DNA of 64,000 nt, from contig NZ_CP043507.1 in the NCBI RefSeq assembly GCF_008365315.1, positions 101,010 through 165,009 of the forward strand, read 5' to 3'. The notes under the pieces are model-generated. The model made no database searches. It was not told where the DNA came from and worked only from the letters and a program-made list of their open reading frames with translations. Positions 1 through 64,000 of the stretch are shown here, in pieces. The DNA is from Acetobacter vaccinii (lineage in GTDB: Bacteria; Pseudomonadota; Alphaproteobacteria; Acetobacterales; Acetobacteraceae). The translations under genes were made by a program, and so were the position numbers. Every line of letters starts with the position of its first letter. Positions within the stretch are counted from its first letter, which is position 1.

Positions 1-1064
1 CGGCCGACAAGAAATCCGGTGCAGGACAATACTTCACGCCCCGCCCGCTGATCGACTGCATCGTGCGCCTGATGCAGCCACAGCCGGGCGAAGTGATCCA
101 GGACCCAGCCGGTGGAACGGCGGGTTTCCTCGTCGCGGCCGATCGCTACATCAAGGATCACACGGACGATCTCTACACACTGACCGAGCAACAAGCCTTC
201 TTCCAGCGGCACAACGCATTCTCTGGCGCAGAATTGGTGCCGGATACCCATCGCCTGAGCATGATGAATTTGCTTCTTCACGGCATCGAAGGCGGGATGG
301 AGAATATCGACACGCTGTCCCCCGATGGGGAGTCGTTGCCCAAGGCTAATCTGATCCTGACCAATCCGCCTTTCGGCACCAAGAAGGGTGGAGGACGTCC
401 GACCCGTTCCGACTTCTCGATCACGGCGGATACGTCGAACAAGCAGCTTGCCTTTGTCGAGCATATCGTGCGCGCGTTAGCTCCCGGTGGCCGCGCCGCT
501 GTGGTTATCCCCGATAACGTACTGTTCGAGGATAATACCGGTCGCCGCCTGCGCACTTGGCTGATGGACTTGTGCGACCTGCACACCATCCTGCGCCTGC
601 CGACCGGAATTTTCTACGCGCAGGGCGTCAAGACCAACGTGCTGTTCTTCCGGCGTGGCAAAAGCGCCAAGGGCAACACCAAGGCGGTCTGGGTCTATGA
701 CATGCGGGCGAATGCTCCGGCCTATGGCAAGACACGACCGCTGACCGTTGCCGACTTTGCGGATTTTGAGAAGGCGTATGGCGCGGACGCCAATGGCGGA
801 TCCAAACGGCGAGATGGCGGGAAGGACAGCCGTTGGCGCAAGTTCGATCGTGCCGCCATCAGCGGTCGTAATGACAACCTCGACATAAGCTGGCTTCGGG
901 ACACCGAAGCAGAAGCGGAAGAGACGTTGACCGAGCCGGAGGACATCGCCGCCGCTATCATTGGCCATTTAAAAGCAGCGCTAGAGGAAATTGAAACGCT
1001 GTCGGAGGAACTTGAGCCGGATAGCGTTGAAGAGGCCTCTGCTGTTGCGGAGGTGGCGGAATGA
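1..1064 (+). CDS. hsdM: Type I restriction-modification methyltransferase subunit HsdM, 5' truncated by window edge
   Basis: N6-adenine methyltransferase subunit of a type I restriction-modification complex; with HsdS it methylates the recognition site. The frame is open from base 3 and the true start lies outside the window. It opens with the GQYFTPRPLI motif typical of HsdM. The AdoMet-binding motif appears as DPAGGTAGFL (family usual DPACGTGGFL) and the catalytic motif as NPPF near 360-371. The C-terminal acidic tail (SEELEPDSVEE) is usual for the family. It overlaps hsdS by 4 bp (ATGA), so the two are translationally coupled. No hsdR is visible; it may lie upstream of the window. Confidence 0.95.
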   Translation, partial: ADKKSGAGQYFTPRPLIDCIVRLMQPQPGEVIQDPAGGTAGFLVAADRYIKDHTDDLYTLTEQQAFFQRHNAFSGAELVPDTHRLSMMNLLLHGIEGGMENIDTLSPDGESLPKANLILTNPPFGTKKGGGRPTRSDFSITADTSNKQLAFVEHIVRALAPGGRAAVVIPDNVLFEDNTGRRLRTWLMDLCDLHTILRLPTGIFYAQGVKTNVLFFRRGKSAKGNTKAVWVYDMRANAPAYGKTRPLTVADFADFEKAYGADANGGSKRRDGGKDSRWRKFDRAAISGRNDNLDISWLRDTEAEAEETLTEPEDIAAAIIGHLKAALEEIETLSEELEPDSVEEASAVAEVAE

Positions 1065-2524
1065 GTGATTTGCCGCAAGGGTGGATAAATATGACGCTTG
1101 CTGAAGTTGGCCGGTGGGGTAGCGGTGGTACACCCAAGGCGTCGACTTCGTCATATTACGGTGGAACCATACCGTGGATACGCAGCGGGGATTTGCCGGA
1201 CGGTCTAATAGTGGGGCATGAGATCACCCTCACCGTTTCAGGCATCGAAAATAGTGCTGCCAAATGGGTGAAAGGTGGCGCTGTTCTTGTCGCGATGTAT
1301 GGTGCGACAATAGGTAGGCTGGGTATCACGACATATCCAGTGACGACAAACCAAGCTGTCGCTTTCATTGAACCTAGCTCCAGCATTGACGTGCGCTATC
1401 TGTTCGAAAACTTGCGATTTCGAAAGCCAGATCTTGTTGCCCTGGGGCAAGGCGGAGCACAACCGAATATCAGTCAGGAAATATTGAAAGCGCAGGCGTT
1501 CCCACTCGCACCACTTCGCGAACAGCGACGGATCGTGGCGAAGATCGACAGCCTCACCGGCAAATCCAGACGCGCCCGCGACCATCTCGACCACATTCCC
1601 CGCCTCGTCGAGAAATACAAACAGGCCATCCTCGCCGCCGCCTTCCGGGGCGATTTAACACGTGACTGGCGCGAGGCACACGATGACATAATTCCGATAT
1701 CGCAACGGCATCATTCAGTTGAAAAATTCCGAAAAAAAGCGGTTAAAATTGTTCGCCGCAAATCACCCCTATCGATACCAAATCATCAATTACCTGTGCA
1801 CTGGGGGTGGCTTTCGCCTGATCAAATTGCTGATGATTCGTCGTATTCGCTCGGAATCGGACCGTTTGGAAGCAATCTCGTACGCACGGATTATCGAGAT
1901 AGCGGCGTCAGACTGGTGTTCGTTAGAGACGTCCGACGCGGGATTTTTGGAATCGATGACGCCAAATACGTCACGACTGAAAAAGCAAATGAACTAGCAC
2001 CACATTTGGTAATTTCAGGGGACGTGCTGATTACCAAGATGGGTGCCCCTCCCGGCGACACTGCCATATATCCTTTAGGAGAGCCACCGGCGATCATTAC
2101 CGCTGACTGCATTAAGCTCCGTCCGCATCCGGGCTTAACCTGTGCAAAATATTTGATGCACTGTATCCGCGACGAAATCGTGAAACTTCAGCTTGAAGCA
2201 ATTACGAAAGGCGTTGCGCAACAAAAGGTTAGCCTCGACGGGTTCCGTCAACTCGCCTTACCAATCCCACCGCTTGAAGAGCAAGATGAAATAGTCAGTC
2301 GTATCGAAACCGCCTTTAGGTGGATCGACCGTCTCGCTGCCAACGCCACCAGCGCCCGCAAATTGATCGACCAACTCGATCAATCAGTGTTGGCCAAAGC
2401 CTTCAAAGGCGAACTCGTTCCACAAGACCTTGCTGACGAACCCGCCAGTGCTTTGCTCGAACGCATCCGGGCAGAACGTGCGGCCGCGCTAAAGGCCAAG
2501 CGCGGCCGCAAGAAGGCGGCCTGA
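1061..2524 (+). CDS. hsdS: Type I restriction-modification specificity subunit HsdS
   Basis: DNA-recognition subunit that sets the target site for HsdM and HsdR. At 487 aa it has the classic two-half layout: target-recognition domain 1 (about residues 1-150), a central conserved helix with REQRRIVAKID and a KYKQAILAAAFRG segment (about 150-210), target-recognition domain 2 (about 230-400), and a distal repeat with LEEQDEIVSRIE and SVLAKAFKGELVPQD. Local base composition falls in the second recognition domain (about 1690-2200), in line with domain shuffling between HsdS genes. The start overlaps hsdM; the next gene starts 4 bp after the stop, so hsdM-hsdS-mrr looks like one operon. Confidence 0.95.
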   Translation: MSDLPQGWINMTLAEVGRWGSGGTPKASTSSYYGGTIPWIRSGDLPDGLIVGHEITLTVSGIENSAAKWVKGGAVLVAMYGATIGRLGITTYPVTTNQAVAFIEPSSSIDVRYLFENLRFRKPDLVALGQGGAQPNISQEILKAQAFPLAPLREQRRIVAKIDSLTGKSRRARDHLDHIPRLVEKYKQAILAAAFRGDLTRDWREAHDDIIPISQRHHSVEKFRKKAVKIVRRKSPLSIPNHQLPVHWGWLSPDQIADDSSYSLGIGPFGSNLVRTDYRDSGVRLVFVRDVRRGIFGIDDAKYVTTEKANELAPHLVISGDVLITKMGAPPGDTAIYPLGEPPAIITADCIKLRPHPGLTCAKYLMHCIRDEIVKLQLEAITKGVAQQKVSLDGFRQLALPIPPLEEQDEIVSRIETAFRWIDRLAANATSARKLIDQLDQSVLAKAFKGELVPQDLADEPASALLERIRAERAAALKAKRGRKKAA

Positions 2525-2528
2525 CCCC

Positions 2529-3446
2529 ATGGCCATTCCTGATTACCAGACATTGATGCTGCCGGTCCTGCGCCTCGCCGCTGCTGGCGAGCAGCGCGTG
2601 GCCGATGCCGCCGAGCAGATTGCCGATGATCTCGGCATCAGTCCCGATGAACGCGAAGAAATGCTACCCAGCGGACGGCAACGCCTGCTTCACAACCGTA
2701 TCCATTGGGCAAAATTCTATCTGTCCAAGGCGGGCCTCGTGGCGTCGCCTAAGCGGGGACGCTTCGTTGCGACCGATACCGGACGGGCGCTGCTGGCAAC
2801 CAATCCCACACGCATCGGTGTGAACGAACTGAAGGACTATGAGGGCTTTCGTGAGTTTTTCAGCGGTCAGAAATCTTCTGACGACGATGCTGTGCCTGTT
2901 ACCATCGCCCCGACAGTCGAAACCGGCACGCCGGAGGAACAGATTGAGGCGGCCTATCAAGCCGTTCAATCGGCCCTCCGCGCGGACCTGTTGGAACGCA
3001 TCGTCCAGAACACGCCAGCTTTCTTCGAGCAACTGATCGTCGATCTGCTGATCGCCATGGGCTATGGCGGGTCGCACAAGAATGCGGCCACCCAGCTCGG
3101 CCGTTCGGGCGACGGCGGCGTGGACGGCGTCATCAACGAGGACCGGTTGGGACTGGACCGGGTCTACGTTCAAGCCAAGCGCTACGCTGAAACAACGGTC
3201 GGCCGTCCTGATGTGCAGGCCTTCGTCGGCAGCTTGGTCGGCCACGGTGCCACGAAGGGCGTGTTTGTCACTACCTCGACCTTCAGCAGTCAGGCGAGGG
3301 ACTACGTTAAGCACCTCGCCCAGAGAGTCATCCTGATCGATGGGGAGCGGCTGACCGACCTGATGATCGAATATGGCGTCGGCGTTCGTGTTAGTCGCAG
3401 GATTGAGTTCAAGCGGCTCGACGAGGACTTTTTTTCGGAGGAATAG
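2529..3446 (+). CDS. mrr: Mrr-like restriction endonuclease (PD-(D/E)XK fold)
   Basis: Probable type IV (modification-dependent) restriction enzyme of 305 aa, usual length for Mrr. The N-terminal Mrr_N-like winged-helix region (about 1-115) is followed by an Mrr catalytic domain (about 150-290). The catalytic motif is visible as a conserved Glu in PAFFEQLIVDLL (E168), Asp in GDGGVDG (D199) and the QxK form of the motif, VQAKRYA (215-217). It follows hsdS by 4 bp and is probably co-transcribed. Either it is an accessory nuclease riding with the type I system or it replaces restriction by a missing hsdR; which one cannot be told here. A long AT-rich non-coding stretch (3447-3650) follows. Confidence 0.9.
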   Translation: MAIPDYQTLMLPVLRLAAAGEQRVADAAEQIADDLGISPDEREEMLPSGRQRLLHNRIHWAKFYLSKAGLVASPKRGRFVATDTGRALLATNPTRIGVNELKDYEGFREFFSGQKSSDDDAVPVTIAPTVETGTPEEQIEAAYQAVQSALRADLLERIVQNTPAFFEQLIVDLLIAMGYGGSHKNAATQLGRSGDGGVDGVINEDRLGLDRVYVQAKRYAETTVGRPDVQAFVGSLVGHGATKGVFVTTSTFSSQARDYVKHLAQRVILIDGERLTDLMIEYGVGVRVSRRIEFKRLDEDFFSEE

Positions 3447-3650
3447 CTCAGCAGTGCGCTACCGGATCAAGACTGTACCGTGCCAACGAGTATTTTTTCC
3501 GGAAGGGGTATTTTTCATGGCATCGATGTCAATCGGAAATATAAATTACTGATTTTCCTATAGAAGTTTCTGTAATTTATAATCGAGTGGGAATTGTAGT
3601 TACGATTACTTCGAGATCTTGAATGTTCAGTTTCTCAAGTTTCCATCCGA

Positions 3651-3673
3651 AACCGGACAGTCCGTTTGCCCCC
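3651..3673 (+). repeat. Repeat E1, left part (interrupted by an IS1182 element)
   Basis: This matches the left arm of the other copies: AACCGGAC followed by AGTCCGTTT and a C run. The C run is broken by the IS that begins at about 3674. Joined to 5197-5302 it restores a complete copy with the same GAC-to-GAC length (about 115 bp) as E2 to E6. Confidence 0.8.
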
Positions 3674-5197
3674 GATAGTGTTGAAAAACTCATGGTGAAG
3701 AGTGAAAGTGTTGCCAAGCCATTTCGACATAAGTGCAGCTTTCTTGCCTCAGGTGGATAAGGTAGGCGCTCCGGGAGGTATCAGTTTCGCCATTTTGCGG
3801 AGATTTTGGGCAGCCGCGGCGAGATGGAACTCATCACGGGCGCCGTTTGGTCCTCTGAGCCTCAACCGATCGATCTTCAAAATGCGCTTGAGGTGAGCAA
3901 ACAGCATTTCGACCTTCTTTCGTTCTCGTCTGGAGATAATATAGGCGTCGGTTAAAGCAATGTCGCGGGCCATATCACGAGCGCCTTCATGAATAGAGCG
4001 CAGAACCTTACGATTGGGCTGATTGGGGCAGCATTTTGGTTTGAGAGTGCATACGTCGCACGCCAGTTTCGACGAACGGTATCGAAGTAGGTTGTCGGGA
4101 GGGGCATTTGGTTGATCCGAGTTGATCTTGCGCCACTGCTGCTTCAGTTGCTGTCCTCCAGGACAGATGTAAAGATCGTGCACGTGGTCATATGTGAAAT
4201 CTCGACGTTCGAAAGTCCCGTCCTGCCGGGCAGATTTGTCGAAGACCGGAATGTGAGGTTCGATGCCACGCTCATGAACCAGCCACGCAAGATTTTCAGC
4301 GGATCCATAAGCTGTATCCGCAGCAAGCCTTTCGGGCCATATTCCAAATGTTTCCTGCGTACGCTCTATCATTCTGCGTTGCGCCGTAACCTCGGCCTGC
4401 CGTATGGCTGTCGTGGTTTCTACATCCATGATGACAGCCGATTTAAGGTCAATGAGGTAATTTGTGCAGTAGGCATAATAAGCAAGGCCACCGCTTGCAG
4501 CGTTCCAACGTGCAGCAGGATCGGCCGGAGAGATATATTTTGGTTGCACGGACGTAGCAGACCCAAATGCAGCATCGTCCAGCACCGAGAAATACTCCCG
4601 CACAGCACGTTGGGCTGCCTCGATCGGCAGTTTATCTGGGCTCGGAACACTGCGCTGCCGATTAGCGTCGGCCTTAATCGTGCTGGCATCGACCGCAAAG
4701 CCGTCACCGCCCACCAGTCCCTTGGCGATGCACTGCCGGACGGTCATTTCGAACATTTGGCGAAGCAGATCACTCTCCCGGAAGCGTCCGTGCCGGTTTT
4801 TCGAGAATGTCGAATGATCTGGCACAGGGCCGTTAAGACCAAGGCCACAGAACCACCGGTAGGCCAGGTTAAGATGGACTTCTTCACATAGCCGTCGCTC
4901 GGATCGAATACCCATCACGTAGCCAACGATTAACATCCTGATGATCAGCTCGGGATCGATTGAAGGCCGCCCCGTGCCGCTGTAAAATGGGCGAAGATGC
5001 TCACGCAGACCGTCCAGATCAACAAAGCGATCAATTGAACGCAAAAGGTGGCCAGTTGGCACATGATCTTCAAGACGGAACTCGTAGAACAGTGCCTCCT
5101 GTATTTTCGTTCGATCACCCATCATTTGCAGGTTCCTCCTGCGAAGAGTGAATCAGTGCTTCACTCTCAAAGCAAGCACGACTTTTTCAACACTATC
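3674..5197 (-). mobile_element. IS1182-family insertion sequence
   Basis: About 1.52 kb, bounded by inverted repeats that share GATAGTGTTGAAAAA (left 3674-3688; right, reverse complement, about 5183-5197). It carries one transposase on the minus strand. The insertion is in the C run of repeat E1. Any target duplication would consist of C residues and cannot be delimited. Confidence 0.85.
3749..5125 (-). CDS. IS1182-family transposase
   Basis: DDE transposase of 458 aa, apparently intact. N-terminal DUF772-like region (RSIDRFVDLDGLREHLRPFYSGTGRPSIDPELIIRMLIVGY), then the NRHGRFRESDLLRQMFE and DAST(I)KADANR regions that carry the first Asp, and a C-terminal DDE part ending in the ERKKVEMLFAHLKRIL helix. 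The start ATG is preceded by AGGAGG about 9-10 bp upstream. It fills the IS at 3674-5197; nothing suggests a passenger gene. Confidence 0.92.
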   Translation of the reverse strand: MMGDRTKIQEALFYEFRLEDHVPTGHLLRSIDRFVDLDGLREHLRPFYSGTGRPSIDPELIIRMLIVGYVMGIRSERRLCEEVHLNLAYRWFCGLGLNGPVPDHSTFSKNRHGRFRESDLLRQMFEMTVRQCIAKGLVGGDGFAVDASTIKADANRQRSVPSPDKLPIEAAQRAVREYFSVLDDAAFGSATSVQPKYISPADPAARWNAASGGLAYYAYCTNYLIDLKSAVIMDVETTTAIRQAEVTAQRRMIERTQETFGIWPERLAADTAYGSAENLAWLVHERGIEPHIPVFDKSARQDGTFERRDFTYDHVHDLYICPGGQQLKQQWRKINSDQPNAPPDNLLRYRSSKLACDVCTLKPKCCPNQPNRKVLRSIHEGARDMARDIALTDAYIISRRERKKVEMLFAHLKRILKIDRLRLRGPNGARDEFHLAAAAQNLRKMAKLIPPGAPTLST

Positions 5198-5302
5198 CCC
5201 CCTAATCTGCCTGTCCGCTCAGTGATGCAGAAGCAGACAGGCGGCAGTCGCCCTCATCTCGGCCATTCGATCAAACTAAACATTTCCAACAACCAGACAT
5301 AG
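5197..5302 (+). repeat. Repeat E1, right part
   Basis: Carries the rest of the C run, the hairpin (left arm GCCTGTCCGCT at 5209-5219, right arm AGCAGACAGGC at 5232-5242), GGCAGTCGCC and CTCAT, an inner GGCCAT (5262) and the outer CCAGACAT (5294-5300). The inner and outer motifs are 34 bp apart, as in the other copies. The remaining stretch to 5445 has no gene. Confidence 0.85.
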
Positions 5303-5445
5303 CTGCATGGCGCATGGGCCCTGAAAATTTCATTAAACCAAACAAACCTATAACAGCGTATATAAAGCTCATTCCGATAGTCTCGCATTTTAGCAAGCTT
5401 TAGAATCGAAGAAAATTTTCATCCACCTTCAGGGTAGCCTTGGCG

Positions 5446-6342
5446 CTAACCCAATATAGGAATGCGAGTAGGAGCCGGTGGTATCAAGGTAAGCAATTCG
5501 CCTGGTTTAATTGTTTTGGATTTGGGCCATGATGTTAATATATTATTCAATTCTGGCATACATGATGCTATGCTAAAAATATAAAGTCCATCATAAAAAT
5601 GAACGAGTGACGCGACTAAACTTTTATTGTCAGAATTATATCTATAACCAAACTTACCTACAGAATTGTATTTACCTTGCTTAAGTATACCGTATGCAGG
5701 AAGTATGCGAATAATATTATCTGCGTATTTCTGGGAAAGACCAGCATTCAAAAACCAAGAAAACGTTACAGTGCCATGAAGTGGTAAAGCGTGTCCTGTA
5801 TGTTCACGGTATAGTGCCAAACCTAGCTTTGCGCTGAACGCATCAAGATAACCACGTAATATTGGGCCGTCAGTTGTTACTTCGACTGCTGGTTGAAGTA
5901 TACCACCATGGCTCGGCCTGAGAACTTGACGGTTCCTCGCAGGATGAGTGAATTCCTCCCATACGCCTGGCGCCCTCGCCATTACCGTTGGACGGTAGGC
6001 CAGAGCTTCACGGAACAATGGATCGTCTCTATTTGGCATCATTCTGAGTCTGGCAAAAACTGCAGCAACTACGTCGGCTCCTCGAGTGCCGTTGTTACAG
6101 GCTAAACAAGTAGCAAATTCTAATCCGCTAAGGCGCTGACCTTTGGTAAACATACACTTTGGCGGCATATGCTCAACAGTGGAAGCCGGGTTTTCACAGT
6201 AGATACACCGTGGTTTCCCTTTCAAAATTTCGGCTTTGCTGCGGCTTCGATGTTTTGCTTCTCCCATAGTGCAACAATAATCTATTTTGCTCATGAAGGG
6301 AATTGGCAGTAGCCTAGACTGCTTTTTACTAATCCTGCTCAA
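5446..6342 (-). CDS. HNH-type (CxxC...HxPPK...CxxC) putative nuclease
   Basis: Up to 298 aa. A treble-clef zinc finger is visible near the N-terminus: CIYCENPASTVEHMPPKCMF followed by CLACNNG, which is the CxxC/H/CxxC layout of HNH nucleases. The rest (about 200 aa) is unrecognised. The best-looking start by family comparison is the MGEAKHR Met at 6267 (shorter form of 273 aa). The longer form begins at a TTG (6342) that has AGAAGG 7 bp upstream, and this AGAAGG lies inside the left end of repeat E2. It is the only gene between E1 and E2. It resembles the HNH protein at 36714-37526 in length, in the MGE(R/A)K start and in the finger. It could be a stand-alone defence nuclease; the function is not shown. 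Confidence 0.75.
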   Translation of the reverse strand: MSRISKKQSRLLPIPFMSKIDYCCTMGEAKHRSRSKAEILKGKPRCIYCENPASTVEHMPPKCMFTKGQRLSGLEFATCLACNNGTRGADVVAAVFARLRMMPNRDDPLFREALAYRPTVMARAPGVWEEFTHPARNRQVLRPSHGGILQPAVEVTTDGPILRGYLDAFSAKLGLALYREHTGHALPLHGTVTFSWFLNAGLSQKYADNIIRILPAYGILKQGKYNSVGKFGYRYNSDNKSLVASLVHFYDGLYIFSIASCMPELNNILTSWPKSKTIKPGELLTLIPPAPTRIPILG

Positions 6343-6470
6343 AAGCCGACCTTCTGCTTTCCCCCCCCCTAATTTGCCTGTCCGCTCAGTGATGCAGGAG
6401 TAGACAGGCGGCAGTCGCCCTCATGGCAGACATCCAAATGGTTGTGACGGTTGCCCGAAAGCCGACATCG
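6341..6470 (+). repeat. Repeat E2
   Basis: Left GAC at 6348-6350, C run of 9 (6361-6369), hairpin arms 6376-6386 and 6399-6409, then GGCAGTCGCC and CTCAT, inner GACAT at 6429 and outer GACAT at 6464. GAC-to-GAC spacing is 116 bp and inner-to-outer spacing 35 bp. The hairpin right arm carries GTAG instead of GCAG, a G-U-compatible change. The 280 bp after the repeat (6471-6753) hold no gene that I can support. Confidence 0.85.
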
Positions 6471-6753
6471 CAGTGCGAAAGAAGCTGGGCCGGCCTCCGG
6501 CAGGCTGCTTTCGAGCGGTGATGCGCAAAAGCCTGACATTTGTCCAAAACGCAGCGGGTTCCGCCGATACCCCGAATCAGCAGTTCCGAGTTCCCTGCCT
6601 TCTGCTCACTTACCCGGTCAGCCCCGCCAAAACCCGTCCTTCCTGACCCGCGATGAGGCGTCCCGGACTAGGGATGACAAGAGATGCTGAACACGCATTT
6701 TGACTGAATACCAAGTTTTATACCTGCATAAAAAATGATGTTTGAAATCTGAT

Positions 6754-6772
6754 ATCATATTTAATATATGAT
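6754..6772. promoter_or_regulatory. Palindromic probable operator upstream of the HTH giant gene
   Basis: ATCATAT (6754-6760) and ATATGAT (6766-6772) are perfect 7-bp inverted arms around 5 bp, ending 5 bp before the start codon at 6778. The downstream gene begins with an XRE-type helix-turn-helix, so binding by its own N-terminal domain is a natural inference. Confidence 0.55.
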
Positions 6773-6777
6773 TTCCT

Positions 6778-9700
6778 ATGCCAAATATCGACCTCCCAAC
6801 ACCTCGTCAAGTCAAGGCCGCCCGTGCGCTGTTGGCGTGGACACAGACCGAACTCGCCAAGGAAGCAAAGATCGCAACCTCGACGCTTGCCGATTTCGAG
6901 CGCGGAGAACGGACGCCGATCGCCAACAATGCCGAGGCGATCGCTGCAGCGCTGAGGCGTCAGGGCATCACATTTACGCGTGGTGGCGCCGTCACCGGGT
7001 CCTCTCACATAACTGGGAAAAGCGTACCGAAGCCCGACGTCAGCGGAGGAGCGTTGCGCTGGATCACCGCGCAAAATCTCATCGAGTGGGCCGGACGCCG
7101 TGACGGCCCCGCCGGGCTGCCGGAACTTTTGACCCGGCTGATCCTGGTCAGCTGCGGTCCGGTCGCGCTACGTTTCCCCGCCGATGACAGCATCGCGCAT
7201 TCCGGCTGGGACGGCGTCGTCGAGTCCCCCGTCGCCACGCCTTACGTGCCGCAAGGTTTGTCCGCTTGGGAGTTCGGCGCACAGCGCGACGGTATCAAGG
7301 GCAAGGCTGACAAGGATTTCGAGAAGCGCTCGGCCGATCCCCAAGGAATCGACCCGGCCATGTCGACCTTTGTGTTCGTGACCCCGCAGCGCTGGGCGAA
7401 GAAGGACGAATGGGCCGCCGCCCGCCGTGCCGAGGGTGTCTGGCAGGATGTCCGCGTCATTGACGGCGACGAGCTCGTCCATTGGCTCGACTGCCATGCC
7501 GGCGTCGCCGAATGGCTGGCGGCGCGGATCGGCCGCCGCCCTGCGGGCCTGCGCAACCTACCCGAAGTGTTCGACGAATGGTCGCTTGCAACGCGTCCGC
7601 CGCTCACCCCTGATATCGTCACCGCCGACCGAGACGACGAGGTGGTCAAAGTGCTGCGTTGGCTCAATGCCGAGCCGAGCGTGATGCCGCTCCAGGCCGA
7701 GGCGGTCGATGAGGCGGTCGCGTTCCTCTATGCTGCGGTCAACCAGTTGCCCGAGCCGCACCGCTTGTTCTGGATGAGCCGGATCGTCGTCACGGATAGC
7801 AACACTATCGCGCGCGAGGTCGCCGGGTTGAGCGACAAGCTCGTCGTCGTGTTGACTGGCGGTGATCCCGGTCTTGCCGCTCGTCTGGTGCGCGACGGCC
7901 ACCACGTTTTCGCCGCCTACGGCTCGGACGTTGGCGCGCCCGCGACGGTGCTGCGGCTGCCACGGGCCTGGCGGCACACAATTGAGACCGCGCTTGAAGA
8001 TGCCGGAATCGAGCGCGGCGAAGCGCGCCGCTATGCGAGTGCCGCCGGCCGCAGTCTTGCCGTGCTTCGCCGGTTGATGCCCGCAGCCCCCGCCCGTCGC
8101 CCCGTTTGGGCGCAAGCGCCGCTCGTGCCGCCGCTGCTCGGAGCAATGCTCTCGGGCGCATGGGATCGCGATTATCCTGCCGACCGTGCGATCGTCGCCC
8201 GATTGTGCAACCTGCCATATGATACAGTCGAGGAAGCGCTCGCTCCACTAGCTGCTGCGCTCGACGGGCCGTTCCGTCGTTCGGGCTCGGTGTGGAAGCT
8301 GACCTCGCTGCGCGATAGCTGGTTCCTGCTCGCGAGCCATTTGACCACAGCGCAGGTCGAGACGCTGATCGCCGTGTTCCTCGAGGTGATGGGGGAAATC
8401 AGCCCGCGCTACAACGATCCCGATTATCGCTTCCGCTTTGATCGCAACCCGCCGACCGAGGCGTCGCCCAATCTCCGGCGCGGTTTGAGCGAAGCCGTGA
8501 TCGCGCTGGGCATCTGGCACGATCAGGTGAGCGGCGTCCCCGGTGCTGTGCATTTGAGCGAGCGCGCTGTTGCCGACCTGCTCGACGGCGCCGACGAGGC
8601 GCGTTGGTGGTCTCTATCGAACGACTTCCGACGGCTCGCCGAAGCAGGACCCGACGCCTTCCTCTCGGCGATCGACCGAGCACTTGACACCCAGCCAAGC
8701 CCGATCGCGTCCCTGTTCCGCAGCGACGAGGGCCTGCTCCACGCGCAGGAATATCTTTCCGACCTGCTCTGGGCGCTAGAAATTCTCTGCTGGAGCCCCG
8801 ACCATGCCGGGCGTGCGACCTTAATCCTCGCGCGCCTCGCTGAAGCGGATCCCGGCGGCAAGATCGCCAATCGTCCCAAGGAAACGCTTGCGCGGATCTT
8901 CCTTCCGTGGCGCCCGCAGACGTTCGCGTCGCCCGCCGAGCGGATCGCGCTGATCGACGTAATCGTCAAGCACTGGCCGATGGTTGGCTGGAACCTTCTT
9001 GACGCCATTTCACCAACCGTCGTTGGGGGCATTACACATCCGACCGCCAAGCCGCTGTGGCGCGACTTCTCTACCGACGCACCCGAGATCATCACCAACC
9101 GGTCGCTCTCTGAAATGTATGCGGCGATCGGCAAACGGCTGCTCACCATGGCCGGAGGCGATCCTTTGCGCTGGGAAAAGGTGCTCGACCATTGGGCGAG
9201 CTTCGACGCCGCATGGCGCGTCAGCGCCGAGCGGGCCCTGACGGCGGCGGTTATAGGGTTCGATGCCGATGCGCGCCAGATTTTCCGCGAGAAGTTGCGG
9301 CTGTTCATCGCCAAGCATGCGCGCTTCCCCGACGCGCATTGGTCGCTCAATGTCGAGGAGTTGAAGCCGCTCGAGGATATTTTCGCCGATCTCGAACCAA
9401 GCTCTGTGAAACATCGCCATGCGTGGCTGTTTGGACACGCCAATCCACGGTTCGATACGAAGTTGAGCTGGCAGGAGCAGCAAGCGCGAACCGAAGCCGA
9501 GCAGATCGCGGCGGTCGAGGAACTCGCGCAAGGCCTGACCGACAACGACTTGGTCGACTACGGGTTGACCGTCGAACGGCCCGACTTCTTGGGCAGCGCG
9601 GTCGCGCTGAGCACGCTCGCACCCGCGCGGAAAGAGGCGATGCTCCGCTTGGCGTTCGCACGGGGCAAGGGCAATATCGAGCGCTTTGTCAGCGGGCTGC

Positions 9701-10815
9701 TCTGGGGGTTGAAACGTCAGAGCGGCGAAACAGCGATGCGCGAGCGGCTGGTCGAAGCGATCGCGGCCACGCGGCCCGCCGTCGAGATCGCGACGATCGC
9801 GTTCACACTCGATGCCGTCGCAGACACTTGGAATCTGATCGCGAGCGCAGGTGACGAAACCGAGCGGCTCTATTGGTCGCGGCTCAACCTGCAGATCATT
9901 TCTGAGCAGGAAGACGTCACTGTCGTCGTCGATAAGGCGCTCGGCGTTAACCGCGGGCGCGCCGCGTTAAGCTATATCGCAGGGCACGAGAACCTGACCG
10001 TCGCGCGTGACCTCATCGTGCGCGTAATGCGCGATCCCTCAACGATAAGCGGCTCGGGCAATGCCGAGGACGATAATGATAGCAGCCTGTTCGGTTGGTA
10101 TGTCGGCAAAATCTTCGAGCGCCTCGATGCCATTCCGGGGTTCGAATCCGAGGTGGCCACGCTCGAATGGATCTACTTCTCTGCACTCCAGCACTCAGAG
10201 CGGCCTCCGCGCGCCTTGTACCGGCTGATGGCGACGGACCCCGACTTCTTCGTGATGTTGCTGAAGGCGCTCTATAGCAGCGAAGGTGGCAATGAGACCC
10301 CGCTTACCGGCGAAGCGCTCGAGAATGTCGAGAGGATAACATCCCAGGCCTTCCACGTTTTCGAGGATTGGTCGCGGATCCCGGGGAGCAATGACGACGG
10401 CACGATTGATGGGGCGAAACTATCGGCTTGGGTCGAACGTGCGCGCGCTGCTTCGGCCGAAGCTGACCGCGGCAGGATCGCCGACTATCGCATCGGCGTG
10501 ATCCTGTCCGCCGCGCCGCGCACCGGCGGCCAGGCCTGGCCGCCCGAGCCTGTCCGCGACGTGATCGAAACGGTCGCAAACGACGATATCGACCAAGGGT
10601 TCTTGATCGGGCGCTTCAATCGTCGCGGGGTCACCACGCGCATGCCGAACGATGGGGGCGATCAGGAACGCGATCTCGCAGCGCGCTATCGTGCCGACGC
10701 CAAGGCTAGCGCGTTGCTCTGGCCGCGAACCCGCGCTGTGCTTGAAAAGATCGCCAAGGGCTATGAGGCCGATGCAGTGCGCGAGGATCAAAGCGCCGAG
10801 CAGCGCGACTGGTAA
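6778..10815 (+). CDS. Giant (1345 aa) XRE-HTH protein with a putative nuclease-like domain, family not recognised
   Basis: Residues 8-70 form an XRE-type helix-turn-helix (QVKAARALLAWTQTELAKEA...STLADFERGERTP). After a short linker, residues 90-245 form a compact domain with GWDG (143-146), SAWEFG (163-167) and a Lys/Asp-rich KGKADKDFEKR (174-184), then a hydrophobic strand TFVFVTPQRW. This spacing of Asp, Glu and Lys is compatible with a PD-(D/E)XK-like nuclease fold, but I cannot prove it. The remaining 1100 residues are largely helical with repeated Trp and Leu patterns and no Walker A motif that I can see. High GC, single gene between E2 and E3, start at the ATG 5 bp after a palindrome. 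Likely a large defence sensor or effector; this is inference. Confidence 0.75.
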   Translation: MPNIDLPTPRQVKAARALLAWTQTELAKEAKIATSTLADFERGERTPIANNAEAIAAALRRQGITFTRGGAVTGSSHITGKSVPKPDVSGGALRWITAQNLIEWAGRRDGPAGLPELLTRLILVSCGPVALRFPADDSIAHSGWDGVVESPVATPYVPQGLSAWEFGAQRDGIKGKADKDFEKRSADPQGIDPAMSTFVFVTPQRWAKKDEWAAARRAEGVWQDVRVIDGDELVHWLDCHAGVAEWLAARIGRRPAGLRNLPEVFDEWSLATRPPLTPDIVTADRDDEVVKVLRWLNAEPSVMPLQAEAVDEAVAFLYAAVNQLPEPHRLFWMSRIVVTDSNTIAREVAGLSDKLVVVLTGGDPGLAARLVRDGHHVFAAYGSDVGAPATVLRLPRAWRHTIETALEDAGIERGEARRYASAAGRSLAVLRRLMPAAPARRPVWAQAPLVPPLLGAMLSGAWDRDYPADRAIVARLCNLPYDTVEEALAPLAAALDGPFRRSGSVWKLTSLRDSWFLLASHLTTAQVETLIAVFLEVMGEISPRYNDPDYRFRFDRNPPTEASPNLRRGLSEAVIALGIWHDQVSGVPGAVHLSERAVADLLDGADEARWWSLSNDFRRLAEAGPDAFLSAIDRALDTQPSPIASLFRSDEGLLHAQEYLSDLLWALEILCWSPDHAGRATLILARLAEADPGGKIANRPKETLARIFLPWRPQTFASPAERIALIDVIVKHWPMVGWNLLDAISPTVVGGITHPTAKPLWRDFSTDAPEIITNRSLSEMYAAIGKRLLTMAGGDPLRWEKVLDHWASFDAAWRVSAERALTAAVIGFDADARQIFREKLRLFIAKHARFPDAHWSLNVEELKPLEDIFADLEPSSVKHRHAWLFGHANPRFDTKLSWQEQQARTEAEQIAAVEELAQGLTDNDLVDYGLTVERPDFLGSAVALSTLAPARKEAMLRLAFARGKGNIERFVSGLLWGLKRQSGETAMRERLVEAIAATRPAVEIATIAFTLDAVADTWNLIASAGDETERLYWSRLNLQIISEQEDVTVVVDKALGVNRGRAALSYIAGHENLTVARDLIVRVMRDPSTISGSGNAEDDNDSSLFGWYVGKIFERLDAIPGFESEVATLEWIYFSALQHSERPPRALYRLMATDPDFFVMLLKALYSSEGGNETPLTGEALENVERITSQAFHVFEDWSRIPGSNDDGTIDGAKLSAWVERARAASAEADRGRIADYRIGVILSAAPRTGGQAWPPEPVRDVIETVANDDIDQGFLIGRFNRRGVTTRMPNDGGDQERDLAARYRADAKASALLWPRTRAVLEKIAKGYEADAVREDQSAEQRDW

Positions 10816-10925
10816 TGCTCCATCCTCAAGATTTTACGCCACCCGTACCAGAGGAAGGTTCTAACATCGCTAGACATACAGTTTAGACGAACAGGAATGT
10901 CTGCCATTTTATGCTCGAGCGAAGA

Positions 10926-11047
10926 TACCGGACATTCCGCTTCCCCCCTGATCTGCCTGTTTGCTCAATGATACAGAAGCAGACAGGCGGCAGTCGCCTC
11001 ATAGGCGACATAGCCAACGGATAGTGTAGCTCCGAGAAGCGGACGTT
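10926..11047 (+). repeat. Repeat E3
   Basis: Left GGAC at 10930-10933, C run of 6, hairpin left arm GCCTGTTTGCT and right arm AGCAGACAGGC, then GGCAGTCGCC and CTCAT, inner GACAT at 11007 and outer GACGT at 11042. GAC-to-GAC spacing is 111 bp. The hairpin left arm differs from the other copies by two T for C changes. One creates a T-A pair where most copies have a C/A mismatch; the other gives a G-U type pair. The flanks 10816-10925 and 11048-11128 hold no gene. Confidence 0.85.
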
Positions 11048-11128
11048 CGATTATACGTTCCAGTCTTGGTAGGCAGTCAAAGCACGCCTCTCGATACAGC
11101 TATCTTGGCAGTCAGATAATAGTCGCCG

Positions 11129-11290
11129 TTATGTATGCTCCAGAAAACCCAGCATCTGCGTGGTAAAAACCTCGGTTGTATAGACATTGGAGATATGAGA
11201 TGCCTCTTCTATCAACACGAAATCTGCGTTTGGAACGTAATCAGCCATCCGGAGACCAGCCTCAGACACCGACGCATCAGTCTGCGGAAC
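11129..11290 (-). pseudogene. C-terminal fragment of an alpha/beta hydrolase
   Basis: The frame reads VPQTDASVSEAGLRMADYVPNA and then DFVLIEEASHISNVY, ending MLGFLEHT. This matches the end of 3-oxoadipate enol-lactonase type alpha/beta hydrolases, with the catalytic His in ASHISN. The upstream part of the gene is missing and replaced by an IS5 fragment starting at about 11265-11285. A remnant only. Confidence 0.65.
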
Positions 11291-11511
11291 CACCAGTAAA
11301 TGGTCTGCCACGGACCAAAATGAACCGGCAACATTTTCCAGCTACAGCCCGAGCGGGCAAGATAGCGCAGCACATTGGTGAGCTCACGAAAATCGGTCGT
11401 CCGTTTCCAGCCGTGCCTGTTCGCATGAGGCATCAGGGGCGCTAATCGTTCCCATTCTTTATTAGTCAGGTTAGGCAGATAACGCTTCGTTCTGCGGGTG
11501 ATGTCGGCCAT
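11265..11511 (-). pseudogene. N-terminal fragment of an IS5-family transposase
   Basis: About 80 residues match the start of IS5-family transposases: YLPNLTNKEWERLAPLMP, then SGCSWKMLPVHFGPWQTIYWWFRR. The frame then runs into unrelated sequence (the hydrolase remnant). The DDE core is absent. A probable terminal region of the element continues to about 11600, without a clear partner repeat. Confidence 0.75.
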
Positions 11512-11603
11512 CCAGACCCGCTGCTCTGGCGTCCAAATCCAGTGCTTGAATCACACGCCAGACTCCCTGAAAAGCCCCTCATGCTGAATTTCCAAAAGGG
11601 CTC

Positions 11604-12323
11604 TTAGAATCCTACACCTGCGAGATCATAATAAGATTCTATAATGCTAAACTCAGTGTCCTCAACAGTTATATCATTTTTTTTCAAACGAGTAAGCGTT
11701 TTGTTTAAGATTTTCCTATTAAAAAGCTCTTCCCGCAATGATAAATCCAAATAAGTGGATAAAACATTTATATAGAAAATTTGGCTTGGCTGCCCGTTGT
11801 AAATGGCATTTTTACCAACACTCACCGCTCGCTCTAAGCATACAATGTATTTTATGATGCTTTGTTCTTCAGTTAATCCACTAAACAAAGATCGATGCGC
11901 GGCTAAAATCGCCTCTTTTTCCCTTTGAGGAGTAAGTGGTGTTATAATAGGAAGAGTTTCACATCGTTCTATAGATGAAACATGGTTTCTATAGACATTG
12001 TTAGCATCCGAAACAAGGTTGTGAATAATCTGCACTAAAGTTGAACGCTCGGCGATAACCGCGGAATCTTTAGATATCCCATTAGAACTTTCAGCGATTA
12101 TAGATGTTTTTCTGGCCGTATAAATTACTGCCAGAAGTGTAAAAACAGATATAAACGCCTGACTCCAATTAGAAATATCCCCATACCAGAGTGGATAATG
12201 ATCTCCTCTTACATATTTCCGAATATAATAATAAGAGCCGATCCCTATCGGAAACAATACAGAAAACACAGCTATAAATATTTCAATAAAAATCAACCAT
12301 CGATATCTTTTATTGTTCTTCAA
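11604..12323 (-). CDS. Two-transmembrane protein of unknown function
   Basis: 239 aa, AT-rich. Two predicted membrane segments lie at the N-terminus (about residues 9-34, LIFIEIFIAVFSVLFPIGIGSY, and about 52-70, WSQAFISVFTLLAVIYTA), followed by a cytoplasmic helical region of about 165 aa with no motif I recognise. It is the only intact gene between E3 and E4, with much lower GC than its neighbours, which points to transfer. Single membrane-anchored proteins of this layout occur in abortive-infection systems, but a link here is only positional. The 650 bp upstream (12324-12979) hold repeat E4 and no supported gene. Confidence 0.7.
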   Translation of the reverse strand: MKNNKRYRWLIFIEIFIAVFSVLFPIGIGSYYYIRKYVRGDHYPLWYGDISNWSQAFISVFTLLAVIYTARKTSIIAESSNGISKDSAVIAERSTLVQIIHNLVSDANNVYRNHVSSIERCETLPIITPLTPQREKEAILAAHRSLFSGLTEEQSIIKYIVCLERAVSVGKNAIYNGQPSQIFYINVLSTYLDLSLREELFNRKILNKTLTRLKKNDITVEDTEFSIIESYYDLAGVGF

Positions 12324-12619
12324 CGCACACCTCGACTCAGATTTGAGAATCTGAAAATGGTTTGCACGTCAAACCATGTTATCGCAATCCCCTAACATTA
12401 AAGCCTACTTGGAAATTGGGTATCGGATTCAAATCTATCACGGTGACGGAGCGGTCTGGAGGCTGAATATCCTTCCCAAGGTAATTTTCAAACAGGCTCT
12501 TGGAGCCTTTTGGAGAGCATTCCTGCCTAGCATAAGACTACTCATAGCGCTGTTAATCATCGTGTTCCGGTACGGGATGGTGGAGAGTGGAGACGTCCGC
12601 CTCCAAGTATCCGCTCTGC

Positions 12620-12745
12620 GAAGCAGACAGTCCATATCCCCCTGATTAGTCTGTCCGCTCAGTAGTGTCGGAGCAGACAGGCGGCAGTCGCCCTCATCCT
12701 CGACATACAAGGCGCGATAAAGATTTCCAAAACCGGACATGTGCG
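12620..12745 (+). repeat. Repeat E4
   Basis: Left GAC at 12626, C run of 5, hairpin with GTCTGTCCGCTC against GAGCAGACAGGC, GGCAGTCGCC and CTCAT, inner CGACAT at 12701 and outer CCGGACAT at 12733-12740. GAC-to-GAC is 110 bp and inner-to-outer 34 bp. The stretch from here to 12979 shows no gene. Confidence 0.85.
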
Positions 12746-12979
12746 CGTGGCAAGTCCGACATACTCGCGTATGCCGTCACCGTTGTTCCCGTCTGCCAGT
12801 AATTTCCGCTCATGTGCCTCACGATGCTGCGCATATTGGTAATTATACTGTAGCAAAATGAACCGACATCTCTGGACAAACACCTGAGCGAGCGCATGGT
12901 TAAGTGGTTCAACTTGATGGAATGATGCCCCGCATGCGCCGCTGATTGACGGCGCGCTTCATCACACCTCAACGCCAGT

Positions 12980-13342
12980 TCAGTCCTGCGCGGCACGACG
13001 ATCAAATGCGGCGCGGGCCTGTTCAAGGGCGGGACGGTTCTCGAGTGCCCAACTTGCCAGGGCTGCCAGAGGTCCTGTCAGGCTTTGCCCCAATGGGGTC
13101 AGACAGTACTCAACCTTCGGCGGGACGGTAGCATAGGCTTTGCGAGCCACCAGTCCATCGCGTTCGAGCCCGCGCAGAGTGATGGTCAGCATCCGGTGCG
13201 AGATGCCGGGGATGCGGTGCTTCAACGCATTGAAACGATGGGTGCCTTCTGAGAGATGGCCACAGACCATGACCGTCCACTTGTCGCCAATGCGTGCAAT
13301 CACCTCTGCCAGGCCGCGACATTCCGCTTCTACATTTTCCAT
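12980..13342 (-). CDS. HxlR-family transcriptional regulator (QorR/YtfH-like)
   Basis: 120 aa, full HxlR length. Starts with the conserved Cys (AECRGL), then the winged helix: IGDKWTVMVCGHLSEGTHRFNALKHRIPGISHRMLTITLRGLERDGLV, then the wing PPKVEYCLTPLGQSL. It is divergent from the oxidoreductase gene at 13458, the same arrangement as E. coli ytfH-ytfG (qorR-qorB). It probably senses redox or electrophile stress through the Cys and represses the divergent pair via the palindrome at 13381-13398. Confidence 0.9.
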   Translation of the reverse strand: MENVEAECRGLAEVIARIGDKWTVMVCGHLSEGTHRFNALKHRIPGISHRMLTITLRGLERDGLVARKAYATVPPKVEYCLTPLGQSLTGPLAALASWALENRPALEQARAAFDRRAAQD

Positions 13343-13380
13343 TGCTACTCCTTGGGCCGACAGGAACCTGGGTGTTCCTG

Positions 13381-13398
13381 ACGCATGAATTCATGCGT
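13381..13398. promoter_or_regulatory. 18-bp perfect palindrome, probable HxlR operator
   Basis: ACGCATGAATTCATGCGT is its own reverse complement. It lies 38 bp upstream of the regulator start and 60 bp upstream of the oxidoreductase start, in the only space between the divergent genes. A dimeric winged-helix regulator is expected to bind such a site. Confidence 0.65.
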
Positions 13399-13457
13399 AC
13401 TTGTTAGCTTATAGGAACAAATTTATCCTAAAGAACCATAAATAACCATGGAATCTG

Positions 13458-14324
13458 ATGATGAAAATAGGTGTGAGCGGTGCCAGCGGCCAGCTCGGTA
13501 GCGCAGTTGTTCAGGCGTTGGCGGAAACGGTTGCGGCCGAAAACTTGGTGGCGATTTCGCGCACCCCCAAGACCGATCGAACCTACGCAGGTCGCTTAGG
13601 CGACTACGACCAATCCGAGACATTGGTGGCGGCCTATCAGGGCCTGGATCGCCTGTTGTTGATTCCGGGGGCTGATCTGCGGCCGGGGATTCGTTCGCGC
13701 CAGATGTTGGCGGCCGTGGATGCCGCTGCACAGGCCGAGGTCGGTCACGTCTTCCTGTTGTCGGCAACCGGGACGCAGCGTGAGGGGGAGTCCGCCGTTG
13801 GGGCGGCGTATTGGCACAGTGAGCAGGCGTTGATCAAGAGCGCGATCCCCGCATGGACGATACTGCGTATGAGCTATTTTTCCGAGACGCTGGTCGAAGA
13901 GGTGCGGATGTCTTTGACGGCAGGCGGGCTTGCGATGCTTGAGGACAGCCGCGTCAGTTTCGTTTCGCGCGGCGACGTGGCCAAAGCTGCCGCCGCCGCA
14001 TTGACCAGCGAGGGCCACGAGGGCGCCATATATCAGCTGACAGGCTCTGAAGCCCTGCGTGGTGAAGCGGTCTGCAGACTGGTCGCGCAGCAGATCCAGC
14101 GGCCCTTTGCCTTGAACGTTATGCCCGCCGAGGTGTTGCGAGCCGGGTTGCTCAAAACGGGTCTGCCTGACGTGGTTGCCGATGCCGTGGTATCGATGAA
14201 GGCGCGGCAGGCGCGTGGCGCCTACGACATCGTCAGCGGTGACATCGTGCGTTTGACCGGAGGCACGCCATGTTCCCTGGCCGAGATTCTGGCGAGTACC
14301 GCCGGAGGACTGGGGCAGTCGTAG
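13458..14324 (+). CDS. qorB: NAD(P)H:quinone oxidoreductase, QorB/NmrA-like
   Basis: 288 aa atypical short-chain dehydrogenase. Nucleotide-binding motif GVSGASGQLGS near the N-terminus, followed by the substrate region with LLLIPGADLRPGIRSRQMLAAVDAA, FLLSATG and AYWHSEQALIKSAIPAWTILR, all hallmarks of the QorB/YtfG group. The cytoplasmic enzyme reduces quinones or related electrophiles with NADPH. The regulator is the divergent HxlR gene. The start could be 13458 or the next codon (ATGATG). Confidence 0.88.
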   Translation: MMKIGVSGASGQLGSAVVQALAETVAAENLVAISRTPKTDRTYAGRLGDYDQSETLVAAYQGLDRLLLIPGADLRPGIRSRQMLAAVDAAAQAEVGHVFLLSATGTQREGESAVGAAYWHSEQALIKSAIPAWTILRMSYFSETLVEEVRMSLTAGGLAMLEDSRVSFVSRGDVAKAAAAALTSEGHEGAIYQLTGSEALRGEAVCRLVAQQIQRPFALNVMPAEVLRAGLLKTGLPDVVADAVVSMKARQARGAYDIVSGDIVRLTGGTPCSLAEILASTAGGLGQS

Positions 14325-14351
14325 CCCCGCACTTGCTGGGTTCTTTGCTGC

Positions 14352-14520
14352 GCCAGTCGACGAAGGCTCCGCACCACCGGTGCAAGTAGGCTTGGAATTG
14401 CGGGTACATGACCACGTTGGAGGCGTAGTTCAGCAGGAGGTCAGGTCCAACTGGATGTCGGCGTTGCCAGGGCACTCGACCAGATGGCTTTCCAGGGCGA
14501 TGGCGTCCCGGGCGGCTAGC
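14352..14520 (-). pseudogene. Frameshifted alpha/beta hydrolase (epoxide hydrolase/dehalogenase-like) fragment
   Basis: On the minus strand, one frame reads LVECPGNADIQLDL and the next frame continues LLLNYASNVVMYPQFQAYLH. Together these match a contiguous block of alpha/beta hydrolases ([29 protein letters not shown] type). Start and end of the gene are missing. A decayed remnant between two active regulator/enzyme pairs. Confidence 0.6.
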
Positions 14521-15094
14521 AACTGTGTTTGAGCGGCCTCTCGTCACAATCACCAACGCTATCCTCAAAAGCGGAGTGCCATGGCGCATTAGCTCCGCCG
14601 CTCAAACACTGTTGCTGATTCAGACCGTCACGAGGCTCAACGAAAGTGCTATTCCTCTCACTATCGAACCGATCGCGTGCCGTTCTGAATGCTGCAGCGT
14701 TGTCAATAATCCACCGCCAAAGAGGCATCATTCCTACGAGCAGCCCCTTTCCCAACGGAGTGAGAGTATAATCCACCCGTGGCGGAACCTCACCATAATC
14801 ACGGCGAATAATAAGACCGTCGCGTTCTAACTGACGAAGAGAGCGCGTCAACATACGCTGCGTAACCCCATCAAGCCGCCGCGCCAGCTCTGCGTGCCGG
14901 AGAGTACCAGCAACACCGAGAATATGGACAATACCGAGTGACCATCTGTTGCCGGCATGCGCAAGCACTTCTCGCTTCAACCCGCCATCATCGTCACTGA
15001 GAGCAGCACAGGCTGCCTGCGACTGAGCCATCACGGCATCGAAGTCCAGATTATCGAACGGTATCACTCGTGTACCTTCTTCGTTTTCCCACAT
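14516..15094 (-). CDS. HxlR-family transcriptional regulator
   Basis: 192 aa. Winged helix in the middle: LAHAGNRWSLGIVHILGVAGTLRHAELARRLDGVTQRMLTRSLRQLERDGLI, then PPRVDYTLTPLGKGLL. A Cys before the domain (QAACAAL) is the usual HxlR sensor position. The C-terminus after FDSERN runs about 45 aa longer than family usual and looks unconserved, perhaps a run-on caused by loss of the original stop. Divergent from the NmrA-like gene at 15134, with only 39 bp between the starts, so both promoters overlap. Confidence 0.85.
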   Translation of the reverse strand: MWENEEGTRVIPFDNLDFDAVMAQSQAACAALSDDDGGLKREVLAHAGNRWSLGIVHILGVAGTLRHAELARRLDGVTQRMLTRSLRQLERDGLIIRRDYGEVPPRVDYTLTPLGKGLLVGMMPLWRWIIDNAAAFRTARDRFDSERNSTFVEPRDGLNQQQCLSGGANAPWHSAFEDSVGDCDERPLKHSC

Positions 15095-15133
15095 CGCGTC
15101 TTATTTTAACTTCATAACCATAAGGAATTCCTG

Positions 15134-16060
15134 ATGCCAGCGATGAAGACCCCTGTCATTGAAACCCTTGTCATCGGCGCCGGAGAGCTTGGTCAGACCG
15201 TCATCACCGGCCTGCTTGAACAGAACCCGGAATGCACTCGGTCAATCAGCGTTCTTCTCAGACCATCAAGCGGAAGCACCAGAACAGATATTGCGCGACA
15301 ATTAAAGCAAAAAGGCCTGAAGATCGTTTATGCCGATCTCGCGACGGAAACGGTAGATGGCCTCTCCGTCCTCTTCGCCAAGTTCAATACGGTTATATGT
15401 TGTACCGGGTTTGTTGGTGGTTCCGGTACACAGCGTAAAATTACCAGTGCTGTCCTTAAAGCTGGGGTGGACCGTTATGTGCCGTGGCAGTTTGGTGTCG
15501 ATTACGATGTTGTTGGACGTGGCAGCGGGCAGCCAGTATTTGATGAGCAATCAGACGTAAGGGACCTGCTGCGCGGTCAATCTGCGACCCGATGGATAAT
15601 CGTTTCGACAGGAATCTTCACCAGCTTTCTGTTTGAGCAAGCTTTCGGTTTGGTGGATCTTCAAGGTGCCAAGGTTCGCGCACTTGGCAGTTGGGATAAC
15701 CGTCTGACGGTGACCACTTCCGAAGATATAGGACGACTTACAGCGAGCATCCTCGCCCATAAACCGCCGATCCAGAACGAGGTGGTTTACGTTGCCGGGG
15801 ATACGTTCTCCTACGCTCAACTCGCCGAAAAAATGGAGCACTATTTTGGCCGCCCTGTCATTCGGGAACTGTGGGATATGGATAGGCTACGCGCAGAAGT
15901 CGCCGCACACCCTGATGACGGAATACGGAAATATCGTCTTGCGTTCGCACGCGATACTGGCGTGGCATGGGACAAGAAGCAGACTTTCAACGCTTTACAG
16001 GGCATTGAAGTAACCGACGTCATGACCTGGCTAAAACACCAGCAAAGTCTTGTAGCTTAA
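15134..16060 (+). CDS. NmrA-like / isoflavone-reductase-like NAD(P)-binding protein
   Basis: 308 aa. Begins with the Rossmann motif VIGAGELGQTVITGLLEQ (NmrA group GxxGxxG variant), then PWQFGVDYDVVGRGSGQPVFDEQSDVRDLLR and WIIVSTGIFTSFLFE, typical of the NmrA/isoflavone reductase group. It is likely a cytoplasmic NADPH-dependent reductase or a redox sensor. Paired with the divergent HxlR gene. AAGGA lies 8 bp before the ATG. Confidence 0.85.
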   Translation: MPAMKTPVIETLVIGAGELGQTVITGLLEQNPECTRSISVLLRPSSGSTRTDIARQLKQKGLKIVYADLATETVDGLSVLFAKFNTVICCTGFVGGSGTQRKITSAVLKAGVDRYVPWQFGVDYDVVGRGSGQPVFDEQSDVRDLLRGQSATRWIIVSTGIFTSFLFEQAFGLVDLQGAKVRALGSWDNRLTVTTSEDIGRLTASILAHKPPIQNEVVYVAGDTFSYAQLAEKMEHYFGRPVIRELWDMDRLRAEVAAHPDDGIRKYRLAFARDTGVAWDKKQTFNALQGIEVTDVMTWLKHQQSLVA

Positions 16061-16134
16061 ACCACTCACTGTTTGCGACATCTTAATTCCGGGAGGCACA
16101 AGGTCAGCATCAATCCTAACCATCAGCCCTTGGT

Positions 16135-16586
16135 TTACTTGCAGAGCGTGGCCGGAGCATGGTGCGCTGCAAGCCTCTGATGGAAGTCGGCATGAAGTGC
16201 TGCAAGTGTAATCTGGCCAAAACGCGCGAGAAGTTGGGCCTTAACATCCGCAAGGACGCCGCTCATTGCGTCGTTAACGGCTTCCTCAACAAGGCATTCA
16301 GTCTTTTCACTTCGGTTCCCTATGGCGAATAATCTTGGGCCATCAAGAGCCTCGTAGATATCTCGCAGCGTTACCTGATCCAACTGGCATGAAAGCGTCC
16401 ACCCCCGCCATGACCTTTCTCGGAGTGCACATATCCATGCTCACGCAGACCACCCATAAGACGTCGCACAACCACGGGATTAGTGTTAAGGGCGCGAGCC
16501 AGGGCTTCTGACGTCATGGGACCACCTGCTTCTGCCATATGCAGGAGTACGTGGAGCACACAGGATAATCTGTTATCTTGTCTCAT
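16135..16586 (-). pseudogene. Rrf2-family regulator split by a frameshift
   Basis: The first frame (ATG at 16586) gives [19 protein letters not shown]...[23 protein letters not shown], the Rrf2 winged helix. The normal continuation ([20 protein letters not shown], then RLFAIGNRSE) is in another frame down to the stop at 16135. The shift falls in a run of five G on the coding strand at about 16410; one missing G would restore Rrf2. Either a broken gene or a sequencing error in a homopolymer. Confidence 0.8.
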
Positions 16587-16689
16587 GTAACTTCTTGTGT
16601 TGCTAGAGTGCGATTTCGTTAGTATATCATGAAACTCGAAAAGTGACATGAAGGTGTGTGAGAACACTCTTACTTCGAGGACATGCTGT

Positions 16690-17172
16690 ATGAATTTGCT
16701 CGAAATTCTGACAGTCGGCGTCGTGGCGACTGCCGCATCCGATATCTGGCAACAAGCCCAGAAACCATTGACTGGAATTCCTGCAGCCAACTGGCCTGTC
16801 ACGGGCCGCTGGGTCATAGGGTGGCGCGACGGCAGGATCTATGATCCAATGATTGGAAAAAGACCCATCCTGAAAGGAGAGGCAGTTGTCGGCTGGGCAT
16901 TTCATTATCTGATTGGTGCTATTTATGCTGCACTGTATCTCAGTTTTGTGACTGTCATAGCAGAGACAGTCCCCACATTGTTGAATGGTCTGATCTTCGG
17001 ACTGATTACGCTTTTAGCGCCATTTCTGTTTATGAAACCTGCTTTGGGCGGCGGTTTTTTCGGACTTAGGGCTCCCAATCCTGAAAAAGGACTATTTCTC
17101 AGCATCAGCGCTCATGCCGTTTTCGGAATTGGCTTGTATTTAGGTGAACTGTTCTACCAAAGTCTTTTTTGA
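16690..17172 (+). CDS. DUF2938-family integral membrane protein
   Basis: 160 aa from the ATG at 16690, preceded by GAGGA 9 bp upstream. About four membrane segments (residues 4-22, 65-85, 88-110 and 135-155). Conserved DUF2938 parts: [29 protein letters not shown] and [29 protein letters not shown]. The function of the family is unknown. Divergent from the Rrf2 pseudogene and convergent with the AraC gene. Confidence 0.82.
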
Positions 17173-17176
17173 ACCT

Positions 17177-18106
17177 TTATTTATTTAATGAGTGCATTTT
17201 TCTATAATTACGAGGACTGAGACCGGTTACTCTGCGGAAGACCTGAGCAAAATGACTTGGGCTTTCGTATCCAGTTTCCAAGGCAATCTCGATAATGGAA
17301 AGACTGGTCTTGCGAAGCATTTCTGATGCCTTCTGGACGCGGTGCTGCATGAACCAGCCAGACGGGGTTTGTGCTGTGGTTGCACGGAATGAACGACTGA
17401 AATGAAAACGGCTCATCCTACACAGCGCAGCGAGGGCATCCAAATCAAATGGTTCAGCCAGATGTGCTTCCATATGCTCAAGAACTCTGCGAAGTTTCCA
17501 TGTCGGCAAGAGGGTGGATCTTGGCTTTGTCTCACTTTTGGTGTCAGCATACTGTCTTAGTAGATGAACTGTTAGACTTTCCAGAAGACCATTTACAAAT
17601 AAGGGATTTGCAATGGCGGGAGATTGCATTTCAGCTACCAGACCACTCAAAATGCCTGATATAAAAACGTCCTGTCCTCCCGAGACATCCCGCATTCGAA
17701 TACGAGAGGAGTTCAGATTTAATGACATGGCGGCTCGGTTAATAAGCTCAAGTCCAAGATAGAGATGCAACACTTCAAAACAAGTGTTTCCCTTGCCCTG
17801 CCACCGCATCAGATAGGGTGTGTCCGTCTGCGTGAGGTAAAATGTTCCTGCTCTTGCCTTGCTCTGTTCCCAAGGCCCTATCAGTTCACGCTCTTCAATA
17901 TTTGCTTCTCCGCGGAGAACCCAAACAAGCAGGGGTTCTGCGACGGCAGGTACAAGAATTTCGTCTTCTTGTACCGGGCGAGTGAATATCTGGACGTCAA
18001 CATCCTTCCAGACATCCCCTTCACTTTGCGCGACTTTCTTCCCGGGGAGAAGTTGCTCCAGTGTCAAACTGGCAGCACGCCGAGAAGGAAGGCAGGACAA
18101 AACCAT
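17177..18106 (-). CDS. AraC-family transcriptional regulator
   Basis: 309 aa. N-terminal cupin-like sensor (about 1-190) with VWVLRGEANIEERE, and a C-terminal double helix-turn-helix (about 205-305) with HLAEPFDLDALAALCRMSRFHFSRSFRATTAQTPSGWF and IIEIALETGYESPSHFAQVFRRVTGLSPRNYR, the AraC signature. Divergent from the SDR gene at 18256, which is its likely target. Confidence 0.9.
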   Translation of the reverse strand: MVLSCLPSRRAASLTLEQLLPGKKVAQSEGDVWKDVDVQIFTRPVQEDEILVPAVAEPLLVWVLRGEANIEERELIGPWEQSKARAGTFYLTQTDTPYLMRWQGKGNTCFEVLHLYLGLELINRAAMSLNLNSSRIRMRDVSGGQDVFISGILSGLVAEMQSPAIANPLFVNGLLESLTVHLLRQYADTKSETKPRSTLLPTWKLRRVLEHMEAHLAEPFDLDALAALCRMSRFHFSRSFRATTAQTPSGWFMQHRVQKASEMLRKTSLSIIEIALETGYESPSHFAQVFRRVTGLSPRNYRKMHSLNK

Positions 18107-18255
18107 CTGCTACACTCTCTCATTTCCATGCGCGACTATCTATAGCGCAAAATCGCGATAGTTTCAGCAAGAAGCCATGAGAGATATCTTCTGGCATAAT
18201 TTACATCTCCTTCGACAATGAAGGCCGATTGAAGGCTCGTCGTGTGGAGAAGATT

Positions 18256-19002
18256 ATGAATATTGCAGGAAAGGTTGCTCTGGTGACCGGAGCATCCAGT
18301 GGCATTGGTGCGGCAACAGCGCGCAAACTCGCAACAGAAGGAATCACAGTTGGCCTGGCGGCACGTCGTCATGATCGCCTGGAAACGCTTGTCAGTGAGA
18401 TTACCAAGGCTGGCGGTCACGCTATTCCTCTGGTGACGGACGTTACTGATCTTGTCTCGTGTCAAGAAGCGGCAAAGAGCTTGATCGCCCAATTTGGAAG
18501 GATTGATGTTCTGGTCAACAACGCGGGTCTAATGCCCCTATCCAGCGTTGACAGCCTGAAAGTGGACGAATGGCAGCAGATGGTGGACGTCAATATATCC
18601 GGTGCTCTCAATGCAACGGCAGCCGTTCTTCCGCAGATGATCGCACAGCATTCGGGTCATATTTTCAACATGTCCTCGATTGCAGGCCGGAAGGTCTTTA
18701 CGGGTCTCGCCGTTTATTGTGCCACCAAGGCTGCGGTGACAGCGTTTTCAGACGGCCTAAGAATGGAGATCGGACCAAAGCATAATATCCGCGTTACCTG
18801 CATTCAGCCGGGAGCCGTAAAATCAGAGCTTTACGATCACATTACAGATGCTGATTACCGCAAACAGATGGATGACCTTGCAGCGTCCATGACCTTTCTC
18901 GAGGGCGAGGACATAGCAGACAGTATCCTTTTTGCTCTGAAATCACCTGCACGTATGGATGTTGCAGAACTGTTTGTTCTTCCGACTGAACAGGGATGGT
19001 GA
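18256..19002 (+). CDS. Short-chain dehydrogenase/reductase (YdfG-like)
   Basis: 248 aa from the ATG at 18256 (GGAGA 8 bp upstream; an upstream Met at 18229 lacks a site). Cofactor motif TGASSGIG (residues about 10-17), NNAG, catalytic Ser (SSIAG) and YxxxK (YCATK), then PGAVKSEL. Classical NADP-dependent SDR; substrate unknown, with YdfG/clavaldehyde-type relatives. Likely controlled by the divergent AraC regulator. Confidence 0.9.
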
Positions 19003-19042
19003 ACAGGAACTGATTGCCAACTGAGCTTAGGAGTCAGGCACC

Positions 19043-19954
19043 CTACCGTCGAAAAGAGGCTTCAGGCTGGAAAGCCTCTTGAAGCTCGGTCACAAAGACC
19101 CGCAGCTTTGGTGTCATAACCGGACCTGCGTTATAGAGCAGGTGCACGGGCCTGTCCGGAACTTTCCACCTGGGCATAAGCCGGACAAGCCGTTTGCTTT
19201 TAATATCTGGAAGCAGAGCCTGCTCATATCCCAGCAGAATGCCATCGCCACCAAGAGCTGCAGAATGCAGAACACTTGAATCATTACTGATTATCTTCCC
19301 GGACACGGTGACAGGTCGCGTAACGCTCCCCTGAGAAAGGTGCCACGTGGTTACAGGGCCGCCGGAGTTTTCATATAGGAGACACTCGTGGCGCATCAGA
19401 TCTTCGGGCTGCCCTGGAAAACCGTGTTTTTCCAGATAGGTTTGAGCCGCGCAGATGACCCGACGATAGGCCGTCAAAGGACGACTGACCGCTGTAAGGT
19501 CCGTCTCCAGTTCACCAATTCGGATCACAGCCTCATGACCATCCATTGTGGGGTGAACCAGTTGGTCTGTCAGGGATAAATGCACTTGAATTTCTGGGTA
19601 TCTTTTTTGAAAACTGTGAATAAATGATAGAAATACCGTTCGCCCGAAGGTGACTGGGACGCTGACAGATAATGTGCCGCGCGGTGTGCCAAGCGTATTG
19701 GCTGCCAGACTGTCAGCTCGTTCAGCAGCCTGCAGAACAAGCCGACATTGCTCGCAATAGAGCCGTCCTGTTTCAGTCAGACTTTGCCGACGTGTCGTTC
19801 GATGCAACAGGCGAGCACCAAGGTGATGCTCCAGAGCCTCTATATGCTTGGCGACCATCTGCGGCGACAAAGTCAGATGCTGGGAGGCCGCAGCAAAGGA
19901 CCCCAACTCCACGACCTTGATAAAAATCTTCATGCTGGTTAACCGGTCAAGCAT
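19043..19954 (-). CDS. LysR-family transcriptional regulator
   Basis: 303 aa. N-terminal winged helix (MLDRLTSMKIFIKVVELGSFAAASQHLTLSPQMVAKHIEALEHHLGARLLHRTTRRQSLTETG) and a LysR substrate-binding domain with GTLSVSVPVTFGR. The crg/DsdC-like subgroup often regulates a neighbouring divergent oxidoreductase gene. The divergent neighbour here is the YCII gene at 20070 with the MBL gene after it. Confidence 0.92.
   Translation of the reverse strand: MLDRLTSMKIFIKVVELGSFAAASQHLTLSPQMVAKHIEALEHHLGARLLHRTTRRQSLTETGRLYCEQCRLVLQAAERADSLAANTLGTPRGTLSVSVPVTFGRTVFLSFIHSFQKRYPEIQVHLSLTDQLVHPTMDGHEAVIRIGELETDLTAVSRPLTAYRRVICAAQTYLEKHGFPGQPEDLMRHECLLYENSGGPVTTWHLSQGSVTRPVTVSGKIISNDSSVLHSAALGGDGILLGYEQALLPDIKSKRLVRLMPRWKVPDRPVHLLYNAGPVMTPKLRVFVTELQEAFQPEASFRR
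19054..19080. other. 9-bp inverted repeat at the convergent gene ends
   Basis: AAGAGGCTT (19054-19062) and AAGCCTCTT (19072-19080) with a 9-nt loop lie just inside the 3' end of the LysR gene, between convergent stops. There is no T run, so terminator function is uncertain. Confidence 0.35.
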
Positions 19955-20069
19955 TCATCATCCTCAGTTGTGACTGATGTCTCGTATCGACAATTTATCC
20001 AGCGAAAAAGAGGAATATGCTGAAGGCTTCGAGTGATTGGCAAGTCCAGTTCTGATGGAGACTTTCGAA

Positions 20070-20399
20070 ATGCCTGTTTATCTTGTGCGCATGGACCACC
20101 CTGACGGCGAGGGATGGGGACAGCATGTCGCAGCACACGTGTTGTATCTCAGGCACCTTATTCAGGAAGGCAGCCTGCTGGCCTCCGGTCCGTTGAAAGG
20201 GACCCCATTGCGCTCCGGCTTTCTGATTATGAAAGGTGCCAATCGGCAGGAGATTGACGTAATGATTGCCGGTGATCCCTTCGCATTAGAAGATTTGATT
20301 TACGATCTGCGCATTGAAGAATGGGATCCTCTGTTTGGTTGCCTTTCAGATCATGCGACAGGGGCTCTCCCGCAAGAATTGAAGTCTATTTTTCCTTGA
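20070..20399 (+). CDS. YCII-family protein
   Basis: 109 aa from the ATG at 20070 (GGAG 7 bp upstream). YCII fold hallmarks: MPVYLVRMDHP, AHVLYLRHLIQEGSLLASGPL, and GDPFALEDLIYDLRIEEWDPLFG. The conserved His near VAAHVLYL and Asp in GDPF line the YCII pocket. Exact reaction unknown; relatives are dehydratase or dehalogenase-like partners in aromatic degradation. 48 bp before the MBL gene, same strand. Confidence 0.82.
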   Translation: MPVYLVRMDHPDGEGWGQHVAAHVLYLRHLIQEGSLLASGPLKGTPLRSGFLIMKGANRQEIDVMIAGDPFALEDLIYDLRIEEWDPLFGCLSDHATGALPQELKSIFP

Positions 20400-20447
20400 T
20401 GGCGACAGTTCTGTATTTTTTAAGAAATAAAAACGAGAGGGAGCCTT

Positions 20448-21341
20448 ATGCTTCTGAACGATCTTCAGTGGTATACTGTGGGGGATGCCCGTATTCTAAA
20501 AATACAGGATCTGACGCTGGCAGAACTCTCTCCAGAACAGTTGTTTCCAGATTGGGACGAAGCAAAAGCTCTTCAGATTTGCCCCCGACTACCTGAAACG
20601 CTGGATAGTTCAGAAACGAAAGTCCTTTTGAGCGTTCATAGCTGGCTTATTGAGGATCGCGGTCGAAAAATTCTCATTGATACGGGAGTTGGAAATAACA
20701 AAGCCCGACCTGCGGCCCTGTATTTCGATCACTTGCAGACTGTGTGGCTTGAAAATCTGATGCGCGCTGGTGTCAGTCCAGAAGACATCGATTTTGTTCT
20801 TCTTACCCATCTGCATGTTGATCATGTCGGGTGGAATACACGCCTGCAAAATGGGATCTGGGTTCCGACCTTCCCAAATGCCCGATATGTCTTTTCTAGG
20901 GCCGAATATGATTTTTTTAGCAATCCGGCTCATGATAGCATCCGCAATAAAACCAGTTTCATGACACGCATTGATAGCGTTGATCCGATTATCTCGGTGG
21001 GTCTCGCAGATCAGATTGACGTAGACGGATCCGAAGTTCTTGAAGGAATTTCCTTTCATCCCACACCTGGGCATACGCCACATCATGCATCTGTAGTGCT
21101 GAAATCAGGGATGGAGCGTGCGCTCTTCACGGGTGATGTCATGCATCACCCCATTCAGGTGTGTTTTCCGGAGTGGAGTGCTGTCTTTGATGCAGACCCT
21201 CAGACAGCCATCATATCACGCAAATGGGCTTTGAATTACGCTGTCGAACACGATGCGGCATTATTCACATCGCATTTTCCGATAACATCGGCTGGAAGAG
21301 TGATGACGTCCGACCAGGAAAGGGGTTGGTCTTTCCTCTAG
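20448..21341 (+). CDS. MBL-fold metallo-hydrolase (lactonase-like)
   Basis: 297 aa. Metal-binding motif HLHVDHVGW (HxHxDH), later His in PTPGHTPHHASV, Asp in LFTGDVMHHP and a final His in TSHFP, so the full dinuclear site is present. Closest in layout to quorum-quenching or aryl-lactone lactonases of the MBL group. GGGAG 6 bp before the ATG. Probably co-transcribed with the YCII gene and under the LysR regulator. Confidence 0.88.
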   Translation: MLLNDLQWYTVGDARILKIQDLTLAELSPEQLFPDWDEAKALQICPRLPETLDSSETKVLLSVHSWLIEDRGRKILIDTGVGNNKARPAALYFDHLQTVWLENLMRAGVSPEDIDFVLLTHLHVDHVGWNTRLQNGIWVPTFPNARYVFSRAEYDFFSNPAHDSIRNKTSFMTRIDSVDPIISVGLADQIDVDGSEVLEGISFHPTPGHTPHHASVVLKSGMERALFTGDVMHHPIQVCFPEWSAVFDADPQTAIISRKWALNYAVEHDAALFTSHFPITSAGRVMTSDQERGWSFL

Positions 21342-21379
21342 GGCTGGCATTATGTCTGCTGTTCACCTCGTTCTATTCC

Positions 21380-21508
21380 TTTGCGGACATTCTGCTTTCC
21401 CCCCCCTAATCTGCCTGTCCGCTCAGTGATGCAGGAGCAGACAGGCGGCACTCGCCGTATGTCAGACACGTGAGATAGCGGTTTGATTTCCGCATAACGG
21501 ACACGGGC
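21380..21508 (+). repeat. Repeat E5
   Basis: Left GCGGACAT at 21383-21390, C run of 8, hairpin GCCTGTCCGCT against AGCAGACAGGC, GGCACTCGCC (one change from the other copies), GTAT in place of CTCAT, inner CAGACAC at 21463 and outer CGGACAC at 21498-21504. GAC-to-GAC spacing is 114 bp. The next 450 bp (21509-21960) hold no gene; they become very AT-rich just before the ATPase gene. Confidence 0.85.
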
Positions 21509-21960
21509 AGCACAATCTCTCTCGGGCTAGTTGGGCCGATTACTGACAGCCCGGTTTGGAGCAGAAAACGAGATAATCTGCCGTTGGCGAAGGGGACGCA
21601 CCAGTGGGTGACAACTAAAAATAGACATAGGCCTACGAAGCTGCGTTATTTTCTATCGGCGCGAGGATTGGACAAGATCATCATTAAATTCGAAGGAAAA
21701 AGTAACGACGTCAGCATAGAGACCCAGATTTGAACATGCCACTTAAGGCCGTCCAGTTCACCTGAAACGGCACGAGCCAGATCACACTCCAGAATGAGCA
21801 AACTGTTTCACAGCTGCAAGATATGAACCAGATTGAAATGAAAATTTTCTAGCAAAGCAGGAATAATCATTTATAAATATATTTTCCGACGCATTGAAAA
21901 AAATGTTGATAACAAATAATTTTAATTTTATTATTAAAATATTAAAAAAGGAATGTGTCA

Positions 21961-23568
21961 GTGACTAACATAGAAAAAATTCAGAAAAATCTGATGAATA
22001 TTGAAAAAAGAGCTGAAAAAGTAGATGATGCAAAGCTAAAAGAAACATTTGTTAATGCCACACCACTTCTTGATGTTGTGTCAACAAGTCATAATCAGAT
22101 AATTTTCGGTCGTAGAGGAACTGGGAAAACACATCTTTTGAAGTATATCTCAGATTTGATGAGAGAAAATGGTGACCTAGACGTTTATATAGATTTGAGA
22201 ACCGTTGGGTCGAATGGATCTATTTATAATGATGAGAATTTGTCTACGTCTGAGAGAGCGACACCGTTATTGCTGGATGTTTTGCAGAACATTCATGATA
22301 GTCTTTTAGGCATAATTGTTAGTGATGAAATGTATGATTTGGGAAAGCTCGGCCCATTATTGGATGCATTTGCCGATTCTTGTTCTGCGGTCAAAGTTGT
22401 TGGTACCGTCGAGACATACGAAGAAAAAATGAATGATACAAAACAAGAGGACAAATTATCACTTGGGGCAAATGCTGATTTCAAATCATCTTCATTGAAG
22501 GGTGGGTTTTCTTCCACGGAAACAATTAATAAATCCGAAAAAAAAACGGAGAAAAAAACTGGAAGTCAACGATACTATGTGAATTTTGGAGATGTACAAA
22601 GGACGTTAAAAAACATTATTAATACAATACATGGAAAAAAAATATATGTATTTCTTGATGAGTGGAGTGAGGTGCCTATTATTTTGCAACCATACCTTGC
22701 CGATTTGATTAGGCGATGCATTATTCCTTTGAAAAATATCACAGTGAAAATTGCAGCTATAGAGCATCGGTCTAACCTATCAATATCGAAAGGCAATGGA
22801 GAATATATTGGTCTCGAATTGGGGGCAGATATTGGAGGGGATGTTAGTCTAGATGACTTTATGGTCTTTGATAATGATTCAAAACGATCTGTGCAATTTT
22901 TTTCAGACTTATTATTTAAACACTACAAAGCATCAATAGAAGAAAACGAAAAAATATCCAATTCTGTAGATTTTATACAAGCTCTATTTACTCAAAATAG
23001 TGCATTCGAGGAGTTTGTTCGCTCATGTGAAGGCGTGCCACGCGACGCAGTTTACATGATCTCTATGGCTGCCAGAAAAGCGTTTAACAGAACTATCAAT
23101 ATACACGATATTAGAATTGTTGCTAGAGATTGGTATTCTCGAGATAAATCGCAAATACTTAGGACTATGCCGGCACTGAATGATTTATTAACATGGATTA
23201 TAGAAGAAGTTATTGGAAAACGGCGGTCACGTGCGTTTCTGTTAAAAACAAACGAGCGACATAAATTGATCGATTCCCTCTTTGATGCCCGTTTAATACA
23301 TATTCTAAAGAAAAATATATCTTCTAATGACACTCCAGGTGTGCGTTATGATGTATATAAACTCGATTACGGCTGTTATGTAGATCTAATTTCAAGTAGT
23401 AAAGCACCTCGAGGTTTATTGCTGCAAGGAGACACTCCAGAAAATATAGAAGATGATGGTGAGTTTGAAAGCTTCAATCATCTGGATGTTCCTCCAGACG
23501 ATTATCGATCAATAAGAAGGGCTATTTTAGATTTATCAAAATTTGATAGCCACGCAGAACAGGCTTAA
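21961..23568 (+). CDS. Stand-alone P-loop (ORC/CDC6-like AAA) ATPase
   Basis: 535 aa from the GTG at 21961, 9 bp after AAGGA; another in-frame GTG is two codons upstream. Walker A FGRRGTGKTH sits near residue 50-58 and Walker B KKIYVFLDEWSEVP near 227-239. A Lys/Ser-rich insert lies between them (about 160-205). The C-terminal 300 aa contain a helical and probably winged-helix part. It belongs with archaeal-style ORC/CDC6-like P-loop proteins that occur as single genes in bacterial defence islands; I do not recognise a named system. AT-rich compared with its neighbours, and the only intact non-IS gene between E5 and E6. Confidence 0.8.
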   Translation: MTNIEKIQKNLMNIEKRAEKVDDAKLKETFVNATPLLDVVSTSHNQIIFGRRGTGKTHLLKYISDLMRENGDLDVYIDLRTVGSNGSIYNDENLSTSERATPLLLDVLQNIHDSLLGIIVSDEMYDLGKLGPLLDAFADSCSAVKVVGTVETYEEKMNDTKQEDKLSLGANADFKSSSLKGGFSSTETINKSEKKTEKKTGSQRYYVNFGDVQRTLKNIINTIHGKKIYVFLDEWSEVPIILQPYLADLIRRCIIPLKNITVKIAAIEHRSNLSISKGNGEYIGLELGADIGGDVSLDDFMVFDNDSKRSVQFFSDLLFKHYKASIEENEKISNSVDFIQALFTQNSAFEEFVRSCEGVPRDAVYMISMAARKAFNRTINIHDIRIVARDWYSRDKSQILRTMPALNDLLTWIIEEVIGKRRSRAFLLKTNERHKLIDSLFDARLIHILKKNISSNDTPGVRYDVYKLDYGCYVDLISSSKAPRGLLLQGDTPENIEDDGEFESFNHLDVPPDDYRSIRRAILDLSKFDSHAEQA

Positions 23569-23986
23569 ATACTATTACTATTTTGGCAGAATCTCTTGTG
23601 GGGACCGAAGTAGAAGGTTTCCACAGTCTGGATATTGTCCGATAGATGGCCGCAGTATGCGATCAAGAATAGTCTGTCGTTGTTACTGGCAGACTGGGGT
23701 GTCGAAGTAGACCAGTGACGCTTGTTTCCGCCCGACCCCCGTGAGGTGCCAAGACTGGAGATAAGACGTAGGCCATCATGGTCATAAGAGCGTGTCGGTA
23801 CAGGCCTGTCCATGATCGCGCCTCAAGGTAATGGAGGCCCAGTTCCTCCTTGAGTTGCTGATGTGTTATTCGCAGACTCATCCGGCTTTGATCGCAGCGG
23901 TCAGTGGCCTAAGGGCTGTGTCAGCAGGCAGGTTGTGCAGATAGCATTTCCGTTCTCCGATGGAACGGTGCTCACCAATAAGCTAG

Positions 23987-24841
23987 GGCGTGTCGTCAGT
24001 TAATTCCGATGATGGCGGAGACGAGTTGCACTGCTGCGAGGAAGGTCGATTTCAGTTTGTCGTAGCGTGTTGCAATGCCCCTGAACTGCTTCAGCTTGGC
24101 GAAGAAGCGTTCGATTTCGTTTCTGTTTTTGTAGAGCTGGAAGCTGATTTTCCGTGGATTGCGTCGGTTTTTCCTTGAAGGGATAACCGGTGCGATCTGC
24201 CGTTCTTCGAGCTTTTCGATAAGCGGGCCAGCATCATAAGCCTTGTCGGCAATGATGGCTTCGGGGCCGACTTCGTCCAGCAAGGGGTCTGCTTCCGTGA
24301 TATCCGCTCTCTGCCCGGGCGTCAGGGATAGCATCACAGCCTTTCCTGCGGCATCGACAACAGCGTGGATTTTTGTGGTCAGTCCGCCACGGGACCGTCC
24401 GATGGCCTGATCTGCGCCCCTTTTTTACGGGCGCCGGCGCTATGCTGGTGAGCACGGACTATCGTGCTGTCGATCATCATGTATTCGTTGTCGTGGTCAG
24501 CCGCCAGATTCCGGAAAATACGCTCGATCACACCGCTTTCGCACCAGCGGCGCAGTCGCCGATGGACGTTCTTCCAGTCTCCAAAACGGGTCGGCAGATC
24601 ACGCCAGGGAATGCCTGCGCGGTAGCGATACAGAACCGCTTCCACAAACAAACGGTTATCCGTGGCCGTACCGTCAACGTGGCCCTCACGACCCGGGAGA
24701 AGGTCTTTTATCCGAGCCCACTGATCATCGCTCAGACCATACCGTCGCATCTCTGTATCTCCCCGAAAAACAGAGAGAAAACATCACAGATCAAACAGGA
24801 GTACAAGCCTCATGCCACTCCCCCCTAACTGACGACACGCC
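23987..24841 (-). mobile_element. IS5-family (IS427-group) insertion sequence, 855 bp
   Basis: Ends carry the 16-bp inverted repeat GGCGTGTCGTCAGTTA. The element is flanked on both sides by CTAG (23983-23986 and 24842-24845), the YTAR target duplication typical of the IS427 group. It is inserted in the IS701 pseudogene, so it is younger than that element's decay. Confidence 0.9.
23996..24750 (-). CDS. IS427-group transposase made by -1 frameshifting (orfA/orfB)
   Basis: orfA (24750-24379, 123 aa) carries RRYGLSDDQWARIKDLLPG and the first catalytic Asp region MIDSTIVRAHQHSAGARKKG. orfB (to 23996) continues GADQAIGRSRGGLTTKIHAVVDAAG..., ADKAYDAGPL and the final RNEIERFFAKLKQFRGIATRYDK. The join falls at an A6G slippery run (24420-24426 on the coding strand), so a normal programmed -1 shift gives the full DDE enzyme. 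Likely active. Confidence 0.88.
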
Positions 24842-25034
24842 CTAGGCTCATTCCCCGGGCATATGCATGGGCCATGCGACCACCGATACGTTGGGCTGGA
24901 CCACATGCAACGCGTATTTGTATAGTTGCAAAGTAGGCTGCCAGGCAACCTTGGGTCCCAAGATGCCAACTGATCCTGCGCCATGTGGCAGTTTCCAATA
25001 TCTTATGGGGAGGAACAGAGTGCTGATCCGGTAA

Positions 25035-25265
25035 CGGATGCAGCCGAGATGGTCCTCGAATTCGAGGACTTGCATGCTGACAAAGCGTTCGACAGTACCA
25101 CCATCATCGCTGAACTCGACAAAAGGGAAGATACGGCTGTCATTTCCCATCCCCCAAGGCGCTCCAGGCTGCAGCCACTAGATCGGGAAATGTATAAATG
25201 GCGACATCTGATCGAGAACTTCTTCTGCAAGCTCAAGGAGTTCAAACAGATCGCAATGCGCCAAT
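25035..25265 (+). pseudogene. C-terminal fragment of another IS5-family transposase
   Basis: Encodes ADKAFDSTTIIAELDKRE...SRLQPLDREMYKWRHLIENFFCKLKEFKQIAMR, the IS5 C-terminal DDE part. It stops at IAMR, a few bases before repeat E6 begins, while the family normally continues YDKTDxSF. The fragment is therefore cut at the repeat boundary. Confidence 0.8.
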
Positions 25266-25266
25266 A

Positions 25267-25395
25267 AAACCGACCTTCCGTTTCCCCCCCCCCTGAACTG
25301 CCTGTCCGCCCAAGGAACGTGAAGCGGACAGGCGGCAGACGCCTCATCTCAGGCATAATTATCAGTATAATGAATTACGAAAAGCAGACGTCGGC
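25267..25395 (+). repeat. Repeat E6
   Basis: Left CCGAC at 25270-25274, C run of 10, hairpin GCCTGTCCGC against GCGGACAGGC (a fully paired 10-bp stem with a changed loop), GGCAGACGCC and CTCAT, inner AGGCAT at 25351 and outer CAGACGT at 25385-25391. GAC-to-GAC is 115 bp and inner-to-outer 35 bp. The next 300 bp (25396-25692) contain no gene and end in an AT-rich leader. Confidence 0.87.
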
Positions 25396-25692
25396 AAAAG
25401 ACAACGAACTTCATGCGTGATCTGCAGGAAGATTCACGCTCTCGTCATCCATCGGATGCATTTCTGCGCCCATGTGGCGTCTGGATTGTGGTCGCATAAT
25501 TCCGATGTCCTCCGATTATTACGGTAGACAGGAAATCACACAGTACGCATCAAAACTAGCGGATATATAGAACCCATCCATTGTCTGCATGGCAGTCATA
25601 TGCAGATTGTCGCAGATCAAAGTGTTGCTGACATTAACGACATTGGCTAGAATAAATAAAAAGTCATTAATTGCGGTGTAAATTTTAAAGAA

Positions 25693-26763
25693 ATGATTAA
25701 TTTTAAGAAGATTTCAGATCTAGATAAATTTAATTATATAATAGGCGATAATGGATCTGGGAAAAGCTTATTTTTAGCGAATAAAGCCACTGAATTATCT
25801 TTATGCCGTCCAGTAATAGTAATTTCTTTTGGAACCTTTGATAAATTCACGTATGGGTCTCGTCCCAAAATGACGGCAAATGGCTCCTATACATATCAAG
25901 GAAACCGTACCGTTGGTAACGGAATTCATAACGGCACCATGTCTGCAAATGTTGTCATTTTATATACGAAAATCATAAATAAAAAACGCTTAAAAAACAT
26001 AAATGATTTTTTAGAATCAATTGGATTTGATAAAAGAGTTGGTATTTCTTACAGAGAAACCAAATCAAAAAGTCAATATCGATTTGATATGGTAGATTTA
26101 AATGCGAGTTACATAAAAAATAACCATGAAATTCTCAGTGCAAAAGAAAAGCCTTTCGAAGGAGTATTTTATAAAAAAGGACAGCATTTTTTGTTCTCGA
26201 GTTTGAGTTCTGGAGAGCAGCTCATTATTTCGACCGCCTTAAAAATCATTGCCAATTCACAAGATGATGCATGTTTCTTCATTGATGAGCCTGAGATTAG
26301 TCTACATGTTGAGTGGCAAGTAAAATGGCCAGAAAAATTCCAATCTTTGCTTTCGATAGATTCAAACACCACTGCCTATATTGCGACACACTCACCGGTT
26401 ATTATATCTAGCGCCCTTAAGTCTGGAGCGAATTGTTTCTATATGAAAGAAGGAGATCTTATCAAAATAGATGAAAATGACTTCAACGTAGAAGGAATTA
26501 TATTCAACGAATTCAATACGATCACTCCGGATAATAAATATTTATACACTGAGTTAGCCGATGTTATCTCTTCTGCGGTAGAAAAATTGAGCACAGGAGG
26601 CGCATCTGCGCCTGAAGAGGTGCGGAAAGATTTTGAGAAATTGAAAGAGAAAATTTCTAATACCTCCAAAACAATGGCGAGCGCTGATGCAGCAAGCAAA
26701 ACGATCAAGGATTTTGAATTAGCTATTGAAGATTTAATTCGACTTTCTGAAGATTTGATCTAA
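25693..26763 (+). CDS. ptuA: Septu-like defence ATPase (PtuA-type)
   Basis: 356 aa ABC/SMC-like ATPase. Walker A GDNGSGKS (18-25), signature LSSGEQ (171-176), Walker B CFFIDEPE (194-201) followed by ISLH, and the H-loop ATHSP (231-235). There is no long coiled coil, and a Lys/Glu-rich helix closes the C-terminus. With the HNH gene 5 bp downstream it forms the PtuA-PtuB pair of Septu, an anti-phage system in which the ATPase scaffold controls the HNH nuclease. AT-rich, consistent with transfer. No reverse transcriptase or retron RNA is visible next to it, so a retron-linked version is unlikely. Confidence 0.82.
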   Translation: MINFKKISDLDKFNYIIGDNGSGKSLFLANKATELSLCRPVIVISFGTFDKFTYGSRPKMTANGSYTYQGNRTVGNGIHNGTMSANVVILYTKIINKKRLKNINDFLESIGFDKRVGISYRETKSKSQYRFDMVDLNASYIKNNHEILSAKEKPFEGVFYKKGQHFLFSSLSSGEQLIISTALKIIANSQDDACFFIDEPEISLHVEWQVKWPEKFQSLLSIDSNTTAYIATHSPVIISSALKSGANCFYMKEGDLIKIDENDFNVEGIIFNEFNTITPDNKYLYTELADVISSAVEKLSTGGASAPEEVRKDFEKLKEKISNTSKTMASADAASKTIKDFELAIEDLIRLSEDLI

Positions 26764-26768
26764 ATTGT

Positions 26769-27479
26769 GTGGGTTTATTTAAAATGTATGACGATCTCTT
26801 AGACGAAATAAAAAATGTTTATAAGGAAAACCAAAAAAAAAGACGTGATGCTATTTCAATTTTCGCCTCGGGATATTTTTCTCGAGCACAGGCGAACGAA
26901 CAGCGACTGTGGTCAAAATTATATGACGATACGCCTTTGGGGCCAAAAGTTCACAATGGCATCCGGAACTATGTTTTAAAAACTAGCGTACGATGTGCGT
27001 ATTGCCAAGATCGCATATTCCACAATGCCAACTTTAACATTGACCATGTTCTTCCTAGCGCGATCTTTCCACAATTTACATTTACTCCCCAAAATCTGGT
27101 GGCAGCTTGCGTAACATGTAATGCGATAAAAAAAGAGACAAATTTCTATACCGCTACTAGTTGCATGTCCCAATATCCTCTGGCCAACTATTCGTGGGGA
27201 AGCTTTCATCCAAAGCTCCATCTATATAATGATCATATCCGAATGATTTTTATACATACCAATCATTTCGCAGTTCGAGCTTTCATGGGTAAGTCACCCG
27301 AAGGAGTAAACTTATGTAAAAACTTTCTTAAGGAAGTTACAGAGTTTACTACTAAATCGCCTGCAAACCCTAGTATAGCACATGCGGTAGATTCATTGCA
27401 AAATTTCATTTCATCATATGCAATACAACCAGGCACTAATTTACAGAACATCCTCAACCAACTCATTAAGTACGTTTAA
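26769..27479 (+). CDS. ptuB: HNH nuclease partner (PtuB-type)
   Basis: 236 aa (or 231 aa from the ATG at 26784). HNH core: CAYCQDRIFHNANFNIDHVLPSAIFPQFTF, then NLVAACVTCNAIKK, with two CxxC pairs, the catalytic DH and the second Asn, all present. It immediately follows the ATPase gene and is co-directional, the standard Septu arrangement. Likely the DNA- or RNA-cutting effector. Confidence 0.82.
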   Translation: MGLFKMYDDLLDEIKNVYKENQKKRRDAISIFASGYFSRAQANEQRLWSKLYDDTPLGPKVHNGIRNYVLKTSVRCAYCQDRIFHNANFNIDHVLPSAIFPQFTFTPQNLVAACVTCNAIKKETNFYTATSCMSQYPLANYSWGSFHPKLHLYNDHIRMIFIHTNHFAVRAFMGKSPEGVNLCKNFLKEVTEFTTKSPANPSIAHAVDSLQNFISSYAIQPGTNLQNILNQLIKYV

Positions 27480-27533
27480 ATATTTATTGAATTTTTATGA
27501 AAATTTATCTTGCCTAATCCGCTGTTTGAAAAA

Positions 27534-27850
27534 TCACGGGTGAGCGTTTCCGCGCATGAGATTGGCCCCATGGCAACGAGAATCATGGCCCTTGAAGCGT
27601 CGATGCGACGCTCGTAATCCCGGACCAGACGCCGGCAGCTTGTCATCCAGCCGAAGGTTCGCTCCACGACCCACTGGCACCTCAACGTCTCTCACGCCCT
27701 CGCGGCCGCGGATGATCTCAAGGACGAAGTAGAGATAGGGTGCCGTCGGCGCACAGATGCTACCCATGGCCAACACCGGCGGATGGCATCCAGAATTATC
27801 TTTGCTCCGGCACTGTCTGAGATGTCGGCTGGATCAGGTTCATCATAAGG
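27534..27850 (-). pseudogene. Internally deleted IS5-family transposase remnant
   Basis: On the minus strand, DEPDPADISDSAGAKIILDAIR (27781-27850) is followed after a gap by DFVLEIIRGREGV and WVVERTFGWMTSCRRLVRDYERRIDASRAMILVAMG in another frame. Both are parts of one IS5 subgroup, with the middle section missing. Dead. Confidence 0.7.
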
Positions 27851-27918
27851 AGGAGCGATTCTGTATCTACAACATCTACAACATCTATAACGTCTGTTAT
27901 CCTGTAATCGTTCCTAGA

Positions 27919-28036
27919 TAGCAGACGTTCGGTTCCCCCCCCCAGTTTGGCCGCTTGAGTCGCACTAACTAAGACAAAATACTGGTGCCAAAAATTAGCA
28001 GCTCGTGAGTCGCGCCAATTAGGGAAACCGACATAC
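27919..28036 (+). repeat. Repeat E7, diverged copy next to the recombinase
   Basis: The left end GCAGACGTTCGGTT and a C run of 9 match E2 to E6, and the right end AACCGACAT matches the outer motif. GAC-to-GAC is 106 bp. The middle differs: TTTGGCCGCTTGAGTCGC and GTGAGTCGCGCCAATT replace the usual hairpin and the CTCAT block. It stands between the module array and the recombinase gene, the position an attI site has in an integron. Confidence 0.7.
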
Positions 28037-28854
28037 GCGCTTATCGTTCAGACTGGCAGCATTTTCTGAGCTGGTGTGAACACACAGGCTTTCAGGCCCT
28101 GCCTGCCACCCCGGCCACAATCCAGAGGCGTCTGGCCGCCATCGCCAAGGCGCATCGCTTTGGGGCTCATCCCTGGGACAGCGGGCATCGCGATCTTCAA
28201 GGTCCCCTGCGGGGTGTGCTCAGACGGCAGAAGCGTCCGCGTAAAAAAGCCGGGGCTCTGCGCCTTGCCCATATCCAGCGTCTGGTGGCCACCTGTGGTG
28301 GGGATCCCTGCGGGGTCAGGGACAGAGCGTTATTACTCATCGGCTTTGCAGCCGCGCTGCGCCGGTCAGAACTGGTTGCCTTGCGCATGACCGATCTGGC
28401 TGAAACCGATGATGGTCTCGCCCTGACGGTGGCCAGCAGTAAAACCGATCAGATCGGGGAGGGGGTGACGATTGGCCTGCCCCGTGGGGCCCATGCGGCC
28501 ACCTGCCCGGTGTATGCGTTGCGGGCCTGGCGGGCGTTGGTACGCCAGGCAACTGGCCCGGTCTTTCGTAAGGTCGAGGCGCGGGGTCAGATCGGGGATC
28601 GGGCGCTCCATCCCGATGCCGTGCGCCAGATCCTTCACAGGCGAGCCGTGCAGGCCGGGTTCAGTGACGAGGACATGCAGACCCTCAGTCCCCATGGGTT
28701 GCGGGCTGGCTTTATCACGGAAGCCTATTATGCGGATGTACCCGAAGCCGACATCCGTGAGCATGTCCGCCATCGTGACCCCCGTACGACACAGGGGTAT
28801 ATCCGCACAGAACGCCGTCTACGGCACAGCCCGGCTGGAAAGCTCGGCCTGTGA
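28009..28854 (+). pseudogene. Tyrosine recombinase without a recognisable start codon
   Basis: The open frame of 281 codons starts after a stop at 28006-28008. It reads DIRAYRSDWQHFLSWCEHTG, then ATIQRRLAAIAKAHRFGAH (SAM-like core-binding domain), then the catalytic domain with AALRRSELVALR (first Arg), SSKTDQ (Lys), SPHGLRAG (His-x-x-Arg) and HRDPRTTQGYIR (His and Tyr), so the active site is complete. No ATG, GTG or TTG occurs in frame before the GTG at 28216, which would drop the whole core-binding domain. Usual members have some 40-50 residues before RAYRSDW. Homology begins exactly at the right end of repeat E7. Either a 5' truncated gene, or it uses a non-standard start. GTGA overlap with the next gene. 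Confidence 0.8.
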
Positions 28855-29552
28855 GCCAGGAGGAGCGTGTTTTGTCCCTCCCCTGGGACCATCTGCCAGC
28901 CCCTGGAAAGCGTACCCGCCCGCCAGAATCCCCACGCCGGAAAGCCCCGCAAGGGCGTCGGGTCTGGGACAGGACATCTGTTCCCGATGATCCTGATGGC
29001 TGGATCAGCCACCAGCTGAGCGTGCAGGGGCCAGTCCAGAGCCTACGCTCTTTTGAAGAGGCTGCCCGCGGGCCGGGTCTGATCCCCTGGGTATTTGACA
29101 GGCAGCGGCAGGAAGAAGACCTCTTTGCTCTGCTGGCGCGTGTTCCCGTGGCGCAGCGTGGGCTCTCGGTGCGGGAATGTCATGCACTGGCGCGTCAGCT
29201 TGCGCAGAGTGCCGCCCGTGCCAGGGCGCATGACATGGCCCGCCGGGCAGAGGGCATGTCCTGCCCGCTTGATCTCAACCGCCTGTTGCCCGTTCCGCAT
29301 GATCTGCTGGAAGCGGGAGAGACAGACCCCAAAGCCCTTGCCTGGCTGCGTCAGCACTGGGGGGTCGCCTCATCCCTGCGGCGTGTTGTCAGGCGGAACA
29401 GGCCGGCACACCATCCTGCTGTACCCAAAGGGCAGGGGATGGCAGACTGGAGTTTTTACAGCCTGGGCGGCTCTCCTGATGCAGCGATCATCCAGTGCCA
29501 ACAGAGGTGGGGTGATCTCACGTTTACTCTCACCGTTGCGCCGGTAGTCTGA
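28851..29552 (+). CDS. Conserved plasmid protein of unknown function, partner of the recombinase
   Basis: 233 aa, starts at a GTG that overlaps the recombinase stop by 4 bp and ends overlapping the next start by 1 bp, so the three genes form a tight operon. Pro/Arg-rich N-terminal 50 aa; a middle part with LSVRECHALARQLAQSAARARAHDMARRAEG; then LDLNRLLPVPHDLLEAGETDPKALAWLRQHWGV, a block I associate with proteins coded beside ScpA/ScpB-like genes on alphaproteobacterial plasmids. No catalytic motif recognised. Role unknown; possibly DNA binding or regulation. Confidence 0.65.
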   Translation: MSQEERVLSLPWDHLPAPGKRTRPPESPRRKAPQGRRVWDRTSVPDDPDGWISHQLSVQGPVQSLRSFEEAARGPGLIPWVFDRQRQEEDLFALLARVPVAQRGLSVRECHALARQLAQSAARARAHDMARRAEGMSCPLDLNRLLPVPHDLLEAGETDPKALAWLRQHWGVASSLRRVVRRNRPAHHPAVPKGQGMADWSFYSLGGSPDAAIIQCQQRWGDLTFTLTVAPVV

Positions 29553-30367
29553 TGGAGGAGCCCGGCTCAACCCTGCTGGCACTGGAGGAGGGTGAGGGCT
29601 GGAGTTTTGCCGAGGGGAGAAGTGACCAGCTCCTGACCCGTTTCGAGGCCCTTGTTGCTGACCCAAGCCGCACGGTTCTGGAAAAGGGAACCTGGCTGGT
29701 TGCTCTGACCCGTCTTGTCCTGCGCTGGTCACAGGATCTCATAGCCTCTCTCGACCATGCAGAGATCGAGCGCGCAACGCCGCCTGACCGACCCTCACCA
29801 AGGGCTTTGGGTCAGTCCCGTGCAGAGGACCGGGCTCTGGCCGCCTGGCTCAACGCGCGCCCTATACTGGGACGGGATGTGTTTGTTGCCAGCACGCCGT
29901 CTGCACAGCCTCATGCGGAGACGAGCCTTGCAGCGTTTCTGGTGGCAAGCCTGGTTGCTTTTGAAGGCCGGGCCGGGTCTGCTGCAGAACTGCCTGTCTG
30001 GCGGATAATGCCGCTTGATTTTCCGGACCTGGCACTCGCCCGTGAGCAGGTGCTGCGTCTGCTGGAAAAGGCGGCCCGAGTGCCCCTGGCATCAGTCACG
30101 GAAACTCTGGAGAGGTTGCCTGAGAGTAAAAACCGGCACTCCGGACATTTGCACAGACGGGCAACACTTGCAGGATCATTCCTCGCCAGTCTGGAGTTGG
30201 CCAAACAGGGCGAGGCCGCGCTGACGCAGGATGGGCTCTTTGCAGAGGTGTTTATCGAACGGGTGAACACTTCTGAACTGCGGGACTCGAACCCGCTCCT
30301 ACCTGAGGACTCAGGCTTGCAACACCTTGAAAAGACAGCGGATAATGACACGCGGTCTTCTGGTTGA
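29552..30367 (+). CDS. ScpA-like (condensin kleisin) protein, 3' end altered by an integrated element
   Basis: 271 aa. Middle block LAAWLNARPILGRDVFVAS and C-terminal RRATLAGSFLASLELAKQGEAALTQDGLFAEVFIE match the ScpA kleisin, including the winged helix that touches Smc. The N-terminal part is weaker than in true ScpA. The last 24 codons come from an inserted element: the 17-bp repeat at 30282-30298 recurs at 34002-34018, and joining across it would give a frame ending ALVATRKANH with a stop at 34049-34051. Probable role in DNA organisation or plasmid segregation; no Smc gene is near. Confidence 0.65.
   Translation: MEEPGSTLLALEEGEGWSFAEGRSDQLLTRFEALVADPSRTVLEKGTWLVALTRLVLRWSQDLIASLDHAEIERATPPDRPSPRALGQSRAEDRALAAWLNARPILGRDVFVASTPSAQPHAETSLAAFLVASLVAFEGRAGSAAELPVWRIMPLDFPDLALAREQVLRLLEKAARVPLASVTETLERLPESKNRHSGHLHRRATLAGSFLASLELAKQGEAALTQDGLFAEVFIERVNTSELRDSNPLLPEDSGLQHLEKTADNDTRSSG
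30282..30298. repeat. Attachment-site repeat, left (attL)
   Basis: GGGACTCGAACCCGCTC, repeated at 34002-34018. The complement contains GCGGGTTCGAGTCCCGC here, which has the stem and loop of a tRNA T-arm. It lies in the 3' part of the ScpA-like gene and starts a 3.7-kb segment with its own integrase. Confidence 0.7.
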
Positions 30368-30523
30368 ATTTTCTGCCTTCAATTCTGGTCAAACACTCTG
30401 GGGGCGTCAAGCCAAAAGAGAGAAGGGGTTATGTATAGCGTGAAGCTGGCTCGTTCAAAAAAGAGGATAGCGAGCCGTGCAAACCAGCGGATACGTTGTG
30501 TCGCGATGGTTTGCAAACTGGTC

Positions 30524-30556
30524 AGGGGGAGAGCCTTGTTCTCTCCTGTGAACCCC
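30524..30556. other. Hairpin-rich non-coding segment after the ScpA-like gene
   Basis: In the 310-bp stretch without a gene (30368-30676) a strong stem occurs: GGAGAG (30527-30532) and CTCTCC (30540-30545), extended by GGGG and CCCC outside. It may be a small RNA or terminator. No open frame there is supported. Confidence 0.3.
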
Positions 30557-30742
30557 CTCTAGATGTCAAAGATGAGGGAGAGGGCGGAATGTCTGATGTG
30601 ACGAAGTGGGAATATAAAAATTGATCTTTGTCCCAGGATTTAGTATCAATGATAGTAGATTGAATTTCATTTCTGTTTGGAATTCAAAGCTTTCTGTAAT
30701 TATTATAACCTTTATTTGAAAAATTTAATGAAAGTCGGGTTT

Positions 30743-32233
30743 ATGGCATATCTTGAAGAAGTATTTCGTCTATCGGGCGTACCGACGATCACATTTGTTG
30801 AGCCAGAGCGGTATGCTGAAATAAAAGTTTCAATGCGTACCGCTGGACGTTGTATGGTTTTAGAAGGACCATCTGGAATTGGGAAAACTACTACTGTTAC
30901 TCGCGTTCTCGCTGAATTAAAAATCGTCGATTCTGTTACATCTTTGAGTGCTCGTCGAGCTGCCGACATTGAGGTAATTGATGCCCTACCCGAGATGCAT
31001 GACATTGGCACAGTAATAGTGGATGACTTCCACCGGTTAGGGGATGCCACAAAGCAAAAACTCAGCGACTTCATGAAAGTACTTGCTGAAACTGAGAATA
31101 CTCAATCAAAGTTGATTCTAATTGGCATCAATAAGGCAGGGCAGCAACTGGTCAAATTCGCCCACGATCTCGGCCTTCGGATTGATATTTTTCGGCTGGA
31201 AACAACTCCAAATGATATATTAAAAAAGGTTATAGAGAAAGGAGAAGCTGCCCTCAAAGTAAAAATACCCACACTGGATGACTTGGTGCGTATATCACAA
31301 GGAAGTTTTCAGATAGTCCAACTCTTATGTTATAAGATGTGTATTCTGAATGGTATCACTGAGACACAGGGCGGACTTACAGAAATCAAAACATCACTTA
31401 ACGCCGCTCTGGAAGATGTGATGATTGATCTCTCGCGGCAATTTAAAGATGCTGCCATAACATTTGCACGAGGTTCTCGGTTGCGAAAAGAGGGACGTGC
31501 ACCTTATCTTCATATCTTGCGCTGGCTCTCTGAAAGCAACGAGTGGTCGCTTGATTTGCAGGAAATGATGACAAAGCATCCTGAAATGAAGAGCAGTATC
31601 AGTCAGGTTATAGAAAAGGGTTGGTTACAAGCCTTACTGAATGATCCGGAAAAGATTGATATTTTATCGCCATATTTCTATTTTGAACCCTCGACAGGCA
31701 TTCTAAGTGTGGAAGACCCAAAACTAATATTTTATCTAAAAAACGTTATTTGGAGAGTATTCACTGAGCAAGTCGGATATAAAGGTAATTATTTCTACAA
31801 TAAATATGACTTTGCTTTCTCTTTTGCTGGGGCTGATCGCGATCTTGCAGAGAAGCTCTACGAAAGCCTAACCGCGCGAGAAGTTTCGGTATTCTATGAT
31901 GAGAGTGAACAGCACCGCATCATAGCACAGAACGTGGAAGATTATCTGGCACCGATCTATAGGAGTGAAGCGAAATACGTAGTAGTAATTCAATCTCCTG
32001 ATTACCCGACACGCATTTGGACAAAATTTGAAAGTGATCAGTTCCGCGAGCGATTTGGTCGCAACGAAGTAATTCCTATCAGGTTTAAAACCATTAAACC
32101 TGGTTTTTTCACTGAGGATGCGAATTACGGCGGGGTATTATTTGACCCTTCTGGGAATGTTGATTCACAACTCGTCTATATCAGTGACGTGCTTTGTAAG
32201 CGTTTGATCGAAGATCGGCAGGTAGGTGCTTAA
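30743..32233 (+). CDS. ATPase with C-terminal TIR domain (defence-type)
   Basis: 496 aa from the Met at 30743 (the frame stays open upstream to 30677; MAYLEEVF looks like the domain start). N-terminal AAA/STAND ATPase with Walker A GPSGIGKT (42-49), Walker B VIVDDF (about 92-97) and a sensor strand LILIGIN. A helical, winged-helix-like part follows. The C-terminal TIR domain begins at YDFAFSFAGADRDLAEKLYESL (about 353) and includes VSVFYDES, YVVVIQSPDYP and WTKFESDQF, where the Glu (about 430) fits the NADase position. TIR NADases triggered by a nucleotide-binding switch kill or starve infected cells. It is the cargo of the element between the 17-bp repeats. Confidence 0.82.
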   Translation: MAYLEEVFRLSGVPTITFVEPERYAEIKVSMRTAGRCMVLEGPSGIGKTTTVTRVLAELKIVDSVTSLSARRAADIEVIDALPEMHDIGTVIVDDFHRLGDATKQKLSDFMKVLAETENTQSKLILIGINKAGQQLVKFAHDLGLRIDIFRLETTPNDILKKVIEKGEAALKVKIPTLDDLVRISQGSFQIVQLLCYKMCILNGITETQGGLTEIKTSLNAALEDVMIDLSRQFKDAAITFARGSRLRKEGRAPYLHILRWLSESNEWSLDLQEMMTKHPEMKSSISQVIEKGWLQALLNDPEKIDILSPYFYFEPSTGILSVEDPKLIFYLKNVIWRVFTEQVGYKGNYFYNKYDFAFSFAGADRDLAEKLYESLTAREVSVFYDESEQHRIIAQNVEDYLAPIYRSEAKYVVVIQSPDYPTRIWTKFESDQFRERFGRNEVIPIRFKTIKPGFFTEDANYGGVLFDPSGNVDSQLVYISDVLCKRLIEDRQVGA

Positions 32234-32473
32234 ATAGAGAAAGAATAGGCCGCTTTTAACGCCAAGAACTACTTTCTCCGCTGATTGTTTCCGACTTGCC
32301 AGTTCCTGACTGGCTAAGTTAAATCTAAAATCGGGTTCCTAATATATGTCTGTCCTTGGGAAAGCGTGAATGACGCTTGAACGACCGGTTTGAAGGTGTA
32401 AGCAATCATTAAATGAAACCTTATTTTTCTGTGTTTTAGGGGGTCAACGGGGGAGGAATTCCCCCTTGCCAGA

Positions 32474-32497
32474 TGCTCAATGGGTAGCCATTGAGCA
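32474..32497. other. 10-bp perfect inverted repeat between the TIR and integrase genes
   Basis: TGCTCAATGG and CCATTGAGCA separated by GTAG, 15 bp after the integrase 3' end. The nearby GGGGGAGGAATTCCCCC (about 32448-32465) is a second stem. These could be a shared terminator for the convergent genes. Confidence 0.45.
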
Positions 32498-32511
32498 CTG
32501 CTGGCTCCTTT

Positions 32512-33903
32512 TTAAAACGTTTCCTTTTTGAAGGCTGTTTCTGGGTAACTTATGGCTTCTACTGTCTGCCTGAGATTGGCTATTGAAATGCCGGTCAGAT
32601 AGGTGGTGGTGCCCTGACTTCTATGACTCGCCTCGTGACCAAGGAGCCGGTCTATCCAGATTTCCCGGATGTCAGTTGTGGCGTTTCTCAGTTGTGTGGA
32701 AACCGTATGACGGAAGGAATGGAATGTGATTTCTGCTGGCAGGCCAAGGCGGGTCTTGAGTTGAGAGAAAGCCCTGCTCAATGTGGCCCCTCGGTTTTTC
32801 TGTTTTGACCCATCAAGGCCGGGTATGAGGTAATCGCTTTCGGTGTTGTCCTTGAGGGCCACCACACCGGCCTCAATCAGCTTGGAGTGTAGGGGTATCA
32901 CACGGGTGCCAGCCTCAGTCTTTGGCGACCAACCGTCTTCAGTATGAGGTCTGACCAGAAAGCAGGGGACACCCTCAATGGTTTGCAGGTCTTCTTTCCG
33001 TAAGATGCAGATTTCCCCCAGTCTCATGCCGGTATAGGCAGCGATAAGGGTCACGAGCCGGAATGTGGGTTCAGGCACCAAGGCGCTATGCCATGAAGCA
33101 GAGGCCAGTAGTGCCAGTTCCTTTGGTGTCCAGCTTCGTCGCACGGTCTTGGGGGAACTTTCAAAGTGCCAGCCAGCCCACGAGTTCTTCGCCACCAGTT
33201 CTCTTTGCAGCATTTGGTTCCATAAGGCGGACAGGCGGAGCATGTGGTTCTTAACGCTTTTATTGCTCAGGGTCGGGAGACCATCAGACTTGGCCCTCTG
33301 TGCCTCCTGTTGCAGCGTCAGACTGCTTTTGCCCTTGCCTAGTGTTGCTGGCAGGGCAAGAAGCAGGTCACGGAAAGCCCCGGCCTGACTGCCGCCTATG
33401 TCACTGACAGGCGTATCCCCAAAAGCCCGGATATAAAGGGCAACCGTTCTTTTGCTTGCTTCTTTGGTGTCTGTGCTGGCTTTGGGATTGCTCAAGACAA
33501 ACTGCTCCAGGGCATCGGACAGCATAAGAATTGGTGGTGTCTTCTTGGCGCTACGAGGCTTCCTGAAGACTTTACGGGTCAGCTTTTCCCTCGGTTTGAG
33601 GTTCTTTCGTTTGGGGGTAGAGGTTGCCTCCTCTTCCTGAGCCAAAACCTCAGGCTCCAGCGTCACCGGGCTTTGGAAGGTAAGGAGGGAGGACAGTTCC
33701 TTGCCTGAGAACCGGCCCTGCATGGTTCTGGCTTTATGGAAGACTTCACCTGTGCGGGCATAAAGAGCCGCTGCTCTCTGGCGGGCCAGAAACTTGCTTT
33801 CGGTTTGCAGGGAGAGGGAGATTTCTGTTTTGCCAAGGCAGGCTTGCAGCACTACGGGGACGGCACGGCGGAAGTGGTAGTGAGAGCCGATAAGACGCAG
33901 CAT
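32512..33903 (-). CDS. int: Tyrosine integrase of the 3.7-kb element
   Basis: 463 aa from the Met at 33903; an upstream Met at 33954 is possible. N-terminal DUF6538-like start (MLRLIGSHYHFRRAVPVVLQ), basic linker, SAM-like domain (ALEQFVLSNPKASTD...), and catalytic domain with YTGMRLGEI (Arg), HTEDGWSPKTEAGTR (Lys), FHSFRHTVSTQL (HxxR) and LGHEASHRSQGTTTYL (His, Tyr). All catalytic residues are present. Positioned at one end, next to the right 17-bp repeat, with the gene pointing inward, as in integrative elements. Confidence 0.9.
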   Translation of the reverse strand: MLRLIGSHYHFRRAVPVVLQACLGKTEISLSLQTESKFLARQRAAALYARTGEVFHKARTMQGRFSGKELSSLLTFQSPVTLEPEVLAQEEEATSTPKRKNLKPREKLTRKVFRKPRSAKKTPPILMLSDALEQFVLSNPKASTDTKEASKRTVALYIRAFGDTPVSDIGGSQAGAFRDLLLALPATLGKGKSSLTLQQEAQRAKSDGLPTLSNKSVKNHMLRLSALWNQMLQRELVAKNSWAGWHFESSPKTVRRSWTPKELALLASASWHSALVPEPTFRLVTLIAAYTGMRLGEICILRKEDLQTIEGVPCFLVRPHTEDGWSPKTEAGTRVIPLHSKLIEAGVVALKDNTESDYLIPGLDGSKQKNRGATLSRAFSQLKTRLGLPAEITFHSFRHTVSTQLRNATTDIREIWIDRLLGHEASHRSQGTTTYLTGISIANLRQTVEAISYPETAFKKETF

Positions 33904-34001
33904 GTGAGTTCCCAGACTGGGAAGACAACCGGGAAAGTCCCGTTCACCCATCAAAATCCGGTTTTATGGCGTCTTTTCAAGGCTGTAGCGTAAAAGTCTG
34001 A

Positions 34002-34018
34002 GGGACTCGAACCCGCTC
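34002..34018. repeat. Attachment-site repeat, right (attR)
   Basis: Second copy of GGGACTCGAACCCGCTC, about 100 bp upstream of the integrase start. The sequence to its right encodes, in the frame of the ScpA-like gene, ALVATRKANH and a stop (34019-34051), which is likely the original gene end. Confidence 0.7.
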
Positions 34019-34173
34019 GCTTTGGTCGCAACCAGAAAGGCAAACCACTGAAATAGAACGATAATTTCAGATGAAATCATCCTTCGCATGGTGACTGCGG
34101 GTTCACTCTGCGGGCAAACCCGTGGGGCAGTCAAGAGAGGGATTTGTCTGGGCTCTGGTGGGAATATGATGTA

Positions 34174-34186
34174 TATACGACGTATA
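34174..34186. promoter_or_regulatory. Palindromic probable MazE operator
   Basis: TATACG-A-CGTATA is a perfect inverted repeat 23 bp upstream of the antitoxin start. Autoregulation by the antitoxin or the complex through such a palindrome is the rule in this family. Confidence 0.6.
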
Positions 34187-34209
34187 AACTTTAAGTAAGG
34201 AATGTCATC

Positions 34210-34452
34210 ATGCAAGGCGTTGTCAGGAAATGGGGAAACAGTGCAGCCATTCGTCTTCCCGCTGGTGTGCTTGAAGCCGTCAGTCTGAAGATCGATCAGG
34301 CCGTCGATGTGCGGGAAGAAGATGGACGGATTATCATTGAGCCAGTCAAAGCAGTTCCTCTCAAACTGGAAGAATTAGTGTCAGGTATTACGGCCGAGAA
34401 CCGCCATGATGAAATGGACTTTGGTCCGTTTGTGGGTGGTGAAAGCTGGTGA
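34210..34452 (+). CDS. mazE: MazE/PemI-type antitoxin
   Basis: 80 aa. AbrB-like swapped-hairpin DNA-binding part (VVRKWGNSAAIRLPAGVLEAVSLKIDQAVDVREEDGRIIIEPV), then an acidic tail (EENRHDEMDFGPFVGGE type) that blocks the toxin. Overlaps the toxin gene by 4 bp. It probably stabilises the plasmid. Confidence 0.92.
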   Translation: MQGVVRKWGNSAAIRLPAGVLEAVSLKIDQAVDVREEDGRIIIEPVKAVPLKLEELVSGITAENRHDEMDFGPFVGGESW

Positions 34453-34793
34453 GTGCCAAAGTAAAGACTGCTTGGGTTCCTGATTGCGGGGACATCGTTT
34501 GGCTGGAATTTGATCCGCAGGCGGGCAGGGAGCAGGCAGGACACCGGCCTGCTGTTGTGTTGAGCCCCGCCAGTTATAACGCTAAAGCTGGAATGATGCT
34601 GTGCTGTCCGACAACGACCAAAATCAAAGGCTACCCCTTTGAAGTGGCTCTGACTGGAAAAACTGCCAGTGTGGTTTTGTCAGATCAGCTCAGAAGTCTG
34701 GATTGGCGCGTGAGAAAGGCAAAGCTCAAAGGCAAAGTTTTACCAGAAGAGCTTGAGGCCATCCGGCAGCGTATCAGATTGCTGCTTGGGTGA
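34449..34793 (+). CDS. mazF: MazF/PemK-type mRNA interferase toxin
   Basis: 114 aa, starts at a GTG overlapping the antitoxin stop. PemK/MazF hallmarks: PDCGDIVWLEFDPQAGREQAGHRPAVVLSP with the catalytic Arg-x-x-x-x-Gly area, MLCCPTTTKIKGYPFEV, and VVLSDQLRSLDWRVRKA. Ribosome-independent endoribonuclease. Looks intact. Confidence 0.92.
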   Translation: MSAKVKTAWVPDCGDIVWLEFDPQAGREQAGHRPAVVLSPASYNAKAGMMLCCPTTTKIKGYPFEVALTGKTASVVLSDQLRSLDWRVRKAKLKGKVLPEELEAIRQRIRLLLG

Positions 34794-34856
34794 TAAAAAT
34801 AAGTTTCCTGAAATATTTTGATAATAGAGAATAATAAGAAACCGTCTGTTTTGATA

Positions 34857-36151
34857 GGTGGAGGGATCGAAGAACTATTGGTTGATGTACCTTGGTTTTG
34901 ATTTTGGGCTTTTGGCGTTCTGATTGACGCTATCTGGGGTAGCATTCGATCTGCGTTTTGAGCAGATCGAGTGTTGTCCCCTGCTGAATGACTACGCGCT
35001 CGCGTTCAATCTTTCGAGGAAGAGGAAGCGGCGCATGTTGTAGACGATATTGGCCAGGCCGCTCCTCATGGTGGCTCGGGTGATACCGACAGTCCGGACA
35101 AACAGCCCCGTCTGTGACTTCTGATCGGCAAAGACATGCTCGACACGCGAGCGGATGACCGACTTTCCAGCATTTGATTTCTGGATATGCCGGGGCATAG
35201 GCTTGAGATGCGGCTTTTTGCGATGAACCTTGGAAACAAATCCCTGCTTTTCCATGAAGTCTTCATTGGCTTTTGAGCGATAGGCCGTGTCAGCCCAGAC
35301 ACTTGAGGCCGTATTGGTTTTATCCAGCAGCCCCTCTCTCAATCTCGCGCCATCACTGGCGGCGGCATGCGTTGTTTTCCATTTCCGGATGAACCGGTAT
35401 TTCCGATCGATGGAAACATGCGATTTATAGCCAAAGAACGGGATGGCGAGATCACTGGATGGCATGGTTCCATCATCCTGCCGCTTCGCTTTGGTGAACT
35501 TTAGCGTCCAGCGCGCATGACGATCTTTGTGCGACAGCTTTGACGGCTTGTCCTGCCAGTCTTCAGGAATACGTCCTTCCCGAAGATCGGCTTTCTCTGC
35601 GTTGGTGTTCCGCTACTTTGGAGCCGCTACCAGTGTGGCATCCAGGATCTGGCCTGACATCGGCAAATACCCGGCGTTGCGCAGGGTCGCATCAAAGCGG
35701 TTGAACAGCCCATCGATCGCACCCGCCTGGGTCAGACGCTCGCGAAACAGCCAGACCGTTTTGGCATCCGGCACCCGATCTGAAAGTCCCAGCCCAAGGA
35801 AACGCATAAAGGAGAGGCGATCGTTGATCAGATATTCCGTCCGCTCATCAGACAAATTGTTGAGCGTTTGGATCACCAGAATTTTGAACATCAGCACCGG
35901 ATCAAATGGCGGTCGTCCGCCTTTGCTTCCGTCAGAATACGCCAGAGCCTTCTCCAGGTCAGGGCGGAAGACTTCAAAATCCACAGTCCGGGAAAACGCT
36001 TCGAGCTGATCACCGAGCCCGCTCAGCCGAGCAAGCCGCTCTTCAACGTCAAAAAATCCCGCCTGCTTCATGATCCATACTCCAATCAACGCAAGGAAAA
36101 TGGAATCACAGAGCAGACCTCAATACCAGAGGGTTTTTCGAACCCTCCACC
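34857..36151 (-). mobile_element. IS5-family insertion sequence (about 1.3 kb)
   Basis: Terminal inverted repeats: GGTGGAGGGATCGAAGAAC on the left (34857-34875) and GGTGGAGGGTTCGAAAAAC on the reverse complement at the right (about 36133-36151). Carries one transposase on the minus strand. No clear target duplication seen. Confidence 0.8.
34992..36089 (-). pseudogene. IS5-group transposase with an in-frame TAG stop
   Basis: The frame from 36089 (or MKQAGFF at 36074) gives FRPDLEKALAYSDGSKGGRPPFDPVLMFKILVIQ, LGLGLSDRVPDAKTVWLFRERL and GQILDATLVAAPK. After one TAG (35613-35615) it continues RNTNAEKADL...HARWTLKFTK..., KSHVSIDRKYRFIRKW and RSRVEHVFADQK to the end at 34992. All in the same frame. 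Relatives have Gln at this place (CAG), so one C-to-T change explains the stop. Inactive unless the stop is suppressed. Confidence 0.88.
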
Positions 36152-36333
36152 TCCGTAAAGTCTGTTGGGCAGTGTGTGCGTTGGTAACTACCACATCCAA
36201 GCAGCGCCTCACGCCGACAGAAAGTTTTATGCGTCCAGACCAGCTTGAAAAGCTGTGACATCAGATCACAATTCTTATTGGGGCATAATGATAAGAAAAG
36301 TGGTTTAAAAAAACTCTTAGTTTACAATTTATT

Positions 36334-36645
36334 TTATTCATAGCTCCTTCTTTTTTCTTCATCTTCAATAAATTTTATAATATCAGAATCTATTTCTAAG
36401 AATTTTTCATCAAACTCCCAACCTAAAATATTGCATGAAAACTTATTAATTTCTATTATAGATTTTTTTATTTCATTCTTATAATCATTTTTCCAAAATA
36501 AATTCTTTTTATAAAAACTATTTGGGTAATCTGCATTTGTCAAACGGGATATTTCTAATCTTGCTTTATCCAGGTCGTTACTTGAGATGTGACTTATTTT
36601 TTTATACATTGATAGTGATACAATTTTTAGTTCGAATTCTGACAT
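36334..36645 (-). CDS. Small AT-rich hypothetical protein next to the HNH gene
   Basis: 103 aa from the ATG at 36645 (GAGGTG a few bp upstream). Mostly charged and helical, ends in EDEEKRRSYE; not recognised. Same strand as the HNH gene at 36714-37526 and 68 bp after it, with the same low GC, so the two may be one transferred unit. Confidence 0.55.
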   Translation of the reverse strand: MSEFELKIVSLSMYKKISHISSNDLDKARLEISRLTNADYPNSFYKKNLFWKNDYKNEIKKSIIEINKFSCNILGWEFDEKFLEIDSDIIKFIEDEEKRRSYE

Positions 36646-36713
36646 TATCACCTCACAGGTTTAGGATACAAAAATCGGAATCTATTGTATTTATATAATT
36701 ATAAAAAATTCTA

Positions 36714-37526
36714 TTAATTATCAAACCGAATTTTCGGTCCAATTGGTCCTGAACGAGACCATCCGGAAGGTAGATCTGAATATGTTGGAGTATGACGTTC
36801 TGAAAGAGCGCAGATTAAGAAAAGATACTGAGGCGCTCCAAATTGAAAAATTGAAAAAAAACCTCCTTTGGTAGAAAAATACCTATAAAAAAATTGGTTA
36901 GATATATTATGACCTGTCTCAACAATTATAGGAATTCCAACCATTTTTTCGATGATATTCCAAAAATTCTGTTCGTTAACGTATTCACTGGGAATTTTAT
37001 ATGAAATTACTTCACCACTGAATATTTCTAGATTGTGTTTAAAATAACCTGTTTGAGCAAACCAGACACATAATTCATTCAACAACCGGGTTACCTCTGG
37101 ACCACAAGTAAAAACGGTCCAATCTAACATTCCTAATTTGATAACTGTATTCTGGCTACCAAGGCGGTGGCGCAGAATTTTTTTACTTTGTATTTTAGAT
37201 AGCTGTTGAAATTCCTCAAGAAGCTTTGGATTGTTATTTTTAATAGCTTTATAGCGAATTAAAAAATCATCTTCTTTTTCTTCCATATTCCAATCCATAA
37301 GGGACAATATAAAACCTATAGATTGTTCATCATTTTTTTTTGATGAATTGCACGAAAAACAGCAAGGATATATATACCCCTCGGGGTACTTCCTATTATG
37401 AAAAATATTACGTGGTGGGAAATGATCTACCGTTGTTGCCACTTCACCACAATAACAGCAGTACTTATTTTCTGGTAAAGCAAGAAATTTTTTCTTACTT
37501 ATCTGTTTTTGTTTTCTTTCTCCCAT
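36714..37526 (-). CDS. HNH-type (CxxC...DHFPPR...CxxC) putative nuclease
   Basis: 270 aa. Finger near the N-terminus: CCYCGEVATTVDHFPPRNIFHNRKYPEGY, then CCFSCNSSK. Strong start: AAGGA 7 bp before the ATG. The same plan as the protein at 5446-6342: MGE(R/A)K start, (T/S)V(D/E)H(F/M)PP(R/K), second CxxCN, and a 200-residue helical C-terminal part. AT-rich. Possibly a defence nuclease; only the finger is solid. Confidence 0.75.
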   Translation of the reverse strand: MGERKQKQISKKKFLALPENKYCCYCGEVATTVDHFPPRNIFHNRKYPEGYIYPCCFSCNSSKKNDEQSIGFILSLMDWNMEEKEDDFLIRYKAIKNNNPKLLEEFQQLSKIQSKKILRHRLGSQNTVIKLGMLDWTVFTCGPEVTRLLNELCVWFAQTGYFKHNLEIFSGEVISYKIPSEYVNEQNFWNIIEKMVGIPIIVETGHNISNQFFYRYFSTKGGFFSIFQFGAPQYLFLICALSERHTPTYSDLPSGWSRSGPIGPKIRFDN

Positions 37527-37584
37527 ATTTATTTCCTTTCATTGTTTCTAACAATACCCATGTGTGTGGTGATTTTCAAAATTA

Positions 37585-38217
37585 TCAACCTTTGCGTAAT
37601 GCCGCATTGCTCCATGCACTGATTAGTACGACATTCTGCTCAGCAAGCGTGCAACGGGTATCTGACGGTGCTGCCGGAAATTCATTCTGCACTGGCGGCT
37701 TCAGCGTTCCGGCCCGGAATTTTGCCATGATTCCGGCAATGGCGTCCCAGGCTCCCAGTAACCACTGGCTATGGAACCAGGCCTGAGAAATCGTCTCACC
37801 CGCAGCATAGGCCTCCTGGCGATAGGTCGGGTCACGCAGGCGTTGTTCCACGGTCGTCTGACCTCTGATCTGCTCCTGCCAGAACAGCGCATCCCGGGCG
37901 GCCGACAGTTCCGTCAGGCTTTGCTCCACAATAGGCTGCAGCCATTCCCGAAACCGGGCCTCCAGTTCGTCAGCACTGGTGACATCCCCGTAGTCATAGC
38001 CCGTATCGCTCAGAACCTGCCGCAGACCACGCGCCCCATCCCTGCGGAGTGTCTCTGCCTTGCGCGGAGCCCTCAGACCTGACTGGAACAGCGCCTGCCG
38101 GACGGTGTCACAGTCGATCTGCTGGGCCTGCAGCGTCTCGATCGTACGCTCGGCCCGACGTTCCAGGCCTAGCCTGGTGACGGATGTGGTGGTCGGAGCA
38201 GAATGCGTCTCAGACAT
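37585..38217 (-). CDS. RepC-associated hypothetical protein
   Basis: 210 aa from the ATG at 38217, which overlaps the repC stop by 8 bp, so translation is coupled. Contains RLGLERRAERTIETLQAQQIDCDTVRQALFQSGLRAP and a helical C-terminal half; no known domain. The tight link suggests a helper in plasmid replication or partition, or its control. No ParA is visible. Confidence 0.7.
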   Translation of the reverse strand: MSETHSAPTTTSVTRLGLERRAERTIETLQAQQIDCDTVRQALFQSGLRAPRKAETLRRDGARGLRQVLSDTGYDYGDVTSADELEARFREWLQPIVEQSLTELSAARDALFWQEQIRGQTTVEQRLRDPTYRQEAYAAGETISQAWFHSQWLLGAWDAIAGIMAKFRAGTLKPPVQNEFPAAPSDTRCTLAEQNVVLISAWSNAALRKG

Positions 38218-39514
38218 GATACTCGGATCCCTGGTGAGTGACACTGGGCCGGATGCCCGCCTCCATCGTGCCTTTGAGAGCCTGCTGGCGCAAGGCATGC
38301 AGGCTGCGGTCCAGATGAAGCTGGTGCCTGGCTCCCCGTTCGATGAGAGAGCGGAAATACGCATCCCGGAAGCGGATACTCTCGCCCTGGTCCAGACGGG
38401 CCGCCATGATGATGACAGTCACCGAGGCTTCATAGACCCCCAGCACCGTGCAGCCCAGTTTCCAACTGGCCCAGGTGATCCCGATCCGGCCGGACAGCTG
38501 ACGGGCCGCATCCGCCAGTTCGTCCTGTGAGGGTCTGTCCGTGTGACAGAACTCCCGCAGTGACGGGCAGACGGTCATGTAGAGGAGCGACGTGCCCTTG
38601 AATCCCCGCAGCGCCGATGTGGCCACCCGGTCAGTGTTCAGCGTGGGAAGATCCTGATCCTCACACCGCAGCATTTCAATGCAAATGCGGCGTTGAGCCG
38701 CTACATCAACAGAAAGAGTTTTTTGAGTGTTAAGTGACTCTGTATAGTGGGTGCCAGTTTTGGCATCCATGGGTGCCACTTCTGGGATACACGACGCAGT
38801 TTTCTGCGGCTCCAGAGCCTCCTTATCCGCAGGGTTTTCCACAGGCAGATCACGCCAGAGGTCTGTCATGGCCTCGTGATAGGATTGTAGCGTCTGAAGG
38901 CTCAGTGTCTGCCGTCTGAGGCGCATCAGCCGCGCGGCCGCCACGATGGTCTCTTCCCGGCCGGTCTGCTCCGCCCGATACCGCACCTGGTCATACAGAT
39001 CCGCAATGGCGTCCCGCAGGAACGTAATTTCGGCGCGCTGTCGCCGCTCAGTTTCCAGCTGCTGCTGCAACTCCGGCCAGCGATAGCGCAGGGACGCAAG
39101 GCTGAACCCCACCACCACGTCCCCATCCGTTCCCTGCCAGCGCCGGCCACGCTGACCGTTCCGGCCATCTGAGGCAACCAGGAAACGGGCGTCCGCCAGT
39201 TCCCGGATGGCCCTACGCAACCCGCTCAGCGACAGGCCGCTCCAGGCCATGAGCGTGGCATTATGGGCGTAGATGAAGGGGACACCCTCGACCCAGGCCT
39301 CCGGGGTCGTCTTTTCCACCATCCGGATCAGCAGATGATACGCGTTCCGACCGATCTGCAACGCAGTGGGCAGAGCGCGCAGGACGTTGAGCAGTTCGTA
39401 TTTTCCCGGCCAGGCGGGGACAGGCGTTTTCAGTTCCTCGCGCGCCGCCAGCATGGCGGGTGTGAGGGTGCGTTTGCCACGGCGCACCAATGGGCGCGGC
39501 TGGTCTGGTGTCAT
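38210..39514 (-). CDS. repC: RepC-type plasmid replication initiator
   Basis: 434 aa. N-terminal part with PAWPGKYELLNVLRALPTALQIGRNAYHLLIRMVEKT, FIYAHNATLMAWSGLSLSGLRRAIRELADARFLVASDGRNGQRGRR, and VVVGFSLASLRYRWPELQQQLETERRQRAEITFLRDAIADLY. This is the winged-helix layout of alphaproteobacterial RepC, which binds the origin (often inside repC itself). The C-terminal half is less conserved, as usual. No repA or repB partition genes lie upstream, unlike in repABC plasmids; a RepC-only replicon is inferred. Confidence 0.85.
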   Translation of the reverse strand: MTPDQPRPLVRRGKRTLTPAMLAAREELKTPVPAWPGKYELLNVLRALPTALQIGRNAYHLLIRMVEKTTPEAWVEGVPFIYAHNATLMAWSGLSLSGLRRAIRELADARFLVASDGRNGQRGRRWQGTDGDVVVGFSLASLRYRWPELQQQLETERRQRAEITFLRDAIADLYDQVRYRAEQTGREETIVAAARLMRLRRQTLSLQTLQSYHEAMTDLWRDLPVENPADKEALEPQKTASCIPEVAPMDAKTGTHYTESLNTQKTLSVDVAAQRRICIEMLRCEDQDLPTLNTDRVATSALRGFKGTSLLYMTVCPSLREFCHTDRPSQDELADAARQLSGRIGITWASWKLGCTVLGVYEASVTVIIMAARLDQGESIRFRDAYFRSLIERGARHQLHLDRSLHALRQQALKGTMEAGIRPSVTHQGSEYHV

Positions 39515-39906
39515 TCTTCAGGTCCGGATACGGGGTCTGGGACAGCGCCTCCCGGGACCAGGCATCACCACATAGCTCTCCCGTTCGCGATTTTACTTGC
39601 GTTCCGAACGAGGCTCACGCTACAGGAGAAGAGCAGTTTTTGGCTCCTGTAGCCTGATCAAAGAGTTTTTTTGGGATGCCCTGTCTTTTCCGGTTTGCCG
39701 ACCGGGGGAGGCAGGGTTTTTCCGTTTGGGGGTTACGTCATCGGGGCGGGTCTCGGCTGCGTTGGGTGGGACTCACCCCATGGGGCGACTCTCCGGTGGG
39801 CTGCAGTCTGCAACGCGGTACCGGCGCAGACAAGGAAAACATGCCGTAATAGACTGTTTTTTCTCGATAAAGTGTGTCCAAAATTGTTTTGGGAAAGGGG
39901 CACATT
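39515..39906. promoter_or_regulatory. repC upstream region with strong hairpin, probable copy-control RNA
   Basis: The 392-bp gap holds GCTACAGGAG (39619-39628) and CTCCTGTAGC (39644-39653), a perfect 10-bp stem. It is followed by AGTTTTTTT and a second structured stretch (CCGGT-ACCGG and CCCTG-CAGGG, 39680-39715) ending in a T run. RepC plasmids often use a small counter-transcribed RNA upstream of repC; this layout fits, but direction and promoter are not proven. No gene here is supported. Confidence 0.5.
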
Positions 39907-40638
39907 TCAGCCTGTTACCTTTTCCGCAGCGCCACTGCCCATGCGGGAGGAGACCGTCTGGTAATACTGCCCGACCGTCCATCCCGTCATGTTGTTCGCC
40001 GCCAGCGTCTTGGCCGAAACATATTTACTCAGGGGGGCACTCTGATCAGATTCGGTAGCCAGTTCCGACCCCGCCTTGGTTCCGAACATGTAGGCGCCAT
40101 AGACCTGGGCGGAAGTGGCTGTCGTGCCTGTCGTTTTGCTTACTGAACGCGAGTAGTCGCTGATAATGGCGCTGGAGACCTTGGCCTGCACGACCGGGTC
40201 GCTACGGTCCGCGCCACTCAGCCCGAGTTTGGACGCATACTCGTTCCAGGTTCCGTCCGTGATCTGCCACACACCCTTGGCGGAGGATGTCGCATTGCCG
40301 ACATTCTGATAGTGGCTTTCGATCTGCCCGAAGGCTGCCAGTGTATCAGGATTGATCCCTGCGGCCTTGGCTGCTGCAACAGCATCGGCCCCATAGGACT
40401 GGCCCAGCAATGTGCTCATGGCGTCAGTCGATCCCCAGGAGCCGCTATAGCTGGCGCTGGATGTCGTGGTGCCACTGGTGCCAGAGGCACTGCTGCTGGC
40501 ACCCGTATAGGCAAAGGTGGGCGCCCCGATCTCCTTGGCCAGGGGAATGATCTGTTCGGGCACCGCCGCCCTGGCGGCCTCCCCGGAAAGGGAGACCACC
40601 AGACCCAGCCAGCACCGAAAATGGCGCTGATACCGCAT
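39907..40638 (-). CDS. Secreted lytic transglycosylase-like protein
   Basis: 243 aa. N-terminal hydrophobic signal (about residues 8-24, ending ARA-AVP). Ser/Thr/Gly-rich linker (45-70). SLT-like domain with GINPDTLAAFGQIESHYQNVGNATSSAKGVWQITDGTW, where the Glu in QIESH is the expected catalytic acid. Likely opens peptidoglycan for the conjugation machine. The start codon overlaps the stop of the gene before it (TAATG). Confidence 0.8.
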   Translation of the reverse strand: MRYQRHFRCWLGLVVSLSGEAARAAVPEQIIPLAKEIGAPTFAYTGASSSASGTSGTTTSSASYSGSWGSTDAMSTLLGQSYGADAVAAAKAAGINPDTLAAFGQIESHYQNVGNATSSAKGVWQITDGTWNEYASKLGLSGADRSDPVVQAKVSSAIISDYSRSVSKTTGTTATSAQVYGAYMFGTKAGSELATESDQSAPLSKYVSAKTLAANNMTGWTVGQYYQTVSSRMGSGAAEKVTG

Positions 40639-41111
40639 TACAGATCCGGATGACTGAACATGACCATGCCATCGCTGGCACGAATACCTGTCACTACGCA
40701 GCCAGTCGGGTGATCAGCCACCAGCGGACGGTAAGGCACCACATCCCGACTGGGTATCCAGGCCATGGTGGTTGCGTTGCGGATGATCTTGGTCCAGCCC
40801 GCAACGGTCGTGTCCGTGACGGCAATCTGCGGGGCCGCCACACCGATCTGGTGCGAGCGTGCGCTCGGGCCTGCATAGACAGGCTCAAAGTCTGTCCGCG
40901 GGCTCATGCAGGTCGCGGGCTGGGGCAGGGGGTGCAGGGGTGCTGCCGGGGGTGGGTCAATCGGCTTGCCCCAGTCGCGTGGCCCAATCTCCTGCTGCCG
41001 CTGTGCAGACATGCGGTCCAGTTCTTCGGGCGAGACATGCTGGGCGTGGGCCGTGCCCAGCGTGCCAGCGGCCAGCATGGCCATCATCAGTGTTTTCATC
41101 GGTGTCCTCAT
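40638..41111 (-). CDS. Secreted SH3-like protein, operon partner of the transglycosylase
   Basis: 157 aa from the ATG at 41111 (AAGGA 9 bp upstream). Signal peptide (MKTLMMAMLAAGTLGTAHA), Pro-rich linker, then a beta-rich part with AGPSARSHQIGVAAPQIAVTDTTVAGWTKII and TMAWIPSRDVVPYRP, which reads as a bacterial SH3-type fold. Probable cell-wall-binding partner. Divergent from the Dsb-like gene at 41228. Confidence 0.65.
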   Translation of the reverse strand: MRTPMKTLMMAMLAAGTLGTAHAQHVSPEELDRMSAQRQQEIGPRDWGKPIDPPPAAPLHPLPQPATCMSPRTDFEPVYAGPSARSHQIGVAAPQIAVTDTTVAGWTKIIRNATTMAWIPSRDVVPYRPLVADHPTGCVVTGIRASDGMVMFSHPDL

Positions 41112-41227
41112 CGCTGTTGTCCTTCTTTCAGAGTAACCCGCCCAGTTGTGGGTGCGGACAGACGGTGCCCGAAAGCACCCACAACGGGCTGTGAGACGCT
41201 GCTCATGGATCATCAGGAGAGACGACC

Positions 41228-42169
41228 ATGAGACAGATTACGCCCACGCTGCTTGTTGCGCTGGCAACCCCGGGGATGGCAATGGCTGCAACACAGTGCA
41301 GCGCCCCGGCCCAGGCCATGACGGGCCCGACAGTCCAGCAGGCCCCGGTCAGTTCACCCCACCTACGGCCCCTCGATGCGGCCGAGATTGCCAGCAGTCC
41401 GGCCCTGGCCCGGATTGCGCACAATGGCGCAGAACTCTGGGAAATCGACACCGCCGCCCAGAACCATGGGCTCATGGCGGTCTTTGCGCGCAATGGCAGC
41501 AATTTCCGCACGTTCTACATCACGCCCGATCATGAGGCGGAAATCGGTGGAATCATGTGGGACAGAAATGGACACAATCTGACCCGTGCTGCCCTGGCAA
41601 CCGTGGATGGCCTGGTGCCCACCATCCACTGGAACCCCAAAGCGCCACCGTCAGTCCAGCACCCGGCCAGCACAGGCGCGCCCAAACCCGGCATCGACGT
41701 CGTCCAGAGAATGAGCCAGGCATCCTACGGCCTCTATGGCCCGGACAGTGCGCCACGGGTTTACATGATTGTTGACCCGCTGTGCCCCTACTCGACCCGC
41801 GCGCTCGAACGCCTGCGGCCCTACGTGGACAGCGGGCGACTTCAGCTTGCCCTTGTGCCGATCAGCATCAATGACTGGGAGAACGGTCGCCAGAGCACAC
41901 CGGCTGCCCAGGCCATGCTGTCCTCAGCCCATGGTCACATGCAGGAAACCTGGCAGAAGATCATTGCCAGCGGGCATGCAGACCCGGCCGTGCCCCCGGC
42001 CCCCGAGGCAGCGGCCCAGCTCGCGCTCAACCTGAACGCGGCCCATGATGTCGGGATGATGGGCACACCCACCCTGATCTGGCGGGACAGTGACGGGGTG
42101 ACGCATAACGAGGCTGGTCTCCCCGATAATCTGGATCAGGCCATAGCCCGGATGAAGGCCCGGCCATGA
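41228..42169 (+). CDS. DsbC/DsbG-like periplasmic thioredoxin-fold protein with CPYS active site
   Basis: 313 aa. Signal peptide (to AMAA), N-terminal dimerisation-like part, then a thioredoxin fold with VDPLCPYSTRALERLRP and the cis-Pro loop GMMGTPTLIW. The usual CxxC is CPYS (186-189), so one Cys is lost; such variants bind rather than shuffle disulfides, or act monothiolically. Conjugative plasmids often encode a Dsb-like chaperone for pilus or secretion proteins. Overlaps the next gene by 4 bp. Confidence 0.85.
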   Translation: MRQITPTLLVALATPGMAMAATQCSAPAQAMTGPTVQQAPVSSPHLRPLDAAEIASSPALARIAHNGAELWEIDTAAQNHGLMAVFARNGSNFRTFYITPDHEAEIGGIMWDRNGHNLTRAALATVDGLVPTIHWNPKAPPSVQHPASTGAPKPGIDVVQRMSQASYGLYGPDSAPRVYMIVDPLCPYSTRALERLRPYVDSGRLQLALVPISINDWENGRQSTPAAQAMLSSAHGHMQETWQKIIASGHADPAVPPAPEAAAQLALNLNAAHDVGMMGTPTLIWRDSDGVTHNEAGLPDNLDQAIARMKARP

Positions 42170-42594
42170 GCAAGGCAAAACGTCTGGGCCGTCTGGCCGG
42201 GTGGTTGGTGTATCCACTGGTTGCACCCTTTGTGCAGGGTATCCGCATGGCGGGCGATGTGCGCGATATGATGCGGGTTATCCGGTCTGACGCCTCAGAC
42301 GGCGAGGCAACAGCCCCACCCGAAGCGGATGTGCACCAGGCGAGGCAACAGAGCCGCCGCAACGGGCGCAGCATGGGGGCGCTTGCGCTGGGCGTGATGG
42401 CTCTATGGGGCGGCAGCGTTGTCTGGGGGCATGTGCGCCCCTTTGGGCTCCAGGGATTGCAGACCCTCATCCTGGGGCTGATGGCTGGCATACGGGCCTT
42501 GCTGGCCTGTTATCGCAACTGGTTGCTGAGGGTGGGCGAGGTCAGGCCAGTCGCCAGCTTTCTGCGTGACCCGCGAAATCTTTGGCCACGTTGA
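42166..42594 (+). CDS. Membrane protein of unknown function
   Basis: 142 aa. A short hydrophobic stretch near the N-terminus (LAGWLVYPLVAPFVQGI), a charged loop with Gln/Arg-rich residues, and a hydrophobic segment (SMGALALGVMALWGGSVVWG) followed by another (LQTLILGLMAGIRALLACY). Coupled to the Dsb-like gene (4-bp overlap), so probably linked to the conjugation apparatus. Family not recognised. Confidence 0.65.
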   Translation: MSKAKRLGRLAGWLVYPLVAPFVQGIRMAGDVRDMMRVIRSDASDGEATAPPEADVHQARQQSRRNGRSMGALALGVMALWGGSVVWGHVRPFGLQGLQTLILGLMAGIRALLACYRNWLLRVGEVRPVASFLRDPRNLWPR

Positions 42595-42772
42595 ACAATC
42601 ATGCCTGGGGGCTTTTCTCTGGTATTTTTTAAGGGTGTATCGTCCCCAGGAATGGGAGACTAATTCGCCTGGTTTGAAGATATTTTTGAGCGGCCCTTTG
42701 TGGAACACCATCAGCCTTCCTACATAAGACGTGTTCCTTTCAAAGGCCGTCCATCGTGGCGGGAGGTTTACA

Positions 42773-43102
42773 ATGTCCCATGTTACCACTCATTCCTTGA
42801 AAACACGTCTTGCCGGTCTCTTCGGTGCCGCAGTCTTTGGGATTGCCGTGTGTGGCTCCATTGCTCAAGCGGCCCCAGCCGATGGCCCGATGGCTATTTG
42901 GGCTGCAGATCACCAACATAACACCAAGAGCGCGCGACCACTGCTCAAGATCGTTCACATAAATACGCAGGCTGACGCTCTGGCTGATGCACAATCCCTA
43001 CTTCCTACCTACACAACAAGCAGTCATGAAAGCGCCTCTGGGCAGCGTGATGAGGGTTTACACTCTGCACATCTCTGGATTGGTCTGCATCACGCTGGTT
43101 AG
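42773..43102 (+). CDS. Small secreted hypothetical protein
   Basis: 109 aa from the ATG at 42773, with GGGAGG 7 bp upstream. Signal peptide: RLAGLFGAAVFGIAVCGSIAQAAPA. The mature part is short, polar and His-rich, without known domain. Could be a spurious frame, but the ribosome site and signal support it. Confidence 0.5.
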   Translation: MSHVTTHSLKTRLAGLFGAAVFGIAVCGSIAQAAPADGPMAIWAADHQHNTKSARPLLKIVHINTQADALADAQSLLPTYTTSSHESASGQRDEGLHSAHLWIGLHHAG

Positions 43103-43236
43103 AGAGGTCCGATCTCACTTGCTATTGGCCAGATCAATCAGAAATATGACCGTATTTCATGGCCTGATAACCCTTGGAACAGGTGCTTATCAGGCCATTG
43201 TGGAAGTTCATGATATCGAATTCCCAAAAGGTAATT

Positions 43237-43485
43237 TTAAAGGTCATCCAGCCTGACATGGATGAATGACTGGCCAGACCGTGCATCAGCAACAGCATTA
43301 AGTCGCTGATCTTCCAGCTTATCCATCATAGCTTCGAACATGGCGTTGGGTACACAGTAAAAAACAGGTTTATTGCTGTCCAGAATAGCGACAGCGCCAC
43401 CACCGCCAGCGGAAACGGTTGCAATCGGGTTGCGTTTTAGCTCAGAGAGACTGGCTATTGTATCCGTAAGAATACAATGCAGCAT
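43237..43485 (-). CDS. Phd/YefM (StbD-like) antitoxin, no intact toxin partner
   Basis: 82 aa. SLSELKRNPIATVSAGGGGAVAILDSNKPVFYCVPNAMFEAMMDKLED is the Phd/YefM layout, closest to StbD. The frame that starts overlapping its 3' end (43247, ATGACCTTT) stops after 37 codons and does not resemble StbE/RelE, so the toxin appears lost. Confidence 0.75.
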   Translation of the reverse strand: MLHCILTDTIASLSELKRNPIATVSAGGGGAVAILDSNKPVFYCVPNAMFEAMMDKLEDQRLNAVADARSGQSFIHVRLDDL

Positions 43486-43526
43486 ATTATAAATCCTGCA
43501 TTCTATGAACGATCAGCATCCCCAGC

Positions 43527-44258
43527 CTATCTTTCAAAAAAGAGATGCTGAACATAACTGACCGTGCTGTTTTGATGACCATATTGCTCATGGGCTTTCT
43601 GGACAAAGGACTGATTCCGCTCTTGGGCAACACTCTCACCGCCCTTTACAGGGGTGACGCCATACTGCGTCAGCGCCCAGCTAATGTCACAACGCCAGTC
43701 ATTATGTGCACTCCGTTCATGCCATTGCCGCATGGCGTTATCAGCGCATTTTTGTGCTTCAGCGCGGGTCCATCCATTCACATCCATCATCCAGGCTAGC
43801 GCCTCGTCCTGCTTGCCTGCGCTCATGGTCTTACCCCAATGACGGACAGCATGGCAGTCAGGGCATAACGCGATGACCCCTTTGAGGGTCTGTACTCTCG
43901 TGGTGTCATCATAGTGCCAGCCTTCGTCTGCCTCGACGGGCCACTTTGGCCCACGTCCGCCGCACACGCGGCACCGAGATCCTGCTCTGGCATAAGCATC
44001 CTTACGAATATGATCCCAGTCTTCCTTTGCGAGCAATGCGCGGAGGTTTCTTCCCCATAAGGCCTGTGGAACCATCCAGGGTCGCAGATAAGGGGGCTTT
44101 CTGTCTGGCCGGTAGCGATAGGGAACAAACGGCAGCAGAGCTTCTCGTCGTTCAAAACTGATTTTCCAGCATTTATCAGCACCGTCAAAGAAGGCTCCGG
44201 CTGCCTTTGCTTTGTGGCGCTCGTCAATAGGAACACATAGAGAAATAAAAGTGGTCAT
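43527..44258 (-). CDS. DUF5710 plus HNH nuclease-like protein
   Basis: 243 aa from the Met at 44258. N-terminal DUF5710 (FISLCVPIDERHKAKAAGAFFDGADKCWKI). Then HNH-like: CRVCGGRGPKWPVEADEGWHYDDTTRVQTLKGVIALCPDCHAVRHWGKT, with two CxxC, a His/Asp pair in place of the core and HAVRH. Found on plasmids; role unknown. Distinct from the two other HNH families in this window. Confidence 0.8.
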   Translation of the reverse strand: MTTFISLCVPIDERHKAKAAGAFFDGADKCWKISFERREALLPFVPYRYRPDRKPPYLRPWMVPQALWGRNLRALLAKEDWDHIRKDAYARAGSRCRVCGGRGPKWPVEADEGWHYDDTTRVQTLKGVIALCPDCHAVRHWGKTMSAGKQDEALAWMMDVNGWTRAEAQKCADNAMRQWHERSAHNDWRCDISWALTQYGVTPVKGGESVAQERNQSFVQKAHEQYGHQNSTVSYVQHLFFER

Positions 44259-44399
44259 TGAAATGGCTCGCAATCTGCAATTACTCCAGATTGCCTGATC
44301 AGCTCTCACTTCTCAAGTTGGTCCATAACCAAGCCTGACATGCTGGCCACCTGTTGCTGCCAAACAGGAAACACCAACAGGCCGCATAAACCAGACTTC

Positions 44400-44513
44400 T
44401 TAGAGAAGTGTGGTGGGCAGACCAAGCTTGGGACCAGCTTCCATCAGTCGCCGATCCAACGTGCACAATGTCAGTGCAGCGACAAGGACAGAGGTATCAA
44501 GATACAGGTTCAA
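44400..44513 (-). pseudogene. VapC toxin with internal deletion
   Basis: The frame overlapping the antitoxin stop reads LNLYLDTSVLVAALT (PIN-domain N-terminus with catalytic Asp) directly joined to CTLDRRLMEAGPKLGLPTTLL (VapC C-terminus). About 90 residues in between are missing. The remaining 37 aa cannot form a PIN domain. An intact antitoxin remains. Confidence 0.75.
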
Positions 44514-44752
44514 TATCTGTCCTCGTCACGCATGGCGCGCACGCTTTCACTGGCTGGGACAATCTGCCGTGTCATGCTGTCTGTCAGGGCGCGAAGCACG
44601 TTCAGATTAATGGGTTTACGCTCTCGGACAATACTGTTGATCTGGGCAACAACCTTGCCACGTTTCATAATCCTGACAGGCTGGCCTTGGATGACCTGCT
44701 CTACAAGCTGGCTGAGGTGCGCTTTTGCCTCTACAAGATTGACGGTCTGCAT
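44510..44752 (-). CDS. vapB: VapB/Phd-type antitoxin
   Basis: 80 aa. VNLVEAKAHLSQLVEQVIQGQPVRIMKRGKVVAQI is the Phd/YefM DNA-binding half. The tail (LNVLRALTDSM...MRDEDRY) is typical for VapB partners of VapC. Its toxin downstream is deleted internally, so it may act only as a repressor or neutralise other VapC toxins. Confidence 0.85.
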   Translation of the reverse strand: MQTVNLVEAKAHLSQLVEQVIQGQPVRIMKRGKVVAQINSIVRERKPINLNVLRALTDSMTRQIVPASESVRAMRDEDRY

Positions 44753-44879
44753 GATGGCTTCCTGACCATTTCACTGGTCATGTTGTGCCATAATGAACCA
44801 ACGCAGTCTAAAAAATTCCAGATAAAAAAACCACGAAATGCTGAATATCTTGTCTCTCAATAGAGACAATACGGCTGTG

Positions 44880-45067
44880 AATATACTTTGTGTTCATCCT
44901 CGAAAAAGAGATGACTTGCCTTAAGCAACCAGACGGAGCATAGCTACGCAGTGCGGATGCTTTTTTTGGATTTTAGGCACATGATGTGCCGATTTATTTC
45001 TCTAAAAGTTATGATTTCGTGTGTGTGTTTTGTGCACGACCGCTGTTATTGAAGAAGGAGCCTAGTT
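44880..45067 (+). promoter_or_regulatory. Long 5' leader of the cold-shock gene
   Basis: A gene-free stretch before the cspA start, with GAAGGAG 8 bp upstream of the ATG. Cold-shock genes commonly carry long structured leaders that work as thermosensors. The promoter was not pinned down, and the rest of 44753-44879 shows nothing. Confidence 0.35.
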
Positions 45068-45274
45068 ATGACAACAGGCACCGTAAAATGGTTCAACTCC
45101 ACAAAAGGTTTCGGTTTTATCGAGCCTGATAATGGGGGGCAGGATGCGTTCGTTCATATTTCTGAACTGGAACGCGCTGGCATGCATACCCTGAACGAAG
45201 GTCAAAGGGTTTCCTACGACCTTGAGACCGGCCGTAATGGCAAAGCTTCAGCCATGAACCTGAAAGCCGCTTGA
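45068..45274 (+). CDS. cspA: CspA-family cold-shock protein
   Basis: 68 aa, complete cold-shock domain: [31 protein letters not shown] (RNP1 KGFGFI and RNP2 VHI). Binds single-stranded nucleic acid, acts as RNA chaperone. Strong ribosome site. Ends 27 bp before a terminator. Plasmid copies of this gene are not rare in this group. Confidence 0.96.
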
Positions 45275-45301
45275 GGCTTCAGGTTTTGACTGACTGAGAA
45301 G

Positions 45302-45326
45302 AGCCGCCCTTGGGCGGCTTTTTTTA
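45302..45326 (+). terminator. Rho-independent terminator of cspA
   Basis: AGCCGCCC-TT-GGGCGGCT followed by a run of T (to 45326). It is just before the convergent lipoprotein gene. Confidence 0.92.
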
Positions 45327-45330
45327 TGGA

Positions 45331-45615
45331 TTAAAATGTCCCGGCTTTGGCAGCCAGTTTAGCGACCGACCAGGGTGCGTTTTCGTAGTCTGGTCGACCT
45401 GCCTGATCTGCGGGATCAGATGGTTTGACGATGCTGCCTGCCCGGTTGGCTACAGGTGGCTGCCAGATTGCCGGGGCTGAGCCATAGGCCGCATAGGGTG
45501 AGTAATACGCTTGCTGCACGGCTGGGGGCGTGAGCGGTCGGGCGGCTGTTGACTGTAAATTCCCCTGGGCACACCCTGCCAGACAGAACGCACTCAGGAG
45601 GATTATTCGCCTCAC
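45331..45615 (-). CDS. Small lipoprotein of the conjugation operon
   Basis: 94 aa. Signal with lipobox LAGC (Cys15). Proline-rich middle (PPAVQQAYYSPYAAYG), ends DYENAPWSVAKLAAKAGTF. Last gene of the leftward conjugation operon, overlapping the gene before by 4 bp. Not matched to a named Dot/Icm or Tra protein, but its place suggests an outer-membrane lipoprotein of that machine. Confidence 0.75.
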   Translation of the reverse strand: MRRIILLSAFCLAGCAQGNLQSTAARPLTPPAVQQAYYSPYAAYGSAPAIWQPPVANRAGSIVKPSDPADQAGRPDYENAPWSVAKLAAKAGTF

Positions 45616-46046
45616 GCCGTCTGCCCCTGAGCCTGAGCCTGAGCCTGAGCCTGCCGTAGGGCATTCAGTTCGGCTTGAAGTTTATCAGCGCGCGCCTGCT
45701 GTTTTTTGCCCCAAGCCTGCCACTCATCACGATGCTTTTTCATGCTGTCAAAGCTTGCTAGTGCATCGGCCAATTCTGCCTGTAGTCGTTTAGCTTTGGC
45801 AGATTGTTTGTCGCCCCAATCACTGTATTGGTCACGATTTTCCTTCATTATGCGGGCATTTTCCTCCCAGTATTGTGCTAATTCCCGCAGGTAATTGTTC
45901 TCATTATAGATCGTAGTAAACGTCGCCGCAGGCACTGTTCCCTGGGCCATCTGTGCCAGGGATTTTTGCATGGCCCGCGTTGCGGCTTCAGTTCCTTCGG
46001 CAGCGCGGCGGGTTTGATTCAGCGCCCTGAAGTCAATTAAATCCAT
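45612..46046 (-). CDS. Coiled-coil hypothetical protein of the conjugation operon
   Basis: 144 aa. Almost entirely helical; two related blocks, ENRDQYSDWGDKQSAKAKRLQAELADAL and KHRDEWQAWGKKQQARADKLQAELNAL, form an internal duplication of about 35 residues. The C-terminus is an AQ repeat coded by a 6-bp tandem repeat. Cytoplasmic; family unknown. Confidence 0.75.
   Translation of the reverse strand: MDLIDFRALNQTRRAAEGTEAATRAMQKSLAQMAQGTVPAATFTTIYNENNYLRELAQYWEENARIMKENRDQYSDWGDKQSAKAKRLQAELADALASFDSMKKHRDEWQAWGKKQQARADKLQAELNALRQAQAQAQAQGQTA
45626..45653. repeat. Hexanucleotide tandem repeat
   Basis: (CCTGAG) x4 plus CCTG, coding AQAQAQ at the C-terminus of the coiled-coil protein. Copy-number changes would add or remove AQ pairs in frame. 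Confidence 0.8.
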
Positions 46047-46050
46047 CTCA

Positions 46051-48306
46051 CTAGCCCTCCTCGTTGCCAGAAACCATCAACTGAGACTGTACCGTGGAAT
46101 CTGGCCCCGATCCAGACGTTTTCTGTTCTGTAGAGGCTGAATCCATTTTCTTTTCTATCATCTTCTGGCCCTGCCCCAGGTAAGGTTTTGCGGCTTCACC
46201 AGGCGTGTTGGCAACGCTGTCACTATCCACCCGGTTAGCAGCATCCATCCCAGCCAGACTGGGGATATGATGGGGCAGGGTCGTAATCAGGCGGAAGCTC
46301 ATGGTCGCCCAACCGATTTCCAGCGTGGTATAGGCCGCCAGCAGCACGAGAACACCAACCAGATTGGTGGCGATATTCCCCCCATCAAATACAAACCCGG
46401 CTGCAATCGAAAAAGTCTTCATCGTCAGCCAGGACATCGCGGAGAAAACCGAATAGCTAAGCACCATGCCGATCACCATCAGAGACGGCCGGAACAGGAT
46501 GGTAAACAGCAACTCGTACCCACGTTTTCCTTTGCCGTGCAGCCCATCCCCTTCAAACACCAGATGAGCCAGCGCCCAGATGGGGACAGCCACGATCATC
46601 TCGATCACCAGCAAATACCATCCGGCCACCCCTGCCACCCAGTAGAAATACGGGATCATGGGCAGGAGATACGCCAGCGACACCGCAGGCACGAACAGCA
46701 TGAGTGCTACGGTAAAAACGACGGGCAGAAGGTGGCTAATCGCCCCACTGAACAGTGTAGCCGCCGCCCCGGCCGCTGCACCGGCAAAGTTGCCGGTAAA
46801 AAAACTGCCAACGGCTGCTCCGGCCGAGGCCGTCGGGCTGGAGGCAATCACGGCCGCACCGACCATCAGCAACACCAGCGTCAGCAGGAATTGCCCCAGA
46901 CCAATCAGATTGGCCAGCGGGTCCGTCCAGGCCTGCGTGTTGGAGGCACCATTGGCCGAAGGCGCGACCAGGTAGTTCAGCATCGTGGTAAAAACAGTCT
47001 CACTCAAGCCCAGCTTCTGGAAAACTGTATTGAGCAGCCCCTGCGGATCATCGGAGAGTGTTTCGTTCGGGTAAAGCCGGGTGGTGGAGGTGGCGCTGGC
47101 CGCATCCGCGTCGCTCATGGTTTTGTCCAACTCGGACATGTAGCTGTCAATCATCTGGGCATAAGGGGCAATGTCATTCCCCAGGTAGTGGCCCAGTCCG
47201 GCCCAGGACGGCATCTGCACAGAGGGCGTATTGGTCGCCACCGACATGACCTCGGCATTCAGCCGGGCAATTTCCAGGTAATAAGCCCCAAACCCGGTCC
47301 AGCCCAGCGCCGTCAGGGCGCTGACACCACTGTCGGATTTGCCACCAGCCTCCCGTATTTTGGAAACCGCATCACTGGCAATTGTGCTCAGAGCTTCTGT
47401 GTATTTCTGGTTTTCCGTCGAGATCAAGGTCGCCAGGGACCCGAAGGTGGCACTGTCGCGCGTTGACCAGAATGCCGTGATGATATTTACCGCCTGGCTC
47501 CGCATATCATTCATCAACGTTGTCAGAGCCTCCTTCTGCGCCGACGCCGTGCTGGAAAAATCAATGAGATCAGGCAACAGTCCGTTGGTGAATTTTTTAG
47601 GCATGACCAATTCGATCCGGCCGCACGTGGACAGGCCGGTCGCGTTGCCAGAAACCAGCGCATAGGAGACAACAACGGCCCCTTGGCCAGTCACTGTGAT
47701 GCTCGGCTCGGGCAATAATTTTGGGTTGTTTGACACAGTGTTGACCAGCGCCCGGCAGAGTTCGGCATTCAGCACCCCCAGCACGACCTTGCGGGTATTG
47801 GGGATCATGGGCGTGGTCAGCGGCAGGGCTTCTGGCCCCACCTTGTCCGCCACGATTGTTTCCAGGCCACGGGCCATGCCAATGCCTGCCCTGGCAATCC
47901 GCATAGCGCCATACTGCCCCAGTGAGTACCCCCCCAGGCTGTCAGCGGGCAGCAGGAACAGCACGGCCAGAATGGTCCTGACTGGTGCCCAGGCGTTCAC
48001 CTTGTCGGAAAAGATTTTCCCTGTCTCAGCAATCCTGTGGATCTGTAGCAGGGACGCATACATCGTCCAGAACAGGGCGATCAGCATGATGTACAGCGTA
48101 AACTGCTGGAGCATGGTGCCGACTACCGTTTTGGACGCGCCATCCATGGTAAAAATACTGTCGAGGACGCGGGCACTCCAGTCGTCCCCGGCGTCAAACT
48201 TTGCCCAGGACACGTCAGAAGCGGAGGAGTCAGCCAGGGCGGAGAACGGAAAAAGGAGCAGCCCAAGGGCTGCTCCTCCACGACGCAGGAATGCAACGGA
48301 TCGCAT
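46051..48306 (-). CDS. DotA/TraY-like integral membrane protein of the type IVB transfer system
   Basis: 751 aa from the Met at 48306 (an upstream extension shares the frame but not the family start). Signal sequence (RRGGAALGLLLFPFSALA), a large periplasmic part (about 110-480) and five or more membrane helices at the C-terminal half. Recognisable stretches: MLQQFTLYIMLIALFWTMYASLLQIHRIAETGKIFSDKVNAWAPVRTILAVLFLLP, and IPYFYWVAGVAGWYLLVIEMIVAVPIWALAHLVFEGDGLHGKGKRGYELLFTILFRP. These define the DotA/TraY family, needed for conjugation. Second-largest gene of the locus. Confidence 0.88.
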   Translation of the reverse strand: MRSVAFLRRGGAALGLLLFPFSALADSSASDVSWAKFDAGDDWSARVLDSIFTMDGASKTVVGTMLQQFTLYIMLIALFWTMYASLLQIHRIAETGKIFSDKVNAWAPVRTILAVLFLLPADSLGGYSLGQYGAMRIARAGIGMARGLETIVADKVGPEALPLTTPMIPNTRKVVLGVLNAELCRALVNTVSNNPKLLPEPSITVTGQGAVVVSYALVSGNATGLSTCGRIELVMPKKFTNGLLPDLIDFSSTASAQKEALTTLMNDMRSQAVNIITAFWSTRDSATFGSLATLISTENQKYTEALSTIASDAVSKIREAGGKSDSGVSALTALGWTGFGAYYLEIARLNAEVMSVATNTPSVQMPSWAGLGHYLGNDIAPYAQMIDSYMSELDKTMSDADAASATSTTRLYPNETLSDDPQGLLNTVFQKLGLSETVFTTMLNYLVAPSANGASNTQAWTDPLANLIGLGQFLLTLVLLMVGAAVIASSPTASAGAAVGSFFTGNFAGAAAGAAATLFSGAISHLLPVVFTVALMLFVPAVSLAYLLPMIPYFYWVAGVAGWYLLVIEMIVAVPIWALAHLVFEGDGLHGKGKRGYELLFTILFRPSLMVIGMVLSYSVFSAMSWLTMKTFSIAAGFVFDGGNIATNLVGVLVLLAAYTTLEIGWATMSFRLITTLPHHIPSLAGMDAANRVDSDSVANTPGEAAKPYLGQGQKMIEKKMDSASTEQKTSGSGPDSTVQSQLMVSGNEEG

Positions 48307-48310
48307 GCGC

Positions 48311-50032
48311 TTACCGCCCCGGGGCAGGGCCAGCATCACGCGTCCTGTCCTGCTGCTGACCCCGGAAAAAATCCCTGAATTTGTCCACGAGCCGCTGCAC
48401 CACAGCACCAATCTCCTGCAACAGGGACTTGCCGGGCAACTGGCCGGGGATTTTGTCCAGTTCCATCCCAACTTTCGCGACCTGTTTTTCCGTGTCGATC
48501 ACGACAGGGTCATTTGTTTTTTCCCGCGCCTGGGCTTCTCCTTCCAACTGGTTGGCCCGTGCCCGCAATTTCTGGCTGCTCAGGCACAGGGTGTCATGCG
48601 CCGCCTTGAACTCCGGGTTCTGGGCCAGCATGGTCGTGAACTTCTGGCCAATGGCTGCAAACTGCCCACCCGGCCCGGTGCCTGCAATCACGGCTTCCAC
48701 GCTCGTGTTACTGGCGGTCGCGGCTTTATCAATCTCCTCAAACAGGCTGGCCCCTACACGACGCAGCGTCTGGATATCGCGGGTGACAACATTCGCCTGT
48801 TCCTGGGCGTTTACGGCAACCTTCGTCACACGTTTCGTATCATGTTCCGCCAATCGAGCCTGGCCAAACGCGTTCAGCCCCCAGAATCCCCCCCCACTTT
48901 GCGGAACTGGGCTGGGGGTAATGGTCTGGGCTTTTGTCTGTTGTGCTGGCTGGGCTGGGGCTACCGTTGTCCCTGTTGGCTGGGAAGGGATTGGATTATT
49001 AGACCATCCTGCTTTGTCAGGCCTTTCTTCTTCACTGGCACCCGCCCGGGTCTGCGCCTGTGTCCTGGCCTGATGATCTGCTTGCTCGGTCGATGCTGTA
49101 CCGGGATGCGTATTTTCCGCGCGGTCCGCTGATGGGTTGCTAGCCTGCGCTTCAGCCTCAGCCCCGTCCTGTGTTGCTGCCGTGTCAGTCTGGTCAGATC
49201 CCGGAGCGGCTGTTTCCGCACCCTCGACCGCGTGGTTACCCTGCCTGGTCGCTGCCACCAGTGATTCCAGATAACCGGGATCATCAGTCGTGGGGGTATC
49301 CTGTGCCAGCCCCGGATCAATCGCAGGGTTATCCTGCGGGTTAGGCCCGGCCTCAGGTGCGCCCTGTGTTGTCGTCTGCTGTGCCGTTGCCTCGTCCACG
49401 TGGGTGGTTGTCTGGCCAGCCTGATCATTACCCAGAGAATCCAGATAACCGGGGTCATCAGTCGGGGCGGTATTCTGTGCCAGCCCTGGATCAATCGCAG
49501 GGTCAGCCTGCGGAGCGGCCTCCTGCTCAGGCGCGGCCTGCGCAGATTGCGGCCGGGCCGGAGCCTCCACCGTAGGCGTAGGCGGCATGCCGGCGCGGGT
49601 TGTCAACTGCTCGGCTGCGGCCTGGACCATCATGCCCGCCTGCATGGCTGGTGGTAGGGCCGCTGCCTGCAGCGAAACCGCCCGAATGTCGCTGACCAGG
49701 GCCCGGTCCGCCAGAGTAGCGGTCTGGGTCATCAACGCCCGTAGGGTGGGGTTCTCCAGCCCGGGGACTGTCGTGGCAAACTGCTGCAATCCAGCCTGCA
49801 GCAGTGGCGGCAGGGCCGGTAACTGCCCCGCACCACTGCGCGCTGGCCAGTCCTGTACCAGCCAAGCCAGGCGGGTGCAGAACTGGGGGTCGTTCTCCAG
49901 GGAGGGATCCGTCTGCAGGCGCTGGCGCAGCTCTTCCAGTTCTTTTTCAAGCCCGCGCTCACCTGCGGGCACCTGCTGCTGCTGGGCATGCAGGGCGTCC
50001 AGCACACTGGACAGACTCAGGGTGGCTGACAT
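48311..50032 (-). CDS. Low-complexity conjugation-operon protein with an internal repeat
   Basis: 573 aa. N-terminal helical part (1-130), a Gln/Ala/Thr/Pro-rich middle (150-390) and a helical C-terminal part (400-560). The middle contains a block PAIDPGLAQ(N/D)T...TDDPGYL(D/E)SL twice (about residues 173-198 and 235-260). The DNA of these blocks is nearly identical too. No membrane segment, no signal. It sits between the TraW-like secreted protein and DotA; function unknown. Confidence 0.75.
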   Translation of the reverse strand: MSATLSLSSVLDALHAQQQQVPAGERGLEKELEELRQRLQTDPSLENDPQFCTRLAWLVQDWPARSGAGQLPALPPLLQAGLQQFATTVPGLENPTLRALMTQTATLADRALVSDIRAVSLQAAALPPAMQAGMMVQAAAEQLTTRAGMPPTPTVEAPARPQSAQAAPEQEAAPQADPAIDPGLAQNTAPTDDPGYLDSLGNDQAGQTTTHVDEATAQQTTTQGAPEAGPNPQDNPAIDPGLAQDTPTTDDPGYLESLVAATRQGNHAVEGAETAAPGSDQTDTAATQDGAEAEAQASNPSADRAENTHPGTASTEQADHQARTQAQTRAGASEEERPDKAGWSNNPIPSQPTGTTVAPAQPAQQTKAQTITPSPVPQSGGGFWGLNAFGQARLAEHDTKRVTKVAVNAQEQANVVTRDIQTLRRVGASLFEEIDKAATASNTSVEAVIAGTGPGGQFAAIGQKFTTMLAQNPEFKAAHDTLCLSSQKLRARANQLEGEAQAREKTNDPVVIDTEKQVAKVGMELDKIPGQLPGKSLLQEIGAVVQRLVDKFRDFFRGQQQDRTRDAGPAPGR

Positions 50033-50050
50033 GACTGTTTCCTTTCTCTC

Positions 50051-51211
50051 TCAGGGGGTTGGGGCAGGTGCGGGCACCTGCAGGTGGTGTTCGGCTGTCA
50101 CCGCAAGCTGCGCGGCTTCGGCCAGGGCGCGCTTCTGGTCCAGTTTGAGCTGCTGCCAGAGCAGCCAGTTGCGCTGGGCATCCAGCAGGGCGATCTGGAC
50201 CATCACGGATTTCGGGGGCATGGCCTGCAGGTCTGCCTGCCAGTCAGTGCCCCCGTAACGGCGGTTGACTTCCAGCTCAGTCGCCTCCCAGGTGCTGCCC
50301 GTGTCGGTCTGGGTTATCCCTTCACGCACGGCTTCAGCCTTCTGGGCATCGGACAGGGTGACAGTCCCCGAATGCCAGCTCAGCACGTCATGAACGATGT
50401 CGTGTGCCAAAGAGATGGCCGCGTCATAGGCCCGTCTGCCTGGCAGGGACTGCTGGCCTGTCGTGCTGGTCAGGGCGGGGCCACGCAACGCTGCTGTTGG
50501 CACCGACTGCACCAGTGTCATGGCGTAGTCATTGGCCCGCGTGACTGCGGTCTGATCCGCGTAAACGGGGGGTGTCAGCAGGCTGCTGGCATTCTGGTCG
50601 GCATTTTTCTGTTCTTTGGAGACTGCCGCACAGATCCCGGCTTCGGCCTCCGCATCATTGCAATAGCGGCTGAAATGCATGTCATTATTGGATTGGGCCG
50701 CCTGTGCCCCACCATACCAGGCCGGGGTGCCCTTGTCGGCATGCGTGCGCTGGTCAACCGAGCCATTCAGGGCAGCAGCAACTTCATCCGCATTCCGCAC
50801 GGCCACGACGGCTGCCTGCCCCCCGGACAGGTTCAGGCAGTCCTCACGGTTGACCGCGTGCTCCTCCATGGACTGGGCATTACGCACCTCACGCGCAATC
50901 CGCGCCTGCACCATATTATTGGCGTCCGCGATCTGCTCCTGCGCGCCAACCTGAGCTTTGAGATAGTTACTGATCTGAGTAAAGCCGTTACCCATAAAGG
51001 TGTTCATGAACAACAAAGTGCTGTTCAGCACCGTCTGCACACTGGTCACAGCCGCTGTCATGGCCGCCTTGGACGCGGTAATGGCGCTGACAATGGCCCC
51101 GGTATCAATCCCGAACGCCTCAACAGGCCTGGGGGCCGCCATGGTTCCCGCCAGGAACGCCATGACCACCAGGGCCGCAGGCAGACCGTGGCGGGCTGGC
51201 CAGGTCTTCAT
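50051..51211 (-). CDS. Secreted conjugation-operon protein (VirB5/TraW-like position)
   Basis: 386 aa. Signal peptide (ALVVMAFLAGTMA...VEA), then helical: FGIDTGAIVSAITASKAAMTAAVTSVQTVLNST and AQEQIADANNMVQARIAREVRNAQSMEEHAVNREDCLNLSGG. The arrangement (long N-terminal coiled helices, Cys pair region) recalls VirB5/TrbJ-type or TraW-type pilus-tip or periplasmic proteins, but I cannot make a firm family call. Overlaps the gene before by 4 bp. Confidence 0.75.
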   Translation of the reverse strand: MKTWPARHGLPAALVVMAFLAGTMAAPRPVEAFGIDTGAIVSAITASKAAMTAAVTSVQTVLNSTLLFMNTFMGNGFTQISNYLKAQVGAQEQIADANNMVQARIAREVRNAQSMEEHAVNREDCLNLSGGQAAVVAVRNADEVAAALNGSVDQRTHADKGTPAWYGGAQAAQSNNDMHFSRYCNDAEAEAGICAAVSKEQKNADQNASSLLTPPVYADQTAVTRANDYAMTLVQSVPTAALRGPALTSTTGQQSLPGRRAYDAAISLAHDIVHDVLSWHSGTVTLSDAQKAEAVREGITQTDTGSTWEATELEVNRRYGGTDWQADLQAMPPKSVMVQIALLDAQRNWLLWQQLKLDQKRALAEAAQLAVTAEHHLQVPAPAPTP

Positions 51212-51765
51212 TGGCTCACCCGGGAAATGCCTGAACTACTCCCGACGGCCTCGATCGAATACCCGTCAGGCAGTTGGGTCTCACCTGTCGTGTCCCAGTG
51301 CGTGCTGCCCGATGTGTTGGTCGAGGAGCTGATGAGGGAATCACCACCCCCACCAAAGGACAGGGACGGGCAGAATGAGCCTGAGCCCAGCCCAAGGCTG
51401 AAGTTGTTATCCAGCCCGGTGACACTCAGACCACACTGCGCCGTCCCCTGCAGGCTGTCCCAGGCACTCGTCAGCTCGCTGCAGATTTTACCCATGGCAG
51501 CCTGCGCGATGGAGGCAATGTCCAGCCCGCTTGTCAGGACATCCAGCCCCATGCCGGAAAAAAAATTACCCAGGCAGGTAAACTTGGTCACTGATTCAGG
51601 CTGCTTGATGGTGGCGTCATCACTTTTGATCTGTGCAGCCAGGCCAGTGGCCGCCGCCTGGATCAGTGTCTGACAGCCCGCGGTCGAGGTCGCAGCCCGC
51701 GCAGGTGGTACCCCAAGCATTATCACGCCCGCCATCAGGATCAGGACAGGGGAGCGCTGCTTCAT
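51208..51765 (-). CDS. Secreted Cys-rich protein of the conjugation operon
   Basis: 185 aa with a clear signal peptide (VLILMAGVIMLGVPPARA). Mature part with five Cys, a short hydrophobic helix and a Gly/Ser-rich end. Possibly disulfide-folded, which could make it a client of the Dsb-like protein. Overlaps its neighbours on both sides by 4 bp. No family recognised. Confidence 0.72.
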   Translation of the reverse strand: MKQRSPVLILMAGVIMLGVPPARAATSTAGCQTLIQAAATGLAAQIKSDDATIKQPESVTKFTCLGNFFSGMGLDVLTSGLDIASIAQAAMGKICSELTSAWDSLQGTAQCGLSVTGLDNNFSLGLGSGSFCPSLSFGGGGDSLISSSTNTSGSTHWDTTGETQLPDGYSIEAVGSSSGISRVSQ

Positions 51766-51905
51766 TCGGCGGCCTCCTGATCAGGGCTTGTCTGCTGCAC
51801 CATCGGCAGCGGCCCCTCAATGAGCTTGGTAATCTCGCGCACCCTGTCAGCGGTCAGCCACTCCGCCGTGGGTAAGACCTGTTTGTGGTTGTGGTGGGCC
51901 GTCAT
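51762..51905 (-). CDS. Small first gene of the leftward conjugation operon
   Basis: 47 aa from the ATG at 51905, AGGAG 10 bp upstream; ends in a 4-bp overlap with the next start. Text of the product: LPTAEWLTADRVREITKLIEG..., a short helical peptide. The overlap argues that it is real. Confidence 0.5.
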   Translation of the reverse strand: MTAHHNHKQVLPTAEWLTADRVREITKLIEGPLPMVQQTSPDQEAAE

Positions 51906-52027
51906 GAATCGGCACTCCTGTTCTGTCAGTGACAGGGCAGTGTGCGCCTGATGGTTGTGGGGGCGTTTGGATGGCCTTGGACCCTGCTCACCGAAAAAGA
52001 ACAAAAGTGAAAAGTTGGCAGTTTAGC

Positions 52028-52067
52028 CATGTACTGAGTACATGGCGGTATGTACGGAGTACATGGC
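52028..52067. promoter_or_regulatory. Two tandem palindromes between the divergent conjugation operons
   Basis: CATGTAC-TGA-GTACATG (52028-52044, 7-bp arms) and ATGTAC-GGA-GTACAT (52050-52065, 6-bp arms). The two sites share 17 of 18 bases (ATGTAC(T/G)GAGTACATGGC) and are offset by 21 bp, two helical turns, so one protein could bind both on the same face. They lie between starts at 51905 (minus) and 52225 (plus). The rest of the gap, 52068-52224, shows nothing. Confidence 0.7.
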
Positions 52068-52224
52068 TCCCTTAAAACGGCCCAAAAAAGTCCTTATAAA
52101 TCAATAGGTAGAAGAAATTTCAAACACGGCATCCCGTTCGGTGGGTATTTTTTTATGTATTGCGTCAGGGTCTGTCAGCATGGCAGTGCTGAATCCAGAT
52201 ATATGACACGCAGGACTACCCCGG

Positions 52225-52986
52225 ATGCTCGCAGAGATCGTCAGACGCGCATCGGGAGTGACTACGCGACCGCTTTGGAATTCTTCACTGATTTCCTACG
52301 GGTTTCTTTTGCCCGGTGGCGACGTGTGCCCACTGCCCGACCTTACAATCCCTCTGCGGGCACCTGCCCGTGGCTGGGGGTGGGACGATATTTCCTACCT
52401 GGTGGCCACCTACCCCAAGGCTACCAGGGTCCGGGAAATCGCCACCATTCTGGGGCGCACCCTCTCCAGTGTCCGGGGCAAGGCGCGCCGGTTGGGTATG
52501 CGCAGACCCCTGCGTGGCAGAGCGCGCAAGTCCTATCTGCACGCTCTGGTGCCGCGCTCGGCATCGGGTCGCGCAATCTGGAATTCAGTAGCCATTGAGA
52601 ATCTTGCTGCATTATGGCGAAGACTTTACGCACCAACCTGCATCGCCCGTATGCTGGGACTGACCCCAGGTGCTGTCAGCGAGGCTGCCCGCCGGGCGGG
52701 TCTGCCTGAACGGGCAGGACTGCCGCTGATCATGGAGTGCCGGTCTGGCGACCCCATGGCGGCCCCGGAAAACGCAGTCATCTCCGGGCAGATGATCCGC
52801 AAGACATGCAGCATCACCCGTCGCCCCTTCTATGTGCGTCCGCAGGATCGCAAACGTGTCCATTTCAGTCTGCTGGGACGCCGCCTGCTCAGGGTCCGCG
52901 CCGAAGCTGAAAACAGTTTCGATGTCCATCCTGGCATACTGATGCAGACGTTTTCACAATCTCATGCGTCCGGGGTTCACGCCTGA
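52225..52986 (+). CDS. Helix-turn-helix protein, probable regulator of the conjugation locus
   Basis: 253 aa. Two HTH-like blocks: WDDISYLVATYPKATRVREIATILGRTLSSVRGKARRLGM (Myb/GcrA-like) and LAALWRRLYAPTCIARMLGLTPGAVSEAARRAGLPERAGLP. AGGA 9 bp before the ATG. The first gene of the rightward operon and next to the twin palindromes, so it is the natural candidate to bind them. Whether activator or repressor is unknown. Confidence 0.65.
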   Translation: MLAEIVRRASGVTTRPLWNSSLISYGFLLPGGDVCPLPDLTIPLRAPARGWGWDDISYLVATYPKATRVREIATILGRTLSSVRGKARRLGMRRPLRGRARKSYLHALVPRSASGRAIWNSVAIENLAALWRRLYAPTCIARMLGLTPGAVSEAARRAGLPERAGLPLIMECRSGDPMAAPENAVISGQMIRKTCSITRRPFYVRPQDRKRVHFSLLGRRLLRVRAEAENSFDVHPGILMQTFSQSHASGVHA

Positions 52987-52987
52987 C

Positions 52988-53635
52988 ATGCGCAATACGT
53001 CGGCCGCCATTTCCAGACGACTGCTCGATCCTCTGTTCCTTCAGAACCAGCTCCGCGTCGTCCTCATGGCCTTCCTGACAAGCCTTGTGCTCAACGTCAC
53101 GCTGGGCATTGGTCTGTTCGTTGCCGTCACGCATCCCCCCAGGGTCAAGCACATCTATCATGACCAGTTTGGAAAACCGCGTGAACTGATCGTGACAGAT
53201 CGCCCCTACTTCAGCGATTCAGACGTGATGAACTGGGCTTCCGAAAAGGTTACAAACCTCTACACACTCAACTACGTACAGTTTGCGAAACAGCTTGTCT
53301 ATTCCTCGCAATTCTTTTCCACACCTGCCTGGAATTCGTGGGCCGACGCCTTCCGATCGCCTGGAAATATCCAGTTCATAAAGGAAAAACACGTTTTTCT
53401 GACTGCCGCTCTCAAAACTGCTCCGTCTGTCCGGAGTGAGGGCGTGAGTGCCCACGGTGACTACGAGTGGCATATCGCCTTCCCGATGTATCTCAAATGG
53501 GAAAATGCCGCCGGGTCCATGACGGATACTCTGGCTGTTTCCATGACCATTCGAAGGACTAATGACCCTCTGCACCCAGATGGCCTTGAAATCGCCGAAC
53601 TGAACGCGCCACGCGCTGCTGATTCCGGGGGTTAA
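52988..53635 (+). CDS. DotI/IcmL (TraM) homologue
   Basis: 215 aa from the ATG right after the previous stop (a second Met at 52964 would overlap). One N-terminal membrane helix (LRVVLMAFLTSLVLNVTLGIGLFVAV), then a periplasmic NTF2-like domain: YFSDSDVMNWASEKVTNLYTLNYVQFAKQLVYSSQFFSTPAWNSWADAF, with VSAHGDYEWHIAFPMYLKWEN. This is the IcmL/DotI signature, an inner-membrane part of the type IVB machine. Confidence 0.85.
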   Translation: MRNTSAAISRRLLDPLFLQNQLRVVLMAFLTSLVLNVTLGIGLFVAVTHPPRVKHIYHDQFGKPRELIVTDRPYFSDSDVMNWASEKVTNLYTLNYVQFAKQLVYSSQFFSTPAWNSWADAFRSPGNIQFIKEKHVFLTAALKTAPSVRSEGVSAHGDYEWHIAFPMYLKWENAAGSMTDTLAVSMTIRRTNDPLHPDGLEIAELNAPRAADSGG

Positions 53636-54565
53636 ATGCACACGGCCTGTCGTCTGGCGACCGGGCTGGCGCTTGCCAGTGCCCTGTGTGCCCCCGTGTA
53701 CGCTCAACAGGACCCGCACGGGACCGGGGAACAACCCCATATTGATCCGGTCTATGCCGGACTGCCGCCCCCGCCAGAGGCAATGGAGCGCGCCTATGAC
53801 CGCTTTGACGCGGGCCAGCGCGCCCTGGATCAGGCAGATGATCCGCATGTCATGGCTGTGCCTGCCTCACGCTCCATCAGTGTGTCCCTCTCCGCAGGCG
53901 CGCAGATCAACATCATCAGGATCGCCCAGGGGTACCCAACAGCCCTGACGTTTCTCGATCGCACAGGCCAGCCCTGGCCGATTGCGTGGGATATCAGCAC
54001 CAACAAGGCAGCAGGCTGCGGCCAGAACGGAGAAGGACACAATGCCTCTGTGCGCCCCGTGGGGATCAATGCCTGCGTGCCTGAACCCGGCTCCAATGTC
54101 CTGCAGATCACGCCCCTGTCGCGCTATCCGCGCGGTGGCGTGCTTGTCAGCCTCAAGGATGCCCCCAAGCCCATCAGCTTCATGATTATCGCAGGGGTGG
54201 GCACCTATGACGCGGACCTGACCGCCCGCGTCAACGGACGCGGTCCCAAAGCCCGCGACATCCCCGGCCCCGAGCATGAGATCCCCGAGACCGGCTCATC
54301 CCTGGTCAACTCATTCTTCAACGGCACGCCTCCTGCCGAGGCCGTGCCTCTCCTGGTCTCAGGCGTCAGCCCTGATCGGATGAGGGCCTGGAAAATCAAA
54401 GACACCATGTATCTGCTGACCAGCTACACCGTAGTGTCGCCTGCCCCGATCGGAGACCAGAGCGAGTTTGATAGCACGCTCTTTGTCATCCCGGCCTCGC
54501 CAGAAGTCCTTGTGTCCGCTGGGGAACGTAAAATGAGGGTCACTCTCTCGGAGGATGGGCCGTGA
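53636..54565 (+). CDS. DotH/IcmK (TraN) homologue
   Basis: 309 aa. Signal peptide (LATGLALASALCAPVYA). Conserved VPASRSISVSLSAGAQINIIRIAQGYPTALTFLDRTGQPWPI and PKPISFMIIAGVGTYDADLTARV, typical of DotH/IcmK, an outer-membrane core component with VirB9-like fold. Starts directly after the stop of DotI (TAAATG) and overlaps DotG. Confidence 0.85.
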   Translation: MHTACRLATGLALASALCAPVYAQQDPHGTGEQPHIDPVYAGLPPPPEAMERAYDRFDAGQRALDQADDPHVMAVPASRSISVSLSAGAQINIIRIAQGYPTALTFLDRTGQPWPIAWDISTNKAAGCGQNGEGHNASVRPVGINACVPEPGSNVLQITPLSRYPRGGVLVSLKDAPKPISFMIIAGVGTYDADLTARVNGRGPKARDIPGPEHEIPETGSSLVNSFFNGTPPAEAVPLLVSGVSPDRMRAWKIKDTMYLLTSYTVVSPAPIGDQSEFDSTLFVIPASPEVLVSAGERKMRVTLSEDGP

Positions 54566-55800
54566 GTCTTCCTGACACACTGTCCTCCAGAAAGATCGCG
54601 CTGATCGTATGTGCTGTGATCGGTGGGGGCGCGATTACTGGCTGGTATCTGTTGAGCGACAGGGCCGAACACCCGACCTCCACGGCCCTGCACACCCCAA
54701 AACTGGCCGCGCCAGCAGGAGGCGAAAACAGGTCAGCCCTTCAGGACGCCGTAGCCCAGCAGGCCGAGAAATCACGTGCGGATGAAGCCCTGCGTAATCG
54801 CCAGAGCTTCGCCAGCGCAATCGTAGGGCGCAATAACGCCCCTGAGCATGTTGGTGAACTGGGGGCACTGCCTGGGCGCAATGGGGAGGCGAGCCAGAAA
54901 CCCGCGTCTGCCCCACCAGCAGCAGTGCCCCCACCTCCTGTTGCACCGCCTGCCCAAGCAACCTCATTCCATCAGTTGCAGTCATCCTCCGATGCGTCAT
55001 CGGCACAGCAGGAGCATGGCAGTCTCCCGCTGGATGAGGCTGCAGCGCTGTATGCCCAGTGGGGCCACGGCGGCCAGGCCTCTCTGGACATGGAATTACC
55101 CGGTGCCTCTACCGGACAGGCCAGCAGTTCCGGCCCCTCGACAAACAGGGGTGGCAGTAATTTTGCAGCCCTCAACACGGGTCTGGCAGCACCCGCGACA
55201 GCGTCCGCCCAGACACCAGCAGCACCTGCGGCCACGACACAGGCCCCAGCGCACCGTACGCTGCTACTGGCCGCAGGCCGGGGTGTTTACGGCCATTCCG
55301 TGCTGACATCCAACTCGGATCTGGGGTCGGAAGTCCTGGTTGAAATTGATTCCGGCCCGTTCAGAAAAGCCCGTGTCAGTGGCACTCTGACCCTGAAGAA
55401 CGACCGTTTGGTCATCAAGTTTACAAAGCTGATGATCGGCGATCAGGATCCGATTGCCATCAGTGGTTATGCCGTCACCCCCGATACGGCCGAGACCGGC
55501 GTTGCGTCGGAAGTGCGCGAGCATATCGCCTCGCGCATCATCCTGCCGATTGCCGCAGGTTTTGTCGAAGGCCTGGGCGAGGCCATGCAGAACACGAACA
55601 CGAGTTCCTACACCAACGCGTCGGGCATGAGCACCTTTACCCACCTCAATCTCGCCCAGCAGCTCGGCGTGGCCGCAGGAAAAGGCGCACAGGCCGCAGG
55701 CCAGGTCATCCAGAAGCAGACGCCCCAGCAGGCCACGGTGCTGCTCAATCGCGGCGACACCATTGGCGTGCTGTTCGATGACCCTGTCTATGGCTCGTGA
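54562..55800 (+). CDS. DotG/IcmE (TraO) homologue
   Basis: 412 aa from a GTG overlapping the DotH stop. One membrane helix near the N-terminus (IALIVCAVIGGGAITGWYLL), a long Pro/Ala/Gln-rich linker, then the VirB10-like C-terminal domain: LAAGRGVYGHSVLTSNSDLGSEVLVEIDSGPFRKARVSGTLTLKNDRLVIKFTKLMIGDQ. It spans both membranes in the core complex. Shorter than Legionella DotG because the pentapeptide repeats are absent. Confidence 0.88.
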   Translation: MSLPDTLSSRKIALIVCAVIGGGAITGWYLLSDRAEHPTSTALHTPKLAAPAGGENRSALQDAVAQQAEKSRADEALRNRQSFASAIVGRNNAPEHVGELGALPGRNGEASQKPASAPPAAVPPPPVAPPAQATSFHQLQSSSDASSAQQEHGSLPLDEAAALYAQWGHGGQASLDMELPGASTGQASSSGPSTNRGGSNFAALNTGLAAPATASAQTPAAPAATTQAPAHRTLLLAAGRGVYGHSVLTSNSDLGSEVLVEIDSGPFRKARVSGTLTLKNDRLVIKFTKLMIGDQDPIAISGYAVTPDTAETGVASEVREHIASRIILPIAAGFVEGLGEAMQNTNTSSYTNASGMSTFTHLNLAQQLGVAAGKGAQAAGQVIQKQTPQQATVLLNRGDTIGVLFDDPVYGS

Positions 55801-55855
55801 GCGCGCTCACAACAGCTTCCCCGATACTGGACGCCTCAGTCACGAAGAGGCACAG

Positions 55856-57028
55856 ATGCGAGGCAATACCGCCATGACACAGGATACGACAGACAGCCCG
55901 CAAGGGGCTGTTGTCACCCCACTCCAGCGTAGCCGGGTGGAGACACCCCGCGACACAGCCACAGTTCCACCACAGGAGACAGCCGCCCAGCCTCTGGCCG
56001 CAGCGCCTGACAAACGAGCGGGCGGTGTGTCCAAAAAAATGCTGCTCGCAGGGGGGGCCGCCACCGTGCTGGCACTCTGCGGCCTGTTTGTCGCCATCAA
56101 TGGCCTACCCCAGGGAGCCAGAATGGGCCAGGATCAGGGCCGCCTGGTCGCAGCCCCCGCTGCAATGGCGACGATGGATGAACCAGTCCATCCCGTCAGC
56201 ACGATCCGGCAACCCCGTCAGACAACCGCGCAGCAGGTACAGCACCCGACCTTGCAGAGCGTGAGCAGGGTCCAGACGCAGGCTGAGGGTGTCAGAGCCT
56301 TCCCGGCACAGCCCGCCATGGAGATGGCCCGCCCGGCACCGCTGCCTGATCCTGCGGGACAGGGTAGCCTCAAGACAGACACCCCCGCTCCGATGAATGG
56401 CCCTCAGCCGGACGCGCCGATCCAGGCAGCCCATGAAGATACGGCGCAGGACAGCCCCGCCCAGACATTGCCCACGCCCGATGTCGCGCAGGGCACGGCC
56501 CCACACCCTGCTCCCCAGACCATTTCCGATGACCGGCTGCTCATTGCCATGAGCCAGAAGCTGGAAGCGATGGCGACCCAGGTAGCCAGTCTGACGCAGA
56601 AGCTCGATGACACGCAGAAAACCCTCAACGACCGACTGACATCGGGTCTGGGCCGCATGGATGGTCGCCTGGACGAGTTGCAGCACCGCGAGGACATGCA
56701 GATGCAGTCCCGCACTCTGAGCAAACCGACCGAGGATGCGGCACAGGCCCCCAAACCCCCAGCCCCTGCTCATGCCACACCGGCCCATGCGGCCGCTGCC
56801 GCCCCCCACCACGACACACCCCGGCCGACACCCCGGCCCAGTCCAGCCCCCCTGCCACGCTACACCGTGCAGGCCGGAGCGCCGGACATTGCCATCCTGG
56901 CCGATGCCAGTGGCAATCCCGTGCGTATCCAGCCGGGTTCGGATCTGGGGCCATGGGGCTCCGTCCTGTCGATCTCGGATGTCGGTGGCCGCTGGCAGGT
57001 CCGCACTGAACGTGGCGTGATTCACTGA
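55856..57028 (+). CDS. DotF/IcmG-like (TraP) protein
   Basis: 390 aa from the ATG at 55856 (GAAGAGG 5 bp upstream); the frame also opens earlier inside DotG. Cytoplasmic N-terminal 60 aa, a membrane helix (MLLAGGAATVLALCGLFVAI), a Pro/Gln/Thr-rich linker, a coiled coil (MSQKLEAMATQVASLTQKLDDTQKTLNDRL) and a C-terminal beta domain (YTVQAGAPDIAILADASGNPV). Layout as in DotF/IcmG; the C-terminal part is less conserved. Overlaps the next gene by 1 bp. Confidence 0.72.
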   Translation: MRGNTAMTQDTTDSPQGAVVTPLQRSRVETPRDTATVPPQETAAQPLAAAPDKRAGGVSKKMLLAGGAATVLALCGLFVAINGLPQGARMGQDQGRLVAAPAAMATMDEPVHPVSTIRQPRQTTAQQVQHPTLQSVSRVQTQAEGVRAFPAQPAMEMARPAPLPDPAGQGSLKTDTPAPMNGPQPDAPIQAAHEDTAQDSPAQTLPTPDVAQGTAPHPAPQTISDDRLLIAMSQKLEAMATQVASLTQKLDDTQKTLNDRLTSGLGRMDGRLDELQHREDMQMQSRTLSKPTEDAAQAPKPPAPAHATPAHAAAAAPHHDTPRPTPRPSPAPLPRYTVQAGAPDIAILADASGNPVRIQPGSDLGPWGSVLSISDVGGRWQVRTERGVIH

Positions 57029-57579
57029 TGCTTTCAGGGATATTCGACTTTGCCCAGGAAATCGGCAATGCCATGGGCTGGGTGCTGCCAGCCCTGTGCT
57101 ATATCGTTGGCAGCACCTTTCTGCTGGGCGCGGTCTTCTCGCTCTACAAGGCGTCCAGCGGGTCTGGCACTGTCCTGTCCTTTGGCGTGCCCGCCGCCCT
57201 GCTCACGGGGGCCGCCATCTGCCTCAGTTTTCCTGAGTTCATCAATACAGGAAGCAGGACACTCGGGTTTTCGGCAGGCGCATCATTTACGGACAGTTCG
57301 GGCAAGGTCAGTTTTTCCGAAAACACTCTGACCACGGCCATGGCTGCAGGTCCTGCTGAAACCCTCAAGGCCGTCCTGCACCTCTTTCGCTTCTATTTCA
57401 TGAATTACGGCGCGCTGATCGTCTTCTTCGCCGTCACGCGCCAGATCGGGCGTGCCAAGGGCACGAACAACTCCTCAGCCTCATCGAACATCATGATGAT
57501 CGTTGGCGGTTTTCTCATCATGAACGCGGACACGATTGTCCCCGCTCTCGCCACAAAACTGCATCTGGTCTCGTCATGA
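57028..57579 (+). CDS. DotE/IcmC-like (TraQ) membrane protein
   Basis: 183 aa with about four membrane segments (WVLPALCYIVGSTFLLGAVF, FGVPAALLTGAAICLSF, FMNYGALIVFFAVTRQIGRAKG and IVGGFLIMNADTIVPAL). Resembles the IcmC/DotE and TraQ type proteins that sit beside IcmD in this order. Small inner-membrane component. Confidence 0.72.
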   Translation: MLSGIFDFAQEIGNAMGWVLPALCYIVGSTFLLGAVFSLYKASSGSGTVLSFGVPAALLTGAAICLSFPEFINTGSRTLGFSAGASFTDSSGKVSFSENTLTTAMAAGPAETLKAVLHLFRFYFMNYGALIVFFAVTRQIGRAKGTNNSSASSNIMMIVGGFLIMNADTIVPALATKLHLVSS

Positions 57580-57620
57580 GCCTGAGGTCTTCAAAACTCC
57601 AGATCATTGAAGGATATTCC

Positions 57621-57998
57621 ATGCGCATACGCATTCCCCTGACCTATCTGGTCCTTGGCGGCACCTTTGTCATCCTGCTCCCGCACGTCGGTCATGCCCA
57701 GGCTATTGACGATATCACCGAGCAGGCCTCCCAGCATGTGCTCAAGGCCTGGTCCTATCTGATCAACATGGTCGGGTTTGTCGGCGGCGGCGCGCTGCTG
57801 CTGGCCAGCGTGTTCGGCTGGTATATGCACCAGAAAAACCCCAACGCTGGCCGTGGGCTGGGACTGGTTCTGGCAGGCTTTGTCTGCGGCGCCCTGCTGC
57901 TCTCCTTCCCCTTCCTGGCCAAGACGGCCAGCCTGAGTGTGTTCTCTGGTGGCGTGCAGGCCACGGGGGATCAGAAAATGATGAAGTTCGATCAGTAA
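57621..57998 (+). CDS. IcmD/DotP-like (TraR) membrane protein
   Basis: 125 aa from the ATG at 57621 (GAAGGA 7 bp upstream); an earlier Met at 57576 overlaps the preceding stop. Signal (YLVLGGTFVILLPHVGHAQA), then two membrane helices (LINMVGFVGGGALLLASVFGWY and LGLVLAGFVCGALLLSFPFLA), typical of IcmD/DotP. Stop and next start share TAATG. Confidence 0.75.
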   Translation: MRIRIPLTYLVLGGTFVILLPHVGHAQAIDDITEQASQHVLKAWSYLINMVGFVGGGALLLASVFGWYMHQKNPNAGRGLGLVLAGFVCGALLLSFPFLAKTASLSVFSGGVQATGDQKMMKFDQ

Positions 57999-58543
57999 TG
58001 TTCGACATCATCACCCATGCGAGGGCGCCTGCGGGCACCCTCATCATGGAGACCATCACACCCGCAGGTAGCCAGCGGTGCGCCTGCTGTGATTTTCAGC
58101 CCGCCCGCACACGGGTTGCAGGCACGTCATTATGTCTGACCTGTGCGCCAGCCTATGCACTGGACCAGGACGGGCTGGATCATCTGGCCCATCTCATCTG
58201 GATGCCCCGGTTTGACCAGGGTGTCCTCAGCCGGATGGTGCGCGCCATCCATGCTGCAAACCTTCTCGCGGAATCAGTCACGGATACCGCCATTCATGAT
58301 CAGGCCCAGCGGGGAAAGCATATTCTGGATGCCCTGATCAGGACACGGGGCCAGGCGCGGGAGTGTCTGGGCATAGACAGTCTGACCCAGCTGCGCAAAA
58401 CCGTCTCCTCCATGGCGGTCAGGGAGTTTGTCGGTCGGTCATCAATGACCGGACTACGGGTTCTGCTCTACAGGCCCGCATGGTTTGCCCCTGATGTCGA
58501 TCTCTACCGTCAGGATCTGCTGACCGCACTGGACACGCCATGA
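57998..58543 (+). CDS. IcmJ/DotN-like (TraT) zinc-binding protein
   Basis: 181 aa, cytoplasmic. N-terminal zinc site with CACCDFQPAR and SLCLTCAPAYAL (CxxC twice). The position just before DotO matches icmJ-icmB. IcmJ/DotN works with the coupling complex that brings substrates to the channel. Overlaps the ATPase gene by 4 bp. Confidence 0.72.
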   Translation: MFDIITHARAPAGTLIMETITPAGSQRCACCDFQPARTRVAGTSLCLTCAPAYALDQDGLDHLAHLIWMPRFDQGVLSRMVRAIHAANLLAESVTDTAIHDQAQRGKHILDALIRTRGQARECLGIDSLTQLRKTVSSMAVREFVGRSSMTGLRVLLYRPAWFAPDVDLYRQDLLTALDTP

Positions 58544-61500
58544 CCTTCTGGCGTCGCAAACCGGCTCCTGCCCCGCCCTCCCAGAGCAGCCCTGAGACTG
58601 CCGCGCCACCCCCACGCAAGACGCTGTTCGACACCGGTCTGCGACCCATGACGATGATCATGCAGGGCATGGCCACTGCCTCACGGATGTTTAGAATTCC
58701 TGTGACTTCCTTTTGCGATCTGGCGACCTGTGATCAGCACGGCCTTCTGACACTCAATGGGGAATACGCAACCGTGCTGCGTCTGCGTGGCCGCCGCGTG
58801 CTGGGCGATCTTGCGGAAATCACTGCTGCCGCCGCCCGACTGCGTCTGGACATGGCCAGTCTCTTCAATGATCCGGGCCACGCCCTGCAGTTCTGCTACA
58901 CCGCAGACCCCGATGGCGCGACCCAGGCAGTGGCCCGTAATCTGGATGACCGGCGGACCATCGCCCGTGCCTTGGGCGCGGAGTTCGAAGACATTTTCCG
59001 CGAACGCCTGAAAATCCTGCCCGGTTACATGCGTCAGGAACGCGCCTGTCTGGTCCTGTGGACCCGTCCAGGCCGTCTGTCCCGGCCTGAACTCAAACAG
59101 GCCAATCGCCAGCGCAAGGCCGCCTATGCCACCCTGCCCCCGCTGGGCGATGCCCAGAACCCGCTGCTGGGAAGCCAGGAACTGGGCACGGTGCACAGCG
59201 CATTCGTGTCCCAGATTGTCTCAGCCCTCACCGTGGAGGGTATCGTCGCCGATGTGCTCCCCCCCAAAGACGGCCTGCGGCTGATCCGCGAAGAGATCTA
59301 TCCCGAGACCGTGGGCTCGGAGTGGTCTGCCTGCACCCCGGCGGACAGACCACCCATGATCATCCCCGAAACAGACAGGCCTGAGGATGCCTCGGACATG
59401 CTCTGGCCACCGCTGCGCGAGCAGCTGTTCATCGATGACGTCCCTACCCCCGACATTTTTACCGCCCGACTGGGTCTGTATGACTGGCGTCCCCTCGAAC
59501 TGACCCGCGTCAGCGAAGAAATCCGCCCGTTTACCGAACTGGTGGGCCGCATGGCGGCCCGGCGTCAGCCCTGGCGGATGACCGGCCTGATCGAAGGTGT
59601 GCGGCCGAGCTACATGATGTGGAAGGCGGCCGTGGCGACCCTGCTCAAATTCGGCTCCAACACCAGTATCTACAACGGGTTTGAAAGCCTCAAGGCCAAC
59701 CGGGAGGCCCAGAAGGACAATACCGTCAAGCTGCGCGTGTCTTTTGCAACCTGCGCGCCAGCCGGTGACACCGAGAAACTCGGCGTGCGGACCTCACGTC
59801 TTCAACAGACCATCGGCGCATGGGGTGGCGCCAGCGCCAATCGCATGTGTGGCGACCCGCTGGCAGGTACGCTGTCCTCGGTCCCCGGTCTGGCCATTGC
59901 CTCCACCGCACCCCCGACAGCCGCCCCTCTGTCCAAAGCCCTGATAATGATGCCATGGACCCGTCCCGCTACCCCCTGGCAGGATGGCGCGGTGCTGTTC
60001 CGGGCTGCTGATGGCACGATCGTACCGTTTGATCCCGCAGGGTCTGGCCGTGATGCCCGACTGGATCTGTTCATCGGTCCATCCCGGCGCGGCAAGTCCG
60101 CCCTGGACAACGTGCTGCTGCTGGGCACCCTGCTCAGCCCTGCAAGCATGACGGATCAGGGTGTTAAACCCGCACTGATCGCCAAGCTGGATATTGGTGA
60201 TTCCACCAGCGGCCTCATCGACATGATTCACAGTGCCATGGGCTCCAGGGACAAAGGGGAGGCCATTCATATCCCCTTCGATCTGATCCCCGAACACGCC
60301 TACAATATTTTCGACACCGAAGCCTGCTGCCGATACCCCCTGAGCTATCACAACACCGTCCTGCGGTCGTTCATCGGGCTGGTCTGCACACCGTTGGATG
60401 GAAAACCTTTCGAGAGTCTCGATCAGCTGATTGATCGGGTCATCCGCGCCGCCTACGAAATTTTCTCCGATGAAGGCACCTCCATCCGGCCCAAGATCTA
60501 CCGGCCTGATGAAAACCGCCCTCTGGATCACAGGCTGGCCCATCACGGCCTGGACATCCCCGAAGACAGCACCTGGTGGTCGGTCGCCGACGCGTTCGCA
60601 GGTGTTGGGGACATGCGCTGGGCCAGGGTTGCAACGCAACACGCCGTACCCGTCATGAGCGACCTGCTCGAAGCCATGAATGAAGACCGCGTCTGGCGGA
60701 CCTTCAGCGAGACCACCCCGACCAGTGGTGCCGAAACCTCCCTGTCCATCTTCAGGCGTTACATCAGCGCGTTCATCAGCCGCTTTCCCACCCTCAACCA
60801 GGTCACGAAACTCGATCTGGGAGACGCACGCGTCACTGTCATCGACATTGACCGTGTTGCTCCTGAAGGACTGGGCGAAGCCCGGCGCCAGACGGAGCTG
60901 ATGTATCTGCTGGGCTTTCAGATCGTGGCCCGCAATTTCTTCCTGCGGCCAGAAGACGCCCAGGACGTGCCCGCCCATGTACGCGACTGGCACCGTGAAC
61001 GCTTCAAGGGCTTCCGTGAGGCGTCCAAGACCGTACGCTGCGACGAATTCCAGAGGACAAAAGGCGCGCATTACGTCCAGCAGCAGTTTGATGAGATTGC
61101 CCGCCGTGGTGCCAAGCTCAATGTCGGGATTGGCCTTGCCAGCCAGAGGCCGGATGATTTCACCGAATATCTGCTCAGACAGTCCACCGGCCGCTTCATC
61201 CTCGGGGCCGGTGATACGTCTGAGGCAAAGGTCATGGCCGATACGTTCAACCTCAGCACGGCCGCCCATGAGATCATCAGATACGGTCTGAACGGTCCCA
61301 GGCCCGATGGGAGTGGCTCGCCTTTTGTGTTGCAGATCAGGGTGCGTGCCCAGTGGTACGAACTCTATCTGCTCAATCTCATGGGGCCGGTGGAACTGTG
61401 GGCACTGTCCACCACTCCGGAAGACACGGCTCTCAGACGCCGTGTCTATGATGCCGTGGGCTCGGCCGAGGGTCGCAGACGCCTGGCGCGTGTGTTCCCG

Positions 61501-61701
61501 CGCGGGAGTGCCGCAGATGAGATCGTGCGCAGGCGTGATGCCCGGATGCGTACGGGCGAGGATCAGGCCATGGCCATGGGCGGCGTGATCAGTGAACTGG
61601 CCGACGAACTGGTCAATGGCACAGGTCTGGGCACCATTATCCGGGACGCGGATGAGCCCATGTCCGGACCCACAACGCATGCCTCGATACTGGAGGCATG
61701 A
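58540..61701 (+). CDS. DotO/IcmB (TraU) ATPase of the type IVB transfer system
   Basis: 1053 aa VirB4-like ATPase. N-terminal part with FRIPVTSFCDLATCDQHGLLTLNGEYATVLRLRGRRVLGD; Walker A GPSRRGKS (513-520); Walker B strand VTVIDID (765-771); and late motifs KTVRCDEFQRTKGAHYVQQQFDEIARRGAKLNVGIGLASQRPDDF (the VirB4/HerA-type glutamine and arginine region). Length fits IcmB. It energises assembly or DNA transport. The largest gene of the locus; overlaps its neighbours on both sides by 4 bp. Confidence 0.92.
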   Translation: MTFWRRKPAPAPPSQSSPETAAPPPRKTLFDTGLRPMTMIMQGMATASRMFRIPVTSFCDLATCDQHGLLTLNGEYATVLRLRGRRVLGDLAEITAAAARLRLDMASLFNDPGHALQFCYTADPDGATQAVARNLDDRRTIARALGAEFEDIFRERLKILPGYMRQERACLVLWTRPGRLSRPELKQANRQRKAAYATLPPLGDAQNPLLGSQELGTVHSAFVSQIVSALTVEGIVADVLPPKDGLRLIREEIYPETVGSEWSACTPADRPPMIIPETDRPEDASDMLWPPLREQLFIDDVPTPDIFTARLGLYDWRPLELTRVSEEIRPFTELVGRMAARRQPWRMTGLIEGVRPSYMMWKAAVATLLKFGSNTSIYNGFESLKANREAQKDNTVKLRVSFATCAPAGDTEKLGVRTSRLQQTIGAWGGASANRMCGDPLAGTLSSVPGLAIASTAPPTAAPLSKALIMMPWTRPATPWQDGAVLFRAADGTIVPFDPAGSGRDARLDLFIGPSRRGKSALDNVLLLGTLLSPASMTDQGVKPALIAKLDIGDSTSGLIDMIHSAMGSRDKGEAIHIPFDLIPEHAYNIFDTEACCRYPLSYHNTVLRSFIGLVCTPLDGKPFESLDQLIDRVIRAAYEIFSDEGTSIRPKIYRPDENRPLDHRLAHHGLDIPEDSTWWSVADAFAGVGDMRWARVATQHAVPVMSDLLEAMNEDRVWRTFSETTPTSGAETSLSIFRRYISAFISRFPTLNQVTKLDLGDARVTVIDIDRVAPEGLGEARRQTELMYLLGFQIVARNFFLRPEDAQDVPAHVRDWHRERFKGFREASKTVRCDEFQRTKGAHYVQQQFDEIARRGAKLNVGIGLASQRPDDFTEYLLRQSTGRFILGAGDTSEAKVMADTFNLSTAAHEIIRYGLNGPRPDGSGSPFVLQIRVRAQWYELYLLNLMGPVELWALSTTPEDTALRRRVYDAVGSAEGRRRLARVFPRGSAADEIVRRRDARMRTGEDQAMAMGGVISELADELVNGTGLGTIIRDADEPMSGPTTHASILEA

Positions 61702-62693
61702 TACGACGCGCCCCCTTCTTTCTGATGCTGACAGCCGTGAGTGGCTGCGCCAGTTCAGCCCTGAACGCTCCGGTGATGGTCCAGACCCCGGGTCTGCCGT
61801 CTGCGGAACTGGCGCTGCAGCGCAGCCTCGACCGGGTGCACAGTTTCATGGACAGCCTGGGGGAGCGCCTGGAAACTCCGGCCCGCCAGGCGCTCCCCCT
61901 TCCCACCACACGGGTTGCGGCCCAGACCCCGCCTGTGGCGTCATCCGCAGCCGCACCCCCTCCCAGAGCCCCGGCACCGCCCACGCCGCCGGTCGCAACA
62001 CCGGCAGAGGGGCAGGCTCTGCCCCATCAGGCCCAGCCCCTGTACGGACGGGGCGGGATTGTCTGGTTTGCCTACGCCGATGGCTCACCGACCCTGACCT
62101 GTGCGGCTCAGGATGTCTGCATCCTACGGCTGCAAAGTGGGGAAACGCTCAATCGTGACGCCATCCCATCCGACCTTCAGGCTGCTGGATGGCGGGTGGA
62201 TATCGTGCGCGGCACCCGAGGTATTCATGCCGGATGGGCGCTCGCCCTGGCCCCCACAGCCCAGGCCCGCGAAACGATCCTGCGGATCACCACCTCACGA
62301 CGTACCTATGTCGCACGCCTGACAGCATCGGCACCGTCCATGCGGATCATCGCATTCACCTACGCCCCAGGTGATCCGTCGTCCCAGCCAGAGATCGCGG
62401 CTGGCTCAGGGGCCGGGGGCACACCCGATTTCAGCTTCCGCTGCACCGGAGACGCCCCATGGAAACCCCTGCGGGTCTATCGCGAAGGTGGCCACACCTA
62501 CATCCAGTTCCCGCCAGGCGGTATCGCCGCCGCCCCGCGTCTGGTCATCGTCTCACCCCAGAGTGGCGCGGCCCAGGCCTACACCACCGTGGGGGATTCC
62601 TACGTCATCAGCCAGCCTGTCGATGAAGCCCTGCTCATCGGTCACGAACCCGGCTCCCCCAGCATCCGCATAACCCATGGAACAGCCCAATGA
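61698..62693 (+). CDS. VirB9/TrbG-like outer-membrane lipoprotein
   Basis: 331 aa. Signal with lipobox (LTAVSGCASS, Cys17), a Pro-rich linker (95-115), then two VirB9-like blocks: YGRGGIVWFAYADGSPTLTCAAQDVCILRLQSGETLN, and FRCTGDAPWKPLRVYREGGHTYIQFPPG...LVIVSPQSGAAQAYTTVGDSYVI. The second block is the VirB9/CagX/TrbG C-terminal signature. Such a protein is usual in P-type (VirB) systems and unexpected beside DotH in an I-type locus. Confidence 0.8.
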   Translation: MIRRAPFFLMLTAVSGCASSALNAPVMVQTPGLPSAELALQRSLDRVHSFMDSLGERLETPARQALPLPTTRVAAQTPPVASSAAAPPPRAPAPPTPPVATPAEGQALPHQAQPLYGRGGIVWFAYADGSPTLTCAAQDVCILRLQSGETLNRDAIPSDLQAAGWRVDIVRGTRGIHAGWALALAPTAQARETILRITTSRRTYVARLTASAPSMRIIAFTYAPGDPSSQPEIAAGSGAGGTPDFSFRCTGDAPWKPLRVYREGGHTYIQFPPGGIAAAPRLVIVSPQSGAAQAYTTVGDSYVISQPVDEALLIGHEPGSPSIRITHGTAQ

Positions 62694-63517
62694 CCCGTGT
62701 GGCCCAATGCCTGACCACGGCCGCCCTGTGCGCAGCCCTGGCCGGGTGTGCCCAGCAACCTGCCGCCAGCACGTCCCATATCCAGGGCGCGGCCTTTCGC
62801 GACGCGTCAGCCCTGACCGTCTATATCGCCGACATTCTGGCCAACAGCATGGACGCCAGGCGCAGCACCATCCAGCTCATGCCCTATGACGGGCCTGATC
62901 CCGATCATACCCAGATCCTGCTGACCGATACGCTGCGCGAGCGCGGTTTTGCCATCTCCCCTGAGGGCATGGCGTATCCCGGAGCGCATACCCTGCGCTA
63001 CGCGGTCAATCCGGTCGGGCAGGATCTGGTGCTCGAACTCGATGTCGATGACGCCCAGGCCACATGCCTCTACGGCCATGCGAGCGAGGGCGCACTGCAA
63101 CGACGCGGCAGCTGCACCCTGCGCAACGGCGCGCAGCTGAGCCTGCGAATTCCCTCTGGCGGCCCGGTTCTCCAACCCGCCCCCGCACCTGCCGGACAGG
63201 CCGGAACAGGCCCCGCATCCTCCACCCCCGTGTCCAGTCCCGCAGCCCCACCCCTGGCGGAAACCTGGACCCTCATCGAAGGCCAGTCCGTGCGCGATCA
63301 GATGATCGCCTGGGGAGACCGCGCCGGGTGGCGCGTCATCTGGCCGCGCGACCTCAACTGGATGATCCCCGCCATGACATCCTTCACTGGAGACTACCAG
63401 AAGGTGATGACCGACATTATCCGCACGATCTCGGATGAAGGAAAATCCATCCGCGCCGAGTTCCATGCTCCCAACCGCACGCTGGTCGTGACCAACCCTG
63501 GGGGGCACGATCAATGA
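62690..63517 (+). CDS. Lipoprotein with C-terminal TcpQ/PilL-like domain
   Basis: 275 aa. Lipobox LAGC (Cys20). N-terminal domain (30-140) with DILANSMDARRSTIQLMP and YAVNPVGQDLVLELDVDD resembles DotD-like lipoproteins. After a Pro-rich linker, the C-terminal domain reads WTLIEGQSVRDQMIAWGDRAGWRVIWPRDLNWMIPAMTSFTGDYQKVMTDII, the TcpQ/PilL type. Probably combines a secretion lipoprotein and a type IV pilus secretin partner. Overlaps the PilN-like gene by 4 bp. Confidence 0.8.
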   Translation: MTRVAQCLTTAALCAALAGCAQQPAASTSHIQGAAFRDASALTVYIADILANSMDARRSTIQLMPYDGPDPDHTQILLTDTLRERGFAISPEGMAYPGAHTLRYAVNPVGQDLVLELDVDDAQATCLYGHASEGALQRRGSCTLRNGAQLSLRIPSGGPVLQPAPAPAGQAGTGPASSTPVSSPAAPPLAETWTLIEGQSVRDQMIAWGDRAGWRVIWPRDLNWMIPAMTSFTGDYQKVMTDIIRTISDEGKSIRAEFHAPNRTLVVTNPGGHDQ

Positions 63518-64000
63518 GACCCCTGTGGCGCACCCTTCTGGGGAGCTGTGCGCTCATGCCACTGCTGGGCATGAGTGGCTGCAGCGATTTCCACGAGGCT
63601 CGTGACAGTGAACGCGATGCCCTGGCCATCGCTCGCGACAGCCATGTGCCCGATCGTCCCGTCGTCAGTGTTTCAGACAAGCCCTGGCTTCTGGGGGAGA
63701 CCATCAAGGTGGTCGATCAGGTGCCTGACGTCCTGATGCGCCCGGCCGGGCTGCGTCTGGACCGCCCGGTCTCTCTGCGTGATGCCGCCATTCTGGCCAG
63801 CCGGACCACCGGCATTCCCGTGCGGATCGCTCCTGATGCGGACACAGACGGTCTGGAAGGCCTGTCGTCCTCCGGCCCGGTGGCCTTCAACGGCAGCTCC
63901 CTGCCCCCACCGCCCTCCATGACCGGCCTGCCCGCTGCCCCCTCAGCCCTGTCAGCACCCTCCCAGCCCGCCTGGAGCGGGGTGGGGCACTGGCTGGACT
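63514..64000 (+). CDS. pilN: PilN-type secretin lipoprotein, 3' truncated by window edge
   Basis: 162 aa visible. Lipobox LGMSGCSD (Cys23). Then DRPVVSVSDKPWLLGETIKVV and PAGLRLDRPVSLRDAAILASRTTGIPVRI, the N-terminal secretin-associated domain of PilN/BfpB-type proteins in thin-pilus (type IVb) loci of IncI plasmids. The secretin ring domain would follow beyond the window. Confidence 0.75.
   Translation, partial: MRPLWRTLLGSCALMPLLGMSGCSDFHEARDSERDALAIARDSHVPDRPVVSVSDKPWLLGETIKVVDQVPDVLMRPAGLRLDRPVSLRDAAILASRTTGIPVRIAPDADTDGLEGLSSSGPVAFNGSSLPPPPSMTGLPAAPSALSAPSQPAWSGVGHWLD

Follow-up and report, generated by a model that had tools for sequence, protein, structure and literature searches.

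Integrons are the textbook means for bacteria to gather gene cassettes and change their order. Other described systems that served for comparison are the pdif modules on Acinetobacter plasmids, which are flanked by tyrosine-recombinase sites (pdif being short XerC/XerD sites), the FimB/FimE-type invertases, which are small tyrosine recombinases (~200 aa) consisting of the catalytic domain, and XerA, XerD and XerH, which recombine dif sites and possess a core-binding domain at the N terminus. Here we analysed a window of 64,000 nucleotides from Acetobacter vaccinii (contig NZ_CP043507.1, positions 101,010 to 165,009) that holds an array of repeats with unrelated modules between them. On the basis of sequence comparison among strains we conclude that these modules are exchanged as cassettes at the repeated site, the same modules being found beside different neighbours in other strains with the joins at the site. 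An earlier note on this DNA had proposed a platform that gathers defence genes by site-specific recombination; the exchange of modules at a repeated site was upheld, while neither the recombinase then thought to drive it nor a role confined to defence was. No description of the site or its candidate enzyme as a cassette system was found in a search of open-access papers.

Six copies of the repeat in the window (E1 to E6) form one family with 69-100% identity over an ungapped 70 nt, all on the + strand, and all six were recovered by an independent whole-genome search using a 48-copy model. Full site copies are located at 6341-6470 (E2), 10926-11047 (E3), 12620-12745 (E4), 21380-21508 (E5) and 25267-25395 (E6). 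Three further loci share the right flank of E4 and have other left flanks; four further loci share the left flank of E5, and the right flank differs at each of them. E1 is split into a left part (3651-3673, half-site S2 and the start of the C run) and a right part (5197-5302, C run, palindrome, GTCGCC, S3 and S4). The splitter had been described as an HNH gene, which was ruled out by the transposase ORF (3749-5125, DUF772 and DDE domains) of an insertion sequence inserted in the C run at 3674-5196 on the - strand; its ends GATAGTGTTGAAAAA / TTTTTCAACACTATC are inverted over 15 bp, and we take it to be IS1182-like. E7 (27919-28036, + strand), formerly counted as a seventh copy of the same repeat, is a degenerate site in which the outer half-sites and the C run are kept and the palindrome is absent; the right half-site continues into a recombinase gene, and none of the profile searches for the site returned it. 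The near-constant distance between the two GAC motifs was confirmed (116 bp in E2, 111 in E3, 110 in E4, 114 in E5, 115 in E6 and 106 in E7). Neither Rfam families at gathering score nor tRNA genes were found in the window.

The anatomy of the full site, which is ~165 bp long, was read from 69 aligned copies. It consists, from left to right, of the inverted half-site S1 (AATGTCCGCTTT), ~20 nt, the half-site S2 (AAAGCGGACATTC), the C run with breakpoint X1, the palindrome GCCTGTCYGCTC-loop-GAGCRGACAGGC, the motif GGCAGTCGCC with breakpoint X2, and at the right end S3 (CATGTCGGACAT), ~25 nt and S4 (CCGAAAGCGGACAT). The C run, hairpin and GGCAGTCGCC named in the earlier note proved to be conserved over the 69 copies from many strains, and the left bound was shifted, with the real limit lying ~40 bp further out at S1. 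The palindrome is conserved in sequence, and recognition of the hairpin by structure alone was ruled out by compensatory changes in just 3 of 11 pairs.

Modules were defined as the DNA from S4 of one copy to S1 of the next. The module between E1 and E2 (5303-6340, - strand) contains an ORF of 298 aa (5446-6342) without a Pfam family and with a weak PtuB match (PADLOC, E 5e-4), and is followed by that between E2 and E3 (6471-10925, + strand) with a 1345-aa protein (6778-10815) carrying HTH_3 at its N terminus, and that between E3 and E4 (11048-12619, - strand) with an ORF of 239 aa (11604-12323) of no family. The largest module, between E4 and E5 (12746-21379), encodes two NmrA-like proteins, Rrf2, DUF2938, AraC, SDR, LysR and YciI proteins and a metallo-beta-lactamase-fold protein. 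A 537-aa ATPase (Sll1717/ORC-CDC6-like, 21955-23568) and a transposase remnant (23996-24337) lie between E5 and E6 (21509-25266, + strand). The module between E6 and E7 (25396-27918, + strand) bears out the suspected Septu-like pair, with the adjacent genes for a Septu-type PtuA (25693-26763, PADLOC E 7.7e-41) and a PtuB HNH nuclease (26769-27479, E 2.5e-27). The 298-aa, 1345-aa, 239-aa and 537-aa proteins have only weak defence matches or none, and a platform dedicated to defence is not supported, other arrays containing numerous enzyme/regulator pairs, transporters and toxin-antitoxin (TA) pairs.

In our searches the site was limited to acetic acid bacteria, which account for 77 of 77 loci recovered with an exact pattern; there it occurs on both plasmids and chromosomes, and it was present in 22 of 25 same-genus genomes and 0 of 16 others. 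Before counting, nhmmer matches <150 bp from a stronger match (palindrome self-matches) and identical copies from overlapping loci were excluded. When 71 loci from other taxa were Markov-resampled, the 48-copy profile gave 0 matches at E <= 0.01. Two site profiles applied to 69 other loci (822 kb) gave 9 matches at E <= 0.01, representing 7 distinct places, and 0 in Markov-resampled sequence. The E-values of copies used to build a profile carry no independent weight.

Among 210 copies, 95 of 104 neighbouring copies had the same orientation and 9 the opposite one, in agreement with the one-way orientation claimed for the window; spacing between sites reaches 12 kb. The expectation that module content varies between strains while the site persists was likewise confirmed, and the order of modules is not identical in all relatives. 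A common flank was found in 189 distinct pairs of copies (96 left, 96 right, 3 both); both flanks were also common in 3 of the 177 pairs in which they were readable on both copies. For three modules that recur elsewhere, the neighbours on both sides differed in 5 of 5 comparisons. Presence or absence of a module plus one site copy was seen in one clear and one weaker case, the clear one being a 706-bp TA module that is present in one strain between copies L107_5368 and L107_6130 and absent from another at L037_23044, with outer flanks 98% and 90% identical.

Breakpoints cluster at X1, X2 and S4. The flank-sharing pairs are not independent of one another, and three left-shared pairs with the insertion sequence as common flank, two of them unmapped, were removed (if kept, 13 of 26 left-shared pairs end at X1 and 10 at X2). 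In the remaining 23 left-shared pairs (13 flank groups) the shared sequence ends at X1 in 12, at X2 in 10 and beyond the site in 1, so that 22 joins lie beside the palindrome and none at profile positions 31-71. The joins in the 98 right-shared pairs, of which 72 stem from one 13-member group, are more scattered and not confined to X1 and X2. The shared sequence starts at X1 in 6 of them, within positions 31-71 in 11, at X2 in 38, between there and the right end of S4 in 33, and beyond the site in 10. Outside the 13-member group, 9 of 26 start at 31-71.

The candidate enzyme for these joins is a 212-aa tyrosine recombinase, hereafter mini-integrase, which consists of the catalytic domain only (PF00589 Phage_integrase, E 5e-22) and is encoded in this genome at C3:8229-8864, the array of the window being without it. 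Residues R63, K91, H160, R163 and Y195 (R-K-HxxR-Y) are invariant in 26 sequences. Confidence in the AlphaFold model is low (pLDDT 63), and the nearest solved structures to the catalytic domain by sequence and fold are XerA/XerD/XerH. The site was found directly upstream of the mini-integrase gene on the same strand, 83-91 bp before it, in 17 of 17 distinct Acetobacteraceae contexts, a count from which matches of <85% identity or starting after residue 3 were left out and in which contexts were distinct if a stretch of upstream sequence differed. The mini-integrase was recognisable in 12 of the 25 same-genus genomes and full length in 7, with sites present in 22 of them. The enzyme could be a passenger cassette.

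Relatives of the mini-integrase were examined for the half-site GCGGACAT in their vicinity. Upstream of homologues from outside the genus group a half-site score of at least 10 was reached in 16 of 53 windows, and downstream of them in 18 of 51; among control genes it was reached in 11 of 196, and among Markov sequences in 15 of 530. Same-genus degenerate copies were left out, and some of the 53 homologues are paralogues from one genome. With two same-genus degenerate copies kept, the 95% Markov level was exceeded upstream in 25 of 55 windows and downstream in 23 of 53. The best 25 downstream matches were all on the + strand, and the half-site was found beside homologues of ~47-67% identity in many families. 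An independent case is offered by two Methylobacterium plasmids, which have a version of the site to themselves in a total of 22 copies; on each plasmid a single strand holds all of them (7 of 7 and 15 of 15), and a module common to both breaks exactly at CCACCC^ and ^CGACCC. Iterative profiles detected no arrays on the enzyme-bearing plasmid stretches of Novosphingobium (L220) and Roseomonas (L222), and dense repeats around mini-integrases of other taxa (self-comparison of 16 regions) were mostly shared gene ends.

The repeats are probably composite sites of integron-like module exchange, most likely effected by the mini-integrase acting on GCGGACAT half-sites, and we hold this reading with good though not full confidence. 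The enzyme would recognise the half-sites and join DNA beside the central palindrome, with excised module circles as presumed intermediates, and would act in trans on the array of the window from its position elsewhere in the same genome; arrays without a local enzyme, including this one, would correspond to integron CALINs (integrase-less cassette clusters). Shared with integrons are the directional arrays with one site per module, the precise gain or loss of modules at the site, the three modules with new neighbours, a tyrosine recombinase gene that stands beside a site and reads away from it (the 17 Acetobacteraceae contexts and 2 of 2 in Methylobacterium pMRAD01, not the array of the window), TA cassettes, clusters without a local enzyme, and site versions that differ by genus. 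An integron proper was nevertheless excluded. In line with the earlier note, the RYYYAAC/GTTRRRY pair of attC was found in 1 of 228 site copies and in 2 shuffled ones, and the mini-integrase (P0001) reached 18.8 bits over residues 131-198 only against the IntI model TIGR02249 (cut-off 265), to which its Methylobacterium and E. coli relatives gave no match at E 1e-3. Conservation of the palindrome in sequence, an enzyme reduced to its catalytic domain and site spacing of up to 12 kb also differ from integrons. As regards recombination of single-stranded folded sites, the integron mode, what was observed here is a palindrome with few compensatory changes. Since site and enzyme fail the integron tests, the platform is integron-like in its working and differently built. 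The other systems compared differ as well: the FimB/FimE invertase model NF007371 matched the mini-integrase weakly (26.6 bits, cut-off 222) and a single invertible segment is absent, the site here is composite, ~165 bp long and mostly in one orientation, unlike the short pdif, and the mini-integrase lacks the N-terminal core-binding domain of XerA/XerD/XerH.

We consider it unlikely, though worth weighing, that the cassette system works as described with the mini-integrase only as a frequent passenger, joining being performed by host XerC/XerD or some further recombinase. Most array-bearing same-genus genomes are without a full-length mini-integrase and the source genome has ten Pfam tyrosine recombinase matches; moreover, since every module is flanked by sites, half-sites beside the mini-integrase alone do not prove its action on them. 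However, it is the one recombinase that recurs at a fixed distance from the site, its catalytic residues are intact, and the half-site is found beside its homologues in many families. As for the recombinases considered instead, those with DUF6538 (~480-530 aa) were rejected as drivers, forming one cluster at 7 loci at a median of 4.6 kb from a site, with a position that varies between the two arrays compared (L052 and L056). The tyrosine recombinase gene at 28029-28854 (+ strand), which the earlier note took for the integrase of the array, does lie directly after E7 and is oriented away from the array, but this role is barely credible. The gene is a 5'-truncated remnant of which an intact relative (open frame of 348 aa) is found on contig C3, and homology to the latter begins at the last half-site of E7, CCGACAT, versus the gene-internal TGCGACATTACG. 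Relatives of at least 48% identity were present only in this genome and in one of 40 others (G011), no site match was found in the 16.6 kb of sequence around the intact C3 copy, and the copy at C2:94058 has only a right-half match ~1.7 kb after it.

Shuffling of flanking modules by ordinary homologous recombination between dispersed repeats would be favoured by the similarity of the copies over ~110 bp, and the 11 right-shared breaks at positions 31-71 could be read in this way; yet no left-shared break falls there, and 8 of the 11 fall within 54-71, where the right arm beside X2 is nearly invariant and the breakpoint method cannot separate them from X2. With directional arrays and equivalent breakpoints in Methylobacterium despite a different site sequence, this explanation is very unlikely. 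More improbable still is a spread of the repeat by transposition, as a MITE or REP-like element, with the modules being just the intervening DNA. The copies are indeed many, intergenic and palindromic, and array L054 holds a shared palindrome variant, but insertion of a MITE is expected to leave an identical pair of flanks that holds the element in some places and is empty in others, and in the 3 of 189 pairs in which both flanks were common the element was kept in all three. The 95 to 9 ratio of orientations likewise speaks against a MITE, for which the earlier note had foreseen copies scattered in both directions.

If the preferred reading of integron-like exchange by the mini-integrase is true, bacteria would have a second, non-integron route for trading gene cassettes, with its own enzyme and site, which would explain how accessory genes are assembled on large plasmids, in acetic acid bacteria as in Methylobacterium. 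The mini-integrase would then be a minimal recombinase without a core-binding domain, and the site profile together with the enzyme offers a handle for module boundaries and unknown defence genes. We also lean, with more reserve, towards a wider reading in which Pseudomonadota possess a second cassette-capture system parallel to integrons, composed of catalytic-domain-only tyrosine recombinases, GCGGACAT half-sites, genus-specific composite sites (acetic acid bacteria having a long palindrome, Methylobacterium a short one and Blastomonas a single C-rich core) and directional arrays of metabolic, defence and TA modules, both plasmid-borne and chromosomal. Enterobacterial plasmids also contain relatives of the enzyme, so that the exchange, if real, would also bear on the arrival of accessory genes there. 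The mini-integrase family was found in 71 of 396 sampled Pseudomonadota genomes (source genome included) and in 405 plasmid records, and the question can therefore be tested in many laboratory hosts.

The repeat, as aligned from 69 copies in many strains, consists of AATGTCCGCTTT (inverted; half-site S1), about 20 nt, AAAGCGGACATTCCGCTT (S2), a C run (breakpoint X1), a palindrome GCCTGTCYGCTC-loop-GAGCRGACAGGC, GGCAGTCGCC (breakpoint X2), CATGTCGGACAT (S3), about 25 nt and CCGAAAGCGGACAT (S4). The distances between repeat motifs reported in the earlier note were exact on remeasurement; the extent given there for the repeat was too short. The word GCRGAC, read from the alignment, is common to the palindrome arms and the outer half-sites. 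Since only three of the 11 pairs predicted by RNAalifold show compensatory changes, the arms suggest inverted repeats bound by protein at least as strongly as they suggest a folded structure. One unusual palindrome variant is common to three copies of a single array with differing flanks (L054, positions 346, 7370 and 14213). On Acetobacter pasteurianus plasmid pAPA26-020 (L223:19765-19917) the palindrome stands between two head-to-head right halves beside a mini-integrase gene (see below), an arrangement that we read as a probable inversion product.

The window (C2:101010-165009) is the end of a 165-kb contig (C2) carrying a RepC-type replication gene. The seven copies of one repeat claimed for it were retained for E1 to E6, which share one orientation and have unrelated modules (the DNA between S4 of one site and S1 of the next) between them, and not for E7, whose likeness to the other copies is limited to the outer half-sites and C run. 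Genome-wide, a covariance model located 14 copies, of which six are on C2, six on contig C3 and two on the 2.8-Mb contig C1. E1 is split in two: it holds an insertion sequence (window 3674-5196; also in L001, L004, L047, L048 and L050) that codes for a DUF772/DDE transposase. Counting both ends, 8 of its 10 distinct end flanks begin with CCCCC or GGGGG, several with a recognisable site alongside, and the C run of these sites seems to be its target.

Modules are reused between sites and are gained or lost at a site. Comparison of the 400-bp flanks among all site copies gave 96 pairs sharing the left flank (three of which have only the insertion sequence in common) and 96 sharing the right; a MITE was ruled out by this comparison, as only 3 of the 189 distinct flank-sharing pairs are alike on both sides. 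Four loci elsewhere carry the left flank of E5, each followed by a different right flank, and three loci carry the right flank of E4 preceded by other left flanks. Three modules are complete at different places, both neighbours having changed in 5/5 comparisons. Between outer flanks that the two strains share, Acetobacter cibinongensis (L107) has and Gluconobacter oxydans H24 (L037) lacks a 706-bp module that, judged by sequence alone, resembles a RelB/DinJ-RelE pair; an uncultured Gluconobacter (L076) carries this module at another place. A further presence/absence case (L065/L139) is less convincing, with 79% identity over 122 bp in the left flank.

A DNA search for the site matched 22 of 25 genomes in this genus group and none of 16 from other families. 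It also matched 40 plasmid records, all from Acetobacter, Gluconobacter, Komagataeibacter or Kozakia. An exact pattern of 20 fixed bases, searched in one genome per species for 84,980 species, was found in 77 stretches, all from Acetobacter, Komagataeibacter, Gluconobacter, Gluconacetobacter or Novacetimonas. The sites form arrays: among 210 distinct copies, neighbours lie 0.7 to 12 kb apart and 95 of 104 neighbouring pairs share one orientation.

The tyrosine recombinase after E7, proposed earlier as the driver of the array, was ruled out as the integrase, being a truncated remnant of a gene whose intact form lies on C3 (348-aa open frame). Its homology to that gene begins only at the last half-site of E7, opposite the gene-internal TGCGACATTACG, and the junction suggests that the end of an array was joined to the inside of a gene at a half-site. 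Two ORFs without a Pfam family follow it (233 and 271 aa, window 28851-30367) and are kept together with the recombinase on C3 (84.8% over 2288 bp); all three look like one mobile unit.

Clustering of the proteins around site copies pointed instead to a 212-aa tyrosine recombinase, the mini-integrase (median distance to a site 463 bp), which has a catalytic domain only (PF00589, residues 45-199), invariant catalytic residues and Xer recombinases as nearest solved relatives. The gene has a site immediately before it, on its own strand, in 17/17 distinct contexts, 83-91 bp off (83 or 84 bp in 15); the right half of the site is constant and the left sides differ. In this genome the gene lies on C3 (8229-8864), and C1 has a degenerate copy. 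Of the 25 same-genus genomes, 12 have a recognisable copy and 7 a full-length one.

Breakpoints were mapped where flanks were at least 95% identical. In the 23 left-shared pairs (13 flank groups) identity is lost at X1 in 12 pairs (5 groups), at X2 in 10 (8 groups) and beyond the site in one, with no breakpoint at profile positions 31-71. The 98 right-shared pairs (11 groups) are less sharp: 6 become identical at X1, 11 at 31-71, 38 at X2, 21 at 92-111, 12 at S4 and 10 beyond the repeat. The mini-integrase module accounts for 72 of them, the other 26 starting at X1 (4), 31-71 (9), X2 (11), 92-111 (1), S4 (1) and beyond the repeat (0). Eight of the 11 starts at 31-71 fall at 54-71, within the almost invariant right arm next to X2; all copies are alike there. 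The palindrome thus moves with either side, and S4 appears to be another joining point; X1 and X2 may be two separate cores or mark both ends of a single long staggered exchange. Dimers of the mini-integrase would bind GCRGAC half-sites around the C-rich cores (X1, X2), and a module would be cut out as a circle bearing a hybrid site, to be inserted at another site, the enzyme acting in trans where the local array lacks it.

Of 396 Pseudomonadota genomes, 71 (this genome counted) encode a mini-integrase homologue, and 405 plasmid records also contain one. Around 53 homologues outside the genus group the S4 motif is enriched (16/53 upstream, 18/51 downstream, versus 11/196 control genes and 15/530 Markov sequences; 0 to 5 with 20 column-permuted motifs), with more than half of the windows lacking an S4 site at the score used. 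All of the 25 best downstream sites point in the + direction. On the Methylobacterium radiotolerans plasmids pMRAD01 and pNYY1_1 there are 22 copies of a site version peculiar to them, 7/7 and 15/15 on one strand, and both mini-integrases of pMRAD01 adjoin a site and read away from it. The module common to the two plasmids (catalases and an amidotransferase) ends at CCACCC^ and begins at ^CGACCC, which correspond to X1 and X2. A Blastomonas plasmid has a third site version, with five copies on one strand and two overlapping matches on the other; no sites were found in the Novosphingobium and Roseomonas stretches searched. Plasmids of enterobacteria and Vibrio carry mini-integrase relatives of about 40-51% identity, and the one examined, from an E. 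coli plasmid (L224:7989-8591), has half-site matches on both sides.

An integron, to which the array had been likened, was ruled out, as the IntI and attC tests both failed. The window's modules include Septu besides unknown proteins; a defence-specific system was ruled out, since other arrays hold formaldehyde detoxification genes, regulators, transporters and TA pairs. No account of this system was found in the literature searched, coverage of which was incomplete, and we rate it as a cassette system of a new kind, the least certain part of which is the assignment of the enzyme.

Left of E1 lie the M and S genes of type I restriction-modification together with an Mrr-type nuclease (window 63-3446), and right of the array an AAA ATPase with a C-terminal TIR domain (30677-32233) that matches the candidate defence models PDC-S59 and PDC-S66. 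Apart from an HTH_3 domain at its N terminus, a 1345-aa protein (6778-10815) matches no family; L042 and L045 have single genes of similar size next to sites. Near arrays on three plasmids (L037, L044, L045) there is an imuB/dnaE2 mutagenesis cassette accompanied by par genes, and a Novosphingobium plasmid (L220) on which no array was detected has imuA/imuB/dnaE2 close to its mini-integrase.
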